A DNA stretch of 64,000 nucleotides, from positions 144,001 through 208,000 of the forward strand of contig NW_024468256.1 of NCBI RefSeq assembly GCF_002104995.1. Direction: 5' to 3'. Positions 1 through 64,000 of this stretch are shown here, in pieces. This stretch comes from Linderina pennispora (lineage: Eukaryota > Kickxellomycota > Kickxellomycetes > Kickxellales > Kickxellaceae). The position numbers were made by a program, and so were the translations under genes. The notes beneath the pieces are model-generated. The model searched no databases and was not told the DNA's origin. It saw only the letters and a list, made by a program, of their open reading frames with translations. Each line of letters starts with the position of its first letter. The first letter of the stretch is position 1.

Positions 1-661
1 TCAAAATCTAGCTTGCCTCATACCAGTATTGATGCTGTCGCGCAGGAGGCGGAGGGGATTCTTTCGAAGCCAGCAGCTGACAGCAGATCGCGTGTTGGAT
101 TGACAAGTGGAGAATCCACTCTGCCAGATATCGAGCTCAGATCAGTGAGCACAGGGAAACCAGCTCGCTGCCCCAGATGGCTCGGCTCGGCTCATTCCTG
201 TGGACGATGGCATGCATCTTTTTTGCTCAAGTGACCCCCCTCGCTTGCTTTGGATACAAATAGAGAGGGCGGTTAATCCACAGAAGCAGCACACGTTTTT
301 GCCTTGTTTCGCAGTCACCGCCTATAACCCGCCAACCTCGACAATATCCCGCCATATTACCAGCTCCAGCGTATAGTGTCTGAGGGTGCTGCGCATGTGC
401 ACCGATTTTGCACTGACAGTGGCGGTAGCTGCACGGTGCAAGGCCTCTCTCGTCATACCATTGGCTGCCGTCGCAAACAGGTGACCATTCACACACAAAT
501 CGCAAAGCTCACATCCCCCTGTTCTGCGCACGTTTTAAAATTACACCTTAACTCCACTTACTGCCAAACTATCTCTCTTTTTCTCTACTTGAGAAGCTAT
601 TACCCGCTACTTTCTCTTGACTTTTCTTCCCAATTTGCCAACCTGCTATTATTATTTGCAA
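1..661. other. Intergenic / MAF1 upstream region
   Basis: No gene is recognised here. Open frames on both strands are short, lack family motifs and overlap each other. The last 120 bases are pyrimidine-rich and probably hold the promoter and leader of the MAF1 gene that starts at 662. Confidence 0.5.
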
Positions 662-1866
662 ATGAAGTACCTTGACGTCGAGTCGTTCAGAAACATCAAC
701 TCGCTCTTGTCGTTCCCAACAACCAGCGGCGACCGGCATGTGGTCGGCAGAGTTGAGGCATATTCATGTAGGTGCTCCAAAAGTCTTGGGCGGGCTGGTG
801 CTTTTGGAGGGAGGGTGTGTTAGAAAGACACTCTGCTTCCCGCCCTTGACACCTGCACGCGTCTCAGTCCCTTGTACATACTAACATCCTACTCCGCCAC
901 GTGAGCACACCACTGCAACCCGCTTCCCACACATTGTCTGTAGGCAAGGCTGCAGGAACCGACAAGAAGCTGTACAAGTACTTGGAAAACAAGTACCAGG
1001 AAGACCTTGAGGAGGCCAAGAGCCTCTCGCCAGAGCAGAGCTCGTTGACTAACATTATTTCGCCGTTCGGCCCGCTGACACAATCGGCATCGAGGAAGAC
1101 GCTGTTCTATCTCATTGGCACGCTGAACGCCAGCTTCCCTGATTACGACTTTAGGTACCGTAGCAGTGTGTTTCCTTTATGTCTGCCGCTTTGCCTGCGC
1201 AGTCTAGACCCTGTGCGGCTTTTGTTGGGGAGAGGCGTGGTTCCGGATCGAGGATGAGCGGTCCAGCCCTGATCGTCCATTGGCCTTTTTGGGGGAGGGG
1301 AATGGACATTCTCCCAGAGCTGGTACCGTGAGCTAACAGTGCTAACCGGTACTCTCCTCCTCATTCAGCTACACTCCTGCGTTCGCCAAGATGCTTGCTA
1401 ACTCCACCCATACCACCATGCGTTTTCAAACTGTAGCTCGCTGAGCGCGGACCAGTTCGTCAAGGAGCCATCGACTGGCGACACGATCAAGTCAATCAAC
1501 ACGACCTTGATCAACGTCGGCTGCCCCGCTGGCCTGCGCACCAGCCGCATGTGGGATGTCATCGACAACACTATCAACATCGACGAGTGCGACATTTACA
1601 CGTACACACCCGATGCCGAGTCGGACCCGTACGAGGAGGACGGGCCGGTGTGGTCGTTCAATTACTTCTTCTTCAACAAGCGCATGAAGCGGATCGTGTT
1701 CTTTACGTGTCGCTGTGTGAGCAATCTGGACGAGCTCGAGACCTCGAGTGACAATGGCTTTGTGTTTGGCGACGTCGAGGACGACGAACCGGTCGAGCTC
1801 GAGTTCTACCCTACCAGCCAGCATGCCCTGAAAGGCATGATGATTGGCGGTGGGCTCAAGCTCTAG
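662..1866 (+). CDS. MAF1: MAF1, repressor of RNA polymerase III
   Basis: Maf1 binds RNA polymerase III and shuts off tRNA and 5S synthesis under stress. The spliced product is about 252 residues. It starts MKYLDVESFRNINSLLSF and contains DKKLYKYLE, SPFGPL, SRKTLFYLIGTLNASFPDYDF, ECDIYTYTPD and WSFNYFFFNKRMKRIVFF, the A, B and C boxes of the family in order. Exons: 662-767; 944-1154; 1369-1380; 1437-1866. Introns 768-943 and 1155-1368 have GTAGGT and GTACCG donors and clean TAG/CAG acceptors that rebuild YSCKAAG and DYDFSYTP. The third intron is less sure: donor GT at 1381, or a GC donor at 1393, both in phase, acceptor at 1436. The C-terminus ends in an acidic stretch. Start ATG 662 agrees with the family N-terminus. 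Confidence 0.93.
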
Positions 1867-2287
1867 CGGAAGGAGGCTCTCCGTTGTACGTGCTTTTGCG
1901 CTGCTCATGTTTGCTCTCTCGCAGGTCCCAGCTCATTCTCCGCCTTTTTGCGACATAGTGTTGCGTCTATTTCTAGAGCACACATGTCCGCCAACGCCTT
2001 CCATCCATATTACGTGGACTTCTTTGTGAGCGCTTGGGATCTCACGCCTGCCTTTATGGTGGGCTTGGCCAGTTCAATCCTGGCAGAAGTTCTTTTCTCT
2101 TTTGTTTTATATTGCTTGGGCCATTCAGCCGGGTGCAATAAATCGACGATGTTTCCGAGCTCGAATGGATGAACCACAAGTGCGCTTTGCGGATTGATGA
2201 GGATGGACTGCAGCATTTATGTGATTCGCGATTTTTTTATAGAACTCTGACAATTTGCGCTTTCATTTACCTTCCCTGCTATCGCCA
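1867..2287. other. Intergenic spacer
   Basis: 420 bases between MAF1 and the next gene. I see no conserved coding frame; the right end is the presumed promoter of the gene at 2288. Confidence 0.45.
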
Positions 2288-3064
2288 ATGAGTACGCTCC
2301 AGTCTACACAAACAGCTGCAGCACCGGTGACAACTGCAGCCTCAGACACCCCCATTATCGCTGCAGCAACCACGCCAGCAGTCGCTGCACCAGCAACTGC
2401 TGCTGCTGTCTCCACGAATGCAGACATTGCAAGCAAAACAGAAACCGCTAATGGCGAAACCAAGCCTGAGCCAGCAGAAGAAAAGTCAGCTCTGAACGAG
2501 AGGCCGCGGATATGGCGTTCAGGTAAGTTGCTTCACCGCTACCACAGCCAAAATTGCAGGTTGACCTTCGCCGGCATTCAACATAGTACTAATTCACCCT
2601 GCTGGACATCACTAGACGCTCCCCACCCACCACTGCCAAAAGACACAGAGAAAATCATTGAGGAGGCGACCCGGCCGCTCGACACAGTTGCGGATGCCCT
2701 GCAGCGGCCGTACGTGCAAAAGACGCTGAGCAGCAACCTGATGGAGATTATGGCGTGGGACCTGATGGAGACGATGACGACGGAGAACGAGTACAACCAG
2801 CATATTCGGCGCTTCTTGAATATCTTGCTGGGCGACGACCCGGAGACCGCGCACCTGGAGCTGATCGATAACTACAATATGGAAGATGTGCGCGCGCGTG
2901 ACCAGCTTTTGCAGCTGGTGTATGAGTCGCTGGCGCGCAGCGACGAGTTTCTGCATAGGGTCGACGAGTCACGCAGCAAGATCACGTTTGCTATCGAGCA
3001 GCGGAACCAGCTCAAGACGCGGATGGAGAAGACTGCCGGTGTAAGGCCAAAACAGAAGGAATAA
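2288..3064 (+). CDS. Unrecognised two-exon protein, Ala/Thr-rich N-terminus
   Basis: I do not recognise the family. Exons 2288-2522 and 2616-3064 are joined across a 93-nt intron with GTAAGT donor, TACTAA branch-like site and CTAG acceptor; the join reads RIWRSDAPHPPLPKD. The product is about 227 residues: an Ala/Thr/Pro-rich first 75, then a predicted all-helical half (for example LETMTTENEYNQHIRRFLN, QLLQLVYESLARSDEFLH) ending in a basic coiled-coil-like segment. The last codons GVRPKQKE-stop overlap a possible donor GTAAGG at 3043. An intron to the CAG at about 3143 would join this gene in frame to the next ORF, so the two may be one gene. Confidence 0.6.
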   Translation: MSTLQSTQTAAAPVTTAASDTPIIAAATTPAVAAPATAAAVSTNADIASKTETANGETKPEPAEEKSALNERPRIWRSGKLLHRYHSQNCRLTFAGIQHSTNSPCWTSLDAPHPPLPKDTEKIIEEATRPLDTVADALQRPYVQKTLSSNLMEIMAWDLMETMTTENEYNQHIRRFLNILLGDDPETAHLELIDNYNMEDVRARDQLLQLVYESLARSDEFLHRVDESRSKITFAIEQRNQLKTRMEKTAGVRPKQKE

Positions 3065-3163
3065 GCGGTAGGCACCTTTTGCGGGATTGGTATTAAATGC
3101 TACTACTTTTTGGTTTCTGGAGGAGCTGTATTTAATTGCCAGGTCCAGCTAGGGCTCGTCAAC

Positions 3164-3541
3164 ATGCTAGTTGTGCACAAAATTCTTTGGGTGGGGCTCA
3201 CACTCACAGACGTACTACCCCATCACATACATGCCTATATCAATGAAGAACGCATCGGCCATAGCGAGACAGCAGAGCTGCTGAAGGGGCTGGAGGATGC
3301 CCGGGCCCAATACAAGGCATCGTGGCAGCGGGCACGCGAGCTTGCTGTTGCCCTTGATCCCGATACTCCTGGTCCCCAGCTCGACAGCAGCGATTCAGCC
3401 GATCAGCGGAGCAAACTGCAAGAGGAGCGCGACCGCCTATACGCCGAGGCCGTGGACAAGTCGAACCAGATACATAATCTCCTGGAGTGCGCCCGTCAGC
3501 TCCAGCTTACCTCGGCGCAGCTCCTGCAGGTTTCAAAGTGA
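3164..3541 (+). CDS. Small helical protein, possible Mediator MED30-like tail
   Basis: The frame is open from before 3164 to 3541. Its second half is strongly helical with a heptad pattern: ETAELLKGLEDARAQY, then EERDRLYAEAVDKSNQIHNL and RQLQLTSAQLL. The layout (helix, short acidic linker, EER..V..K..QI..LL...R.L helix) resembles the C-terminal half of metazoan MED30, but the resemblance is from memory and weak. The start is uncertain: ATG 3164 is in frame, but the first 25 residues look non-coding and the real 5' end may be spliced, perhaps from the upstream gene. Confidence 0.4.
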   Translation: MLVVHKILWVGLTLTDVLPHHIHAYINEERIGHSETAELLKGLEDARAQYKASWQRARELAVALDPDTPGPQLDSSDSADQRSKLQEERDRLYAEAVDKSNQIHNLLECARQLQLTSAQLLQVSK

Positions 3542-4029
3542 GCAGCAGTGGCTGCTCCCAACATGGAATACGCAGTTACCAGAGTCTGGCCTGCCAATCG
3601 CGAACTCGCGGTGCTGCATACATGAATTTTCTCGCTTTGGCAATATAAAATGCACACTGGTGGCCACTATGGCGGCTACGGGCAGGTGTAGGGCTGGGGG
3701 TGTCTTGTGCAGACAATGTGCGGCTCTTCGATTTATCCTTTTGGAGCGGGCAGTGGCGGCGTGCTGCTGCCGTTTTGCTGGGGGAGTTTACTTTACCCAA
3801 ACATGTAGCAAGCAATTGTATAAAGAATTCTCTGTCTCCAGAACGGGGGTGTCCTTGGGTGAATGCTGCTGAGCCTAAGGATTTGAAACACAGATAATGG
3901 AGGACTAATATGAACCTCCTGGATTCAGTAAATAAATCTGAAGACCTCACCACTGTGAGCGGCATGTTTGGGGGTTCTGCCGGGCTCTCACAGTCAGGAA
4001 CCGCAGTCGGTCGCCGCCGATCTGTTGCG
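3542..4029. other. Intergenic region upstream of peptide A
   Basis: No supported gene. An open frame near 3669 is cysteine-rich by composition only and has a TATA-like string too close to its ATG. A GGAGG...CCTCC inverted pair lies near 3899-3920, upstream of the peptide A promoter. Confidence 0.4.
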
Positions 4030-4035
4030 TATAAA
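4030..4035 (+). promoter_or_regulatory. TATA box of cysteine peptide A
   Basis: TATAAA in the context GCGTATAAAAGCC, 101 bases upstream of the ATG at 4131. It is the same arrangement as for peptide B, where the distance is 106 bases. Confidence 0.6.
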
Positions 4036-4130
4036 AGCCGACCGAATTGGTGCCCAGGCAACTCCTCTCCTGCATCTCACCACCCCACACCCTCTGCACT
4101 CGTCCCTCAACTCAAAATCCACTGAAAACG

Positions 4131-4214
4131 ATGAATTCGCTGCCGTCCTTTGTCCTCCACACCTGCGACCGCGAGTGCTCGTGCAGCCTGTGCAGCATCG
4201 GCGAAAAGTGCTGA
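4131..4214 (+). CDS. Cysteine peptide A (REC[ST]C family), metallothionein-like
   Basis: A 27-residue ORF starting MNSLPSFVLH and ending CDRECSCSLCSIGEKC-stop, with Cys at 12, 16, 18, 21 and 27. It is one of five ORFs in the window sharing R-E-C-[ST]-C-x-[LN]-C. C-x-C and C-x-x-C spacing is the usual metal-thiolate unit of metallothioneins; fungal copper metallothioneins are also about 25 residues. A good TATA box lies 101 bp upstream and the leader is C/T-rich. No signal peptide or membrane segment is seen, so a cytosolic metal-binding role is the simplest guess. Function is inference; that this is a gene is supported by the repeated motif, position in the ORF and promoter. Confidence 0.65.
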   Translation: MNSLPSFVLHTCDRECSCSLCSIGEKC

Positions 4215-5007
4215 GATGTCAAGGGAACCCTGGCTTCCGTCATCCTCTAACCATCCAGAACCAAGCCTGCTGTACGCCGATTGGCGCCTTTGGCTACCAA
4301 AACCCATCTGTTTATAGCCATCTCTTTGCACAATACATTTCTTAACAATCGATAATCGGCTGGAAATGGCCATGGTATTTGGACTGCAGGCAACGAAGAG
4401 CGCGCAGCTATGGCGAGTGAAGCACAGGTGCTGCTGACCTCAGCCTATGAGCATCTCAAATATCCGCCGTGGAATTGCCAATCTGGGAGCGTGGTACGCA
4501 CCTATTGTGAGGTGGAGCAGAGCCAAGGGGCGAGGCTGTTCAGCATAACCCATGGTGAGGGGTTAACAGCTCGTCCTGTCTCGTATACTCGCAAGAATTA
4601 GTGCGCATGTAGTCTGTGTAGAGGATGCAGCAGGCGTCGATAAGGAGAAATGGCCAAATAGTGGTAGGATAGGAACAAAAGCATATGCAATAAAAGTTGC
4701 AACAACATTAGATAAGAAGTATTGAGATATGCTAGAGCATATAAGGCTAATGAAATCACAACAGAATACGCCGACCACAGCACTAGATCATGGTCTAACA
4801 TGTACTCACTTTGCATCGGTGACACAAATGATAACTGGTGTTGGTCAATCCACGTGCATGTGTCTTTGTTTCCAGGTGGTATATTTATACTCTAGTCAAG
4901 AGCTATGTAGAACGTGGCAAACAGCGATAAGTTCAGAGGCAGCTTCCAATTCATTTATATATATATTATTTTCTGAAATATCAGAAATTGGCTTTGGTGC
5001 CAGGTCT
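4215..5007. other. Intergenic region
   Basis: Holds the 3' region of peptide A and an A/T-rich stretch with a TATATATATAT run near 4958-4970 and a short perfect hairpin TTCTGA-AATA-TCAGAA just before the tRNA. No coding frame is supported. Confidence 0.4.
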
Positions 5008-5081
5008 GCTTTCGTGGCGCAACTGGTTAGCGCGTCTGACTGTTAATCAGGAGGTTGATAGTTCGAGCCTATCCGAGAGCG
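5008..5081 (+). tRNA. tRNA-Asn (anticodon GTT)
   Basis: The cloverleaf can be folded by eye: acceptor GCTTTCG pairs with CGAGAGC, the D arm contains GCGC..GGTTA..GCGC, the anticodon stem TCTGA/TCAGG closes loop CTGTTAA with anticodon GTT, and the T arm is GATAG-TTCGAGC-CTATC. There is no intron. The A box (TGGCGCAACTGG) and B box (GTTCGAGCC) are intact and a run of T at 5085-5089 is the Pol III terminator. It is the only tRNA I find in the window. Confidence 0.96.
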
Positions 5082-5540
5082 ATCTTTTTGCCTGCTCTCC
5101 ACAACCACCTTTTGCTTGGAGCTGTGCTGTGCTGTAAGCCGTTCTTTGTTGGCTCGTTTGTTTGCTGGGCATCCCACCTCACACACGCACACATGCACCC
5201 GCCTGCACCTATTTATCCAGCCCCTTGATACCACCTTTGTTTCTCTTTTTATTACCATTCGTCATTCGTCATTCACAGTGCCTGAAGCAGCTCAGCCCAA
5301 CGGAAAAACCGCCGCACGCCTCCAGATAGAGTTGCGCTGCTAATTTAGCCTTTTTGGGAACGGCCCGCAACATCCGGCGTGGCGCTGCTGCTTGCAAATC
5401 ACGCCAGTTGTTGCCGATGCTGTCGAAAACAGGTAAATAGGGGCTGCTGGTTTGGGGTAACGGCGGCATGCTGCTTGCATTAGGTTTAATATGAAGCGAC
5501 GCAGCCCGGCTCTGGTTTCTGCATGCCGACCAGTCTTTGC

Positions 5541-5546
5541 TATAAA
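5541..5546 (+). promoter_or_regulatory. TATA box of cysteine peptide B
   Basis: TATAAA (context TTTGCTATAAATCC), 106 bases upstream of the ATG at 5647. A second weaker TTTATAC lies at about 5585. Confidence 0.55.
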
Positions 5547-5646
5547 TCCACCGGCTCCCCGGTATCAGCTGGTCTTCTGGCTCTTTATACAGCTCCTGCA
5601 CACCCCTCGTCTACCTCCAGTTCCAGCGCTCGATCTGCCTGTCAAG

Positions 5647-5733
5647 ATGCTCGCACCGACCACCAACACTGCTCTTGTCCTCTGCGACCGCGAGTGCACA
5701 TGCGCCTTATGCCTCAGTGGCCGTGGGTACTAA
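5647..5733 (+). CDS. Cysteine peptide B (REC[ST]C family), metallothionein-like
   Basis: A 28-residue ORF, start MLAPTTNTALV, core LCDRECTCALCLSGRGY-stop, with Cys at 13, 17, 19 and 22. The C-x3-C-x-C-x2-C core is nearly identical to peptide A 1.5 kb upstream (VLHTCDRECSCSLC against LVLCDRECTCALC), which suggests duplication. It lacks the last Cys of A and C. The frame is open upstream to 5491, but the in-frame ATG at 5647 matches the length of the other members. A TATA box lies 106 bp upstream; AATAAA at 5917 is 184 bases past the stop, so the locus has the form of a complete mini-gene. Confidence 0.65.
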   Translation: MLAPTTNTALVLCDRECTCALCLSGRGY

Positions 5734-6274
5734 CCATCGCATCCACCGCCTCTGCATCGCACATGTACATACCACACATACCGACTCGATCTGCCGGCTC
5801 CTTCTCCTCCCGACACCTAGTTTCGGCCAACCACCAAAAGCACGCAGCACGTGCATTCAAAAGGGCATGCATTCTCCAAGCTGCCATCCGCATATTTCCT
5901 CACCCCAGCCCATGTCAAATAAACTATGATATATACATTCACTCATGACGGCATACTTACCTTATTTCTGTGTATATATGCAGTTGATTACTCGCTATAT
6001 GCATTTTCCCATCACATTTACATATAGAGGCTGATCAAGTAATTATTATATCGCTCGGAGAACAGGCAATACATATTGACACTGAGCTATTGAGGCCACA
6101 AATAAGCCGAGTTACTGAACTCGTTAGATGCATGCCAGTATGTGATTACTATAAGATTCAGGTCTCCAATGGTGTGGTTGCTTGACTTGCAAAAGTCGCA
6201 TCTCAGAACATATCCATGTATTTAGTTTGAAAGAATCATACAGTGTTGGCTATTTATTTTGTTTTGTTGGTTAT
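5734..6274. other. 3' region of peptide B and spacer
   Basis: C/T-rich 3' untranslated stretch of peptide B ending at TGTCAAATAAAC (about 5912-5923), then A/T-rich spacer. A very similar TGTCAAATAAA occurs after peptide D. No further gene is seen. Confidence 0.4.
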
Positions 6275-6505
6275 TCACATATTTCTGCTGTCAAGCTCTC
6301 TATGGAGCTGAGCATTAAGCTGGCGCTCTTCCTCAAGCTCTTGCCGGAGACGCTCCCTTGTTTCAATGGTGCTTGCTATGAGAGATTCGAATCCGCGCTC
6401 TATTTCGTCCTCCATATTGGACTTGACCTGTGAATTGGGGGTCTGCTTCCATTCAGCGATTAATCCTTGGACGTACTCGAAGTTGGGAGTAGTGGGGGTA
6501 GACAT
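6275..6505 (-). CDS. Small coiled-coil protein, unrecognised
   Basis: A 76-residue ORF on the minus strand, MSTPTTPNFEYVQGL...RNM. The N-terminal third contains an aromatic motif (NFEYVQGLIAEWKQTP); the rest is one long charged helix with heptad spacing (RERLRQELEEERQLNAQLH). There is no signal peptide. Codon use and the absence of alternatives make it a likely real gene, but I cannot name the family. It stands alone in a gene-poor stretch with a T/A-rich probable promoter at 6510-6620. Confidence 0.6.
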   Translation of the reverse strand: MSTPTTPNFEYVQGLIAEWKQTPNSQVKSNMEDEIERGFESLIASTIETRERLRQELEEERQLNAQLHRELDSRNM

Positions 6506-7393
6506 GGCTTATTGTGGTACGAAATTTGAGGGTGATGTAGAAGGTGGGGTGCGGCGGGAGAGTTTTTGGTACACAGAAATATATTTAGGATACTTTTTTT
6601 TTGAGAGGATGAAAGAAGGGGGAGAGGGGAATAATGAAGCTATTTCGGTGCATGCTGCTGCAGCGCTAGCCTGCAGTTATATATATGCGCAGGTCACAAA
6701 TTGCAGCATATCCTTCACAGAAAGAAGCACCTTAGTTATCTTTGTCGCAATGGTATGCCCCGCCAGAAACCAAACTTTCGTCTGGTTTTCATTTCTTCAA
6801 GCGAGTGAGCTAAAAATAGAACTTGCTCTGATGCAAAAATAAATTCGTGCAGGATTTGTTATGCTTTCGGCTTACAGCATCAGCCTTCAAAGTTATGCTG
6901 CATCGATATGCGGGGGATTTGCAGCAGAAAGTTGCAGTGGGCAGGTTTTGTTCTAAGCTGATGGGCCTTTTGGACATGTCTTTTTTTGAAGTGGAAGGCT
7001 TATGTAAGTTCACAGTAATTTGTAATTGGTCTAGGAATGCAGTCCCTTTTCATGCAGTATGCATTGATGTCGCAAGAGTAAAGAGCTGTAGAAAGGCATG
7101 CGGGATCTGCAGTTTGTTTTCAGTAAGGTTGGTGGTGGTGGGATTCATCCCTACAGGCTGCTGGCTTTGTCCAATTCACCCGACAACGCTGATGGTTTGG
7201 ATATCAGCCAGCATAGTATCTATTTTTAGTTGGGTTGATATCCAGTTGGTAAAGCAAGGCTAGCGACACGCCAAAAAGGATGGCGAGAATGCAACACTAT
7301 AGGATGCATATAAAGGTATGCTATTGAGGACATGTAGTAAGTGCTGGGTTGATTGTTCACGATATGGAGGAAGCCAAGGTTGTTTAAAAATAG
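6506..7393. other. Intergenic region
   Basis: No supported gene in 888 bases. A plus frame near 6847-7263 stays open for about 138 codons without a proper start and with no recognisable motif; I treat it as chance. Confidence 0.35.
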
Positions 7394-8914
7394 TTACTCC
7401 GCATCAGCAATTAGATACGCCCAGGCTGCCAGTGCCGCAGCACTGCGTCTGAGCTGGCCAGCATCAATGACCTCGACGCGATCGCTGTTGGCGTGGTGGT
7501 GGCGGAAGTAGTGGTCGCCCCAGTTCGGGTGGTCGGGCGCCAAGTTGCCCTCGGGATTGACACTCAACCACCCGCCGCAGGGGACACCAGCCTCGCACAG
7601 AATCGCAATGTCCTCAGCTGGCGGCTCCTCCGCCTTGGTGATGTTGCCAGCGCCCAGCACTTTCACATAGTCCTTGCCGTACCCAACCAGCGTGTCAATC
7701 ACCTTCTGGTCGGCCTGGACGTCCATGCCCCAGGGCTCAAACACACCGATATCGCTCTCAATAGCAAACTTGTGCTTGGCGATCTCGTTCTTGTGCTGGG
7801 CGAAATACGCCTGGGCGCCGCGCTGCAGCGTCTCCTCGTTGTTCCACATGACCACGCGCACAGTGCGCTTCGGCCGCCGGCCCTCCTTGGCAATCAACGC
7901 GCGGCCTCCCACGCCAAAAACGCACCAGCCGCATCGTCCATGGCGCCAACGCCGACATCCCACGAGTCAAAGTGGCCCGACAGCAGCACAATCTCATCGG
8001 GCCGCTCACTGCCCTTCAGATCAAAGATGATGTTGGCCGACTGGGTTGCGTTCTCCTTGAATGTGTTCTGCAGTGCCAGATTGACCTTCGGGTGGACAAA
8101 GCCGGATTCGCCCGCCTCCGCGCGCTTGTACAGGCGCTCGATCAGATTGGCATCCGCCGGCGAAATCGACGCAGCCGGGATGGTCGTGCGCGCCGAGTTT
8201 CCGGTGTGCACCGACGCCACCGACGAGTCTGGCGTGGCCGTGCGCACCAGCGCCGCCAGCGCCCCGTATTTAGCCGCCTCCTGGGCGCCGCGGCTCCGGA
8301 ACTTGACCACCTCGCCGTAATTTGTGAAATGGAAGTTGTACAGCACGATGTTGCCCGAAATCACCTTTTTGCCCAGCTTCGCCTAGCTCCTCAAATGAGC
8401 GCACCGGGATGACCTTGGCCGTGATGCCCTTCTTGGGTGTCGACACGGAATTGCCCAGGGCCAGCACTGGAATGTCAACGGAGCCGTTGGGCCGCGTTGG
8501 CACATACAAGCGCAGGGACTCGCTGCCGCGCTCCCACCGGTTGACCCACACGGGCTCGGTCCAGACCGAAAAGTCCTTGTCGTGCTTCTTGACCGTCTTG
8601 ACCACCCACTCGGCGCTCTTGTCGTAGGCCTTGCTGCCGGTCATGCGGTTGCCGTACAGGTCGGTCATTTCGGCCAGCCGGTCCCATGCCACTGTGTTGG
8701 ATTCGTTGAACCCAGCGTTCAGGAGATTCACGACCGTCGCTTCGGTGCCGGTTGCCCGACGCATAAAACGCACTTGCTTGGGCTGGGAAGTAGGGTGTGC
8801 AGAGCACTGGGTAAGGGATGCGAGTCCGCCGATTGTCACAAGGCCAAGAACAAGCACAGAGAGGCTCTTGGTGCGGCTGGATGATGCCACAGGCTCGTAC
8901 TTGTTGAGGGACAT
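7394..8914 (-). CDS. M28 metallopeptidase, carboxypeptidase Q-like
   Basis: A co-catalytic zinc exopeptidase of family M28, closest in my reading to carboxypeptidase Q/PGCP (LRPKRT..V.W.NEE pattern). The N-terminus has a Lys/Ser-rich start and one hydrophobic segment (SLSVLVLGLVTIGGLASL), so it is secreted or a type II membrane protein. Zinc-site motifs: SGHFDSWDVG and GAMDDAAGAF, WNNEE (catalytic Glu plus ligand), ESDIGVFEPWG and a late HHHANSDRVEVID. A protease-associated-like region lies in between (KKVISGNIVLYNFHFTNYGE). Two single-base shifts break the frame, near 8385 (EELGE to LGKKVISGN) and near 7905 (AWEAAR to LIAKEGRRPKRTVR). They cancel each other, no stop lies within the true frame, and both sides are conserved, so I read them as assembly errors. 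Confidence 0.88.
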
Positions 8915-9827
8915 ATTAATGACGAAGAATTAAAATATGGACTGTTGGATTGGGAATGTAGTGAAAAAAACAAGGTTGAGGAGGGAGAGAAGCTTGCCTT
9001 ATAAGCTTGTGAGCCAGCGAGCAGGGAGGGAGCTCGTGGGAAGCGCTAGTACAGCTTGACGACATCGCCACACTCTCTAGAAATTGTGCAATACTAGAGA
9101 TCCACACATTTCGGCGCTACACATCTGTGGGTGTTTTGCACAAGGTTGGCATCATGCATGTCTTGCAGAGCTGATGTTTATACGGCGAATGCTATAGGGC
9201 CGTGCCGCAGCGGCATGGGATTGCTGAATAATTAGCTGCTAGTTGCCAGGTAGCTCTTTTAGGGGAGATTGTTTTCCGCAACTGCAGAACTTTCGCGACA
9301 TGTACATTGCAGGAAGAGTAAAAATAGATGTATCGGGAGAGGATTGCCCAAGGTGTCGCTGGATCTAGGCAACACCTGCCGCAAAAGGAATGTGCTGGGT
9401 TGGTCACGTCATTATCACAAAAGCTGGTGAATAGAATGCGTGAGCAAGAAGCCAATGGGTATGTGGGAGTATCCAACTGACACTATATTGAACAGCGGGT
9501 GTTCATGTATGCAGCTTATGTAGGATCCAGTGACTTGCCGAATTAGCAGCCGATAGTAGATGTGTCTGGATAAGTGGATTACAGGATCTAGGCTGCTCTG
9601 GTTTGGGGGCGGGTTGAGGTGTGGATCGGATTTCCAGGTACCTCCTTCCTAACACAGGGTGCTGCTCCTTTTCCGGATAGACGTGCTGCGTATACAAAAA
9701 AGCAGCAAAACATGCGAGGGTTCCTGGCGGGGTTTCCAGGCCATGGCTGCGGAAAACTGCCGGTATTTAAACCGCTGCCCACTACTACCAACCTTGCCAC
9801 TTTTGTTATTCATCATCACTACAAACA
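8915..9827. other. Intergenic region between divergent genes
   Basis: 913 bases containing the promoter of the peptidase (minus) and of the SVIP-like gene (plus; TATTTAAACC near 9763, 60 bp before the ATG). Nothing else is recognised. Confidence 0.4.
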
Positions 9828-10166
9828 ATGGGCAATACTGTAAGTACCGGGGCATTTCACGACGAGGGCCGCTCACTCGACCTGCATCCAGGATCTACGA
9901 TTGAGTCGCAGCGGGGGGTATCTCAGGACTCTAGTCGGCTGTCGCCACGGGAGGCAGCACGCAAGGCAGCGCTGGATCGGCTGAAAAAGACTGAGGAAAA
10001 ACTAGGCAAGACAAAACAGAGCAGGCAGCTGAGGGGCCTGTATGCGCAGACAAGCACACTGCCAGCAGCAAATCTCGAAGTAAGTCGTAGCATGAAGACT
10101 GCACAGACATGTATTTGCGTGCTACTAACCCTGTGACACATGTTTCTTTAGTGGAGGCAAGACTAA
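9828..10166 (+). CDS. SVIP-like small acylated Cdc48/p97-interacting protein, copy 1
   Basis: Exons 9828-10079 and 10152-10166 around a 72-nt intron (GTAAGT...TTTAG). Product about 88 residues: MGNT start suited to N-myristoylation, then SRLSPREAARKAALDRLKK, a basic helix, and a last exon of only WRQD. REAARKAALDR fits the VCP-interacting motif RX5AAX2R exactly. Metazoan SVIP has the same design: myristoylated MG start, one VIM helix, small size; it binds p97 at ER or endosomal membranes. The assignment to SVIP is by architecture. A paralog follows 265 bp downstream with the intron at the same place and the same WRQD last exon. Confidence 0.75.
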
Positions 10167-10430
10167 GATATTCAGGTGGAAAGGTTTATTAGAGGGCTGT
10201 GGAAATAAACAAAAAAGCCTAAAAAAGCAAAAGGAACTGTAGCAGACCAGCCCGGTCCAGAAATGCTTACGCAGCACGGAACTACATCAACGACATTTCA
10301 GTGAACCCCTGGAAGCTTTCTCAGAAGAATTCTCAAATCGAACAGTTATCCATTTGCTGCCCACGATTCTCCCCCTCTTGGCACAACCTATTTTTCTCTT
10401 CCACACATACTTTTTTTATTTTTAGAGCAA

Positions 10431-10871
10431 ATGGGCAATTGTTGCAGCGGTAATGCCGACCGTACGCCGGCACACAAGAAAGTCAAGGCATTCCAGGGCG
10501 AGGGCCACACGCTTGGCGGACACGGCCAGCGCAGCACATTGAAATGCAGGTGGCCGAGCCCGAGGTCGCGCGGACACGCAAGGAGAGGATGCCCAAGGGC
10601 CCTGGACGGCGGCTGACAGACCAGGGGGTGGATGAGCAGCTGGCGCCGCAGGAGGCCGCACGTCGGGCGGCGCTGGAGCGTGCGCAGAAGAACGACCAGA
10701 GACTAGGGAAGGCCAACCCCAGCGAGCGGCTGAAGAACATGCAGGCACAGGCGTCGGAGATGCCGACTGGGGGGATGGAGGTAAGTGGGTGTTTGGCAGG
10801 AGGCACTATGCGGGGGGTGTGACCATGCGTGCTAAGTTTTTTATTTGCACCTGTAGTGGCGGCAGGACTGA
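10431..10871 (+). CDS. SVIP-like small acylated protein, copy 2
   Basis: Starts MGNCCSG, a myristoylation plus double-palmitoylation signal. The body QEAARRAALERAQKNDQRLGK and the last exon WRQD (10857-10871, after a 76-nt GTAAGT...TGTAG intron at 10781-10856) match copy 1. The N-terminal part does not read through in one frame: from MGNCCSG the frame runs on to FQGEGHTLGG, while the conserved part is in another frame. A 47-nt intron (10450-10496, GTAATG...TTCCAG) would restore the frame, but it would remove FQGEGHTLGG, which itself looks coding; a one-base indel near 10523 is the alternative. The VIM-like motif has Gln instead of the first Arg. Confidence 0.7.
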
Positions 10872-10982
10872 CTTTCCCATTCGAGTTACAAGCGCCACTG
10901 GGCGCGTTATCAGGTATTTTGTTCCCTTGTTTTAACGAGCCAGCAAATAAAAGATTTCTTAAGAGGACGAGTGGTGTTTTTT

Positions 10983-11623
10983 TTACACGGGCAGCTTGAA
11001 CTCCTTGCCCTTGAGCACCCGTGTAAAGTACACGTAGAAGAAGTCGGCGTAGAGACCGGTCTGCACGATGCCAGCAACCCAGGCAATGTAATCGGAGTAT
11101 TTATCCTCGGAGTAGTACCGGTAGATCCAGTTGACGATATATAGGGCGCGGTAGCCACCCAGGGCGAAGATATAATGGCTGGTGATGTTGTCAGCCTCGC
11201 CCGTGCGCGTCATCATGAACAGCTGGGGCATGATGGCCACGGCCTCAAGGTAGATGGAGAACGACCAGAGGATTTCAACGACCTTGTACTTGTGCGGGAA
11301 CACCAGGGCGAACAGGGCGGCGCCGACCAGGACGTACTCGACGCGGAAGGTGTCCAGGGCCCTGTCGTAGGTGGCTTCAGGGGCTTCAGCATCATGTAGA
11401 CGATGTAGCCGGCCGAGCACAGGAAAAACAGCTTCATCAAGGTGTTGTAGATGGACACGAAGGACGTGAACAGATCAAGGTAGCGCGTCACGAACACGAG
11501 GAAATAGAGAGCCTGGGTCTTCAGAGAAATTCCAGCGCACGACCTTGTCTGATGTATGCGCGCAATGAGAATGAAAATTGACCCCAGGTGGAGCAAATCG
11601 GCGACGAGTCTGAACACGTTCAT
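10983..11623 (-). CDS. ERD2: ER lumen protein-retaining (KDEL/HDEL) receptor ERD2
   Basis: Seven-helix Golgi receptor that returns HDEL/KDEL proteins to the ER. Starts MNVFRLVADLLHLGSIFILI, continues RSCAGISLKTQALYFLVFV and TRYLDLF, then TYDRALDTFRVEYVLV, PQLFMMTRTGEADNITSHY and GYRALYIVNWIYRY: the full ERD2 signature, about 213 residues as usual for the family. A one-base shift near 11385, in the run CCCC between MMLK and EATYDRALDT, splits the frame; all motifs flank it intact, so it is probably a sequence error. A promoter of A/T character lies upstream of 11623, shared head-to-head with the zinc-finger gene. Confidence 0.93.
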
Positions 11624-12041
11624 AATGCTAAATTGAGTATAGACAGATGATTGCGAAATGAGGAAAGCTGGAAAGAGAAGGCGGCCAGCGCGACGTGTGG
11701 GCGGGGGTCTATTAAAATGTTCTATCAGCAGCGTGGGCGGGCTATTGGATGAGCCAGGGGTGAACTGCACGTGATGGGGTGTGTCTGGACACAGTTTTGC
11801 AAAAAAGAGGAGGACCTCAGCGGATATTAGGCAGGCAGCTCGGCTAGTGTTTTTCTATTCCTTTTAAATTATTTCTGTACTTTTTTTTTTTTTTTTAATT
11901 TCCAGTGGGCACATTTTAAACTTTGTACTGAGGCCCTCCCCCAGCACAAATATTCAGAGTCAAACTCGTATTATGCACTAGTGCATACCAAGCACACACA
12001 CTCGCGATAAGCACATAGTAGAAACAGCAACAACAAAAAAA
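11624..12041. promoter_or_regulatory. Divergent promoter ERD2 / Zap1-like, with 14-bp palindrome
   Basis: A 418-bp head-to-head intergenic region. It has a long T run (11881-11896) and a perfect 14-bp palindrome ATGCACTAGTGCAT at 11973-11986, 55 bp before the zinc-finger ATG. No gene is seen inside. Whether the palindrome is an operator is inference. Confidence 0.45.
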
Positions 12042-13181
12042 ATGTACAGCAGCAACAAGAGCTCAATGTCGCCTGAAATGCGTCTGGCGCCACTACACCA
12101 CCACTCGCAGAGCGCAGTAGCGGCATCGGAATGTCCGGCCGAAGGTTGTGGGGGACCAGTACAGCTACCGTCGCTGAGCGCGCTCGGAATAGCCGACAAG
12201 CTGCCGGTTACGGACAGCCAAGCGGGCGAGGCGAATTCGTTCGTGGTGACTGGGGCAGCGGCAGCGGCCTCCAAGCGGTGCCTGTGGTCGACGTGCACGC
12301 AGATATTCGGGACGCTGGACGAGCTGGTCCGGCATCTGTACAAGCTGCATGTGGCGACGAACCGGTCCAGCGCGATCGCGGACCTGCAGGCGTCGTTCCT
12401 GTGCAAATGGCGCGCATGCACAGCACACGCATCGGACACGGATGCGCTGATCACGCACGTCTGCCAGGAGCACCTGGAGGCAGGGCGGATCCTGCATAGG
12501 TGCGGGTGGCAGCAGTGCGGGCGGCAGTTCGACACGATAGCGCAGCTGACGGAGCACATAACCACGGAGCATGTGGGCAGTGGCCATAGCCTGTACGTGT
12601 GCATGTGGGACGGGTGCGAGCGCCAGGGGCGGGCGTTTGCGCAGCGGCAGCGGGCGCTGCGGCATATCCAGACGCACACGGGCGCCAAGCCGTTTGGCTG
12701 CTCGGTGTGCCACAAGCGGTTCAGCGAGCAGCACATCATGCAGCAGCATCTGCGCGTGCATACGGGCGAGAAGCCGTTCAAGTGCGACCAGGACAAGTGC
12801 GGCAAGCAGTTCGCCGTGTCGTCGGCGCTGACCATCCATAGAAGGACGCATACCGGCGAGCGCCCGTATGCGTGTCGGTTTGCCGGCTGCGAGCGCCGGT
12901 TCGCCGAGTCGTCCAATCTCACAAAGCACATGCGCATACATACCGGCGAGCGCCCGTTCAAGTGCCCCGAGACGTCGTGCGGCAAGACCTTCTCCCGGCC
13001 CGACCAGGTCGCCCGCCACCAGCGCATGCATAGCGGCGACAAGCCGTTTGTCTGCCAGGCCGAGCGCTGCAATAAGAAGTTTGCGTCGCCGGCCACCCGC
13101 CTCAACCACATGAGGTCGCTGCATCCGCCTGGTCTGCAGGCTGACGAGCCCGCGCCCAAGCTGCCACGGACCGACAGCTGA
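12042..13181 (+). CDS. Nine-finger C2H2 transcription factor, Zap1/ZafA-like
   Basis: An intronless 379-residue protein. After a low-complexity first 80 residues come nine C2H2 fingers. The first four are divergent with W in the C-x4-C knuckle (CLWSTC, CKWRAC, CGWQQC, CMWDGC), the last five canonical with TGEKPF/TGERPY linkers. Divergent CxWxxC fingers followed by a canonical DNA-binding array is the plan of the yeast zinc-responsive activator Zap1 and ZafA, where the W-fingers sense zinc; GLIS/ZIC factors share part of the plan. Nuclear activator role is by family. The divergent promoter contains a 14-bp palindrome. I see no clear copy of the Zap1 element ACCTTNAAGGT. Confidence 0.8.
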   Translation: MYSSNKSSMSPEMRLAPLHHHSQSAVAASECPAEGCGGPVQLPSLSALGIADKLPVTDSQAGEANSFVVTGAAAAASKRCLWSTCTQIFGTLDELVRHLYKLHVATNRSSAIADLQASFLCKWRACTAHASDTDALITHVCQEHLEAGRILHRCGWQQCGRQFDTIAQLTEHITTEHVGSGHSLYVCMWDGCERQGRAFAQRQRALRHIQTHTGAKPFGCSVCHKRFSEQHIMQQHLRVHTGEKPFKCDQDKCGKQFAVSSALTIHRRTHTGERPYACRFAGCERRFAESSNLTKHMRIHTGERPFKCPETSCGKTFSRPDQVARHQRMHSGDKPFVCQAERCNKKFASPATRLNHMRSLHPPGLQADEPAPKLPRTDS

Positions 13182-13304
13182 TCCGCTTTGGTCTATGGCG
13201 AGTCCCGGACGGAAAAAAAAAAAGAAGCGTGAGCTCGTACTGTACACAAATAGGCGTTGGTCCTATTTTTTCTATACTTTCTTTTGCACATAAAATTCTA
13301 CCAC

Positions 13305-13586
13305 CTATTGAGCCTTCTGCATGCGCTCGAACTCGGCCTGCTGCCGGTCGTCCTCCTTGAGCCGATCCCACTTCTCCTGGACCTTGGTACGCCGGGCGCG
13401 CGCCTCGATCAGCTGCTTCTTGCGGCGCACCTCGAACTCGGCACCGAGACAGGCGTTCAGCGCCTCGCTGAGCGCATTGCATTTGCCAAAGAACTTGGCA
13501 AACCGGTGGTCGGCATGGCAGTTCATCAGGCGGTTGACCAGGTCCACGCACCCAGGGTTCAAATGGTCTGCCAGCTGAGGATGCAT
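13305..13586 (-). CDS. CMC2: CMC2-like twin CX9C mitochondrial protein
   Basis: A 93-residue protein, MHPQLADHL..CVDLVNRLMNC..FGKCNALSEALNACL. Both cysteine pairs are exact CX9C (CVDLVNRLMNC and CNALSEALNAC), the coiled coil-helix-coiled coil-helix fold imported into the intermembrane space by Mia40. MHPQL..H..P.C and the KFFGKCN spacing are typical of CMC2, a cytochrome c oxidase assembly factor. The tail is a long basic helix. It lies tail-to-tail with the zinc-finger gene, 123 bp apart. Confidence 0.88.
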   Translation of the reverse strand: MHPQLADHLNPGCVDLVNRLMNCHADHRFAKFFGKCNALSEALNACLGAEFEVRRKKQLIEARARRTKVQEKWDRLKEDDRQQAEFERMQKAQ

Positions 13587-13691
13587 TATGAAATTTACCT
13601 AAATAGCGATAAGCAAAAAGAGGGGAAAAAGGGGGTGGAAAAAGGATGTATTTTTTCCTTGTGAAATAGAAAGTGATATCCCTCCCCAGCT

Positions 13692-14456
13692 TTACAGCAC
13701 ATTGGCCTCGGTGCGGAGCTTGCTCAGCAGCTCGTCGACGCTCTCAACGATCTTGCCGCCCTGGCGCTTCGGCGGCTCAGTGACCTTGATAGTCTGCAGC
13801 CTGGGGGCAACCTCGACGCCGAGGTCCGCGGGCGAGACAGTCTTGAGCGGCTTCTTCTTCGCCTTCATGATGTTGGGCAGCGACGCGTACCGCGGCTCAT
13901 TCAGGCGCAAATCCGTCGTCACCACCGCCGGCAGCTCCGCCTTGACCGTCTCCAGGCCGCCGTCCACCTCGCGCACAACCTCCAAGGCACCGCCATCCAC
14001 CGTGACCTTGCTTGCAAACGTCGCCTGCGGCCATCCCAGCAGTCCCGCCAGCATCTGGCCCGTCTGGTTCGCATCATCGTCAATCGCCTGCTTGCCCAGG
14101 ATCACCAGGTCCGGCTTCTCCTCCGCCGCCACCTTGCTCAGCAGCTTCGCCACCGACAGCGGCTCCAGCGCCGAATCCGTCTTCACGTGGATCGCCCGGT
14201 CCGCGCCCATCGCCAGCGCCGTGCGCAGGGTCTCCGTCGCCTTGGTCGGCCCGCACGAAACCGCGATGATCTCAGACACCAGCTTGCCGTGCTTCTCGCG
14301 CAGACGCACCGCCTCCTCCACGGCGATTTCGTCAAACGGGTTCATGCTGTGCTTGACGTTGGTGGTTTCGACGCCGGTCAGCGCCTTGTTCACACGCACC
14401 TTGACGGCCGAGTCGACCACGCGCTTGACGCCAACGAGGATTCTGAGGCTGGACAT
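13692..14456 (-). CDS. ETFB: Electron transfer flavoprotein subunit beta
   Basis: 254 residues, one exon. [57 protein letters not shown] and the C-terminal [18 protein letters not shown] are diagnostic for the beta subunit of mitochondrial ETF, which passes electrons from acyl-CoA dehydrogenases to ETF-QO. AMP-binding residues lie in the central part. No long presequence is seen, as in other ETFB proteins, which carry an internal signal. Confidence 0.97.
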
Positions 14457-14713
14457 TTGGTTCTATGAATTCTAAAGCAAAAAGAAGGGGGAAATATAAC
14501 TGGTTTCTGTGACTGATAAAGACAAGAGGGGAAAAGACCTGTTCTTGAACATGCTGCCCGGGCATAGACGCAGTAGAGGGGACCCGGGCATGTGACGACG
14601 CATTGGACCAGATAAGAGAACCTCGGAGAAAATGTTTATGCCTGGAGAGTTTATCGCCGGGAACGTGGGTAAAAATGGGCCAGAGCGTATATTCTGTGAG
14701 AAAAAATAAATAA

Positions 14714-17038
14714 TTACTCGGTGGTCTCTGCAGCCTCAGCAGTCTCCGTAGCCTCAGCAGCCTCCGTATCCTCAGTAGCCTCAGTAGTCTCAGCAGCCTC
14801 AGCAGCCACAACGTTGGAGCGGCGGTTGTTGGACATCTTGTAGCCCAGGTTCTCCTTGCGATCCACAGTCTTGCCCAGGACGCGCTGGATCAGCGACCTA
14901 AGCTGATGCTTGTCCATATGAACGCTCAGCGAGGCCTTTCCTCGCCAGCACGGCAGCGCCAGCGCAGCAGTCAGCCTGGTAGCCGGGCCCTCCTCGCCCT
15001 GATGCTCCTTGGGGTCGAACCTAACGATAACACTAGACGACACCGGCACCTGCTCGATTTTCTTCTGGGTCTCCTCGCTGAGCAGGTTCAGCAGCGGGTT
15101 GATTTCGCTAAGCAGCGTCTTGAGATCAGCAAACCCGGCATCCACGACAAAGCGCTGGTCCAGGTGCGGCAGGACCTGGGGCGTGCCCTCGCAGACAAGG
15201 CGGAAGGCGCAGTGGGCATCGCGGACGGCGTTGCGGGAGAACACGCGGATGCCGGTGTTGACGATGCGCAGGCGCTGGCCGGCCAGGTTCATCAGGTGGC
15301 GGACCGGCTCCGACACAAAGTAGACGGAGCGGAAGCTGCCCTTTTCGATGCGCGAGAGGAACCCGCGGCGGGACATGGTGGGCGCGATGCCGTAGAAGGA
15401 GAGGATCTCCTGCAGCTCGGCTGTGTTTTCGTCCAGGAACACGAACGGGTTCTCCAACAGCGCCGGGTCTGCCCGCGGTTCGTCGGGGAGGTACACGCGC
15501 CTGCTGACGCCGGCCTCCTTGGAGTCGGTCTCATCCTTGGATTCGGTCTCGTCGGCCCTGGACTCGGTCTCCTCATTTTCCTCGTCCTTGGACTCGGTCT
15601 CGTCAACCTTGGCGCGCTTGGGCTCGGGCTCAGCGCTGTCCCCAGCCTCCGCTTCCTTCGCCTGGGCATCGCCCTCTTCGCGCGCCCGACGCATGGCCTC
15701 GGCAAAGGCCTCGGCATCGCGCTCAGCCTTGCGCTTCTCATTGACGGTGATGGGCTTGACCTTCTCGATCACGGCGACAAAGAAGCCGCCGGTGTTCTGC
15801 AGATGCGAGTAGATGCGCAGGCAGCGCTCCATGTGCAGCTTCTCCATCTCGTGCTCCGGCAGCGGGAAGAAGCGCGGCGAGTACTTGCGGCGGTTCCTGC
15901 CGTGCTCGCCCGCCGGGATATCTTCGAACTTGTCGAACAGCTGGCCGTCCCTGGTCATGACCTTCCAGGTGTTTAGGCCGGGGCGGCGCTTGAGCTCGGG
16001 CAACTCACTGCTGACGTCGACCAGCTTCAGCGCGCCCTCAAAGTGATGCAGAACATTGGCCACCACGGCCTCGTTCTCGATTGGATTCAGCGAGCACGTC
16101 GAGTAGACCAGCCGGCCGCCAGTCTTGAGCAGGTAGGCCGCGCGCTGCAGAATCTTGGTCTGCACCGGATGCAGGCTGTGGGCGTCGTCGGCGCGCCATT
16201 TCTCCCACACCCGCACGTTCTTGCGCGTGGTGCCGTCGCCCGAGCACGGCACATCGCACAGGATCCGGTCAAACTGCACCACATTGCCGTCCTCGTAGAT
16301 ATTCGGGAACCGCTCGCCGCTGTGGTTCGTCACCACCACGCTCGGGCTGTTGAGCCGGCTCACCTGGTGCACCAGCATGCACGCACGCTTGTAGTCCGCG
16401 TCATTGGCCACCACCACGCCTGGCGGGCACTCGCCCATAGCGGTGTCCTTGTGCAGCGCCTCGATCAGCTGCGCAGTCTTGGAGCCGGGCGCCGCGCACA
16501 TATCCAGGACAAAGTGCTCTGGCTGCACGTCCAGGAGAAGCGGCGGCACCATGCTCACGGCCTCCTGCCGGCTGATATTGCCCACCTCGGTTTCGGTCAC
16601 CAGGAACGAGTGGAATTTGGCCAGCTCCGGCGACTTCTTCAGCGCCACGCGCGGAATCGTGAACTGCCAGCCGAACCGCTCCGGGTACCAGGGCAGGATG
16701 TGCGGCGGCTCAATGGCCTCCCCGTCGATGGTCGTTTGCGAGATAAACGGCACGAATTCGCGCTCGATCTGCTCGCGGATGTCCTGTGCTTGCTCGCGCG
16801 AGCCCGTGATCCGGAAGCTCGTCGGAAGCACCGTGCGCATCGACTCCATTAGGTCCGGGAACTCGGCTTCGGGCACGATCTGCTGCGCCAGGTAGTACTT
16901 GCGGAACGAATCGTTGTCGCGCCGCAGCTCGCTGAAGCTCTTGTAGACGCGGCGCTCGCCATCCACGTGCTGCCCGCCCTGCGCCTTGTTGCTGCCGTTC
17001 TTCCACTTGGGGTTCTTTCTTCCCTTGCCGCGAGCCAT
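14714..17038 (-). CDS. TRM4: tRNA (cytosine-5) methyltransferase Trm4/NSUN2
   Basis: 774 residues from ATG 17038 (MARGKGRKNPKWKNG); the frame is open 21 codons further upstream, but that stretch is not family-like. Motifs: DMCAAPGSKTAQLIEALH (SAM-binding), LCDVPCSGDG (motif IV Cys), VYSTCSLNPIENEAVV (motif VI catalytic Cys), LPEHEMEKLHMERCLRIYSH. It methylates C34, C40, C48-50 in many tRNAs in the nucleus. Residues near 480-530 are a Glu/Lys/Asp-rich linker with ESK/DET repeats, and the last 32 residues are an Ala/Glu/Thr tandem low-complexity tail (TEAAEATETAEAAE), not part of the family core. The two repeats may vary between strains. Confidence 0.97.
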   Translation of the reverse strand: MARGKGRKNPKWKNGSNKAQGGQHVDGERRVYKSFSELRRDNDSFRKYYLAQQIVPEAEFPDLMESMRTVLPTSFRITGSREQAQDIREQIEREFVPFISQTTIDGEAIEPPHILPWYPERFGWQFTIPRVALKKSPELAKFHSFLVTETEVGNISRQEAVSMVPPLLLDVQPEHFVLDMCAAPGSKTAQLIEALHKDTAMGECPPGVVVANDADYKRACMLVHQVSRLNSPSVVVTNHSGERFPNIYEDGNVVQFDRILCDVPCSGDGTTRKNVRVWEKWRADDAHSLHPVQTKILQRAAYLLKTGGRLVYSTCSLNPIENEAVVANVLHHFEGALKLVDVSSELPELKRRPGLNTWKVMTRDGQLFDKFEDIPAGEHGRNRRKYSPRFFPLPEHEMEKLHMERCLRIYSHLQNTGGFFVAVIEKVKPITVNEKRKAERDAEAFAEAMRRAREEGDAQAKEAEAGDSAEPEPKRAKVDETESKDEENEETESRADETESKDETDSKEAGVSRRVYLPDEPRADPALLENPFVFLDENTAELQEILSFYGIAPTMSRRGFLSRIEKGSFRSVYFVSEPVRHLMNLAGQRLRIVNTGIRVFSRNAVRDAHCAFRLVCEGTPQVLPHLDQRFVVDAGFADLKTLLSEINPLLNLLSEETQKKIEQVPVSSSVIVRFDPKEHQGEEGPATRLTAALALPCWRGKASLSVHMDKHQLRSLIQRVLGKTVDRKENLGYKMSNNRRSNVVAAEAAETTEATEDTEAAEATETAEAAETTE

Positions 17039-17339
17039 AGTGTCAAAAATAATGTTTTTTCTTGGGTAGAGATGGAGTGAAAAAAAAGTTTTCCTTGACA
17101 TCTCGATATTTTTTTTTTGTTTGGTAGGTTTTGTGATTTGTGATCACGGCAGATTGTGATTTAGCCTGCACAAGCCTTCCTGCTGGTGCTGGGCCATGTC
17201 AGCAGCTTGCGGAAATTCATGCTCCTCCAGCTAAAAACATACCGGCCAAGGTCACATCACCTCTACTTTTCAATTTTGCAAACACGCATACTACATTTAC
17301 CGGTTTATTTTTTTTCCATAATGGCTGCTGCTGGACAAG
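17039..17339. promoter_or_regulatory. Divergent promoter TRM4 / YPT6
   Basis: 301 bp between the start codons of two divergent genes. Contains A/T homopolymer runs and no coding frame of note. Confidence 0.45.
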
Positions 17340-18038
<699 letters not shown>

Positions 18039-18198
18039 TCAGTTTTTTCTTATATGCCAACACTATCACCAATGCCATAAATTGTGCTTATTCATGGTTT
18101 CGCACAACAAGTTGAAAGGAGCGACTGGGGGGGACATGAGCCGGGTTCTCTCCTCTTTTTTTTCTCAATTTGCTTTTAGTCTACTTTGAAACGAAGAA

Positions 18199-19039
18199 AT
18201 GACTACCTGCACGCGCAACGGCTGCGGCAAGACATACGACGAGGCCACAAACACGGCCATGTCCTGCCAGTACCACACGGGGCAGCCAAAGTTCCACGAG
18301 GGCCGGCGCGGGTGGACATGCTGCCCAGCGCGCGTGCTCTCGTTCGACGAGTTCCTGGAGATCCCCGGGTGCACGCTAGGGCCCGCACGCCCACACGCCC
18401 AAAAACGACCCCTTCAAGGCCGACCTGACCAAATACGACGACGTGCTGCCGGAGCCGGTCAAGAAAGCTGAAGCAACCCCCGAGAAGGAAGCCGAGAAGG
18501 AGCCCGAAAAGGAGCCCGAGCCGGTCATTGAAGAGGACCCGGTAGATGCGGTGGTGCCCGCAGGCGCTACTTGCAAGCGCAGCGGCTGCAACAGAAAATA
18601 CGATGGCCCGTCTTCGTGCGTGTTCCACCCGGGCCACGCCGTGTTCCACGAGGGCCGCCAGGGCTGGTCGTGCTGCCGCGCACGGGCCACGGGCTTCGAC
18701 GAGTTCCTGCAAATCCCGGGCTGCACCACCGGCCGCCATTTGTTCATAGGCAAGGCGGAGCAGGCCAAGTGCCGCATGGACTTCTTCCAGAGCAGTGCCA
18801 AGCTGGTGGTGTCGGTTTATGCGCGCAAGCTCGACAAGCAGAAAAGCAAGGTGGTGGTAGAAAGGCAGTCGCTTTCCCTGCATGTCGAGTACATGGACGG
18901 CAAGGTGTATGACGACGTAATCGAGCTGTTCGCCGAGGTCGACCCGGAAAACTCGACGTTTGAACTGCTGACGACCAAGATCGAGATTTCGCTGGCCAAG
19001 GCTGCGCCTGGCGAGTGGCCGCGCCTCGCATCCAAATGA
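18199..19039 (+). CDS. CHORD- and CS-domain Hsp90 co-chaperone
   Basis: Two zinc-binding CHORDs (first: CTRNGCGKTYDE..CQYHTG..FHEGRRGWTCCPAR..IPGCT; second: CKRSGCNRKYDG..CVFHPG..FHEGRQGWSCCRAR..IPGCTTGRH), an acidic linker of Glu/Pro repeats (EKEPEKEPE), then a CS/p23-like domain (SSAKLVVSVYARKLD...FELLTTKIEISLAKA). This is the layout of metazoan CHORDC1/melusin; RAR1 of plants lacks the CS domain. Such proteins bind Hsp90 and Sgt1. About 280 residues. A one-base shift in GGGCCCGC near 18385, right after the first CHORD, splits the frame; NDPFKADLTKYDDVLPEP in the other frame is clearly the continuation. Likely a sequencing error. Confidence 0.92.
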
Positions 19040-19122
19040 AGCGCAAGGAGCCCGCACAGAGAAAGCATTTTAGACATTTGTAGCAGGTGAAAAAAAAAAA
19101 AAAGCCTCATTTATCAACATTG

Positions 19123-20457
19123 TTACAGGGTGCGCAGGGCAAAAAAGGCCTCGAATTCGTCGAGCAAATGCACGTGGTGCGGCTGGAATGCCCACAACTC
19201 GTCCTGCTTGATGTGCTTCAGACGCACGCCGTGGCGGGACTTTGGTGCGCAGCACGGCATGCGGTCGTTCAGCGCCAGCATGCCATTAGGGGAGACCGCA
19301 GCCTTTAAGCGCTTGATGAAGCGGACCGCGGGCCAGACCTTTGCAAACTTCATGCCCGTGCACTCCCCGAACACCTGGGCGTCGACCACGCCACCGAACG
19401 TAAAAGCACGCGGCGGCGAGCTCCGACGCCCTGAACTGCAGCGCCTCCTGGCAATGCAAAAGCAAGTCGGCGTAATCGCAAGCCACGGCAAACCTATCCC
19501 TGCTGAATCCGCACGGAATACTGGCCGGGCACTCGTTCTTCCACCGCAGCACGCCAGCCTGGGTCTCCTTTGAATCTAATAGTGCGGCGCGCTGGAAAAA
19601 CATGGCCAGGAACTCGTGCAATGTGGGGACGGCCAGGTGCCAGCTGAGCGCAGTCAGGACCGAAATCTCGGCCGCCTTCAGCTGGTCGCGCGTAAACGCG
19701 TCTTTGGAGAAATCCGTCAGCTCCGATAATGTCGGCACCCGCTGCTCCTCGGCCTTCATGGCCAAAGAGAGACAGGCTGTGCCAAAGCACTGGCAGCTGG
19801 CTGGGCCGGACGTGCAAATCGGTGTTTTTGAGGAACCGGTCCAGATACTGCACCGTCAGATGCAGCGTCTGCCTATGCATGCGATAGTCGGCTGCCACTT
19901 CCATCAGCCAGTCGACCAGAATCGGCCGCATGCGCGCCGACAGCTCCGGGTGCCGCATCAGCCCCGACGAAAGCCCCGATGCATGCTTTGCCTCGATCTC
20001 CAGAAGCCATGCCAGCAATGGCGTGTATGTCTCTGCCAGCTCCGGCCCGCTCCTCTCCCTTTCCGCGCCCTCTGCCTCGTCCTTGTCCAGCGCCTCGAAT
20101 ATACGCGGCTGGCGAGGACGGTGCAATCAGCGTCAGCTGCGATTCCAGCCCACAGTCAGCGTTCTCCTGATGATGTCTCTATGTCCTCTGATGCCGCATC
20201 GTCTGATGGCAATGCCACCACTGTGGCCTCGGACGACAGATCGCCTGTGTAAGGTATGCCCACGTACCAGCCGCCGGCCGTTGCTCTGCTTTTTGCTGCT
20301 GCTTTGCCAGTTTGCTGCCATGCGCCTCGTGCATTGACGAGAGTGACGCGTATTTTTTGATCCCGAGCTCTGTGCACCCGCGCTTGATTGCCTTTTTGGC
20401 TGTCTCCACGAAGCACCCGTCATGCCGGTCGCTGTCGGTGCGCGCGCGCTTGCGCAT
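19123..20457 (-). CDS. Cyclin (A/B/E-type cyclin box)
   Basis: Cyclin N-box MRPILVDWLMEVAADYRMHR, LHLTVQYLDRFL, then FGTACLSLAMKAEEQRVPTL, DQLKAAEISVLTALSWHLAVPT and a cyclin C-terminal half ending ..FEAFFALRTL. Such proteins activate a CDK in the cell cycle. The frame breaks by one base near 19795 (within SQL/QCFGTAC) and near 19425 (run CTTTTA). The 5' end is unsettled. An exon from ATG 20457 (MRKRARTDSDRHDG, basic, KEN-box-like NKEN just before the ATG) runs to about 20280. A 23-base GT...AG string (plus 20246-20268) would have to be removed to continue into an acidic stretch (LSSEATVVALPSDDAASEDI), and a further junction to PRIFEALDKDE is needed. Confidence 0.8.
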
Positions 20458-20706
20458 ATTGTACGGGTGCCGAGGGGCATCCACTGCTGTGTTTTCCTTG
20501 TTATGTGAGGGACATTTAGAGAAAGAATATCTATGATGGAGAAGCAAAAAAGAGGGGAGGGTATCCGGTGCAGTTCTCGCAGTTGATATCCAGGGCGTCA
20601 ACGCGAAAAATTTAAATAAAAAACCCAGACACGACGCGCATTAAAAAAAAACTCCCCACCCCCGCCCAATCACACCGCAGTATCGGGTACGCGTGATCCC
20701 GCACGC

Positions 20707-23700
20707 TCATTGGGCGGACTGGAAGCACCGGAACTGGATCTGGGTGCGGCGCGTGCAGTCGCGCAGAATGTGGTCGACCGTTTCCCAGTGCTCAGGCGAC
20801 AGCGTCACGCCGTCGCGCTCCACCAGCCGGTCGTCGCCGGTCTCAGGCACCGGCAGTCCCTGCTGGGCTGCCTGCTTGCGGGCCTTGGCCTGGGCACGGC
20901 TATACACGGCCCGGACGTACGCGTGCAGCAGGCGGAACGACTCCAGCGCGCGCGGCGTCATGTAGTCGGCCAGCGTGCGGACGGACAAACACCGCCTCCA
21001 GCACGCTCTGCAGCATGCCGCCCTCGCTGAACACGTCGACCCGCCGCACGCTCTCCAGCATCTCCTGCAGCAGATCCGCCGCCAGCTTCTCCAGCACGCG
21101 GCGCGCGATCGGCTGGTGCTTGACCGTGTGGTGCTCGGCCCCCAGGCCCACCTCGCCGATCATATCCATGACCTCAGCATGCGTGAACACCAGGAACAGC
21201 AGCGCCTCGGCCACAGTAGGCCTGCGTGTCCCGTGGCATGGCGTGGGTCGCCCAGCTCACCCCGCCCAGCAGCACCCCGCGCCGCACAATCTGCGCCAGC
21301 TGCGCCGACCGCCCGCCCACGTAGAACCCAAACACCAGCTCGTCCAGCCGCTGGAACGGCTTGCCCAGCTGCTGCAGCGACCCGCCCACCTCCAGCTTGA
21401 ACACATGTCTGATCGCATGCGCATGCAGCAGATCCGGGATCACATATGCCCGGAACGCCGTCAGATTGCACAGCGACGCCAGCAGGAAGAAACTGCGGGT
21501 GCTGTGCCGTGCCTTGCTGGGCTCGGTGCTCTGCTTGGCTGCCAGCCGGAACGACTGCCGCCGCCCCTCCCCCGCCACCCCCTGCGGTGACAATGCGCTG
21601 CTGACGCTATATGGCAGCGACGCCAGCATGCCTGCCTCTGCCACCGGCTGTGTCTTGAACGCCAGCATGTGCAGCGTGTCCAGGAACCCATACAGCGTGC
21701 CAAAGAACGTGTGCTTGACGTGGGCCACCGCCAGGTCGTTCATCTCACGTGCCCGCTCGCCCTGCGCGCGCTGGCCCTCGTCGAATCCCGCGTCAAACTG
21801 CTGCTGCGGCGCCCGCCCGCCCTTGCGCGGCTGCAGTGCTGCCACATGCAGCGTCCCCAGCTGCCGGATGATCGTCTGTGCGGTCCGCAGGAACAGCGGC
21901 AGCAGCTCTGTGTTTGCAATCGTCTCCGCCAGCTCGGCCGCACTGGCGCCGCGCTCGGTCCGCTCCCGCCGCGCAATGTAGAATGTCGGCCAGTATGCTG
22001 TGCCATGGTGCAGCTGCCACGTCTCGTGCTGCCCCATGGCCTGTGCGTCGCGGTCCCACAGCTCGCACAGGAACAGCTCCAGCCCCGCCTTGAGCTGGCT
22101 GATCAGATTCGCCAGGATGATTGCTGCCTCGGCCGCCATATCAATCGCCTCGATGTCGTTGGCCGTGTTCACCACAAGCTCCATGATCGCCGTCATGAAA
22201 TGCCCCGCCAGCAGTGCGTGCGTCTGTGGCAGCCGCTGCACGGTGCTGCCGATGCTCCCGGGCCGCAGGCTGGCCACGTCCACTGCCTCATCGCTGTCTC
22301 CCAGCACCCCCGTCAGCCGCAGCACGTGCTGGCTGTACTTGTTGATCAAGTCCTCCAGCAGCGCATGGCATTTCGTGACTCGGTCCAGGTTCTGCCCCTG
22401 CCGCCGCCGCCGGTTCGGCCCCCGCAGCTCCTCCGGGCCGCCGGTACATGTCCTCCATGTACGCTTGGCTGAGCTTCCAAAAGTCCGGCAGGCTGCGCAC
22501 CAGCGTCTGCGACAGCGTGCGCAGCGTATTGTACATGTGCTTCCACGCGTGGAACTCGACATCGCGCCCATGGCCAAGCACCGGGAAATCTGCAAACGAC
22601 TCGATCCGCAGTGCCCGCGTCAGCTCGTCTGCGCGCTGCTCGACTGCCGTCTCCACCTCCACGCTGGACTGCCGCCAGTCCTGCCCCCCGCGCTGCCGGA
22701 ACGACTGCACCACATCGTGCATCTGCCCCACTATCCACTTGTGCTGGTGCTCGAGGAAGAAAGCGACTGGGTCTGTGTCGCCCGGATCAATCTCCAGCAG
22801 ATGCCGGATCACTGTCTCCTGCTCGCCGTACGCCCGCCACGCCTGGCTCAGGTGCCGGAACAGCGCGTTGCGCAGCTCCACCACGCTCTCCTGCACCTCC
22901 TTCCACACATGCTGGAAAATCCGGCTCAGCCCCGTCGCCCCCGACTCGCCCCCCTCCGCGATTGCTCCCTCGGCCGCCGAAGACCCAATGTCGCCGCTGG
23001 TCACCGCCTGCAGCAGCTGCCGCCCCTTCTTGTACTCACGCACCGCAATGTCAAACTTGCCCTTGCGCGTGTACTCGATCAGGCTGAACGGCAGGTTGAA
23101 GTAGAACTTGTACCGCTCCACCACGCTCAGCGTCGCCCGGATCTTCTCAGCGCGCGCCCGCCGGTCAATGATCGGATTGTAGATCTCGTCTGCCTTCTGC
23201 GTTGTGTCCTGCAGCGCCTGCCCGAATGCCCGCGTCCCGTACTCCTGCGCCGAGTTGAGCGACCGCGACTTCATCTCCTCGTACAGCAAGTCGATCTTGT
23301 TGCGCGCATCCACGAACCGGTCAAAGTTATTATGCACCAGGATCTTCAGCGCCTCCGAGCCTTGCGACATCGACTCGCGCAGCAGCCGCGCCCCCTGCAC
23401 CAGATCCGCATACGATGTGTCGCTGTGCACCACCTGCATGAAAGCCCCTGGCGAAAACCCCTTGTGCGACACGCTGAACTTGGCCCGGTACTGCAGGTCC
23501 CCCAGCGCCCGTGCGTCGCTCTTGCGCTCTAGCACCTGCGTTACCGACGCGTGTACATGTAGCGGGTCTCTATCACTGATTGCCACCGAATGCGATGTCG
23601 CTGCCACTGAGCCGCCGTCGCCAAGCATGCCCGCTCCCTCGTCATCGTCGTCATCGTCATCGTCGTCATCGTAGTCCTCAGTGCTAGCATCGCCTGCCTG

Positions 23701-23883
23701 CAACCGAGAGTGATGCGAATGACTGCCTTCATTGAGTTCTTCCATTCCGAGCTCATCCTGCCCATCACCGCCCTGTGCCCGCCCTGTGCCATCACCATGG
23801 GGCACCACGCTGTCGCCAAATGCCGGGCTCTCGAAATTGTCCAGTCCGTAGTGGTTTAGAATCTCTGCGTCGTCAATCGCCAT
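20707..23883 (-). CDS. SEC5: Exocyst complex component SEC5
   Basis: Large helical tethering subunit that docks secretory vesicles at the plasma membrane. Starts MAIDDAEILNHYGLDNF at 23883. A run of ten Asp follows (DYDDDDDDDDDDEGA), then the conserved block DARALGDLQYRAKFSVSHKG, YADLVQGARLLRESMSQ, LKILVHNNFDRFVDARNKID and FDIAVREYKKGRQLL, typical of SEC5 (K.LVKDNFDRFV.AK..ID). The C-terminal half follows after one-base shifts near 22440, 21210 and 20985; each side continues the same helical protein, so they look like errors. The Asp run is a GTC/ATC microsatellite at about 23639-23675 on the plus strand. About 1050 residues in all. Confidence 0.9.
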
Positions 23884-24224
23884 TCGACAAATGTGCTGAA
23901 AATACAAGGAATATTAGTTAAAGGTGCCTTCATGCGGGGCTGCTGGGGAATGTGATGATGACCTGTCACTAGCTCTCCCGCACCACCCCGAACTAATCGC
24001 TGCTGATACTAGGCCCCGGATTAGAAGAGCAGTCTAACCCTCCGGAACACTGCTAAAACTCAAACAGCCGTTTCACAGGGAAAAAAAAAGCACTGGCCAC
24101 GGTGTCCCTTAATCGCAGAGCAGGCGCGTTTGTTGGAGCGCTTGATGGATTTGCCGTAGCAGTGACTGCCAACCAGCCCCGCACCCTCCTCTACTCGTCT
24201 CCAACACTGCTATATTCACACCTA
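23884..24224. promoter_or_regulatory. Divergent promoter SEC5 / mariner-derived gene
   Basis: 341 bp between two divergent starts. A nine-A run lies at about 24081. No terminal inverted repeat of a transposon could be made out by eye on this side. Confidence 0.35.
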
Positions 24225-25333
24225 ATGGACCAGTTCACCAACCGCGACAAATCCGCCATGATCCTGGCGCTGTGGGCCAAGGGATTCAGCGCCAAGGACA
24301 TCCATGCCGCCCTGGGGTCCATCATACAGAATCAGTCGCCCTCGCTTAACTTTGTCTACGCCGCCTGCCGCCGCTTCAAGGCCGGTGATCTCACACTGGA
24401 TCCCTGCCGTTCCCGCCGCCACACCAGCCGCACCCACTATCCCGCCTGCCAAACGCCAGCTCACTCCTACCGCTGAGCCCACCACTAAGCCTGCCGCCAA
24501 AGCGCCCGCGCACCCCTGCGGCTGAGCCAGTCCTCAAGCCGGAGGCCAAGCCGGAGGCCAAGCTGGAGGCTAAGCCTGCTACCAAGCCTGCTACCAAGCC
24601 TGCTACCAAGCCTGTAACTAAGCCCGAGACTAAGCCCGCTGTAAAATCCGCTGTCCAAGTCTGCTGCCAAGCCCGTAGCCAAACCCCAGGTGGAGCCCAT
24701 GGAGCTGGACGACGACGACAGTAAGGCCAAGCCAGCATCGCACGCCGTGCAGCTGGACCGCGTAGCATTCTGCGAGCGCACCCTGGAGACCTACAAGGGC
24801 AAGTCTGCTGACGACATCGTAACGTGCGCCCACACGCAAATCAAGCCAAACTCGATCTCTAAACAGGTCATGTATGTGATTGTGTTTTTCTCGCGCAAGG
24901 AAATCATCTACGCCGACTTCACCATTACCGAGGCAAAGTTTGACGCCAACCACTACATTGAGCGCGGCATCAAGCCCATGATTGCCGTCTGGAAGGAGAA
25001 GCACCCGAGGACTCAAGCTGGACCGCCTTGTGCTGAACCACGATAACTCGCCTGCATACCGCGCCGAGAAGACCAGGAGCTTTTTGGAAGGGCGCCGGTG
25101 TCCCGACGCTGCTGATGCCGGCCAGATCGCGTGACCTCCTGCCCGGCCACTTTTGGCTGGTGCCCGAGATCGAAAAGTCCCTGCGGTACACGTCAGTAGA
25201 TAACCTCGAGGAGGCAAAGATGGCGTGGATACACGCGCTTGGCAGACTGCAACCTGATGACTTCAAGGAGTGCTTCAGTCTGTGGTTCAAGCGCATGGCC
25301 ATTGTTGTCGAAAAGAACGGCAAGGCATATTGA
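24225..25333 (+). CDS. Mariner/IS630-type transposase-derived protein, catalytic triad degraded
   Basis: N-terminal HTH region of mariner type (RDKSAMILALWAKGFSAKDI ... ACRRFKAGDLTLDP), then an unusual Pro/Ala/Lys linker of about 90 residues (EAKPEAKLEAKPATKPATK repeats, acidic MELDDDD), then a mariner DDE fold. Where active elements have IVTGDE this has IVTCAH; HDN of the second Asp is kept (LVLNHDNSPAYRAEKTRSFL); where YSPDLAPCDFFLFP is expected it has RSRDLLPGHFWLVP. So two of three catalytic Asp are replaced (A, D, H). Five single-base shifts (about 24402, 24512, 24652, 25011, 25092) all move the frame by +1, but no in-frame stops occur. Either a domesticated gene with sequencing errors or a decaying copy. 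No flanking inverted repeats seen. Confidence 0.75.
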
Positions 25334-26537
25334 CCTGTCTCAAAAAAAAAAACTGTCTAATACATCACCCAGCTTCAACCCTTGTATTGCAAGCGGTCTG
25401 TGAATCTGCGTATCCTCCCTGCTGGTGGAAATACCGTTTCTCATTTGCTGGTTCAGCGGAAAGCCGGCCAACACGCGCTATTTTTGCAACCTTCCTTGCG
25501 GCGCAGTCTATGTCAATCTCATTTATTAGGGTGAAGTCACCCCCCCCCCAATACTTGTCGACTGTTTGCAACTCTCAAACCCTATCCCAGCCTCTCCTTT
25601 CCCTTGTAGACACACATGCGCCATCATTCTCCCACCAGCCCCGCGCCAGAATTCATCTCTGCCACTTGGCAGTACTGGTGGCAAATGCACATAGTTGTTG
25701 AAACCACGCCATGCATTTTGTCGAATGCACGTAGCCGACATCCATCCCCAACACGCGCCGCACTCTTTGCCATAGACAAAGTAGCGAGGCTATTGCTGCC
25801 GTGCCTGCGCAGCTGATACGCAGCTGATACGCAGCAGCTTGCACCAGGGACCTGCTCTTTCTTTTACCACCCGCGGTGCCAGAGTGAGAACCCTTATCTA
25901 TTGCCAGCAACACAGCTACAATTGCAATTGCAATTGCATGAAGCGTCCGCTTCTAGCACTGTTCATGCATGAAATTTGCCGAGCTGATAGACTCTCTCCA
26001 CGAATACAGCCTGAAAATTCACAATGTGTTGGCTTGACTCTGGTTTCGTTGAACTCGGAGTGTATCCGTGGGGAAAGACTCTTTTGGAATGGATGAGGCG
26101 GATGGACAAAATAGACTCGCCATCTGCTCCCTGGAATAGATAGTGTCAGGTCAATGTATCCTTTTTCGGCGCATGACGTTCAAATACGGTGCCCTCCCTC
26201 CCACCCACCTACCTATGCCGTCCTGCTCCGTCGGACTGCATAAAAACTTTCAAGGCTGGTCTGCAGTATTATGCGGGACTGAAATAGAAAAAACGACGGT
26301 GTCAACGGGAATGGGGGATGTGCCTGGAAGATTTACTCCACTCTTGTAAGTGATTCTCTAAACCCCCTCTCTCAGAAGGGCAATTCCCAAATACATGCTG
26401 TTTGAACGTCCCTCTCCATGCAATTGGGTACCCAGGAGAAAAACGAGCGATAAACGGAGTGCAAACACAGGCTTTGCTGCTCATTGACATCGGATACCGA
26501 GCTGTAGGCACTTGGCTCTCTAATCCAAGTCTTCTCA
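25334..26537. other. Gene-poor region upstream of peptide C
   Basis: No supported gene. It holds a C10-type run near 25540, a doubled GCTGATACGCA at 25814-25836, a triple AATTGC near 25918-25935 and a TATA-like GCATAAAAAC at 26238 that is followed only by a 12-codon ORF. Confidence 0.4.
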
Positions 26538-26546
26538 TATAAAAAA
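26538..26546 (+). promoter_or_regulatory. TATA box of cysteine peptide C
   Basis: TATAAAAAA in TCTCATATAAAAAAGAC, 137 bases before the ATG at 26675. Confidence 0.5.
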
Positions 26547-26674
26547 GACTGCAGACGCCCTGCGATTTCAAAATGAAAGCATCGCTCATCAACCGATAAC
26601 TCCCTTCCTCTGCTCCCCGCCCCCTGGATACGTGGCATCCTGGTCTTTTTTCCCTAGAATTCCTGTCTACAACC

Positions 26675-26746
26675 ATGATTGATTCCGCATGCGGTGCTAA
26701 CCGGGAGTGCACCTGCTCGCTGTGCACAAACGGCCGGTCGTGCTGA
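26675..26746 (+). CDS. Cysteine peptide C (REC[ST]C family), metallothionein-like
   Basis: A 23-residue ORF starting MIDSACGAN and ending RECTCSLCTNGRSC-stop; Cys at 6, 12, 14, 17 and 23. The terminal C-x5-C (LCTNGRSC) is the same as in peptide A (LCSIGEKC), 22 kb away, although the nucleotides differ at most third positions. Compare the vertebrate metallothionein motif KECKCTSCKK: charged residue, E-C-x-C-x-x-C. The 3' region is strongly C/T-rich. The ORF is smaller than any usual cut-off, but conserved amino acids with changed codons argue for selection on the peptide. Confidence 0.65.
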   Translation: MIDSACGANRECTCSLCTNGRSC

Positions 26747-28157
26747 GAATACCGACATGGATCAAGACCGTCGTCCTCAAGCTTTCCCTACAGCTACATC
26801 GGCCTTCCTCTGCTTCGTCTTGATCGAGCAACCAACGCTCCTCGCATGCAATTGTACATACATCCATCGGTCGCGGTGCTCTCCTTCTCTCATCTTCCAA
26901 AAATGCAGCCCGAATCTCGCCTGCCCATCAGCTTTGTCTGTCTCCGCCTTTGGCAGCCATTGATTCCTGGCCTTTCTCTTCCTCTTTCTCAGAAACCTGG
27001 TCGTCCAAGTCAATATTTTTGAATACATCTAATTTATTCACATCACTCTCGGTGCAAAGCCGCTGTTTATTGCATCAATTGTACGTGTAAGAGTGACATA
27101 GACTGGCGTCATGTCGCTCACTTGCGTCAAACCTATCATCAACAATGGCTGTAAGCATCGGGTGTTACAAGAAATCCCAACTCAGTCCTCGGCCGGCATA
27201 TACTTATGCATATAACTTTTCCTAATATAGTGTCAAGGAGGCGCAGCAACCACAATTGTGCAGGAAAATCCGCTCATAATGCGTGAAAAACGCGGGTCCT
27301 GCAGTGTATACAGGCTGCCTGCACCAAGGTGCATAGCTAGCAGCTGGGGGCCTGCGGTGTGCTAAATGCAATAGAATGTCTGTAGCCACCTGTGCCTGTA
27401 TGCAATCTGGCCTTGACGGCCTTCTGCTGAGACTCAGGCATGTCAGCGGCTAGCAAGCGGCCGTCCACTTGGCAAGCACGCCTTGTTGCTCCAGACTTAC
27501 TCCCAATTGAACAATTGCGAGCGGGATATTTTGTGCTCAGTTGGTGGCAAACCACCAGCTAGCTGCATATATTGGCAGCCGCTTCCCCCATTGCCTAGCG
27601 CCCAGAGAGCACATTTCTGGCCCTCGTGCAGCCATTCTCGGTGACGAAAATCCAACATGAGTGCCTCATACTGACTGAGGAAGAGTACGCAGATTTAATA
27701 TGACCTTTTTTGGAAAGAGGGATGCTCGACTGACCTGCTCGTTTAACCTCCCCGCGGCCCAACCGCCTATCACGTCCCACGGGGTCCTGCGGAATTGGGC
27801 ATAAATAGTCGGTAAGCGACAGGGGTTAGGTGGCTTATAGCAAGCGGGTTGCTTCTTTTTGTTGCTGGGCAGCTTTATAATGCTGGCTGTACAAATATTC
27901 ATGGGTGACAGGCGTGCAACCTGCCAGTTTGCACACCTCCTTGCAGCCTAGCAAGGCAGGCAGTGGCAAGCGCAGTTTTTGCCTTCCTGCAACCCCTCCG
28001 AGAGGCAATTGCAGCAGCTGTGCGTAATAATGATCAATGTGGCCTGCACTGCTTCCTAGCAGTCGCCCTTGGTTGGTATTTAGGTATAAGAGTGTACAAA
28101 TCCTAGGCTACTCAGATCTTCCTGTCATCCTGCTCTTTTCTTCGTCTTTTCCCGACA
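26747..28157. other. Gene-poor region between peptides C and D
   Basis: C/T-rich 3' region of peptide C to about 27000, then spacer. From 27900 to 28030 there are many GCAA/TTGC words, and a TATA-like GGTATAAGAG occurs at 28083. No supported gene. Confidence 0.4.
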
Positions 28158-28211
28158 TGTATACCAAGCATAGCGACTACAATCCAGACACCAGCCTCTG
28201 CAAGTCTTAAC
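28158..28211 (+). promoter_or_regulatory. Possible 17-codon upstream ORF of peptide D
   Basis: ATG 28158 opens MYTKHSDYNPDTSLCKS-stop, about 75 bp after a TATA-like GGTATAAGAG (28083) and 72 bp before the ATG of peptide D. It would be the first ORF on a transcript starting near 28110. It may be an upstream ORF, a separate micro-peptide or chance. Confidence 0.25.
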
Positions 28212-28282
28212 TAAACAAAATATTTTATTGTCTATTTGCACGCGCATCGGTATATTGTACATATCGCTTATACATAGAAACC

Positions 28283-28375
28283 ATGGTCGCCAATGCCACC
28301 TGCCATCTTGTTCTACATAACACTGACGAGTGCAGTCGTGAGTGCACATGCGAATTGTGTCGGACCACCCGATAG
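28283..28375 (+). CDS. Cysteine peptide D (REC[ST]C family), metallothionein-like
   Basis: A 30-residue ORF starting MVANATCHLVLHNT with core DECSRECTCELCRTTR-stop; Cys at 7, 17, 21, 23 and 26. It has the C-x3-C-x-C-x2-C core of A and B, plus HLVLH resembling FVLH of A and LVL of B and E, so the hydrophobic V-L patch before the core is also shared. The ATG context AACCATGG is good. AATAAA at 28542 is 167 bases downstream, within TGTCAAATAAA as after peptide B. No signal peptide is evident. Confidence 0.65.
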   Translation: MVANATCHLVLHNTDECSRECTCELCRTTR

Positions 28376-29613
28376 TTGCTGCACCTAAAAGCCTGTACCA
28401 ATCGCATCTTAGATAGTTGCCTATATTGACAGCCAACGACAGTGACGGCGTGGAGACTGTCCTTTTTGACCGACAACCCCAAAAAAAAATGGACATGGCA
28501 CTGGAGCCGTTCCTAAAAATGCTGCATTTCATCCACTGTCAAATAAAACCACTTTACATTCCTCTCGGACCTCACTCTGTCAAATGATCCTATTTGCCGT
28601 AATCAGCACAGGGACATGTATACTTACGTATCTGTTATCTGCATCTGCATAGATGCACCGGTGTGATTCCCTCATTGCCTGATGTCATACAGGGCGATCC
28701 GATAAATAGCCACCATAGACCATAGGTTCTCATATCGGACCAAAAAGAGCTTGACGTCATTGATCGAGCAAGTGCTGTCGGACATACACCTGCTCTCTAC
28801 TTGTGCAAGGGGGTGGTGATTTTGCACTATGTGCTGTATGTAAAGCCCTACATAGCCAAATACATACACATTAGGCCATATATGTGATATCTGTGCCCCA
28901 GCTGTTGCACATGCATGTGTTTGTTGAAATGCGACAGAAATGTTGTCGTCTTCAACTGATAACGCCATTGCAAGTCATATTTGTGTTTTGTTTTTCATGC
29001 AGCACATCCCCATTTAGAAACGGCATTCTCAACCCGTGAATATCCAGGCCCATTCCCGTGAATATCCAGGCCCATTCCCGTTTCTATCCTGGACCATCAA
29101 TGCAACCCGATGCACATCTTGAGGCGAAGCCGAGTGCCGCCACCTCACCTACGATGCGCCTTGTGCAAACAGAAAATAATCGACCAAATAATGGAAATCT
29201 GTCCGTTTGCACTGCTGTAAAAGGCTAAATTATCTGTACGTTGGGGAGGACGGGATTGAAACTTGTGACATGACTGCAGTGGCTGCAGTGCCTAGTCGCC
29301 TGCGACAAGCCGTGAGTGTTTCCGAGCACACCAATGCAGCTGCCAGACAGTGGTTAGTTTCACAATGCCAGAAGTGAGGGCAACCTTGCAGTTTAGAAGA
29401 AAATACTCTGTGCTTTCTTTTTCTTTTTTTGCTGGCCCGGTGTAAGGTCGCCTCACTCCTTCCTTCAGCTAAGATTACCCCTTGCCCAGTTCCTGGCTGC
29501 ATCCTCTTCTCCTCCAACTGCAACTGTAACCAGCAATAAACCCCTTGCGCTTTTTCTTAACCCTTCGCACTCTATTTTCAAGCTACGCTAAACTGGCCAG
29601 AAAACGACAAGAC
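28376..29613. other. Gene-poor region between peptides D and E
   Basis: 3' region of peptide D up to about 28560, then 1 kb with no supported frame. Contains the short tandem duplication annotated separately. Confidence 0.4.
29036..29079 (+). repeat. 22-bp tandem duplication, two copies
   Basis: Two perfect adjacent copies of a 22-mer beginning GTGAATATCC and ending CCATTCCC. Non-coding; probably replication slippage. Confidence 0.9.
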
Positions 29614-29721
29614 ATGCATTGCACTTGGACTACAAATATGCGCTTCGGATCGTGCTATGGACTTGTCTTGCAGCGGGAATGTACATGCAAAAACTGCCAG
29701 CTAGGCCATTTTAGCCTCTAG
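29614..29721 (+). CDS. Cysteine peptide E (REC[ST]C family), metallothionein-like
   Basis: 35 residues from ATG 29614 (MHCTWTTN) or 27 from the in-frame ATG 29638 (MRFGSCYGLVL). The core is LQRECTCKNCQLGHF-stop region; Cys (long form) at 3, 14, 23, 25 and 28. L-V-L-x-R-E-C-T-C-x-[LN]-C links it to B and D. Codons of the core (CGG GAA TGT ACA TGC) differ from all other members. AATAAA at 29824 lies about 100 bases after the stop. The upstream region is T-rich with no strong TATA. Confidence 0.6.
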   Translation: MHCTWTTNMRFGSCYGLVLQRECTCKNCQLGHFSL

Positions 29722-29934
29722 ATTCGAGGCCCATGTCTGCCTCGCTCTCTGCATCCTCAATTTGTTTCTCATCAAGCATTTTTACCAAAAACGCCTCCTG
29801 CAATTTCCATCCCGCCCCCCTTCAATAAAATTGCCGACGGCACCTTGTGACATTACAAAAAGCAGCAAATTTTACTCGTATTTGAGGGATAAAGTGATTA
29901 ACTAACCATATCAAAAATGGATATCTAATATGAC

Positions 29935-31694
29935 TTATTTGGGCGTCTTGCGCGTGCTCGACATGCGGCCAGTGAGTTTCTTGAACTCAAACGGCATCAT
30001 CGGTGGGCGTGCATAGGCACCGGTGCCAAATGGCGTATACACGCGGATCTTTGCCGACTGGAACCTGCCGGCGATGGCTACCCATCCTATCCCGGCAAAG
30101 GCAATGTCGATAGAGGCATTTCTTGGGTGGGTTCCCTCAAACTCGTGCTCAAAAGGCCAACTTGAGCTCTGGGAAATTGCGCAGACGCTCTTCATCGCCG
30201 ATCGGCGGCTTCAGCACTGTCTGCTCGCCGTTGTTCATTCCTTGCCACCAGCTCATCGGCGCGCTTCGATACGGGTAAAGTGCGGGCGGATACTGGAAAA
30301 CACTGTGACGTAAATGCGCTCTGCCCCGCCGACCAGATCAATGCGGCCCAGGCCACCAAGCATCATCGACTGGTTACGGTTCAGCAGGAACGTGAACGGC
30401 GAGACCCGCTTTTGGCACATGGCCAGCTTCAGCTCCTCGTTGGTCAGGTAGCTGATCGCCGACTTGCTGCTGAACACACCATGGGGTATCGTACAGGTAC
30501 GATTGTCGGTCTTGGGGCCGCGCACCCTCAATGGGCACTAGTGCCTTGACAAAGTGCTTCAGCGGAACACCGTACAGGCCCATAGTGGTTCCGGGGATAT
30601 GCGACGAGAGCACGCGGTGTTTGGATCCCACCAATGCTGATGCGCAGCAGCGCGTTGAGCAGCTCAGATTTGCCGACGTTGGCACGGCCGACCATGTAAA
30701 TGTCCTGGCCTGCACGGCGTCGCTCGGTGATATCAGCAGCCAGCTCACGCACACCCTGGTTCTTTTGCGCTGAGACCAGGTGGATTCCGAGAAGGTTGAT
30801 GTCCAAATCCTTTGTGAAACGACGCAGCCATGCCTCGATGCGCGCTGGGATGATAGTCCTTGGGCAGCAGATCGGCCTTGTTAGCTACCAGCAGAACCGG
30901 GTGCCGCTGTCCAATGTACTGGCCCAAATGCGGGATCAAGCTGCCTGGGATATCAAACAGATCGCACACTACGACCACGATCAGGTTTGACCGGTACTGT
31001 AGAAACCGGAGGGCACGTGGATCGGACACGATATCCTGCTTCCAATGGTGGTCGATCTTGTTGTAGTTTTTGAGTGAGTGGCACCGCTGACACACAATCC
31101 GGTCGTGGCCCTGCTCGGACTTCCACCGCTTCTTCTCCTTCGACTGCGGCATCAAACGCCTCAGGCTTCGGCAGAATCCCGTTCGGCTTCACCGGTCAGC
31201 GCCAGGATCGAGTTTTCCATCTCGCCAGTGAACACCGCTTTGAGCTCGGGGTCATCGAGATTCTCGATCATCTTTTTCGTACTGCTCGTCGCTCATAACG
31301 TTGCTGCTGCCATCCAGACTGTTGCACAGGCTTGGGCTTATCTGCCTCTGTGCTCACAGCTGCGATACCCTTGGCCAGGTTGGCCTCGTTCAACTCCTTC
31401 CACTTTTCGCTATTCAAGTATCCCGGCGCACCAGGCTTCTCTGTCTGGAAGGCAGCACCGCATGTCGGGCATTGTGGTGCCTTCTTCTTTGCTGCCTGGC
31501 GGTAGATCGCGTACGCACGCGACTGATGGCTATGTGCACAGGCCGACAACCCACCCTCTAGGATCCTTGTGGCGATAGCAGTATGTCCTGGTAGCCAAGC
31601 TAGAGTGGCACTGCGGGGCGATGCGACTGATCTGTGGCGCTAACCGCCACAGCGTCGGTCGAGCTGACCGAGCGGCACGGGTAAGGACTTGCAT
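29935..31694 (-). CDS. GEP3: Mitochondrial circularly permuted GTPase, Gep3/YqeH/NOA1-like
   Basis: The N-terminus MQVLTRAARSARPTLWRL is a mitochondrial presequence. Then a zinc motif CPTCGAAFQ...GYLNSEK, a second pair CQRCHSL, and the permuted GTPase boxes in the order G4 (VANKADLLPKDY), G5 (VSAQKNQG), G1 (GRANVGKSELLNAL), G3 (YLYDTP). The end resembles YqeH: RVYTPFGTGAYARPP. Yeast Gep3 and human NOA1 act in mitochondrial ribosome small-subunit assembly. The frame shifts by single bases at several places (about 31545, 31265, 31150, 30845, 30625, 30490, 30245), with clear continuity on each side. About 570 residues. Divergent from RPS26, 274 bp apart. Confidence 0.85.
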
Positions 31695-31968
31695 TGGCAG
31701 TAAATGTATATGCAATTCAGAGAAAGAAAATCCGACGTTGCGCACACAGGTCTTGCTGCCGGTGAGATTTATTTTGCAAAAGCAGGGCCTGCCAAACGCC
31801 GCAATCGCGAGCCATGGCAGTGATTCCCCAGATCTTGTGATCAGCAACCAGGTGATCAGATCTCTCGCTAGGGGCTCTTGAACTTGGGCACAGGCTTGAA
31901 GTCGACACCCAGCATAGCGAGTGAGGATTCAACCCTTTTTCTTTCGATAAAACGAAAATATTGGAACA

Positions 31969-32663
31969 ATGGTAAGCCTATCGGCGGATTTGTGAGCGGG
32001 CAGAGTCGGGCGACGGATGCGCTTTCCTGTAACCAGTATCGGCGAGGCGAATCCATCGGCGTATCCAAAGTGTGCAGGCAGAGAGCGCTGCGGCTGGACG
32101 GGAATATTCAAAACCTACTGAATGCAATTGCGCCATGGAGACATTTGGTTGAATTCTGCGCCCCGCCCAATTGGAGGAACTGGAATCGCCCCTCCACGAG
32201 TCTTGAATTGGCAAGAATGAAAGTGAGGAGACCACGAAGTGTGCAGAGCCGTCGCGCTAATTCCAGGTCGCACCATGCAATTTGCACCATTGATTTGTAG
32301 ACCACCAAGCGCAGGAACCACGGACGTAACAAGAAGGGACGCGGACACGTCAAGTTCATCCGCTGCGAGAACTGCTCGCAGGCTTGCCCCAAGGACAAGG
32401 CCATCAAGCGCTTCATGGTCCGCAACATGATCGAGGCTGCTGCCCAGCGTGATATGGCTGAGGCTTCGGTCTACGACTCGTACGCCATCCCCAAGCTGTA
32501 CATCAAGGTCCAGTACTGCGTCGGCTGCGCCATCCATCTGCACATCGTCCGCGTGCGCTCGCGCACTGGCCGCCGCAACCGTGCTCCTCCTCCCCGTGTC
32601 CGCTTCAACAAGGACGGCAAGAAGATCACCGCGACCAACACCCCCGCCAAGGCCCAGGCCTAA
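31969..32663 (+). CDS. RPS26: 40S ribosomal protein eS26
   Basis: The start codon is the whole of coding exon 1 (31969-31971), followed at once by a 329-nt intron (GTAAGC...TTGTAG); exon 2 is 32301-32663. The spliced product starts [18 protein letters not shown] and contains [39 protein letters not shown] and [15 protein letters not shown], complete eS26 with its zinc cysteines; about 121 residues. An intron right after ATG is common in ribosomal protein genes. I looked for a snoRNA in the intron and saw no convincing C/D or H/ACA boxes. Confidence 0.97.
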
Positions 32664-33285
32664 GCTTGATTGCACTCCAATGTATCGGGTACAGTTGATG
32701 TTTAGCTCTTGTTGAGTGTGTTTATCTTTTTATAAATGCCCATCCTCAAACCTGCCTTTGTTCGATGGAAAGAAAACATCATATTTGCACATGTAAAGTA
32801 GGGTACTACATGTGTCTGGGCATGAGCGATGTGCTCGTGGGAAGTGCAGTATGCAAGGGCAGAAAATGCTGAAACCTGGTCATATGAGCTACATGGACTA
32901 TTGACGTAGCCACCAGTAATTGTTTTTCACAAGTGCGGCTGGAAAGGTACCATGCATGTATTCCGCGTCTAGCAGCAACAGCACAGCAGCGGCAGCGGCA
33001 GCAGCGGCAGAGTTGGGAGGCACTGCTGGTCAATGTGTCCATTTTTTCTTTCCGCCAGGATCAGTGAAGGGGTTGCTGTTTTTGCTGCGCTCTGCTGCCA
33101 ACATACTTTTATCGCCATTGCATTTGCTTCTTCTCATAAAGCTACTGGTTTTGTTGCAAGTGAGACTAAACAATTCATATTTCTGAGCACCAATACACTC
33201 TTGTCGTTGTCGATCCTGCTTTGTATCTCACGGATTATATTTTGACACATTAGAGTATCCTGCCATCAGGCTGAGGGCAGCAAAT
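32664..33285. other. Intergenic region with CAG/CGG microsatellite
   Basis: 622 bases, no gene supported. See the repeat at 32971-33010. Confidence 0.4.
32971..33010 (+). repeat. Imperfect AGC/GGC trinucleotide repeat
   Basis: About 40 bases of AGCAGCAACAGC-type triplets followed by GGCAGC units; non-coding here. Confidence 0.8.
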
Positions 33286-34343
33286 ATGAACGACACACTA
33301 GTCTACAACTACACCCTAGGCAACGACTATCCCCCGCCAGCGCTCCAATACGACCCGGTCCGGTGGATTGCGTACTTGATGGCAGCAATATGCCTTCCGA
33401 TTGGAGTGCAGGTGGGCATTGTTGGACACAGGACAAATTCGCTGTGGTTGGGCGTCGCGGGAATAGCGTCGGTGCTGATGTTCATATCACTGGTTCTGCG
33501 CGGGGCCATGGGGAAAACTGACGCGGATCCATTCAAGATGTACGAGGCCGAGGTGTCGCTGCACCTATGCGCTGGATTCATGCTGACTGGCGTCCTGTTT
33601 GTGTTCTCCGCAAAATGGTACAGGAACAAATTATTTAGAAACCCCTCCAGTGCGGGGATTTTCATTAACAGTTGTGAAACCACACAGTTTCTCACATTGC
33701 CCAAAACATTTGTGTAGGATCGAGAGCACCGGGCAAAGCGTGCTAGGCATATTCCTCGTGCACATGGGGATTGGATACGGCATCGCAACCACAATATGCG
33801 CTAGCATCGGCGTTCCGTTGCTATTTGAGGTAGCCGAGTGGAAGAGGCAGAGCGGGTACAAGCTCATCTCAGTATCCTTGATTCTTTCAATAGTTGCCTG
33901 TTGTCTGGCCGGCCTGCTTACGCTGTACCACACAAAGACGCCTGCGCCAAGCACGGATCCCGCGCATCACTGTGGTGTTCGTGCCTGCAGTATTGTCGAC
34001 AATATGGATATCGTTTATGCTGGCGCGCTTCACCATGCCGATGGATAGTGCCGCAAACACCAGTGAGGCCCTGTTTTACTGTTTTTCCATCCTGCCGGCT
34101 ATTGTCTTGACTGGGATGTGGGCGGGATCAGCCCAAGATTTCCTCAGTGGGCTTGGCACTCCGCAAAGCCATTCGGACGCGTGCCTGGAGTGCTGCTGCT
34201 GCCCGGAACATGACGGCTCCCAGTATTATGAAATGACTGTGGTCAGCGGGAACGCGTGTCACGACGATGCACAGCTGCCCATCAGGTGTACCAAATGCAG
34301 ACACGAGGCGATGCTCCAGCGCGCCATACGCCGGTACACATGA
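33286..34343 (+). CDS. Seven-transmembrane protein (RTA1/GPCR-like topology), unrecognised
   Basis: Exons 33286-33617 and 33718-34343; the 100-nt intron (GTACAG...GTGTAG) restores SAKW-IESTG. The N-terminus MNDTLVYNYTLGNDYPP has two N-glycosylation sequons and no signal peptide. Seven hydrophobic segments follow (WIAYLMAAICLPIGVQVG; LWLGVAGIASVLMFISLV; LHLCAGFMLTGVLFVF; VLGIFLVHMGIGYGIA; LISVSLILSIVACCLAG; ITVVFVPAVLSTIWISFM; FSILPAIVLTGMW). The tail has a dense Cys motif CLECCCCPEH, a likely palmitoylation site, and CTKC. A one-base shift near 33955 separates helices 5 and 6. Topology fits fungal RTA1-like lipid transporters or receptors; I see no decisive motif. Confidence 0.7.
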
Positions 34344-34438
34344 AAGGCTGGCTTTGGAAGAATGAATGTTTATTTACAAAAAATGTATGCTGCGGTATCA
34401 ATAGCAGGGAATAATGTAGAAATGCTAGGAGAGGAAAG

Positions 34439-34835
34439 TCAGCACATGTAGCGCTGGCCGTCGACGCCGCCGTTATAGAACACAGCCCCGTTCATATCGT
34501 ACACGCCTAGGTCGATAATCTGGCCGTCGGGGGACACGATGACAATGACTCTGCTTGGGTCCTCGCTCGGCGACAGCGGTTCGTCGTCCGGCGCAATGCA
34601 AAAGTTGCTGGGCAGGTCGATGACTGAGATCAGAGTCATCCTGCGGATATCCTGTTGCGTATCGCACAGCTCGCTGAACGTCTTTCCAACTAGCTGCGGT
34701 GCCCAGAAAGAGACCTAGCTCTTCGTTCGCCATTTTCACCTTGTCTGCCAATGTGGCTGGCTGCACGCTGGTGTTGATGCACAGGCAGCCGGTCTTTTGC
34801 TTGCCAACATGATAGGCGTTAAAGGTATCAATCAT
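34439..34835 (-). CDS. Hypothetical protein of about 130 residues
   Basis: Start MIDTFNAYHVGKQKTG at 34835. Middle: ADKVKMANEELGLFLGT; then after a one-base shift near 34695 LVGKTFSELCDTQQDIRRM and a C-terminal beta-rich half (SRVIVIVSPDGQIIDLGVY, NGGVDGQRYMC-stop). A TATA-like CTATAAAGG lies at about 34960 on this strand's upstream side. I do not recognise it. It is tail-to-tail with the seven-TM gene, 96 bp apart. Confidence 0.5.
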
Positions 34836-35952
34836 ATTTTTGTAACAGACTAAGGAGGGGTCGGGGAGGAGGAGAAGATTAACTAAGACACCGAGAAAAC
34901 GGGTGTAATCTGCAAGTGCGGTTTCTGTTTGAGAATGTTTGCTCAGGTGCAAGGAGGCTATAAAGGTGAGAATGCAGTGAGTAGTAGACGGGATTTTTTT
35001 TAGAGAAGCATCTGGTCCGGTATATATAGATCCGTGCAAGCACTCTTACCCGAGTAATTTTTCGCCGACCCACCGCTGTGGATTTTCGACTCGGGTATTC
35101 CCCAAGCACGAAGTCGAGTGTGCCAAAAACAACAACAATAGCCTGTTCCTCAACAACTATTCCGCCTTTTGGGCCGTGGCTTTTTTCTGCTACTGCGTGC
35201 AAAGTACACCACCAAACAGTGAGAAGGGGAGGCTGGCTGTGTGAAATCTCGGCTTTTGGACAGCGCGGGAAACCCTTCACTGTGCAACAGCGCCTTGCCT
35301 AACCCTGTGCGTGGTTTTATTTTTGCCCACTGCGCACCAGCATTCTCGTTAAATCAAGCTACCTTTTGAGAAAAATCTTCAAAAATAACTGTGGCCGTTG
35401 CGCATGCTGCACTGTGACTGGCTCGAAAATCGCAACTATGTCGCGGGCCATGATCGGCAGATAGCGAGAGACTTGCGATACCGCGTGGAAGCCCTGGGAT
35501 TCATCGGTCGAGGACACGATGTGGCCACATGGGAAGGGGATATCTCTTTTTCTCTGGGCACTGTGGGCAAAGGCACTGTGAGCAGCGACTAGCCGATTTC
35601 CCTAACGAAAACACACATGCTGGTAGAGGCTGGCCCTTTTCTGTTGGGTATAAGCGGTATCCCAACTGCTTTTTGATAAGGTTTCAGGCACCTGCAAATA
35701 TATGCCTCCGGCAAGTCATATGCTCACAATCAAGCACAGGCTGCAGCGCTCAGAGAGTTAAAAAATACAATACTGCATATGCAACCACCTGCCTATCTTC
35801 GGAACAGGAAACATCCTGTTTGCCAGCTGAAATATTTAGTTGCAGGAGCCCTTATCGCTGACAATGGGGGACATTTATTAGACGCATTGACAAGGCTATT
35901 AACACAGAATAGGGAGCTGACAGTGCTTGCTTGACGGCGCAGTGGTGGCTGC
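34836..35952. other. Intergenic region
   Basis: 1.1 kb without a supported gene. Open frames on both strands lack motifs. A TATATATA string at 35020-35027 is the only promoter-like mark. Confidence 0.35.
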
Positions 35953-36310
35953 TCACTGGCGGGGCGTGCTGGTATCCGTCTTGTCTTTGTAGTACTCGTA
36001 ATCTACCTCACCATAGCCGTAGTTTGGATCGACTTGGCGGTTCTGTGCAATGTATGCACATACAGAGGTGGTCATGGAGCCTGAAGCCGCTGCGGGCAGA
36101 AATGCAGTCGCAGATCATGATAGAGTATTCGCAGGTATTTGTGCAAGTGCCAAACCTCTTGTTGATGACGACTTTATTGGCACTACTTAGTCAATGGCCA
36201 CAGAGCCCGCTGCTGCTAAACAGACGTCTATGGCCTACAAAGCAGGCTTTATCGTCTGGAGAGCAAGTGTGAATGCCGGATCATGGATATATTGACTGAG
36301 TAAAAGGCAG
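35953..36310 (-). pseudogene. Cysteine-rich protein remnant or frame-broken small gene
   Basis: The minus strand reads THTCSPDDKACFVG, then after a stop NKRFGTCTNTCEYSIMICDC and HDHLCMCIHC in one frame. It then shifts by one base near 36070 to CAYIAQNRQVDPNYGYGEVD and YEYYKDKTDTSTPRQ-stop. Together they look like the end of a secreted Cys-rich protein, but no signal peptide, start or clean exon structure could be fixed. Alternative readings: a 36-codon ORF (36008-36118) with C-x-C and C-x-C-x-x-C, or a 40-codon ORF (35953-36075). Given the indel rate in this window, the gene may be intact in reality. Confidence 0.35.
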
Positions 36311-36685
36311 GACCGGTGGCCAGAGAGCGAGGGAAACGGGATTTGCCTTTGGTCCATGTTCAGCTCGCTGCCGGACTTGGAGGGGAGACCAGGCAGAAGT
36401 ATCAGAGAAGGAGTATCAGAGCTCGGATCCAAACAGCATCTGGAAGCACAATCCCAAAAAGGTCCATTGCTCGCGTGGTTCAGGTTGGTTGTGTTCAGAT
36501 ATATTTAGAAAAAGGACGACCTCGCCGGCTCCAGGTTCCTCCAGCACGAGGAACAGCTTGGATACGGCAGACGATCCATAGGCAGAAAGAAATAGTGAAA
36601 AATTAGAAAGAGTGGAAAGGGGAAATGAGGGGGAGGATATAGACAGCGCGAAGCGAGGGGTAGCTACAATGCAAGAGGCAGCTCT
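36311..36685. other. Intergenic / 3' region of bZIP gene
   Basis: No gene recognised. Contains two adjacent GTATCAGAGAAGG-like copies near 36398-36422. Confidence 0.35.
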
Positions 36686-37969
36686 TCAGAGCCCAAACGG
36701 CGACGAGCAGGCAGACGAAAGCTGCGACTCGTACTGCTTCAGGCGCAGGGCCATTTCCCTCGCGTTCTGCTCGGCGAGCTCGCGCGCCTTCTCCATCTCA
36801 GCGACCTTCTTGGCCAGCGACTCGTTCTCGTTCTCGAGCTCCGAGACACGGCCCTCCAGGGTCTCGATGCGCAGAATCTTGCGCATGCGCGAGCGGCGCG
36901 CAGCGTCAGTGTTCTTCTTGCGCTTCAGGGCGGCGGCATCGAGGCCGCTGCCATCCTCTTCGGGCTCCTCAGACGAGTCCTTCTTCGGGCTCTTCTTGGC
37001 CTTCTTGGCCACAGGCTCAGCCACGACATCAGCAGCCTTGGGCGCGTCGGTCGACAGCAGCTCAGCGAGGATCTTCTCCTTCTGCTTCATGTTCGACGTG
37101 CGACGGCGCTTGAGGGCCAGCTGGGGCGGCAGCGACGCCAGGAACTCTGTGTCACGACGCTTGCGCGACTGGTCGACCTGGGGATCGGCGGTAGCGACCG
37201 ACAGGACGATCGACGAGGCGCCAGCGTCGGCCCTGGCAACGGCCGGCTCGGGGTTCTGGACCTCGGCCACCGGGTTCTGGGCGATCATGGCGGGCTTCGC
37301 GTCAAACAGACCGGCAAAGTCGACGGTTGACCAGTTCAGCGGCGCCTCGGTGGGCGGCGACATGACCGCAGGGGTCTGCACAACACTGCACGGCTCCGAC
37401 ACGGTGCTGGTGAGGGCACCAGAGATCGTCGCAGCCAGATCCGGGAACAGCGCGGCGGCGTAATCAGCAACGGTGAGCGGCTGCGACACGGCCTGCTGCT
37501 GCTGCTGCTGCGGCAGGAACGAGACGAGAGACGTAGCGCTGGCGCTCTTCTGCAGCGAGCTGGCCAGGCTCAGGGCGAGGTCGTTGGCCAGCAGCGGCGA
37601 GTTGTTGGTGGAGCCGTCGATCGAGGGCGAGCCCGAGAAGGTCACTGCAGGCGAGATCATCGGGGCCTGGTTGGGCATGGCCGGCGACGTGGCCACAGTG
37701 GGCGGCGGCGTCGCGGTGCTGATCCAGTCGTCAAAGACGGCCTGCTGGTGCTCGGGGTACGCCCAAGCCTCGTAGTTGTCGGCAAAGGACGGCATGATGT
37801 ACGGGTTGTTGTCGTCGTGCTGGACGACCGGCGCTGCCTGCGCCGAAGCGTTGTTGACAATTGCAAAGAGCTTGTCCATAGTGTCAGACTTCTTGTTGGT
37901 GATGGTGGTGGCGGTGCTGGTAATCGGGGCTGTGTTGGCCATGTTGGCAGCAGTGGTGAAACGCGACAT
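36686..37969 (-). CDS. GCN4: Gcn4/Cpc1-like bZIP transcription factor
   Basis: 427 residues from ATG 37969 (MSRFTTAANMANTAPITS); the frame is open further upstream, but MSRF starts the plausible protein. The C-terminal bZIP ALKRKKNTDAARRSRMRK-ILRIETLEGRV matches Gcn4/CPC-1 (ALKR.RNT.AARRSR.RK), which activates amino-acid biosynthesis genes under starvation. N-terminal half is Ser/Thr/Ala/Gln-rich with hydrophobic-acidic patches (PSFADNYEAWAYPEHQQAVF, NWSTVDFAGLFD) suited to activation. A Q6 tract lies near residue 150. A lysine cluster VAKKAKKSPKKD precedes the basic region. The leader has at least three upstream ORFs, the hallmark of Gcn4-type translational control. Confidence 0.9.
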   Translation of the reverse strand: MSRFTTAANMANTAPITSTATTITNKKSDTMDKLFAIVNNASAQAAPVVQHDDNNPYIMPSFADNYEAWAYPEHQQAVFDDWISTATPPPTVATSPAMPNQAPMISPAVTFSGSPSIDGSTNNSPLLANDLALSLASSLQKSASATSLVSFLPQQQQQQAVSQPLTVADYAAALFPDLAATISGALTSTVSEPCSVVQTPAVMSPPTEAPLNWSTVDFAGLFDAKPAMIAQNPVAEVQNPEPAVARADAGASSIVLSVATADPQVDQSRKRRDTEFLASLPPQLALKRRRTSNMKQKEKILAELLSTDAPKAADVVAEPVAKKAKKSPKKDSSEEPEEDGSGLDAAALKRKKNTDAARRSRMRKILRIETLEGRVSELENENESLAKKVAEMEKARELAEQNAREMALRLKQYESQLSSACSSPFGL

Positions 37970-38004
37970 TGCTGGTTTCTTAGTTATCGGTTGGTTGACT
38001 TGAT

Positions 38005-38112
38005 TCAGTGGAGGAGGAAGCACGAATAGTAAATGCAGGAGCACTCGCGAGACTTGGGTTCAGTAGACTGGGCTGTCCGAGGACATTGGGTAGTGAGGTT
38101 GAAGGACGCCAT
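38005..38112 (-). promoter_or_regulatory. Upstream ORF 2 of GCN4-like gene (35 codons, contains RECSC)
   Basis: ATG 38112 opens MASFNLTTQCPRTAQ and ends KSRECSCIYYSCFLLH-stop at 38005, 35 bases before the main ATG. It is the longest upstream ORF and would block or condition initiation at 37969. Unexpectedly its end carries S-R-E-C-S-C, the signature of the cysteine peptide family found elsewhere in this window (compare CSRECTC in peptide D), although the following spacing is C-x4-C, not C-x2-C. Confidence 0.55.
38060..38086 (-). promoter_or_regulatory. Upstream ORF 3 of GCN4-like gene (8 codons, nested)
   Basis: ATG 38086, MSSDSPVY-stop, lies inside upstream ORF 2 in another frame. Leaky scanning past ORF 2 would meet it before the main start. 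Confidence 0.45.
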
Positions 38113-38213
38113 AATGACCAAAAAGGTACAGTTAGGCGATCGACTTGTATGTTAAAAAAGACTTAAAACGTTGTTGGTAAAGTAGTTCTTGCAGCGAGTA
38201 ACCGCAAGATGAT

Positions 38214-38234
38214 TTAGAAGGTACGAGCAGCCAT
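38214..38234 (-). promoter_or_regulatory. Upstream ORF 1 of GCN4-like gene (6 codons)
   Basis: ATG 38234, MAARTF-stop, about 265 nt before the main start. A short first ORF permitting re-initiation followed by inhibitory ones is the Gcn4 scheme; that it lies on the mRNA assumes a transcription start farther upstream. Confidence 0.45.
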
Positions 38235-39233
38235 GGTGGGCGTGCCTATGTGCTCGTATATGTGTCTTCTAAAAAGGGGTGGTAAAGGGGGAAGCGGGAG
38301 GGGCGCCAAGGGGGTGTAATAAGTGTTGGGCGCAATAAAATATACGATAGGCTGGCGGGCTAATTAGAGGTCGGGATATGGCGAAAGCAAGCGTATGAAT
38401 TCTGTGCTCTGGAAAAATAAAATTGGAGAACGGAAGAGAAGAGAAAAGTGCAACTGCAGATACTGACTCACAAGGGAAAACGCCTGGGATATAAAGAAAC
38501 CACGCCGCCCGCCCCATGCCCGCCCCCAGCCAGCCTCGAAACTTTTTCTCCCATTTCCTCTATTCCGCCGCTGCGCTACTGCTCGGGCTGATTTGCTGGG
38601 GGAGGGGCACCCCCTTGTCTCTGCCTCTGCCAAAACGAGCATAAGCCAGATTCAGTGTGCATAGATGACTCTTCAAATCCAAATTGGCATTGATTTCAGC
38701 CCGCCCCGCCCCAACCGCAAGGCGCCGGCAGCCAATCAGCCGCCGCTAGCAGGGCCAAAGCGATATTCGCCGCTGCAGCTCGCTGCAGAAATTGTGCTTG
38801 CTTATTGTCGCCAAGCTCACGGAAGTTTGGTTTTCGCGAAATAGCGGGACCAGCTGGGAGCGCGCCAGCTGGCGACCAAGCTCCCAATCCCAGTCAGCAG
38901 GGAGTTCTTTTTGCAGCACTGTGTTTCATGTGATGTGGTCTGGCTGTTCAAGCTGGCACAGGCGATCTGAGGAGTTGCAAACTTTCCACATCCGGCGCTC
39001 AATGCCGGGGAAGGATCGTCCTGCGAGTGCATCGGGAACGAAGAAGCCTCTCCCAGCAGCGCAGTGGCAACTGTCGCAGATCAAACACAGCGCTTGTTTG
39101 CTTCCATTCTGCAGCACAACGTTTTGCAGGGAGTCTGGAAAGAGTGTTCTACTCGTTTCAAAAACAACACAATGGAAAACGTGCGGCTTTCCGCGCCGTT
39201 CCTCTGAGTCAAAAGCAAGCTATGAAGCCAGCT
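38235..39233. other. Intergenic region: bZIP promoter and spacer
   Basis: Upstream region of the bZIP gene with G/C boxes (CCCGCCCCGCCCC near 38700), then spacer to the telobox gene. No coding frame is supported. Confidence 0.4.
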
Positions 39234-42200
39234 TCAGTGGCGGCGCGAGGCACGGGCGAACGGGCCGAGCGGCTTGCCCTCGCGCTGCAGCTTTTGCTTG
39301 ATGTCGCGCGCCTTGTCCTTCAGGTTGACAGTGGTGCGGTTCCGCAGGATCTGGTCGGCTATGCCGTCCTTGCCGTGGTGCCTCAGGATCCGGGTCCACT
39401 TGTACCCAAACTCGCCCACCGCCTGGATGAAGCACGCCTCCTCCTCGGCGGTCCAGTACCGGTAGCCCTGCTTCTGGTGCCTCCTGCGCTGCACCGCCAA
39501 ATCCTCGGAAGAGCTGTCAGATTCGCTGATGGCCTGGCGGGGTGACCGGCGAGTCTGGCGGGGCTGGCGCAGTGAAGCAGCCCTGTGTACCGCCAGTTTC
39601 AGCGGCCGATAATGACCGTACCGCGGTGGCGCCTCATTGCCTGATTCGTTGGCCGCTGCTGTGCTACCGTTCGCCGGGTTCCCAGTGTCAGAGCGTTCAG
39701 GCGATGCTGGCGGCGATGGCGTGAATCCGACCGGGTTCAGCACTTCATGGTCACCGCTCAGGTCCTCAGCGGCAATGCCACGCCGCCCACGGAACTGGGT
39801 GCCAGCTCTGTCATGCTGTGCGTGCCGATAATCTGGCGCTCGGCCGCGCTTGGGCGGTCGCCGGACCGTGTCGAGGGTGGCCTCGGGTGTGTCAGGCCCG
39901 CATGGACTCTCTTGGCGAGGCCGCTTCGTCAGCGTGCGAGCACTGGGATTCGCGCTTATAGACTCGCTACGACCCGTCTGCGGCTGACGGCTCCGCAGGG
40001 AGTACTTTGACCTCGGAGAGATAACTGGCACATCCTGCTCAGACACCTCCACGTCCTCCTCCTCCTCATCGTCGTCGCCCTTGTCTAGATTGAACTGGCC
40101 TTGTTCCTGGGGTTTCTGGTCAAGATCACGCAGCACTTTTGGCAACGGATCGCAGACAGTGCGGTTGAACTTTTGGCGTGTCTGCTCCAGCTCGCGCAGC
40201 ATCGTCGATGTCCATCCGGGCTGCCGGTCTCGAGGCAGTTCGCTGATCGGCTCAATATGGATGGGCTCAGCCCTCTTAATGACCTCGTTCAAGAATGGGT
40301 CGCCAGACATCTGACGGATTGCCGAGGCCACCTTCCGTGTCTCCAGAAACCCAGACGCAGCGTCTCGGTTGGGCTGCCATTCTGGTACGCTACCAGCCCT
40401 GTTGCTTGTTTCAGGAGCTGGCTTCTCTTTTGGTTTGACAATCGCAACCTCAAAATCGCCCTCAATCGATCCGCTATTACTCGACCTGCCCGCTGCACTC
40501 GTGTCAACTGTATACTCGCCTGCCGACTCAACATCATCCCGATGCGCCGCATCTCCCAAGCCAAGCAATACTGGTTGCGGAAGAGCACCACTACACTGCT
40601 GAACAAACGCTGCAACTTGCCGAAGCACCGCTTCCCGGCCAAAGAGGGCGCGTGCGCCAGCCAGCGTGCTCCCCGATAGCTTGCTCAGACGCTGAGCCAG
40701 GACAGCCCGGTACTGATCCACATCACGTGTTTCTGGTCCTTGCGAATCCTCACCAGCTGCCAACAGCACTGCCAGATCGACATCGCTAACAGCCCGCTGC
40801 TCCCTGACAATCCTTTGCAGTTCAGCCTCATTCAGCGCGCCCAGCACCCACTGCTGCGTCTGCAGCTCCACCAGCAGCTCGAATGCCTTAGTGTTTCGCC
40901 GATTTACCGGTACGATATTCTCAAAGAACCCGGCCGCTGCTTCTCCCATTCCGCGACTCTGCACGACACCCTTGCGATTTGGTACGGTGTCGCTCACTGC
41001 CTCGGGAATGGCTGCCTGAGGTGCAAACACCAGCAGGAGGAATGTCGCCAGATTGACCCGCTGCATGCTCGCGATCCAGCGGAGGATGTCCGGCTCATCC
41101 TCGGGCTGCTCGCTGCTGCCCAGGAACAGAGATCGGGTGAAATGGTGCCTACGGAACAGGACATGCTCGCGAGCCAAGCAACCAAGCTGCCGCCTCTGCA
41201 GCGTGGCTGGTGTACCCCGCAGAGGGGGCATGGGCGACGACACCACGGACGCACGCATCACAGTCTCGATAATACGCGCAGACATGTAGTCCAGGACAGC
41301 CAAGTCTGCTGATGTATGCAGGCCCTCATAGTTCCAGTCCTCCATATCGTCTCCATCACTCGCTGCTGTACTGTCATCAACCAGAGGCATTTGCAGATCG
41401 ACTTCAGCAATCGGCGTGTCCTCCGACATAATATCATCGGACTCGTCAGCCAGTCCTGTCAGCTCGTATTCCAAGCTGTCTGCCGGCCGCCTGTGATGCT
41501 GACCCAGAACTTGAGACCCCTCGCCAGATTCCTCGTCAGAGTCCACGGCTACCTCGTCGGCAACCTCTGACTCGTCATCTACTTGTTCGCCACCTTGGTT
41601 CTCTAACTGCTGGTGCTGCTGGTGCTGCTGGTGCTGCTGGCTGCTGGGGTGTACTCATGCCCACAGATGCCTTGGAGCCGTCGTCAGATTCAATGGCCAC
41701 CTCGTCAGCTTCCTCCGACTCGTCATCTGCCTGGCCGGACTCGTCGCCTTCCAGTTCTAGCTGCTCGGACACACTCTTTTCTACGGCAGTACCAGATCCT
41801 CTGTCAACAACTGGTCCATCCTCAGAAACGCCCTCCTCTGAGCTCGACGAATCGCTGTCATTGTCCTCATCATCCTCACCATCGATGATATCGCTGCTAG
41901 TATACTCCTCCTCATTGCCATCATCAGCTGGCTTTGGCTCCACATCCTCCTTCACGTACTGACTAGTAGTGCCCTCCTCAGCTTCGCTTACAGGCATGTT
42001 CAGACTGATTTTCTCTGCGCGGGCAGCGCCTGGTTTCATGAGGTGGCGGTTGCCCTCAACCCCTTTGGCTAGCGACTGCCGCGGCATATACCGATCGCGC
42101 GTGGTAGATATGTTTCCATCCCTGTCCCTGTTCTCTGGTGCCTGTCTAGTCAGCGCTGGTGATGCCTTGAGTGTCGGACTCGCGACGAGGTGCGCTTTTG

Positions 42201-42250
42201 GTGGCACGGCTAGGACCTTGTCTCACGGAAGGTTTAGACCTTTTTGACAT
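39234..42250 (-). CDS. Telobox-Myb protein, TRF/Taz1-like telomere binding protein
   Basis: About 1000 residues. Starts MSKRSKPSVRQGPS at 42250. The first 220 residues are acidic and Ser-rich (DNDSDSSSSEEGVSEDGP). A helical middle region (WIASMQRVNLATFLLLVFA, TKAFELLVELQTQQWVL, LAQRLSKLSG) could be a TRFH dimerisation domain. The C-terminus has a single Myb of telobox type: YRYWTAEEEACFIQAVGEFG, KWTRIL, TTVNLKDKARDIKQKL, where VNLKDKARD replaces the canonical VDLKDKWRN. Taz1 and TRF proteins share one C-terminal telobox. One-base shifts near 42205 and 41600 break the N-terminal part. Binding to TTAGGG-type repeats is inferred from the motif only. Confidence 0.8.
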
Positions 42251-43621
42251 TTGTCAGTGCCTAAATGGAGAAATTGGTTGCAACTTGAAATGAATAGCTG
42301 TATCAGCGCGTTGAGTGCGGAATTGAAAGGGCAAATTGAGTTTAGGGGGCTGCGAGCCTACGAGCCTGCGCGTCAGACGCGAACACAGCCTGACAAAGGC
42401 GAGAGAGGAGCCAAAAATAATCGAAGTCAGCCTTCAAAGTCCCGTGAAACCCTGTGATTGGCTGTTTACGCAAAGCTGATACAAAATCTAATTGTCGCTA
42501 ATTAGACCAACCTTCAACGGCTGCTGCCTCAGCCTGGTAGCAGTGACGATTGCTTCCCCTCTAGATGATGATGGTGAAGCCATGTTTATTGCTAAACTGC
42601 GCCCCATTGCGGGGATGACGCTGGTCGAATGGCCTATGGTGCTCTTTAACGGAGCCCTGTGCTGTTTGACCACATTTGTGAAAATAAGTACTCTGCGACC
42701 GTCGTCCCAGCGCCTCCCCGGGTAGACCCATGGGTTTGATTGCTTCCTCCTCTAGCAAAATGGCGGCAGGACCTTTCCCACTCCATGTTCGCAGCAGGCT
42801 ATGGGTCAGTGACTGGTGGGAGGGACTGGCTTGCGTTGTGTTTGCGCAAAAACGATTCTCGCCTTAGCAACAAGGTCACGACAATCTCCAGCTGCACTCA
42901 TTTTCTCGAGCAGGTTTTCTCCTCCTTATCTTCTCTGCATACCAGCTTACCAGAGCGATCTTCCGGTCACACCGCTCACACCACGATGGTCAGCCAGCTA
43001 AATGAGGCAAATGAGGTGCACAGCCATGTAGTTGAGTTGTCCCAACCGTGTGGGTGACAGGCGCTATAAATTCCCTGTATGACTTCACCAATATCAGGTG
43101 TTACACAATTATATCGGAAAGGAATCACCGCTTGGTTACCAAATGATTTTCTGTGTATCCATGTCACCAGCGACTCATTTTGAGTTTTGGGCAAGCCGAT
43201 TCGGATGGATAATTCAGCCTTGAAGGTTAGGGGATATGGACTACGCACACCATGTCCCTTCTCAAGGTATGATCTAGCACCAGATATCAGCATACGCAGA
43301 GAAGCACATCCATATTTTATTTCCAGCTCTGCCCCGTGCTGGTTATGAGGATCCCTGTCTACTGTATGGGTAGATAAAAATATACAGCAGATCTGCTCTG
43401 GCCAAGCGCCATGACGACAGTGGCGATGAGTGCACATCCACCGTCAAGACATTATAGGAAGCATGCAGCACACCAAACCAAACCCCAGAACAGGAGGGGC
43501 GCCATTGAATTGCACATGCATTCAATAAGTAGTTGGCGGCATATTTCCAGTGCTGTTTAAGGCTTATACTGCGGGTACTGCAGGTGTGTGCGGACATGCT
43601 TCATATTACTGAGCCACAGAA
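42251..43621. other. Intergenic region upstream of peptide F
   Basis: 1.4 kb without a supported gene; contains the presumed telobox gene promoter at the left. Confidence 0.35.
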
Positions 43622-43693
43622 ATGAACACCGGCACTGGGAACAACCAAGGTGAGCGGACCACAAGCTGTGTTTGCGGATATTGCAAAAATTAG
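43622..43693 (+). CDS. Possible cysteine peptide F (diverged C-x-C-x-x-C)
   Basis: A 23-residue ORF starting MNTGTGNNQGERTT and ending SCVCGYCKN-stop. It has the C-x-C-x-x-C core, the small size and the plus-strand, gene-poor setting of peptides A-E, and an E-R three residues before the core instead of R-E next to it. A weak TATA-like CTTATACTG lies about 60 bp upstream and no AATAAA is near. I consider it a candidate relative, not an established member. Confidence 0.35.
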   Translation: MNTGTGNNQGERTTSCVCGYCKN

Positions 43694-45306
43694 ATAAAAC
43701 TCTGGCTGAGCCGAATTAGACGTGGCTCCCCTGTGCCGTGCACCATGCCGACCCTTTCTTGTTATCCCTGCCAGTGAGCGTTTCCCAGTTACTGCTGGGT
43801 GTCTCTATCACAAGTGACTCGGGAATGGGAAAAGGCACGGCAGCAGTAATGCAGTGAGCGGAGGGGAGTGTCAAGCACCCGTTGCTAGTAGCAAATAAGA
43901 TCGTGGTAAAAGAGCCATGGCGCGACAGAACAGCTGTCGTCTCAGAAGCTTCCTCAGTCAGTATGCTACAAGCTGGAAAAGGGCATTGCCTGCTCAATAT
44001 CAGAGCGCCACTACTAGAAAACCTGATGGGCTTGGGAACAATCGGTGTCCAAGTATATCCAGCCTAATAAAACGCGTTTCCATGTTGCCCTACAAAGCAA
44101 TTTGGAAATGCATCATGCAAGGCGTGCATACATTTCCACAACAAGGCCCCGCTTGTTTTTACGCCCAGTCCCAACGATAAGACGCTCGGTCTGCGCTGGG
44201 CGATCCTCAGGCTCGGCGCTGTGAAGTGACGTGAACTGCTGGACTGAGCCCGAAAAAAAGGGAGAGATGGCAATTACTGCGACAGCATCGAATAATGGTT
44301 AAGGTGCGAATAGTGTCAAAAGGGAAAGAAATTATGTGGGGTAATGCGAAAAATGAATAGGGAAAAGGGACGCCAGACATCGGGAAACCCCCAAATATGG
44401 ACGGCGATAGGCAAGCGCAGGAAACGTGTGGCCCGACGAGCGGGAGGGAGGAGGGACCGACGTGGCTAGACGACGACGGGCTGCCATGAGCAAAAAAAAG
44501 AGCGCGCCATCCCCCTTCCAAGAAGTGCTGTGGGCAAGAGGATTCTCTCTTCCGCATCGTACCCTTTCTCTCCCTTTCATCGCAGCCGCCTACTTTGCTT
44601 CTACTCCGTTTCGTACTTTATTTTGCTTTGCGCCGTGTTCTGGGCCTGGTGTCAAACCGTTCTTTCTTGTTGCGGACTCCAACAGCCATAGTCTTATTCT
44701 GACTTTTGGTGCAAATCTTTCGAGCAGCGCTTCTCGGCTCCACTTTCTATTTTTCTTGTGTATTCATCGATAAAGGGCTCCGTTCCTAGTTTTTGCTCCA
44801 TTTTTTGAATTATCGCCTTCGCCGGTGCCTGTATTCACGCTTGTTCCCTGCCGTGCGCCACAGCTGTTCTTGCCAGCCTTTATTGCAAAGCTGCGGCGGT
44901 TCCTTATTGCCCACACCCCCACAAACAAAAGCATCCATTCACGCGCTCCAACTCTCCCGCCACCTGTTGAGTGTGCATTTTTTCTTTTCTGCTAGTCCCT
45001 CGCCCCACACAGCCTATCCCCGTACCTCACGCCCCGGCTGGTGTTCCTGACTGTGCTGATTCCAGCATCCCATCCAAAATCGTCGCGCAATTGCGAATAC
45101 GAGTCCTAGCCCTAGGTTGGCAGCGCATTCATCCATAACAAAAAAGGTGCTTTCATAACGCGCTTGACGGGGAGACTGCCCAAGAAGAGGAAGAAAAGCC
45201 AAAGCAACATTGCACACGCTTTCTCCTTTCTGCTCTTTGTTTCCAATTATTTTTTCTTTCCCGCTCCTATTTCCCCACTCTTTTCTTTTCCCTTTTCACA
45301 TACACT
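43694..45306. other. Intergenic region and long pyrimidine-rich leader of BEM1-like gene
   Basis: No gene supported between 43694 and about 44500. From 44500 to 45306 the plus strand is T/C-rich with many short ORFs, probably the promoter and leader of the scaffold gene. Confidence 0.4.
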
Positions 45307-47410
45307 ATGCATCTCACAGCACGCGCATCGTCGCTCAGCCCAACCAGCAGCGGCAGCGGCACAAAGCTATCGGCGCCAAGGTGCATTATCCGGTCAACGC
45401 ACAGCTACCACGCCCAGACCGCCAAGGAGCTATCGTTTGAAAAGGGGGAGTTTTTCCATGTCGTAGAGCGCGAAAACGATCCAGTGTGGTTTGACGCCTG
45501 CAATCCCCTGACAGGCAGGCGCGGCCTTGTGCCCGTTGCACTGTTTGAGGTCATGGAGACACGGCAGGAGCGCATGCGCAGGACGCAGCGGTCCATGTCG
45601 ACAGTACCGGGCCTCCAGTCAAACCCTGTCACGCCGGTCCCCACATCGCAGTCCGATATCTTCCCGCACTCTCACCATGCCTCGGTCAGCAGCCCCTCTC
45701 GCACATCGCTGGGCATTTCGCGCAGCTTCTCCAACATGTCTGCCGGCATGCAGCAGACACACAGCCCCCTGATGGGCTCGTCGCCGCCGTCGCAGCGGAG
45801 ACCCAGCGAGGGCGCAACGCTTGTTGAGGGCATGTCGAGCATGTCGTTGCGGTCACGGGCAGCGAGCACTCTGCACCAGCGCCAGACCAGCAGCGCTGGC
45901 CAGTCCCCAGCGCCGTCAGTCCCCGCGCAGATTCAACTCTACGGCGCAATGCTGTACGACTTTGAAGCAGAGACCAGTGATGAGATTTCGCTCAAGGCTG
46001 AGGAATCCGTGCTTATTGTTGCACAGAGCACTGAGGACTGGTTTGTCGCCAAGCCAGCCATGCGTGCATGTGCCCCTGGCCTCGTGCCTGTCGCATACGT
46101 CAAGCTCCATGACCACATCTCAGGCGGGGCCATTGATGATCTGCAAGCGTATCTGCGTCGCTACCACCTACGGCTGCCGAGCGTGGCTGAGTGGAAGAAA
46201 AAGTCCTTGGCCACGCGCTCGTCACGCAGCTCAGGGACCGCAGGCAGCGACACTGCCAGCAGTAACAGCATCGAGGGCCAGTCTACGCCACCTGGAAGCA
46301 CTACCGGAAATCGGGAGAGCATTCTCGGGCAGTGGCCCCCTCAGATGAAGCCGCGGACCAGAGCCCGGACCGCCAGCTCGTCAACCAGCTCGATTGCAGA
46401 CCGCAGCTCACTGCGCCCCCTGCACAAGGGCCGGCAGGCGTCAGCCAGCTCGTTGCAGTATCTGGCCATGGAGAACCTGCCGCCCTTCCACCCGCAGGAC
46501 TTGGCATCGGCGTCGGTACCCACGTTCATCTGCAAAGACGGCGCCTATTTGTTTTTGATCTCGCTCAAATTCAAGACCGGCGACGAGCGCAATCTATATC
46601 GTGGCTATGATGACTTTGTGCACTTCCACATCCAGCTCACTGACCTGTTCCCGGATGACATGAAGCGCTTGGCATCACCGCACTTCTTGAATGCCAACAT
46701 GGCATCTGGTGGCTACGTCAACGACGGTATTGCAGAGAAGCGCCGCAGCGACATTCGACGACTACGTGCAGGGTCTCATGAATATGCCACAGCCTGTTGT
46801 AATCAACCATGTCTTCCAGCGCATGTTTGGCTCGGGATCCAGCTCCACAGGCATTCCTCTCAACCGGACACCCTCGACACGGTCCCACACGACGTCACCA
46901 GCGTCGTACCAGACCCAGCATGTGCCCTCGCTGTCAGTCGATAGTGGTGTAGACACTGGTTCGACCCACAGCACATCGCCAAAGTCTGCTGCACGCTCAA
47001 GTACTGTACTGTCGCCCGCTGAAGCGATCTTGTCATCGACGCGATCAGCCCTGGCTGCAAAGTACGGTGAGCGCGGCTCCATGCAGCCGCCATCTCGGTC
47101 ACCCCCGCGCATTGTCCACAAGTCAAGCACGCTGACTCTGGTAGGAAATATACCGATGATCAAGGTCAAGGTGCGCGTGGGCGGCGACATGGTGGCCATG
47201 CGGCTACCGTCGACGCTAGGTGTTGAGCAGATCAAGGCCCGCATAGCCGAAAAGTTGGAGCACGAGGATTTCGCGGCGGAAAGCAAAAAATTCTCGCGGA
47301 TCTCTTACTGCTCGCCCTCGGGCGAGTCTATGCCTCTCAACGCTGATGTCGACTGGAAGGCAGCGCTGGAAGTCACAAACAACAAGCCTGTGTTGACCCT
47401 TGTTCAGTAA
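45307..47410 (+). CDS. BEM1: Bem1/Scd2-like polarity scaffold (SH3-SH3-PX-PB1)
   Basis: About 700 residues. First SH3 AQTAKELSFEKGEFFHVVER..DPVWFDACNPLTGRRGLVPVALFEV, second SH3 ALYDFEA-type (GAMLYDFEAETSDEISLKAE..DWFVAK..GLVPVAYV), a PX domain (FHPQDLASASVPTFICKDGA, RGYDDFVHFHIQLTDLFP) and a C-terminal PB1 (IKVKVRVGGDMVAMRLPSTL..ISYCSPSGESMPLNADVDW). This order is unique to Bem1/Scd2, which ties Cdc42, its GEF Cdc24 and PAK kinase at polarity sites. A one-base shift near 46755, within the PX domain (SDIRRL to TFDDYVQGLMNMPQPV), breaks the frame. ATG 45307 is the first in frame, but the N-terminus is short and an upstream exon is possible. Confidence 0.93.
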
Positions 47411-48148
47411 AAAAAATCCATAGTTATTTCGTTATCCATTTTCCTTATTCGTTTCATTAAAACCACCCATCCCACGTTCCCAGCCATCACCGTTGCGGCA
47501 TTAGACCGCACAGCCTGTTTGGACCAGCTTCAAGATCGGTTTATGATTTTGTGACTCGGGCCAAGAATAGAATAAGCGTTCAGTAATGCGTGTATCTCCG
47601 TGTGGGGGATGCTCAATTTGGCGATCCAGATGCATGTAGCAACACATGTCATACTGCAGCCATTGGTCTTTCTGCTCCACCGCATTGCACATCTACATTG
47701 CGCATCTACATTGCATATATACACGAGTTTACAATATATGGTGGGATGGAGCGGAAAACAAGGTGAGATGATGCAAAGACAAGCTGGCGGATCAGCACCA
47801 AGTTGGAACCCCCACTTTCAGGTGCGACCTGATTTGCACTTTTCCGCGAACTGGCCAACGCATGCAGATGTGTGCTGGATGTGTCAGCAAGGCCAAAGAA
47901 GGTCTTTGTGGGTATCTACCCACGTTCTATAAAAAGAAAAGCAGTGATTGGCAGGATGTGCTTTTGTCAACAACATTGTGCATGGTAACAAACACATGAA
48001 TATGCATCAGGAATTCTGCCAGGTCCAAATTAACGGCCAATGCAGAAAGCAAGGACGACCGCCTTTGGTACTAATCGGCTGATGCCAAATATCAATTCCA
48101 TGAAATGTAGAGCGTAAACAATAAAAAAACTATCCCTATGCTGCAAAC
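47411..48148. other. Intergenic region
   Basis: No supported gene. A 13-base unit CATCTACATTGCG/A is doubled at about 47690-47715, and a TATA-like CTATAAAAAG at 47928 has no ORF of note behind it. Confidence 0.35.
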
Positions 48149-48454
48149 TCACACGCATGCCGAGATGGTTGGCAGGATTCCCTTGTTAATGCCAATCCAG
48201 GCCACTAGCCGCTCGAGCTGATCCTTGGACGGGTAGCTTGTAAGTTTGCCGTCTTCATCTAGCATATCATCAAGCAGCGGCGCTTCGTTTGGGTATGTGG
48301 CTATCGAAATTTTCACGACCTCCAAGATGCGGTCCGTGTTGGCTGGCCAGTGGCGCCTCAAGCACATGTACTGCTCGCCACTCAGGGTCTGAGGAGTTAT
48401 ATACGCAGCGCTACACAAAGCAGCTAGTCCAGAGAGCACGGGGATAAAACGCAT
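48149..48454 (-). CDS. Small secreted protein, unrecognised
   Basis: 101 residues from ATG 48454: signal peptide MRFIPVLSGLAALCSAAYI, then a mature part with few cysteines (YMCLRRHWPANTDRILEVV, LDDMLDEDGKLTSYPSKDQL, LVAWIGINKGILPTISACV-stop). The mature part is helical and acidic. A TATATAGGCC at about 48545 on the minus strand lies some 90 bp upstream. The last codons could run into a donor (GTGTGAGT), so a further exon is possible. I do not know a family; such short secreted proteins are common in fungi. Confidence 0.6.
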   Translation of the reverse strand: MRFIPVLSGLAALCSAAYITPQTLSGEQYMCLRRHWPANTDRILEVVKISIATYPNEAPLLDDMLDEDGKLTSYPSKDQLERLVAWIGINKGILPTISACV

Positions 48455-49102
48455 TATGTGGTATGCAGACGTGTAGCAAAGTTGGTGCACTAGGGTGTTT
48501 GATTCAGCGTTTCTGCGAAGGGAAGGTAATGGTTCGGGCTTGGCCTATATATCTGGAAGGTCTTGTGAGCAGGTTGGGCGGCTGTTTTTGTAATGCACCC
48601 ATGCTGAGCTAGACTAAGAGCACCTGCCCACCGTCCCCACAACCAATTTGATGCCATCCTGTCACATCTCCTCCCCCACACAGCTACATATAATTCGGCC
48701 AGAGGACACATTTTGCTGGTCATCGGTAGAGTTGGTAAGGTGGTGCAGCTGCAATATCGCAGTATTTGTCCAGATTCTGGCTGCCATGCTGCCAACAGCA
48801 GAAATTCACCGATGGCCTAGGAACTAGGGCAGAACCAGGTAGCTGATCCTTGGCCACCAGTGTTCCAGTCCACAGCGACCAGCGGTATCCACGAGAATCT
48901 GCTGGTGCAGCTAGGCGTACCAGCCCCTTGCACCGCCTGCGCACGCCTAAACCAGGCGTGAATTTGATTAGTGATCAAGCCTTGTTTTCTTTTCTAAATC
49001 CCAGGAAGTCCACAGAACATCAGTGCCAGGTCCTCGCTTTCACGACAGAGGTCTCCTTTTCCAGCTCTTCAATTTTCTTTCCTACAATCTCCGCTTTGAA
49101 AA
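48455..49102. promoter_or_regulatory. Divergent promoter secreted protein / CCT2
   Basis: 648 bp between divergent starts. Contains the TATATA element near 48545 and no supported gene. Confidence 0.4.
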
Positions 49103-50683
49103 ATGTCCGCGACGCAGATCTTCAATGAGGGAGCGACCCAGGAGCGGGCCGAGAATGCGCGTCTCAGCAACATCATTGGTGCCATCGCAGTCGGCGATTT
49201 GGTGAAGAGCACTCTTGGCCCCAAGGGCATGGACAAGATCCTGCAGTCGTCGACCCGGGGCGGCGACGACGGCCTTGTGGTGACAAACGACGGGGCCACG
49301 ATCCTCAAATCGATTCCGCTCGACAACGCAGCAGCCAAGGTCCTGGTCAACATTTCAAAGGTGCAAGACGACGAGGTTGGTGATGGCACCACATCGGTGT
49401 GCGTTTTGGCAGCAGAGATCCTGCGGCAGGCTGAGCAGCTGCTGGACCAGCGGATCCACCCGCAGACTATCATCGATGGGTTCCGCCTGGCGACAAGCAG
49501 CGCGCGCACGGCTCTAGAGAACGCAGCGGTTTCGCACAAGGACAACGCCGAGCAGTGGCGCGAAGACCTGCTGTGCATTGCCCGCACCACGCTCAGCTCC
49601 AAGGTGCTAGCGTCGGATAAGGACATGTTTGCCGAGATGTGCGTGGACGCCGTGCTGCGCCTGCAGGGCAGCACCAACCTGGACCGGATCCAGATCATCA
49701 AGAAGGCGGGAGGTAAGGTGTCGGACTCGTATCTGTCGGATGGTTTCATTCTGAACAAGAAGATCGGCGTCAACCAGCCGCGCACCATCAAGGGAGCACG
49801 CATCCTGGTGGCCAATACGCCTATGGATACCGACAAGGTCAAGGTGTTTGGCGCCCACATCAAGGTGTCGGACACCGCACAGCTTGCAGAGCTGGAGCGC
49901 GCTGAGCGCGAGAAGATGCGCGCCAAGGTGCAGAAGATTGCGGCCCTCGGTATCAACGTGTTTGTCAACCGCCAGCTGATTTACAACTGGCCCGAGCAGC
50001 TGTTTGCCGACGCCGGTATCATGGCCATTGAGCACGCCGACTTTGACGGCGTCGAGCGCCTGGCGCTGGTTACAGGCGGCGAGATCGCGTCGTCGTTTGA
50101 TTCTCCGGAGCTGCTCAAGCTCGGATCGTGCGAGACTGTCGAGGAGATCATCATTGGTGAGGACCGTATGGTCAAGTTCAGCGGTGTGGCGGCTGGCCAG
50201 GCATGTACCATTGTGCTGCGCGGTGGCACCCAGCAGATGCTGGACGAGGCCGAGCGCTCGATCCACGACGCCATTGCCGTCCTGAGTCAGACGGTGGCCG
50301 AGCCCCGGATCGTCTACGGTGGAGGCTGCTCCGAGACGCTGATGAGCAAGGCTGTTGATGAGGCTGCCAAGACTGTCGCTGGCAAGAAGTCGATCGCCAT
50401 GGAGGCCTTTGCGCGTGCCCTGCGCCAGATGCCCACGATCCTGGCTGACAACGCTGGTCTTGACAGCGCCGATCTGGTTGCCAAGCTGCGTGCCGCCCAC
50501 TATGACGGCAAGAACACCGCTGGTCTGGACCTGTACAACGGTGAGGTCATTGACGTCAAGGGCAAGGTCACTGAGAGCTTCAAGCTCAAGCGCCAGGTGC
50601 TGCTCAGCGCATCGGAGGCCGCCGAGATGATCCTGCGCGTCGATGACATTATTCGCTGCGCGCCGAGACAGAGGAGGAACTAG
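49103..50683 (+). CDS. CCT2: T-complex protein 1 subunit beta (CCT2)
   Basis: 526 residues, single exon, the usual length. [63 protein letters not shown] (ATP-binding), [12 protein letters not shown] and the C-terminal [16 protein letters not shown] mark the beta subunit of the cytosolic chaperonin that folds actin and tubulin. No indels here. It faces the Maf gene tail-to-tail with 96 bp between stop codons. Confidence 0.98.
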
Positions 50684-50779
50684 ATGGGTGAAGCTATGCA
50701 AGACGGTGCCTGCTCTCATTTATAATATCCCTTTTGGCAATAAAAAGATCGAAATATCCTGCTGCATGTGGACTGCTTG

Positions 50780-51528
50780 CTAGAAAAGACCTTCGCGGTG
50801 GAGGCTCTGCAGCATCTGGTAGAAGCGGGCGCACGGGAAGCCCATGACGTTGTAGAAATCGCCTTGGATCTCCTTAATGAAGAAGCACGCCAGCGACTGA
50901 TAAGCGTATGACCCGGCCTTGTCCATCGGCTCGCCCGTGGCCACATATGCCCGTACCAGCTCGTCGTCAAGTTCGCCAAACGTCACTGTAGTTGACTCAA
51001 TCGCGCTCTCAATCCGGGGCTCGTCCTGGCCAGGGACTTGGATAATCAGGCACACGCCCGTGAACACCGTGTTGGTCTTGCCACTCAGTCCCTTAAGTGT
51101 CGCCAATGCATTGGCCTCGGATGCAGGCTTCTCCAGGATCACCCCCTCGGAGCTGACAACGACTGTGTCGGATCCGATAACCAGTACGGGTTTGTCCGAT
51201 GCCGGCATATGCTGGTGCACATCATGTGCTTTACGCACTGCATTTTCCAGCACATAGTCGCCGGCTGACGCGAATTGCGATTTGTCCAGGTCCTCGGCAA
51301 ACTGAGAAGGGATGACCTCGTATTGGAAGTCCTAGTGTTTTCCAGTGCAAATCAGCAACAGAGCGGAAATGCGCGGACGAGCAGCCGTGGGCAGGGGAGG
51401 CCATTGGATACATTGCAGGTACTTACAAGGCGGTCGAGCAGCTCGCGCCGGCGCGGAGATCCAGACGCGAGAATCACCCGGTACTTGCTGCTTAGGGTCT
51501 TCAGGAACGGAATACGGAGACTGGCCAT
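50780..51528 (-). CDS. Maf/HAM1-like nucleotide pyrophosphatase (Maf family)
   Basis: Exons 51427-51528 and 50780-51331, a 95-nt intron (GTAAGT...ACTAG) in phase 0. About 217 residues. ILASGSPRRRELLDRL is the Maf signature; VLVIGSDTVV and EKPASEANAL follow; EPMDKAGSYAYQ and FYNVMGFPCARFY end it. Maf proteins hydrolyse dTTP, UTP and modified nucleotides to the monophosphates; in animals the domain is fused in ASMTL. Here it stands alone. Confidence 0.95.
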
Positions 51529-52028
51529 GGTGCAGAGTGTCTGAAAGAGGCAGGTGCTTGGGAAATATGCAGCTTCAACTGAAAAGACAAATTTCTATAA
51601 CTCACCTCGTGCCATCCCCATAGCATCCATCGCCGCGCTTTCAACTATGGTGCAAGATAATGCAGTCCATATATCGGATTGCGCCCTACTTGCTGTCCGG
51701 AGGTCTCTGCAGTTCCCCAGTCTGCTTACTTTGCAGGAAAATAACAGCCGGCCATGTACACGGATTTCAGCAGCCATGTCTTTGCATTCCATAGAAAACT
51801 GATACATGTGCGGCGATCCAATGGGGATGGTCCATGAACTGCAGTTGGCACCATGCACTTTAACTCAGCAAATTGTCGCTTGTCCTTGGCCCGTCTGGTG
51901 TGATGAAGCGCAATTGCATGATTTAAACCTCCAAGCACGGAATCTCATGGGGACGGTGGGGATTGCTGCCCAGCGAATCCTTTGTGTGCTGCTGGCCATA
52001 CCAGCCGAGCAGACTCCGTCAGGCCTGC
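51529..52028. other. Intergenic region between Maf gene and paraoxonase A
   Basis: About 500 bp without a gene; right end is the paraoxonase A promoter. Confidence 0.4.
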
Positions 52029-52036
52029 TATAAAAA
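52029..52036 (+). promoter_or_regulatory. TATA box of paraoxonase A
   Basis: TATAAAAA in CTGCTATAAAAAGGGCG, 148 bp before the ATG at 52177. Confidence 0.6.
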
Positions 52037-52176
52037 GGGCGAGGGTGAGGGCATGTCCCACAGCATTGTTTCATCGACACCACTTCCGCTACTTGAATTT
52101 CAAATCTTTATCTACTGTGTAAACTGCCTTCGATACTGTTGAAGCTATTTTTATTTTTATTTTCCCGGCTTTGCAA

Positions 52177-53484
52177 ATGAGTCTCGGTGGGCGCAAGGTC
52201 TCTTGGTGGGTGTCGGCTGTCGCAGTGGCTATTGGGAGCTATTATGCGTTCTCGTTTGTGCAAAAGGCGAGCATGCTCGTCGGCGTGGGCTCAGAATACG
52301 AGAATGTGAACACTTCTTCCTGCAGGAAGGTTGGCCAGGGTAAGAATCGGTTTGCAATAATTTGGCTGACGGATCAGCGATGCCAGCACAATTGGATATG
52401 TAAATTGAACTCTCTATATCTTCTAACCAAAGCGCCACTCCATATGGGTGATTGTTTAGGTGTTTTGCATGGTTGCGAGGATATTGTTGTCGACCCCGAT
52501 ACTGGCATGGCCTATTTGGCATGCGGTGCCATTAAGCCACGTCCAGCATTGGCTACTTCCTGATATGGAGTATGACCTCGCCAACGAGGTCGAGAAGGAC
52601 CACATCTATATAATGGACGAGAAGGACCAGTACTCTGAGCTGAAGGCCATGGAGCGTACTGCTGACGGTGCCCTTGTGCCCTTTAGTCAGGATTTCCGCG
52701 TCCACGGCTTCGATATATACTGGGACCCCGTTGATCCCGAGGACATGACCTTTATGTTTGTCAACCACCAGCTCGACCACAACGCCATTTCGATCTTCTC
52801 TCACAGGCGCGGCTCCGACTACTTGGAGCATATGGAGACAGTTAAATCTCCGCTTCTTCACTCACCCAACAACATCGTGGCTATGTCCAAGCGTGCCTTC
52901 TATGCAACCAACGACATGATGTTTATTCGGGGTGCCCTGCGTGAGATCACCAACAACTTGGGTATGGCGCTGTCGCATGTTGTGTATCGCGATGATGATG
53001 GCGAGTTCAGAGTCGCGGCCAAGAATATCCGCTATGCTAATGGAATTGCACGCCACGGCGAGTTCATCTATGTCGCGTCATGCATGGACCCGGGGGTCCA
53101 GATATATACAATCGGGGATGACCACATGCTGGTGTACCAAGGTCGCTCCTTCTTCCCAGACAGTGATTCCTGATCAATCGTCTTTGTCGATAAGCCCACT
53201 GGCCACGTATACGCGACCGGTTTCCTGCGAGTCCTCGAGGTTGGCAAGTTCTTCCATGATCCCGTCGTTCAATGGCTCATCAACCTGTGCTGCTGAAGTT
53301 CTGAGGCTCACACAGAACAAAGACCCGAAGAAGGGTTTTGCGATTGAGAGCCTACTGCAAGACAGTGGGCTTGATGATGCCCACTGCCACTATTGCTGCC
53401 ATCCAGCGCAGAAATAGTATCGAGCGTATGCTTGTAGGCTGCGTTGTATGCGATGCTGTCGTGGCCTGCGACAGCGCACATTAA
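52177..53484 (+). CDS. Paraoxonase/arylesterase-family protein A (frame-broken)
   Basis: Six-bladed propeller lactonase of the PON type, with an N-terminal membrane anchor (WWVSAVAVAIGSYYAF). Exon 1 52177-52339, a 120-nt intron, then exon 2 from 52460. PON1 residues appear in place: Ca ligands in GCEDIVVDP, NNIVAMS and YANGIA, the His dyad in VHGFDIYW and FVNHQ. Compared with paralog B (60 kb) it lacks introns 2 and 3. Single-base shifts lie near 52556, 53172, 53290 and 53375; after them the family C-terminus continues (PTGHVYATGFLRVLEVGKFF, TATIAAIQRRNSIERMLVG). Four shifts in 1 kb is high even for this window, so a young pseudogene cannot be excluded. Normal full length about 390. Confidence 0.8.
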
Positions 53485-53909
53485 GGGGCACATGTCTTGA
53501 ACTCTTGTACTTTTCAATCTACAACAATCTCTGGTACTTGATTTTCTCTACAAATCCGTTTCCAATGGCAGCGTCTATCGAGGATGGTCATGGCTGCTTG
53601 TTTACAAGCATCCTGTCATCAAAACTATCCGAAAGAGCAGCGCTCCATGGTGGGGAGATATCTGCTAAATGGGAGGTCGTCAATTGAGGCCGGTTCGACA
53701 AACCCGTGCGCCGATCAGTGGATTTGTCTGATAGACTTGAGGGGCAGAGATCAGGAACTAGGCTTGTGTAATCTGGCGAGATCGGGCACTGCTTCTTTAT
53801 CATCACTCTTTCTTCATACATTTCTCCTTAATATACCCCCAATGCAGCGGTCCAGTGACGGCGATATTGCGCAGGTCGGTTCAGCAGAGCCCGCTACGGG
53901 CCTACGCCT
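53485..53909. other. Intergenic region
   Basis: 425 bp; no gene seen; promoter of the TPR gene at the right end. Confidence 0.4.
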
Positions 53910-55163
53910 ATGCACCAGTACAGCACGGAGAGCGAATTATTCAAAGGGACGCCAAAATTCACCCGTGTCGAGCCTAAGGGAAAGCGGCCAAGCAAGCCCG
54001 ACTCTGTCCATGCCGCACGGAACGAATGGGGGTCGACTGGGCGTGTTGAGTTGAATTCGACAAATTTGCGGCGACTGGCTACGATGGGTGTGCTGGCAGT
54101 TGCTGGGCTGGGGCTTGTCGGCGTGGCCACATACTACGGTAGCACATACTACTATCTGTGCTCTCGCTGGCCGGTGCCCGCCGAGATTTCCGATTCGAAT
54201 ACGAGGAATCTGCTTTATCTGGCTACATACTATGAGCAGCTGGCACCCGATTACGATAAGGCACTGCAGGCGCTGGAAAAGGCGCTGGAGCTTATCAAGA
54301 AGCACGGCAAGCTGCCCATGGTCTCGCCGACTGTAGTTGAGCTCAAAATCCGTATAGCCGAGTGCCTTGTCAAGCTGGGCGAGTCTGGAAAGGTTCCAGA
54401 GCTGATGGCTCCGGTGCAGGAGTACCTGAGTTGCACCGCCAGCGATCCTAGCGACAAGGATCCAATTAGCACCTGCATGTTGATGTACCGCGTGTCGGTG
54501 GCAATTGGTGATGCCAATATGGAGTCAGGAGTGTTCAGTGGTGCTAGGAAATCCTATGGCTTAGGACTTGCGGCAGTGAAGGATATGAAAAAGCTGCTAT
54601 CTCAGCAGTTCAAGGGCGAGTATCTGGACAGCTATACAACGCTCGATCAGATCAACCTGAAGGAGGCAGAGCTCAGCATGCGGTTGGGAGAGGCATTCCA
54701 CCGCGGCGGCGATATTGATACTGCGGAGACGCTATTCAAAGGAACACTGTACGCAACCAAACAGCATTATGCGCAGCTGGACCTGACGCCGCGCGTTGTG
54801 GTCGATATGCGCACATTTGTCGACGGCTGGGTGTGCTTGGATTCAAAAGGCTATGCTGGCTCTTCGCACGCATCGAGGCGGATCGCGGTAGTTTCGACAA
54901 GGCCGTGGAGTGGATTGGAGCCAGCACGCGAACTCGCCAAGTCCCAAGACAAGGCCAAGCAGGCGCCATGCGTTGCATGCTACTCGCAGGTGCTGGCGCA
55001 GCTGGGGCAGATAGCCGAGAGGCAGGGGGATCAGACTAAGGCGCTGCGTCGATTCAGAGAAGCGTACGAGCATGCACGGCTGAACTTTGCCGGCGATTTG
55101 GACAGGATATGCTGCAGAGGTAGAGCGGCTGTCAGCGTAGCGTTTTACAGAATTGTTTATTAA
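53910..55163 (+). CDS. Membrane-anchored TPR protein, possibly Mgr3-like
   Basis: About 415 residues. The N-terminal 60 residues are basic and polar, followed by one TM segment (LATMGVLAVAGLGLVGVATYY), then TPR helices: NLLYLATYYEQLAPDYDKAL, LKIRIAECLVKLGESGKV, SMRLGEAFHRGGDIDTAETL, ARIEADRGSFDKAVEWI, LAQLGQIAERQGDQTKAL. A basic N-terminus, one TM and soluble TPRs resemble Mgr3, adaptor of the mitochondrial i-AAA protease, but I have no specific motif for it. Two one-base shifts near 54850 and 54930 cancel; the out-of-frame stretch contains an obvious TPR helix, so they look like errors. Confidence 0.7.
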   Translation: MHQYSTESELFKGTPKFTRVEPKGKRPSKPDSVHAARNEWGSTGRVELNSTNLRRLATMGVLAVAGLGLVGVATYYGSTYYYLCSRWPVPAEISDSNTRNLLYLATYYEQLAPDYDKALQALEKALELIKKHGKLPMVSPTVVELKIRIAECLVKLGESGKVPELMAPVQEYLSCTASDPSDKDPISTCMLMYRVSVAIGDANMESGVFSGARKSYGLGLAAVKDMKKLLSQQFKGEYLDSYTTLDQINLKEAELSMRLGEAFHRGGDIDTAETLFKGTLYATKQHYAQLDLTPRVVVDMRTFVDGWVCLDSKGYAGSSHASRRIAVVSTRPWSGLEPARELAKSQDKAKQAPCVACYSQVLAQLGQIAERQGDQTKALRRFREAYEHARLNFAGDLDRICCRGRAAVSVAFYRIVY

Positions 55164-55179
55164 AAGAGACGAGCTAGTA

Positions 55180-56072
55180 TCACATATCAGCATGCGAGGA
55201 ACTTCTGACCCAGCTGACATGTTTGTGTGCGAGGTCTGCCACCTGCTCATCGCCATCGTAGATACGTACGATATTATTGGCAAAGCACAGTTCGGCTTGA
55301 ACGGTGGCTCTAGTGATCGGTGCCGCTGCTTCGAGAGACCAGCGGCGGTGGTGCCAAACCGATTCGTAGCCAGAGTACACGGATCGCTAGCAGTTTTGCA
55401 GTGGTGTCGCACTCGGTTTGGGCAATGTCCCGACGTGCATCCGAGCCAGGATCCCAAGGCTGCAGCAGCAATCTACGAGCAGGTGGAAGTAGTGATATGC
55501 GGCATAGTCTGCCGGGTGGTCGGCAGTCCACTGGAGCATGTTTTGAACCTCCAATCCGATCGAGTTCATTGATGCTATGCGTGCTAGAGATCTGCTGGTA
55601 CATCCACCACCGATATGCCCAGCAGTGGTAGTTCCGTGGATATCGTACACAGCACTCGCTGGTTATCTTGGTCTCCGCCTTCCACCGCACCTTAGCATCT
55701 GCATTTATGTCGCATCTCTCGATGATCCATCGCCGGTGGTGCCAAACAAGACTTGCCTTGCAATGGCGCTTGTACGTTACAAGTATGTCGAGAAATCGCA
55801 GCTCATCGTCATATACGATTTCGCCACTTTGGAGCAGTGTCTTTCGGCGGTTCCAGGCTGTGTGGTGGTCAGGGTTCAATGCAACAATACACCGTGTCAG
55901 CTTATCTAGATGGCTAGCATCGCTGGGTCCAGCAACCTACTTGGCTCCACGCTGCTTCCAATACCGGACACACTGCAATGAGGGGAATGCCGAGACATCC
56001 GCCGCCGATCACAAACGGGTAGTATTTGTCCTCTGCACTTCCAGGTGATATCGGAATCAGGTCGACAGCCAT
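55180..56072 (-). CDS. PTAR1: PTAR1-like protein prenyltransferase alpha-repeat protein
   Basis: Alpha-subunit repeats W-x-x-R: NPDHHTAWNRRK, ASLVWHHRRWIIER, YPRNYHCWAYRWWMY, GYESVWHHRRWSLEA. The N-terminus MAVDLIPISPGSA..YYPFVIGGGCLGIP parallels human PTAR1 (IGLIP...PIVLVE..LG), not FNTA. PTAR1 pairs with RabGGTB as geranylgeranyltransferase III, which prenylates Ykt6 and some FBXL proteins. Frame shifts of one base near 55925, 55640 and 55385 separate the parts; repeats continue across each. About 295 residues. Its stop is 17 bp from that of the convergent TPR gene. Confidence 0.83.
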
Positions 56073-56303
56073 GACCTGTGGGTCAAGCAATGCCTGGATC
56101 GAGACTGTCGATTAATTTATTCGCTGGAATGTCGAGGAGCGGATGTAGAATCGACCATGGGGTACAGATAGAGATAAAAAGAACAGAACTGAAAGAAATG
56201 AGGGCGCGGCAGCAATGGCTTGGTAAAAGTAAAAGCTCAAGGCCGCAATAAGAGTAGGAAATGTGAACATAAACGCCAGTGGTGTGATATGGGGGGTGCA
56301 TGG

Positions 56304-58422
56304 TCAATAGATCTGGCCCTTGATGTCAACCTTTTCGAATTTTTGCATGGAGGCATTGGCGATCGGGAGGGCTGCTTTGCCATCAATGGCCTTTTCGCCA
56401 TCGGTAGTATCTACGATAGGGATGCTGTGCTCGACCAGGAACTTTAGGCATTTTCTCGTGCTGCTGAAGGCCAGTTCGTGAGTGACAAACGAAACCCTGA
56501 TTGTAGGCCGGTATGCCTTGCACATGGTGCGCAGTGCGGCGCATCTCTCACGGTCTGCAAAGTGGTCCATAAGGAATACGCCCATGTTGGGTGCAATCTG
56601 GTACAGCTCAAAGAAGCGGTGGTAGTTGCCAGGAGGCCCAGGCTGCACGCACCCGCAGGGCATGGTCGACCTCAGAGCTGAACCTCTCCTTCTCCGTCAT
56701 CGTCGCCAATGCTTCGTTGAGCGCCGACTTGTTCCGCGTGTACACGTAGTAGAGAATCCTATAAGCAAGAAATTCCAGGGCGTGGCCGGGCTGGCCCTGG
56801 CTGTACAGCTGCTTGAGCTGTGTCTGGCACTGATTGTACTCACCCAGGTCTTTGGTCTCGAGTGCAATGCGTGCATGCATCTCGTAGACCTCGACCGTAA
56901 ACTCGTTCGCGATGTGCTGCACCGTCAGATCCTGTCCGCATCGATTTGAAACTGGTCGCAAATGTACGTATAGTTGCTCTCCTCCTTCCACTTCTTCATC
57001 AGCAGCTTCAGTGTCTGCCGCAGTACCGATAGTGGACGCACCTTTGATGGGTCTGGGTCAGGATGTCAGTCTGAAAAAGTTCTTCTCCAGCGACATACAC
57101 GTTCCAACAATAGCGCCTGAACTGCTGGCCTCATCTCCAGGGGTGTGGGCATGCAGCGTACTGCCATCTGTGTTGTCGTCCGGATGTGCTGCTGCCGCTT
57201 CTTGCTGGAACCGTCTCAGCCGCTCCCTTTTCTTCTCTTCTGAATCATACGAGCTATTTGATACCTCAGCAAGCCCAACAAGCGACAGGGGCTGCTTTGG
57301 ATGGGGTTGGTGTGTGTTGGTGTTGCTGCTGCTGTGGCTTGCGTGTGAGTGGATGGGGTCTATCGCAAGCCTTGGGGAGTGCACGGCTGTCCCAGTCGAT
57401 GTCATTCAGCTTCTTGTTGTTCATAGCTGACGTAACAATCTGCGTCAGCTGGGATTCTAGCTTGCGTCTCGCTTTCTCCGAGCACGCGTCATACGAGCGC
57501 TTGACAAATTTTCTCAGCGGTTCTGGCCACATGGGGTCTGACATAGTGGGGCTGATTACTACCTTATGTGCGTGCTTGCCAAACATCGGGTCGTGGCGGC
57601 CCTGCTTCGACTTCTTGCTAACCTTGACCGCGGTGTACAAAGGCTGCTTGTCTGCATGGCCATTTTGGTACAGTGAAATGCCTGATACTCCCTGAGTCAT
57701 GTCTCTTGTGAGCGATGGCGATCTTGCCCGCGTGATATGCAGATTGGTGGGCTTTTTCGCGTAAGCATATTGTTGAGGGGGGCGGGCAGTGGACCAGGGA
57801 AGGAGGGACAAGGGCCTGCCGAGAATACTGGCTGTCAGTGCTGGCCTGAGCCGTGGGCAGTGGCGGCGGCGGGCGCTGGGAGTTGGGCAGATACGAAGGT
57901 TGCTGATACTGGCCATTTTGCGCGGAATAAGAATATGCGGTGCTGTCAGATGCTGGGGCATACGCGTGTTGATTATTGAGTGGTGAGGTAGGTGAGGCAG
58001 GGGGCATGGCATATTGGTGCGGCTGTTGTTGCTGTTGTTGCTGCTGCTGGGGTGTTCCATACGTTTGGTAGTACCATTGGGTGTAAGCAGCATACTGCTC
58101 TGACGTGTAGTTTGTCGGTGGTGCTGCTGCAGTGGCGGTTGCAGCTGAAGCAAGTTGGGCATGGTTCTGCTGCTGTTGCTGCTGCTTCTGGTTTTGGATA
58201 TGATGACTCCATGTACTGGTAGTACTGCGCCCAGTTCTGAGTGTCGTTGGCTACATTGGCCTGACTTCCATTCTGCGTCTGATCCCACCTACACAATTTA
58301 CAATTCTTTGAGCAGACTCGTTTGCATAAATAGCTAGGCCCAGGCGCGATAGCAGGACGTTAATATCTGATGACTCACCAGCTGGTGCCGTTGTCGCCAT
58401 TTGCAGGATTGCCGTTGCTCAT
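56304..58422 (-). CDS. THP3: SAC3/GANP-domain protein, Thp3/LENG8-like
   Basis: Starts MSNGNPANGDNGTSW at 58422; a first intron (GTGAGT..TGTGTAG, about 58289-58372) joins it to DQTQNGSQANVANDTQNW. The N-terminal third is Gln/Tyr/Pro/Ser low complexity. Then PMWPEPLRKFVKRSYDACS, and the SAC3 domain QDLTVQHIANEFTVEVYEMH, GEYNQCQTQLKQLYSQG, FLAYRILYYVYTRNKSALNE, GVFLMDHFADRERCAALRTM. QDLTVQHI..EFTVEVYE.HARIALE..DLGEYNQCQ is specific for Thp3/LENG8, a nuclear mRNA-processing factor that pairs with the PCI protein Csn12. Several single-base shifts (about 57410, 57010, 56660) interrupt the frame. About 680 residues. Confidence 0.88.
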
Positions 58423-60026
58423 TGTTTGCGAAGGATTGCTAGCTCTGTTTAAAAAGTATGGAAAAAGTTTGCATCAAGGGAAACAAAGGAGCACAGCCAA
58501 GCAAAGCAAGAAAAATTTTGGATGTCTACAGAACATGCTCGCAATCGGTGATTGGCTGCACGTGCGGGTCACTGTTGATTGGAGGCTCTTTGAGCTTGAG
58601 GGTTCCAGGTCGCCGCAAAGGAGTTCTGACGATTCTGGTGTCCAGATGTGCACCCACCGACAGCACCAGCCGGGCGGCCAAAGGTGTGCTGCACCTCGTC
58701 TATCATCCGAGGTCTGTGCCACTGTCTCTGTCAGATCCCTGCCGCGTGACCACGGTACATGGTGCTGACAAAGAAAGTAAAGTGTGCTTGCTCTATCAGA
58801 AATCATCGACATCTGCCAATGCTGGCATCGCCAGCAGGAGCAATTCCCCTCGGAAAATCTGAAGAATTGACTTGTCCAAATTCGTCTGCACATAAGACGA
58901 GGCAGCATGCAAGCCGTAGGTGCATAGCCGAGCTGGACACCTTTTTCTCATCGCTTGGTAAGGGATGCAGAATAGTGCTGAGAAAGATAAACATGTACAC
59001 AGCCGGATGTGTGCAAGGACAATGGAGGACTGGTCAAGAGCCAATTTGCTCTGCAGCTGCCATCAGCCGGGCTTGCATTGGGCAAGAGATTTTCTACAGA
59101 CATGCTCGCTCACTCCCACACACAGGCATACCTGTGTATCTGCTGTCGCTGTGAGGAGCTTCGGACTAGGCCGGATGCTGTGTGGCCAGTGGGAACTCCG
59201 CTTGCCTCCGGCTGAAAGTCACTGTGGGGAGAGGATTGCGGGTATATAATGTCGCCGACACCTGCACTGCCAAAAGTCATTAATTTCATACTCCGCCCTG
59301 CCTGTTTGGGGTGGGGGCGGCGCATACTCAGCAGGACAGATGCTCAGCATTGGCTTATCCACTGCTTCCAAAACATGCTGGCCATTGCATATTGCCAAGC
59401 AAGAGTGTTCGCCCTTTTCACTAGCGGGATATCGAGCGTAAAACAAAAATAAGGAAACGGGGCGGGCGATCCCCAGCTCTTCATATCCTTAGAATCGGCG
59501 TTGCAGGTCTGCATGTTCAGGCAGCGGTGATCGCCAATTCCTAGCGGCCATCCGGGAGTGAACAAAACCCCAAGCGATTTTGTTGATTGTCAGAAAGGCA
59601 CTACGACACCACAAACGCAGCAATTTGTTCATGTTGCAAGAAGCTGGCCCGCACCGCAGATAATGCACCTCTTTTCTACTCTTCACTCTCCCGGCTGACC
59701 TTTCATTCTCTATTTGGAGCCTTTCGCCTCACAAACCGTCCCGGCTTGCCATTTCTTTCTCGAGAGGGGCGGCGGAAAAAACGCAGACGCAAGGGCGTCA
59801 AAATTTTACATAAATTGAAACTCATGCTGGCAGCCTTGCCACCTCCCTATCCACATTCCTCCTTTTGTCGGGTGTAGCCACACTTATTGATTCGCAGCTT
59901 CGCGCTTCCTCTTTTTACTACCTTGGGCTCTCTTTTTATTACTTCGCCAGGCAGGGACCTTTTCTTTCTCCTTGCATCTCCCCTCCGTTTCGCCGTAGCG
60001 CCTGTCCCCTTCGCCTCTTTTCCATC
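58423..60026. other. Intergenic region upstream of paraoxonase B
   Basis: 1.6 kb without a supported gene. A TATATAAT at 59241 precedes a 33-codon ORF (59341, MLSIGLSTASKTC..KQECSPF) that recalls the peptide family only slightly. The last 300 bp are C/T-rich leader. Confidence 0.4.
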
Positions 60027-61704
60027 ATGCTTTTGCAACTGTACAAGAGCAAGGCATTTGTCAACTGCGTCGTCCTGCTTGGCATCATTGTTTACATGTA
60101 CAAGACATATACGCGGCGTGCTGAGGTGTTTGGCATTGGGACCACCCACGAGAGCGCCAATACCACTAATTGCTACCAATTCGGCCAAGGTAAGACTGAT
60201 GAATCTACATGCCATTGTTGGTTGTCTTGTGCTGCCACACATATCAGCTACGTTCGTGTCTGTTTCCCATCATCGTCATTACTGACCAAGCCTTTCCCTA
60301 TACTGCTAGACCTGGACATGGTGCAGGGCTGTGAGGATATCCACGTTGACCCGCGCTCCGGCCTCGCCTATCTAGCGTGTGGCAACATCAAGGCGCGCAC
60401 GCGCTGGATCCTTCCTGGAACGCCATACAATACTGACTTTGAGCAGTACAAAGACCACGTCGTCGTTATCGACGAGCAGGTAGAGTAACTCTAGGCTAAA
60501 TGTGCAAAATAGAGTTTGGCCGTTGTTTGCGTTCAAACCACTCCTAACTTTATTTCTTGCTGATAATCCGCGCCTGCTGGCACACAATCCACACTACTTA
60601 CTCAACACAATTCCAACCGTGTCCCTCAATTCTGTGCATTGTAGAACAACATTCGCGCACTCGATGTCCTCGAGCGCACGCAGTCAGGCGCACTAGTCCC
60701 ATTCACACAGGACCTGCGTTTGCATGGCTTCGATATCTTCTTTGATGACCTGGAGCCTGGCCTGCTGACATTTATGTTTGTCAATCACCAGCGCACAGGC
60801 AATGCCATCTCCATCTTCTCGCACCGCCTTGGAACCATCCAGCTGGTGCATGAGGAGACTGTTTCATCGCCACTGTTGCCGTCGCCAAACGACGTGGTGG
60901 CCATGTCCCACACTACCTTTTACGCAACAAACGATGTCCGCCATACCAAGGGCGGCAGATTGCGCAGTGTCGAAGAGTTCTTCGGCATGCCTTGGGGCCA
61001 CCTCGTCTACCGCGGCCCCGAGGGCATGTTTTCGATTGCCGCCGAGTCCTTGTCGTACCCAAACGGCATCACAAAGAGTGCTGACGGCTCACTCATCTAC
61101 GTTGCATGCTCAAGCGAACCCGGTGTCAGGACATTCAGGCCAAACCCAGACGGTTCGCTCGAGTATCTAGGCGGAATCGTGTTCAAAGGGCTGATTCCAG
61201 ACAACCTCTTTGTCGATGCTCCCACTGGCCACATCTACGTAGCAGGTAAGCACAATACAAATGGCAGAATCGACCCGGGTCTACGCTGTTCGCGGCCTAT
61301 TTTCCCTGGATAGGCCAGAACATGCATTTGGCCAAGAGCGCGGAGAGATCCTCAGTCTGGCCTGACTGTGTACTGCTCGTTGGTTTTTCCTTACCTTTGC
61401 TGAAGGATTTGTACAAAACATGCTATTTATTGTAGGGTACCTGAACACGATGGAGATGTTCCGATACAACCGCGAGTCTATCCATGGCACCACCGCACGC
61501 CCTGCGGCTGGTATATACCGTCTCAAGGTTCGTAATGATCCACGCCAGGGCTTCATATGCGAGAATGTGATGGTCGACGGTGGTGACTTGCTACCAACCA
61601 CGACAGTCTCTGCTGTGCAGCGTCGCGGCGGAGTCACCCGAATACTTCTGGGGTCAGTCATGTCCAAAGGCCTTGCCATCTGCGACCACGGGCGCAATCT
61701 GTAA
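60027..61704 (+). CDS. Paraoxonase/arylesterase-family protein B
   Basis: Intact. Exons 60027-60189, 60310-60479, 60645-61245, 61436-61704; introns of 120, 165 and 190 nt, all GT-AG. About 400 residues. N-terminal membrane anchor (FVNCVVLLGIIVYMY). Propeller with PON1 landmarks: GCEDIHVDP and NDVVAMS (Ca ligands), LHGFDIFF and FVNHQ (His115/His134 equivalents), YPNGIT, IPDNLFVDAPTG (Asp-Asn ligand pair). PONs are Ca-dependent lactonases/arylesterases; the anchor suggests an ER or plasma membrane position. The first intron is in the same place and of the same length (120 nt) as in paralog A, showing common descent. Convergent with the ROD-like gene. Confidence 0.93.
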
Positions 61705-61815
61705 TCAATATTCCACTTTTCCAGTTGCTTTTCTTTTTCATCTGTCCGTGTCTCGTCTAATAGTATATTCATATCCGCGTCTTCTTCATCCACTCATCCA
61801 CAAGCACGACACATG

Positions 61816-64000
61816 CTACTTGTGAGTAGCGAGGTAGATGTTGAGCTTGGTTGGCTCCGAAAACCTTTTGGCCAATATCTGAATCTCTGGTGGCACAATC
61901 CCCTCGCCAGCTGGAGACGTGTCTGGGTCTGGCTGGTTCTCCAAAGTGGCATTTTCGTCGCTGTCGGCATCCAAGTCTTCTGTCTTGGCTATATCTGGCT
62001 CAATACCGGCACTCGCTGCATCTATGACTATCGCATCAGCCGACCGAGAGTTGTAGTACTGGCACACAAGTTGCTGCGCCAGTCGTTGCTTGCCCCTATC
62101 CAGACAGGCTTGGACTGCTGCTACCAGTTTATCGTTGCGCATCCTGTTCTGTACGTAGGCGCGGACGGCACGACCCGCGGGCGGGCGCAGCAGTGCTTGC
62201 CCATGGAGACCACGAGCATCAATGACATCAAATATCAGTGTTAGTGCTCGCGACCGTGACCAGTCAACAAATAGCTGTGAATCTCCAGCTTTCGACGACA
62301 GGCCAGCAAATTCGAGAACGAGCAGAATATCCTCGTGTACCAGGGCAGGGCTACGGCTGCTGATATACCGCCGCAGGAGCTCTGCAGCATCGTTACCGCC
62401 CGGAAGTACCTCATATGAAACAAAAGCCAATTGCAGAGCTGCCGCATTGTCGCCAGAGCTCTCATCCAAGCACTGCAGCAGGGAATCCACAATGTTGCCT
62501 GTGCTGATATCAGGAAGGTAGAGCGAACGAATGCAGGCGCCGAGCACAAATATGGTGTCTTCGATCCAGCCTGGGGCCTGGCACTGAGCGATCTGCACTA
62601 GACTGCCTGACACCGCCTGGTTCCAGAACACTGGCAGTTCTGGGATCATAGAGAAATGCGTCATTCTGCTGATGATCTCCAGTGCACCTGTCACGTACCG
62701 GAACGCCTTTGCTGAAACCAGCTGTGTGAGAATTCGCACCAGCAGATCGCTGTCCTGGACATCAAAGTCCAAGCACAAGTTGCAGATGAGCTGCGCAACA
62801 CGGGAGTCCTCGTGGTAATCGACCCAAATCGACCGTGCCAGGGCTGCCTTCGAGCACTCGATAAAGTCTGCTGTCGACTGCGGGATTCCGACAAAGTCAA
62901 AGTCTGCCAGGTAGAGTAGGGCCAGGAAGTATCGCTTCACATGCTCGGGGCTTTGTAGCGCCGCAATATCGTTGTCGGAAGCCAGCGAGAGCACAATGTC
63001 CAACGCACGCGCACGGCACAGGCACGAAATACCGGTGGGGTTATTGTACGCGAATTTCAGAAGCAGCCTGACCATATCGGAAACACTATATGCACGCAGA
63101 ACATAGACAATGCAGCGTCTCAGCTGCGCTTCCCGCGATGACGGCATGCGCAGGGATGCCTGGTACCGCGTCGAGGGAAGCAGCAGGCTCTCCGTGCTGG
63201 GGTCAAGAACAATGGCTGTGCTCAGGTATGTGTCAAGCATCGTTTCCAGCAGCTTGTCCATCTCAAATCCGTAGATCTCAGCCAGCGTGCGCACAATCTC
63301 ATGCAGAACATGGCGCCCCTCGTGCTTCGGCTCACACATTGCAGAATCGCACTGGCCCTCATAGATAGCAGTCAAGGCGCGCAGCATAGCTTCGCTGCCC
63401 TGTGCATCTGTGAATAAGTGCAGGTACTGCTCCAGCCCGTGTTTACGCAGTGCGACCTCAACCGACGAATCCGTGTAGCTCTTTTGAAAGTGCGTGTATA
63501 TTGTCTCTGCCTTGACCAGGACCTCGCTGCGCTCTGGCTCGCTCATGCGCTTAGTGTACTGCGCCCACTTTGTCAGCAGCTTAATGCCCATCTTCAGTGC
63601 GGCAAGCCTATCGGGTCCACACGGCAGCTCATCAGCGAAATGCTTGAGTGTGCTGACCGCTGCTTCGGGGTCTTTGAAGCATCGTATCAGTGGCTGGATT
63701 GCATTAAAACGTGTTGGCGTCTTGCTCGTCACAACCGAGAATGCCATACCGCGTGTAAGTTCAGACGGACTATTGCGCTTCCACTGCTTTAGCATCGAAT
63801 CGATCAGGTTCATGTAAAAGTCGTCCTGGTTTAGGCCCAGTGGCTTGGCCAGTACCACCAGCAAATCAACTGTATCTGCACTGAGCTCTGGTAGCAACGC
63901 CGCCCACGGATTCGAGTTCACGATTGAGTGGAATGGCAGCCGCTTCGCTGCTAATGGATACTGGGCAAGGAGTGTCGACAGCGGCGGTGTCTGGCCAGTG
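61816..64000 (-). CDS. KNTC1: ROD/KNTC1-like kinetochore protein, C-terminal part (runs off window)
   Basis: At least 728 residues, open through the right edge, so the N-terminus is outside the window. All-helical. KRLPFHSIVNSNPWAALLP and the block RARALDIVLSLASDNDIAAL, EHVKRYFLALLYLADFDFVG, IPQSTADFIECSKAALARSI-W, LICNLCLDFDVQDSDLLVRI match the Rod C-terminal region (IPYT...F..SNKEALVRGLWK, LSLEYNI.D..LW). Rod, Zwilch and ZW10 form the RZZ complex that recruits Spindly-dynein and checkpoint proteins to kinetochores. The C-terminus is acidic (DADSDENATLENQPDPD). Rod is lost from budding and fission yeast. No indel is seen in 2.1 kb. Confidence 0.75.
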   Translation of the reverse strand, partial: TGQTPPLSTLLAQYPLAAKRLPFHSIVNSNPWAALLPELSADTVDLLVVLAKPLGLNQDDFYMNLIDSMLKQWKRNSPSELTRGMAFSVVTSKTPTRFNAIQPLIRCFKDPEAAVSTLKHFADELPCGPDRLAALKMGIKLLTKWAQYTKRMSEPERSEVLVKAETIYTHFQKSYTDSSVEVALRKHGLEQYLHLFTDAQGSEAMLRALTAIYEGQCDSAMCEPKHEGRHVLHEIVRTLAEIYGFEMDKLLETMLDTYLSTAIVLDPSTESLLLPSTRYQASLRMPSSREAQLRRCIVYVLRAYSVSDMVRLLLKFAYNNPTGISCLCRARALDIVLSLASDNDIAALQSPEHVKRYFLALLYLADFDFVGIPQSTADFIECSKAALARSIWVDYHEDSRVAQLICNLCLDFDVQDSDLLVRILTQLVSAKAFRYVTGALEIISRMTHFSMIPELPVFWNQAVSGSLVQIAQCQAPGWIEDTIFVLGACIRSLYLPDISTGNIVDSLLQCLDESSGDNAAALQLAFVSYEVLPGGNDAAELLRRYISSRSPALVHEDILLVLEFAGLSSKAGDSQLFVDWSRSRALTLIFDVIDARGLHGQALLRPPAGRAVRAYVQNRMRNDKLVAAVQACLDRGKQRLAQQLVCQYYNSRSADAIVIDAASAGIEPDIAKTEDLDADSDENATLENQPDPDTSPAGEGIVPPEIQILAKRFSEPTKLNIYLATHK

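Follow-up and report, generated by a model that had tools for sequence, protein, structure and literature searches.

Short open reading frames sharing a C-terminal cysteine motif in Linderina pennispora: candidate mini-genes for small, possibly metal-binding peptides

Introduction

Five plus-strand open reading frames (ORFs) of 23–35 codons lie in the 64,000-nucleotide stretch of Linderina pennispora DNA analysed here (the window), and their predicted products carry closely similar cysteine-containing sequences near the C-terminus. This raises the question of whether ORFs of this size are genes and, if so, what such small peptides could do. We propose that they belong to a family of stand-alone mini-genes, dispersed through the genome and partly clustered, for small Cys-containing peptides that may bind metal, and put the chances of this reading, metal binding included, as about even. 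The family, its conservation at the peptide level, its gene-like surroundings and its clustering are supported by the sequence.

Five ORFs in the window

The features of the five loci (A, B, D, E and F) are as follows; each peptide is an ORF translation ending at a stop codon.

4030..4037, plus strand: putative TATA box of A, TATAAAAG; TATAAA 101 nt before the ATG, no ATG between
4131..4214, plus strand: peptide A, MNSLPSFVLHTCDRECSCSLCSIGEKC, 27 aa
5541..5546, plus strand: putative TATA box of B, TATAAA, at -106; no ATG before the start
5647..5733, plus strand: peptide B, MLAPTTNTALVLCDRECTCALCLSGRGY, 28 aa
5918..5923, plus strand: AATAAA of B, 184 nt past the stop
26538..26543, plus strand: putative TATA box of D, TATAAA, at -137
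26675..26746, plus strand: peptide D, MIDSACGANRECTCSLCTNGRSC, 23 aa
28085..28090, plus strand: putative TATA box of E, TATAAG, at -198
28283..28375, plus strand: peptide E, MVANATCHLVLHNTDECSRECTCELCRTTR, 30 aa
28542..28547, plus strand: AATAAA of E, 166 nt past the stop
29614..29721, plus strand: peptide F, MHCTWTTNMRFGSCYGLVLQRECTCKNCQLGHFSL, 35 aa
29824..29829, plus strand: AATAAA of F, 102 nt past the stop

All five ORFs described by the sequence-only reading are present at these coordinates with the peptides it gave. It counted an extra Cys before the core in three of them; there are four, with C-x3 in A, B and E and C-x5 in D. A TATA box 100–140 bp upstream, claimed for several loci, is found at A (-101), B (-106) and D (-137), but E has TATAAG at -198, and the only TATA-like site upstream of F is AATAAA at -79, with no ATG before the start. 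Similarly, AATAAA 100–185 bp downstream is confirmed at B, E and F but is missing within 400 nt at A and D. A short ORF from 26573 lies between the TATAAA and D, and an ATG at 28157 between the TATAAG and the E start. A second, weaker TTTATA is located at 5584 upstream of B, and an 80-aa in-frame extension of B (P0001) is also open. The C-terminus of B reads GRGY in the window copy and GRGC, followed by the stop, in the five other copies.

A family of eleven peptides

Genome searches expand the window's five peptides to an accepted family of 11 different peptides, present as 22 copies in the assembly; the further members are C, G, I, N, O and P. Their shared core, R-[EQ]-C-x-C-x-[LN]-C, lies 2–9 residues before the C-terminus, and all 11 members are known as ORFs, of 20–35 aa. 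C-x-C-x-x-C is present in 11/11, its spacing being part of the search pattern, and the Arg and Glu of the core are partly fixed by the patterns used; looser patterns added Gln for Glu (O and P) and Asn (I) or Ile (N) for Ser/Thr, and one copy of O has Cys in place of the core Arg.

The motif stands above chance level, so that one of the refuting outcomes named by the earlier reading, a count no higher than chance, did not arise. The window contains five REC[ST]CxxC matches versus none in any of 200 third-order Markov resamples, counting motifs no more than 8 codons before a stop with an in-frame Met no more than 35 residues ahead, and genome-wide there are 26 matches near a stop versus one for the reversed pattern. 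After translation, 18 of the 26 are family loci (four copies of A, six of B, two each of C and G, one each of D, E and F, and the doubtful H) and eight look like chance. Other genome pattern searches gave 67, 35, 16 and 25 matches versus 8, 2, 1 and 0 when reversed; among the matches of the first two, members were counted only at places whose sequence was inspected. With CxCx[LF]C, which is looser, the counts were 418 versus 84; we do not use them as evidence because a dispersed repeat is among the matches. Peptide O was recognised among the listed matches of this search, and none of 12 inspected from the 100 listed looks like a family member.

Searching all six frames of the window for EC.C..C finds the five ORFs and one other place, on the minus strand at 12003, which scores 8.1 against 31.6–38.9 for the five, using a matrix trained on all 11 accepted cores and therefore inflating their scores. 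H and the C112 variant of O, neither of them in the training set, score 27.1 and 29.4, with remaining places at 17.1 or below. The last core Cys is followed by a stop codon within 10 codons in 11 of 12 cases (the 11 members and H; J, outside the 12, would have been a success), compared with a null of 0.277 (p=6.7e-6); this and the other binomial tests below take the 11 loci as independent and were run once the members had been selected, in part by eye.

H (VDRECTCRNC, stop 51 codons further) and J on C157 (IREECTCRLCGE, then a stop) are without an in-frame ATG and are left doubtful. A likeness of the J frame to G was dropped as probable chance, and K (C155), L (C46) and M (C1:190k) are left out of the member count. 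The C201 copy of G stops 14 codons past the motif, and the C181 copy is used in counts.

Database searches return little beyond the family itself. Six members have no Pfam match and a profile of eight members matches 0 PDB sequences, both being tests that short sequences limit. Two profiles of seven sequences each, neither containing O or P, recover only the window's own ORF from 5.8 billion proteins and no relative in another species; ORFs this short are seldom annotated. A single-sequence search with A yields nothing beyond its own four copies. Six core strings lead to no biological paper, and further searches to no description of such peptides, among the open-access papers listed.

Conservation of the peptide

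Codons for the same residues differ between paralogues, as the sequence-only reading had claimed, and DNA similarity in register is limited to the motif. Across the Glu/Gln and three Cys codons of the 11 members, variation is confined to one first and four third positions, every second position being constant. With overlapping flanks of neighbouring loci set aside, DNA comparison of ten loci reveals five pairs in register at the motif (A–B, B–E, B–H, C–D and D–J), which include the two lowest E-values (0.011 and 0.044); the remaining matches are scattered and 12–18 nt long. Likeness beyond the search motif is seen at the peptide level between C and D (E=0.0095 for peptide D against the copies of peptide C on C28 and C112), between G and N (RISYDE in both), and for P with SYDRQC. 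Motif excess, codon differences and in-register DNA matches together support an undescribed mini-gene family with a conserved peptide, as originally suggested.

Recent copies are a different matter. A and B lie on a segment that recurs several times in the assembly, in part on short contigs which could represent alternative haplotypes. Peptide A has four identical copies in the genome; its ORF is unchanged in the four-copy DNA alignment, as far as displayed, and a 2-nt indel in its leader shifts the frame between copies of the identical peptide. Of B there are six copies, in which 24–25% of alignment columns vary from about position 5900 on and 2–8% before, with sharp divergence at the AATAAA of B. 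The suggested dN/dS comparison of these recent copies gives no support, because both of the variable columns in the ORF of B (2/87) are nonsynonymous, while its leader varies just as little (also 2/87).

Segmental copying has multiplied A and B and so inflated raw motif counts, which is what a chance or repeat artefact could draw on. Against this stand eleven distinct sequences, five window matches with none in the resamples, and DNA similarity limited to the motif, and we find such an artefact scarcely credible.

Gene-like surroundings

AATAAA is present within 300 nt past the stop at 7/11 loci (null 0.083, p=6.5e-6), being absent from that interval at A, D, O and P; by contrast, it occurs at 0/12 unrelated C[STR]Cx[LF]C places, some with flanks shorter than 300 nt. 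At 7/11 loci the 100 nt that precede the start contain no ATG (null 0.168, p=6.6e-4). In the 400 nt upstream, TATAAA on either strand ranks first of 1682 hexamers (nominal p=4e-4), an enrichment that is lost after correction for the 1682. TATA-like sites, some of them weak, lie about 80–210 nt before the ATG at nine of the 11 loci; N has none, and that of O is at -389.

With these sites so close to the ATG, a coding exon further upstream would hardly fit, and we regard it as very improbable that the ORFs are terminal exons of longer spliced genes in which the nearby ATG is incidental. Acceptor-like pyrimidine-AG stretches before D, G and P (by eye), the extension of G–N similarity upstream of the G start, and the missing in-frame ATG of H and J would suit such exons. 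However, no shared upstream frame in equivalent position is seen among the matches listed, except the motif frame, and the leader indel of A changes frame while the peptide stays the same.

Arrest peptides have a conserved end near the stop and a variable N-terminus, a resemblance which suggests that the ORFs could be regulatory upstream ORFs whose end causes ribosome stalling and regulates a gene further along the same mRNA. A cytochrome P450 frame does lie downstream of B on the same strand in 4/6 copies, and H is followed by PLA2_B-type frames. B nevertheless persists without the P450 in the window and in C193, its copies diverging at the AATAAA, and an AATAAA lies within 300 nt past the ORF at 7/11 loci. 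In addition, D, E and F succeed one another, and among the frames scanned no larger Pfam-supported gene intervenes; no downstream frame is shared in equivalent position at the 11 loci within 1300 bases (a shorter stretch for I and N) among the first 61 matches listed; and the motif-to-end distance varies from 2 to 9 residues. We consider upstream ORFs improbable, and both they and the exons fit less well. DNA upstream of A matches DNA downstream of J (E=6e-5), at positions that are not equivalent.

Possible functions

For stand-alone mini-genes, the best guess at a function is metal-thiolate binding, plausible from the residues present but unproven. At least four Cys plus His are found in 11/11 peptides, and C-x3-C-x-C-x2-C is present in A, B, C and E. 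G is the poorest in Cys, with three, and has His-His before its core. The guess of the sequence-only reading survives to this extent; detectable metallothionein homology and a convincing metal-response enrichment do not accompany it. Cys number is 3–5 per peptide and varies outside the core; 6/11 peptides have only 10–14% Cys, and when the other B variant is included the 12 sequences comprise six with 17–22% and six with 10–14%, eight with His and eight with aromatic residues. The genome has one copper-fist match. Upstream of nine loci (O and P left out), copper-type patterns are not enriched (HTHNNGCTGD p 0.90, DWDDHGCTGD 0.89, TTTGCTC 0.57, GCTGCTG 0.17), nor is the zinc-type TGCRCNC (0.36). 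TTTGCTG reaches p=0.037 in a set of nine patterns that includes three TATA types.

We infer the transcription, translation, cellular location, metal binding and cellular role of the peptides as follows. Each mini-gene would probably give a short mRNA, with a TATA-type promoter, an often ATG-free leader, one ORF of 20–35 codons and an AATAAA. The peptide, a fast-changing N-terminus joined to the near-constant C-terminal core, would remain inside the cell, where the C-x-C-x-x-C thiolates and at least one further Cys or His could bind Cu(I) or Zn(II), in a single peptide or in two peptides paired, and buffer metal like a very small metallothionein. Arg-Glu/Gln may stabilise the metal site or mediate recognition. 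Tentatively, and at somewhat below an even chance, we picture lineage-restricted stand-alone genes whose products, 20–35 residues long and defined by the core motif, bind metal through thiolates and contain less Cys than known metallothioneins; local and segmental copying would have multiplied the genes, and gene callers would miss them.

Metal binding alone is no sufficient explanation of the near-constant Arg-Glu/Gln. The peptides could be real and their C-terminal motif a recognition or redox site that regulates a partner or undergoes thiol/disulphide cycling, with metal binding incidental. The Arg, Glu/Gln and Leu/Asn positions are nearly constant in the 11 members, where metal binding needs only the Cys, and the number of Cys outside the core varies; yet Arg and Glu are partly set by the search patterns, and looser ones gave Gln, Cys for Arg, Asn and Ile. 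We rate this possibility as unlikely on balance, while giving it appreciable weight.

Stand-alone mini-genes would constitute a multi-copy family whose whole product is 20–35 residues, a size often missed by standard annotation; if so, an early-diverging fungus may have lineage-restricted peptide genes invisible to gene callers. The host is a near relative of Coemansia and Kickxella. Of the open-access papers searched, a single one mentions both Coemansia and metallothionein, so that little is described there of metal buffering in this lineage. Metal binding, if true, bears on the minimum number of residues for a useful metal buffer and on the repeated origin of metallothionein-like genes. The motif and its nearness to the stop codon offer a simple search handle for other Kickxellales genomes.

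Comparison with known systems

The fungal arginine attenuator peptide is encoded by an arrest-peptide upstream ORF that is short and conserved towards its end. The ORFs described here share both features but, unlike such upstream ORFs, have no consistent main ORF downstream and a variable motif-to-end distance.

Metallothioneins have about 15–35% Cys and few His or aromatic residues. Like the fungi-I metallothioneins of Neurospora crassa (1t2y, a 25-residue chain) and Agaricus bisporus, the peptides are tiny and, to a varying degree, Cys-rich, and the C-terminal C-x3-C-x-C-x2-C of the Neurospora protein has the spacing of A, B, C and E. Both fungi-I proteins have seven Cys (PMC13107397), whereas the peptides have 3–5 Cys, Arg-Glu/Gln before the core and, in several of them, His and aromatics. 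Fungi-I identity was rejected, as the seven-Cys array is absent and there is no match by Pfam (six members), PDB profile (eight members) or Neurospora query; the N. crassa sequence does find 1t2y in PDB and finds nothing in this genome, the latter search being without a positive control.

Magnaporthe Mmt1 is about 22 residues long. A metallothionein-like fungal peptide with antioxidant capacity, it differs from the peptides here in that reports place it in infection structures, for example the cell wall of the appressorium (PMC9036806). The fungi-IV metallothioneins of Yarrowia lipolytica differ in being longer (a position 54 exists) and in having a central CCC motif and a Cu4Cys8-9 cluster (PMC13107397). 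They are nonetheless encoded by several small Cys-rich genes, including two close pairs, that are copper-induced, and one of them has Tyr for its C-terminal Cys (PMC13107397), like the window copy of B.

A family of cysteine-rich mini-ORFs

The sequence-only reading proposed an undescribed family of tiny REC[ST]CxxC peptides encoded by five plus-strand mini-genes, all of which lie exactly where it placed them, and the excess of the motif over chance that it asked for is clearly present. Five places in the window have REC[ST]C..C no more than 8 codons away from a stop, as against none in any of 200 third-order Markov resamples, and a six-frame search for EC.C..C recovers the five ORFs and one further stretch scoring like background. 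A degenerate DNA pattern has 26 matches in the 26.2-Mb genome as against 1 for its reversed form, and on translation 18 are family loci (counting the doubtful H) and eight are chance-like. Other patterns behave similarly (67 vs 8, 35 vs 2, 16 vs 1 and 25 vs 0, real vs reversed); a much looser one gives 418 vs 84, with a dispersed repeat among its matches. The 18-mer TGTTGCTGCCCTCTTTGC, recurring many times on many contigs among the places of this loosest pattern, suggests such a repeat.

We accept 11 distinct peptides in 22 assembled copies, although the true number may be lower because some copies are on short contigs (C28, C181 and C193), possibly alternative haplotypes.

Members of the family and their assembled copies
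A: window, start 4131, plus strand; four copies
B: window, start 5647, plus strand; six copies
D: window, start 26675, plus strand; one copy
E: window, start 28283, plus strand; one copy
F: window, start 29614, plus strand; one copy
C: outside the window, MHSSADSCDRECSCALCTSGRSC; two copies
G: outside the window, MEMDRVPRLFRISYDEDHHGRECTCNLCQG; two copies
I: outside the window, MAFCHDRECNCSNCQVDGTK; one copy
N: outside the window, MQGIPHIERISYDEGHARECICSLCRNC; one copy
O: outside the window, MQFPDTSIAKPDRQCTCTLCIGGRGCRWY; two copies
P: outside the window, MAVAHTRSTFVSYDRQCTCSLCRGGLSC; one copy

Glu is replaced by Gln in O and P, and Arg by Cys in the copy of O on contig C112, so that Arg-Glu is a strong preference beyond an effect of the search pattern alone. 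G and N share RISYDE (E 1.2e-4 and 2.0e-4), and P has SYD ahead of its RQC. The two copies of G (extracts L030, 5163, and L035, 8405; both minus strand) differ by one base beside the stop codon, the C201 copy having one base more than the C181 copy and being 12 residues longer. Orientation is the same within each cluster (A-B, D-E-F, C-O, P-G and I-H-J).

Several other places resemble the family. H and J, beside I (L027, C157:779500-789499; 4607 and 7058, minus strand), have the motif without an in-frame ATG and are possibly decayed or spliced members. At window 4602-4643, in the same orientation as A and B, CACSLCRGCSRRR and a stop immediately 3' of a TAG could be a decayed member, and the short ORF MNTGTGNNQGERTTSCVCGYCKN (43622-43693), with C-x-C-x-x-C close to its stop, is a possible divergent relative or chance. 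A 20-codon ORF, MQRNVVSMVPECSCQQCFRT (L043, C155:14000-22000; minus strand from 4307), may also belong to the family, having Pro in place of Arg, and is followed by AATAAA 155 nt past its stop; a second ECSCQQC place is at C157:1250060.

When 5.8 billion predicted proteins were searched twice, each time with a profile of seven sequences, the only match was the window's own 80-aa ORF; this is weak evidence of absence because ORFs this short are seldom annotated and the queries, at least 40 aa long, included non-conserved upstream residues.

Conservation and gene-like signals

Comparison of the DNA of the ten loci A-J (1.2 kb each side, less at I; overlapping flanks of neighbours set aside; N, O and P were identified only afterwards) shows five pairs matching in register at the motif, other matches being scattered 12-18 nt stretches. 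Across the 11 members, the codons for E/Q and the three cysteines differ at four third positions, one first position and no second position. The earlier claim that the peptide rather than the DNA is conserved thus holds between paralogues, but the dN/dS comparison suggested for the copies yields no signal among recent ones: B has 2/87 variable columns in its ORF, both nonsynonymous, and 2/87 in its leader, and the A ORF is identical throughout the four-copy alignment as printed.

Seven of the 11 loci, namely B, C, E, F, G, I and N, have AATAAA no more than 300 nt downstream (null 0.083, p=6.5e-6); A, D, O and P lack it there. The 100 nt ahead of the start lack another ATG at seven (null 0.168, p=6.6e-4), and a stop follows within 10 codons of the last core Cys at 11 of 12 (the members plus H, the exception; null 0.277). 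Of the 1682 hexamers compared across the upstream 400 nt, TATAAA (either strand) shows the strongest enrichment (7/11 vs 0.156), with a nominal p=4e-4 whose significance is lost on correction; it lies 101, 106 and 137 nt ahead of the ATG of A, B and D. Variable columns among the six B copies are 2-8%, then 24-25% from about 5900, the site of AATAAA. Between E and F (29033-29081) is a perfect 22-bp tandem repeat of 2.2 copies.

Acceptor-like sequences ahead of D, G and P would suit terminal exons of spliced genes, a reading disfavoured by TATA-like sites nearby at 9/11 loci and by a frame-shifting indel between copies in the leader of A.

Genomic neighbourhood

Host CCT-beta is 93% identical to those of Coemansia erecta, C. 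interrupta and Dipsacomyces and 92% to that of Kickxella, genera of one family; by sequence, the host is within or close to Kickxellaceae. The ten window frames scanned include an M28 peptidase, an RXT2-like protein and a bZIP. A tRNA-Asn (GTT) is upstream of all six copies of B (window 5007-5082, L031, L032, L033, L034 and L036) as part of the copied segment, and in four of them (L031, L032, L033 and L034) a cytochrome P450 frame roughly 600 aa long lies downstream. That the mini-ORFs are regulatory upstream ORFs is disfavoured, since the window and C193 copies of B lack the P450, AATAAA intervenes at most loci, and the matches listed share no common frame in an equivalent downstream position.

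Predicted function

Among 20 frames scanned, a selection of large ones, there is no metal-homeostasis gene. Six metal-type promoter patterns were examined at nine loci; TTTGCTG alone gives a low p value, 0.037 (nine patterns in all), and the genome's one copper-fist match may indicate a copper-type regulator, nothing further. The main rival to metal binding has a real peptide using its C-terminal motif for recognition or redox chemistry.

Membership of the metallothioneins is not supported: the six members scanned have no Pfam match, an eight-member profile has none in PDB, and the family has 3-5 Cys, with His and aromatic residues, as against seven Cys in the metallothioneins of Neurospora crassa and Agaricus bisporus. 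All 11 peptides have at least four Cys plus His (G, the lowest in Cys, has His-His before its core), and the C-x3-C-x-C-x2-C spacing at the C-terminal end of Neurospora metallothionein recurs in A, B, C and E; from these features metal-thiolate binding is the best single guess.
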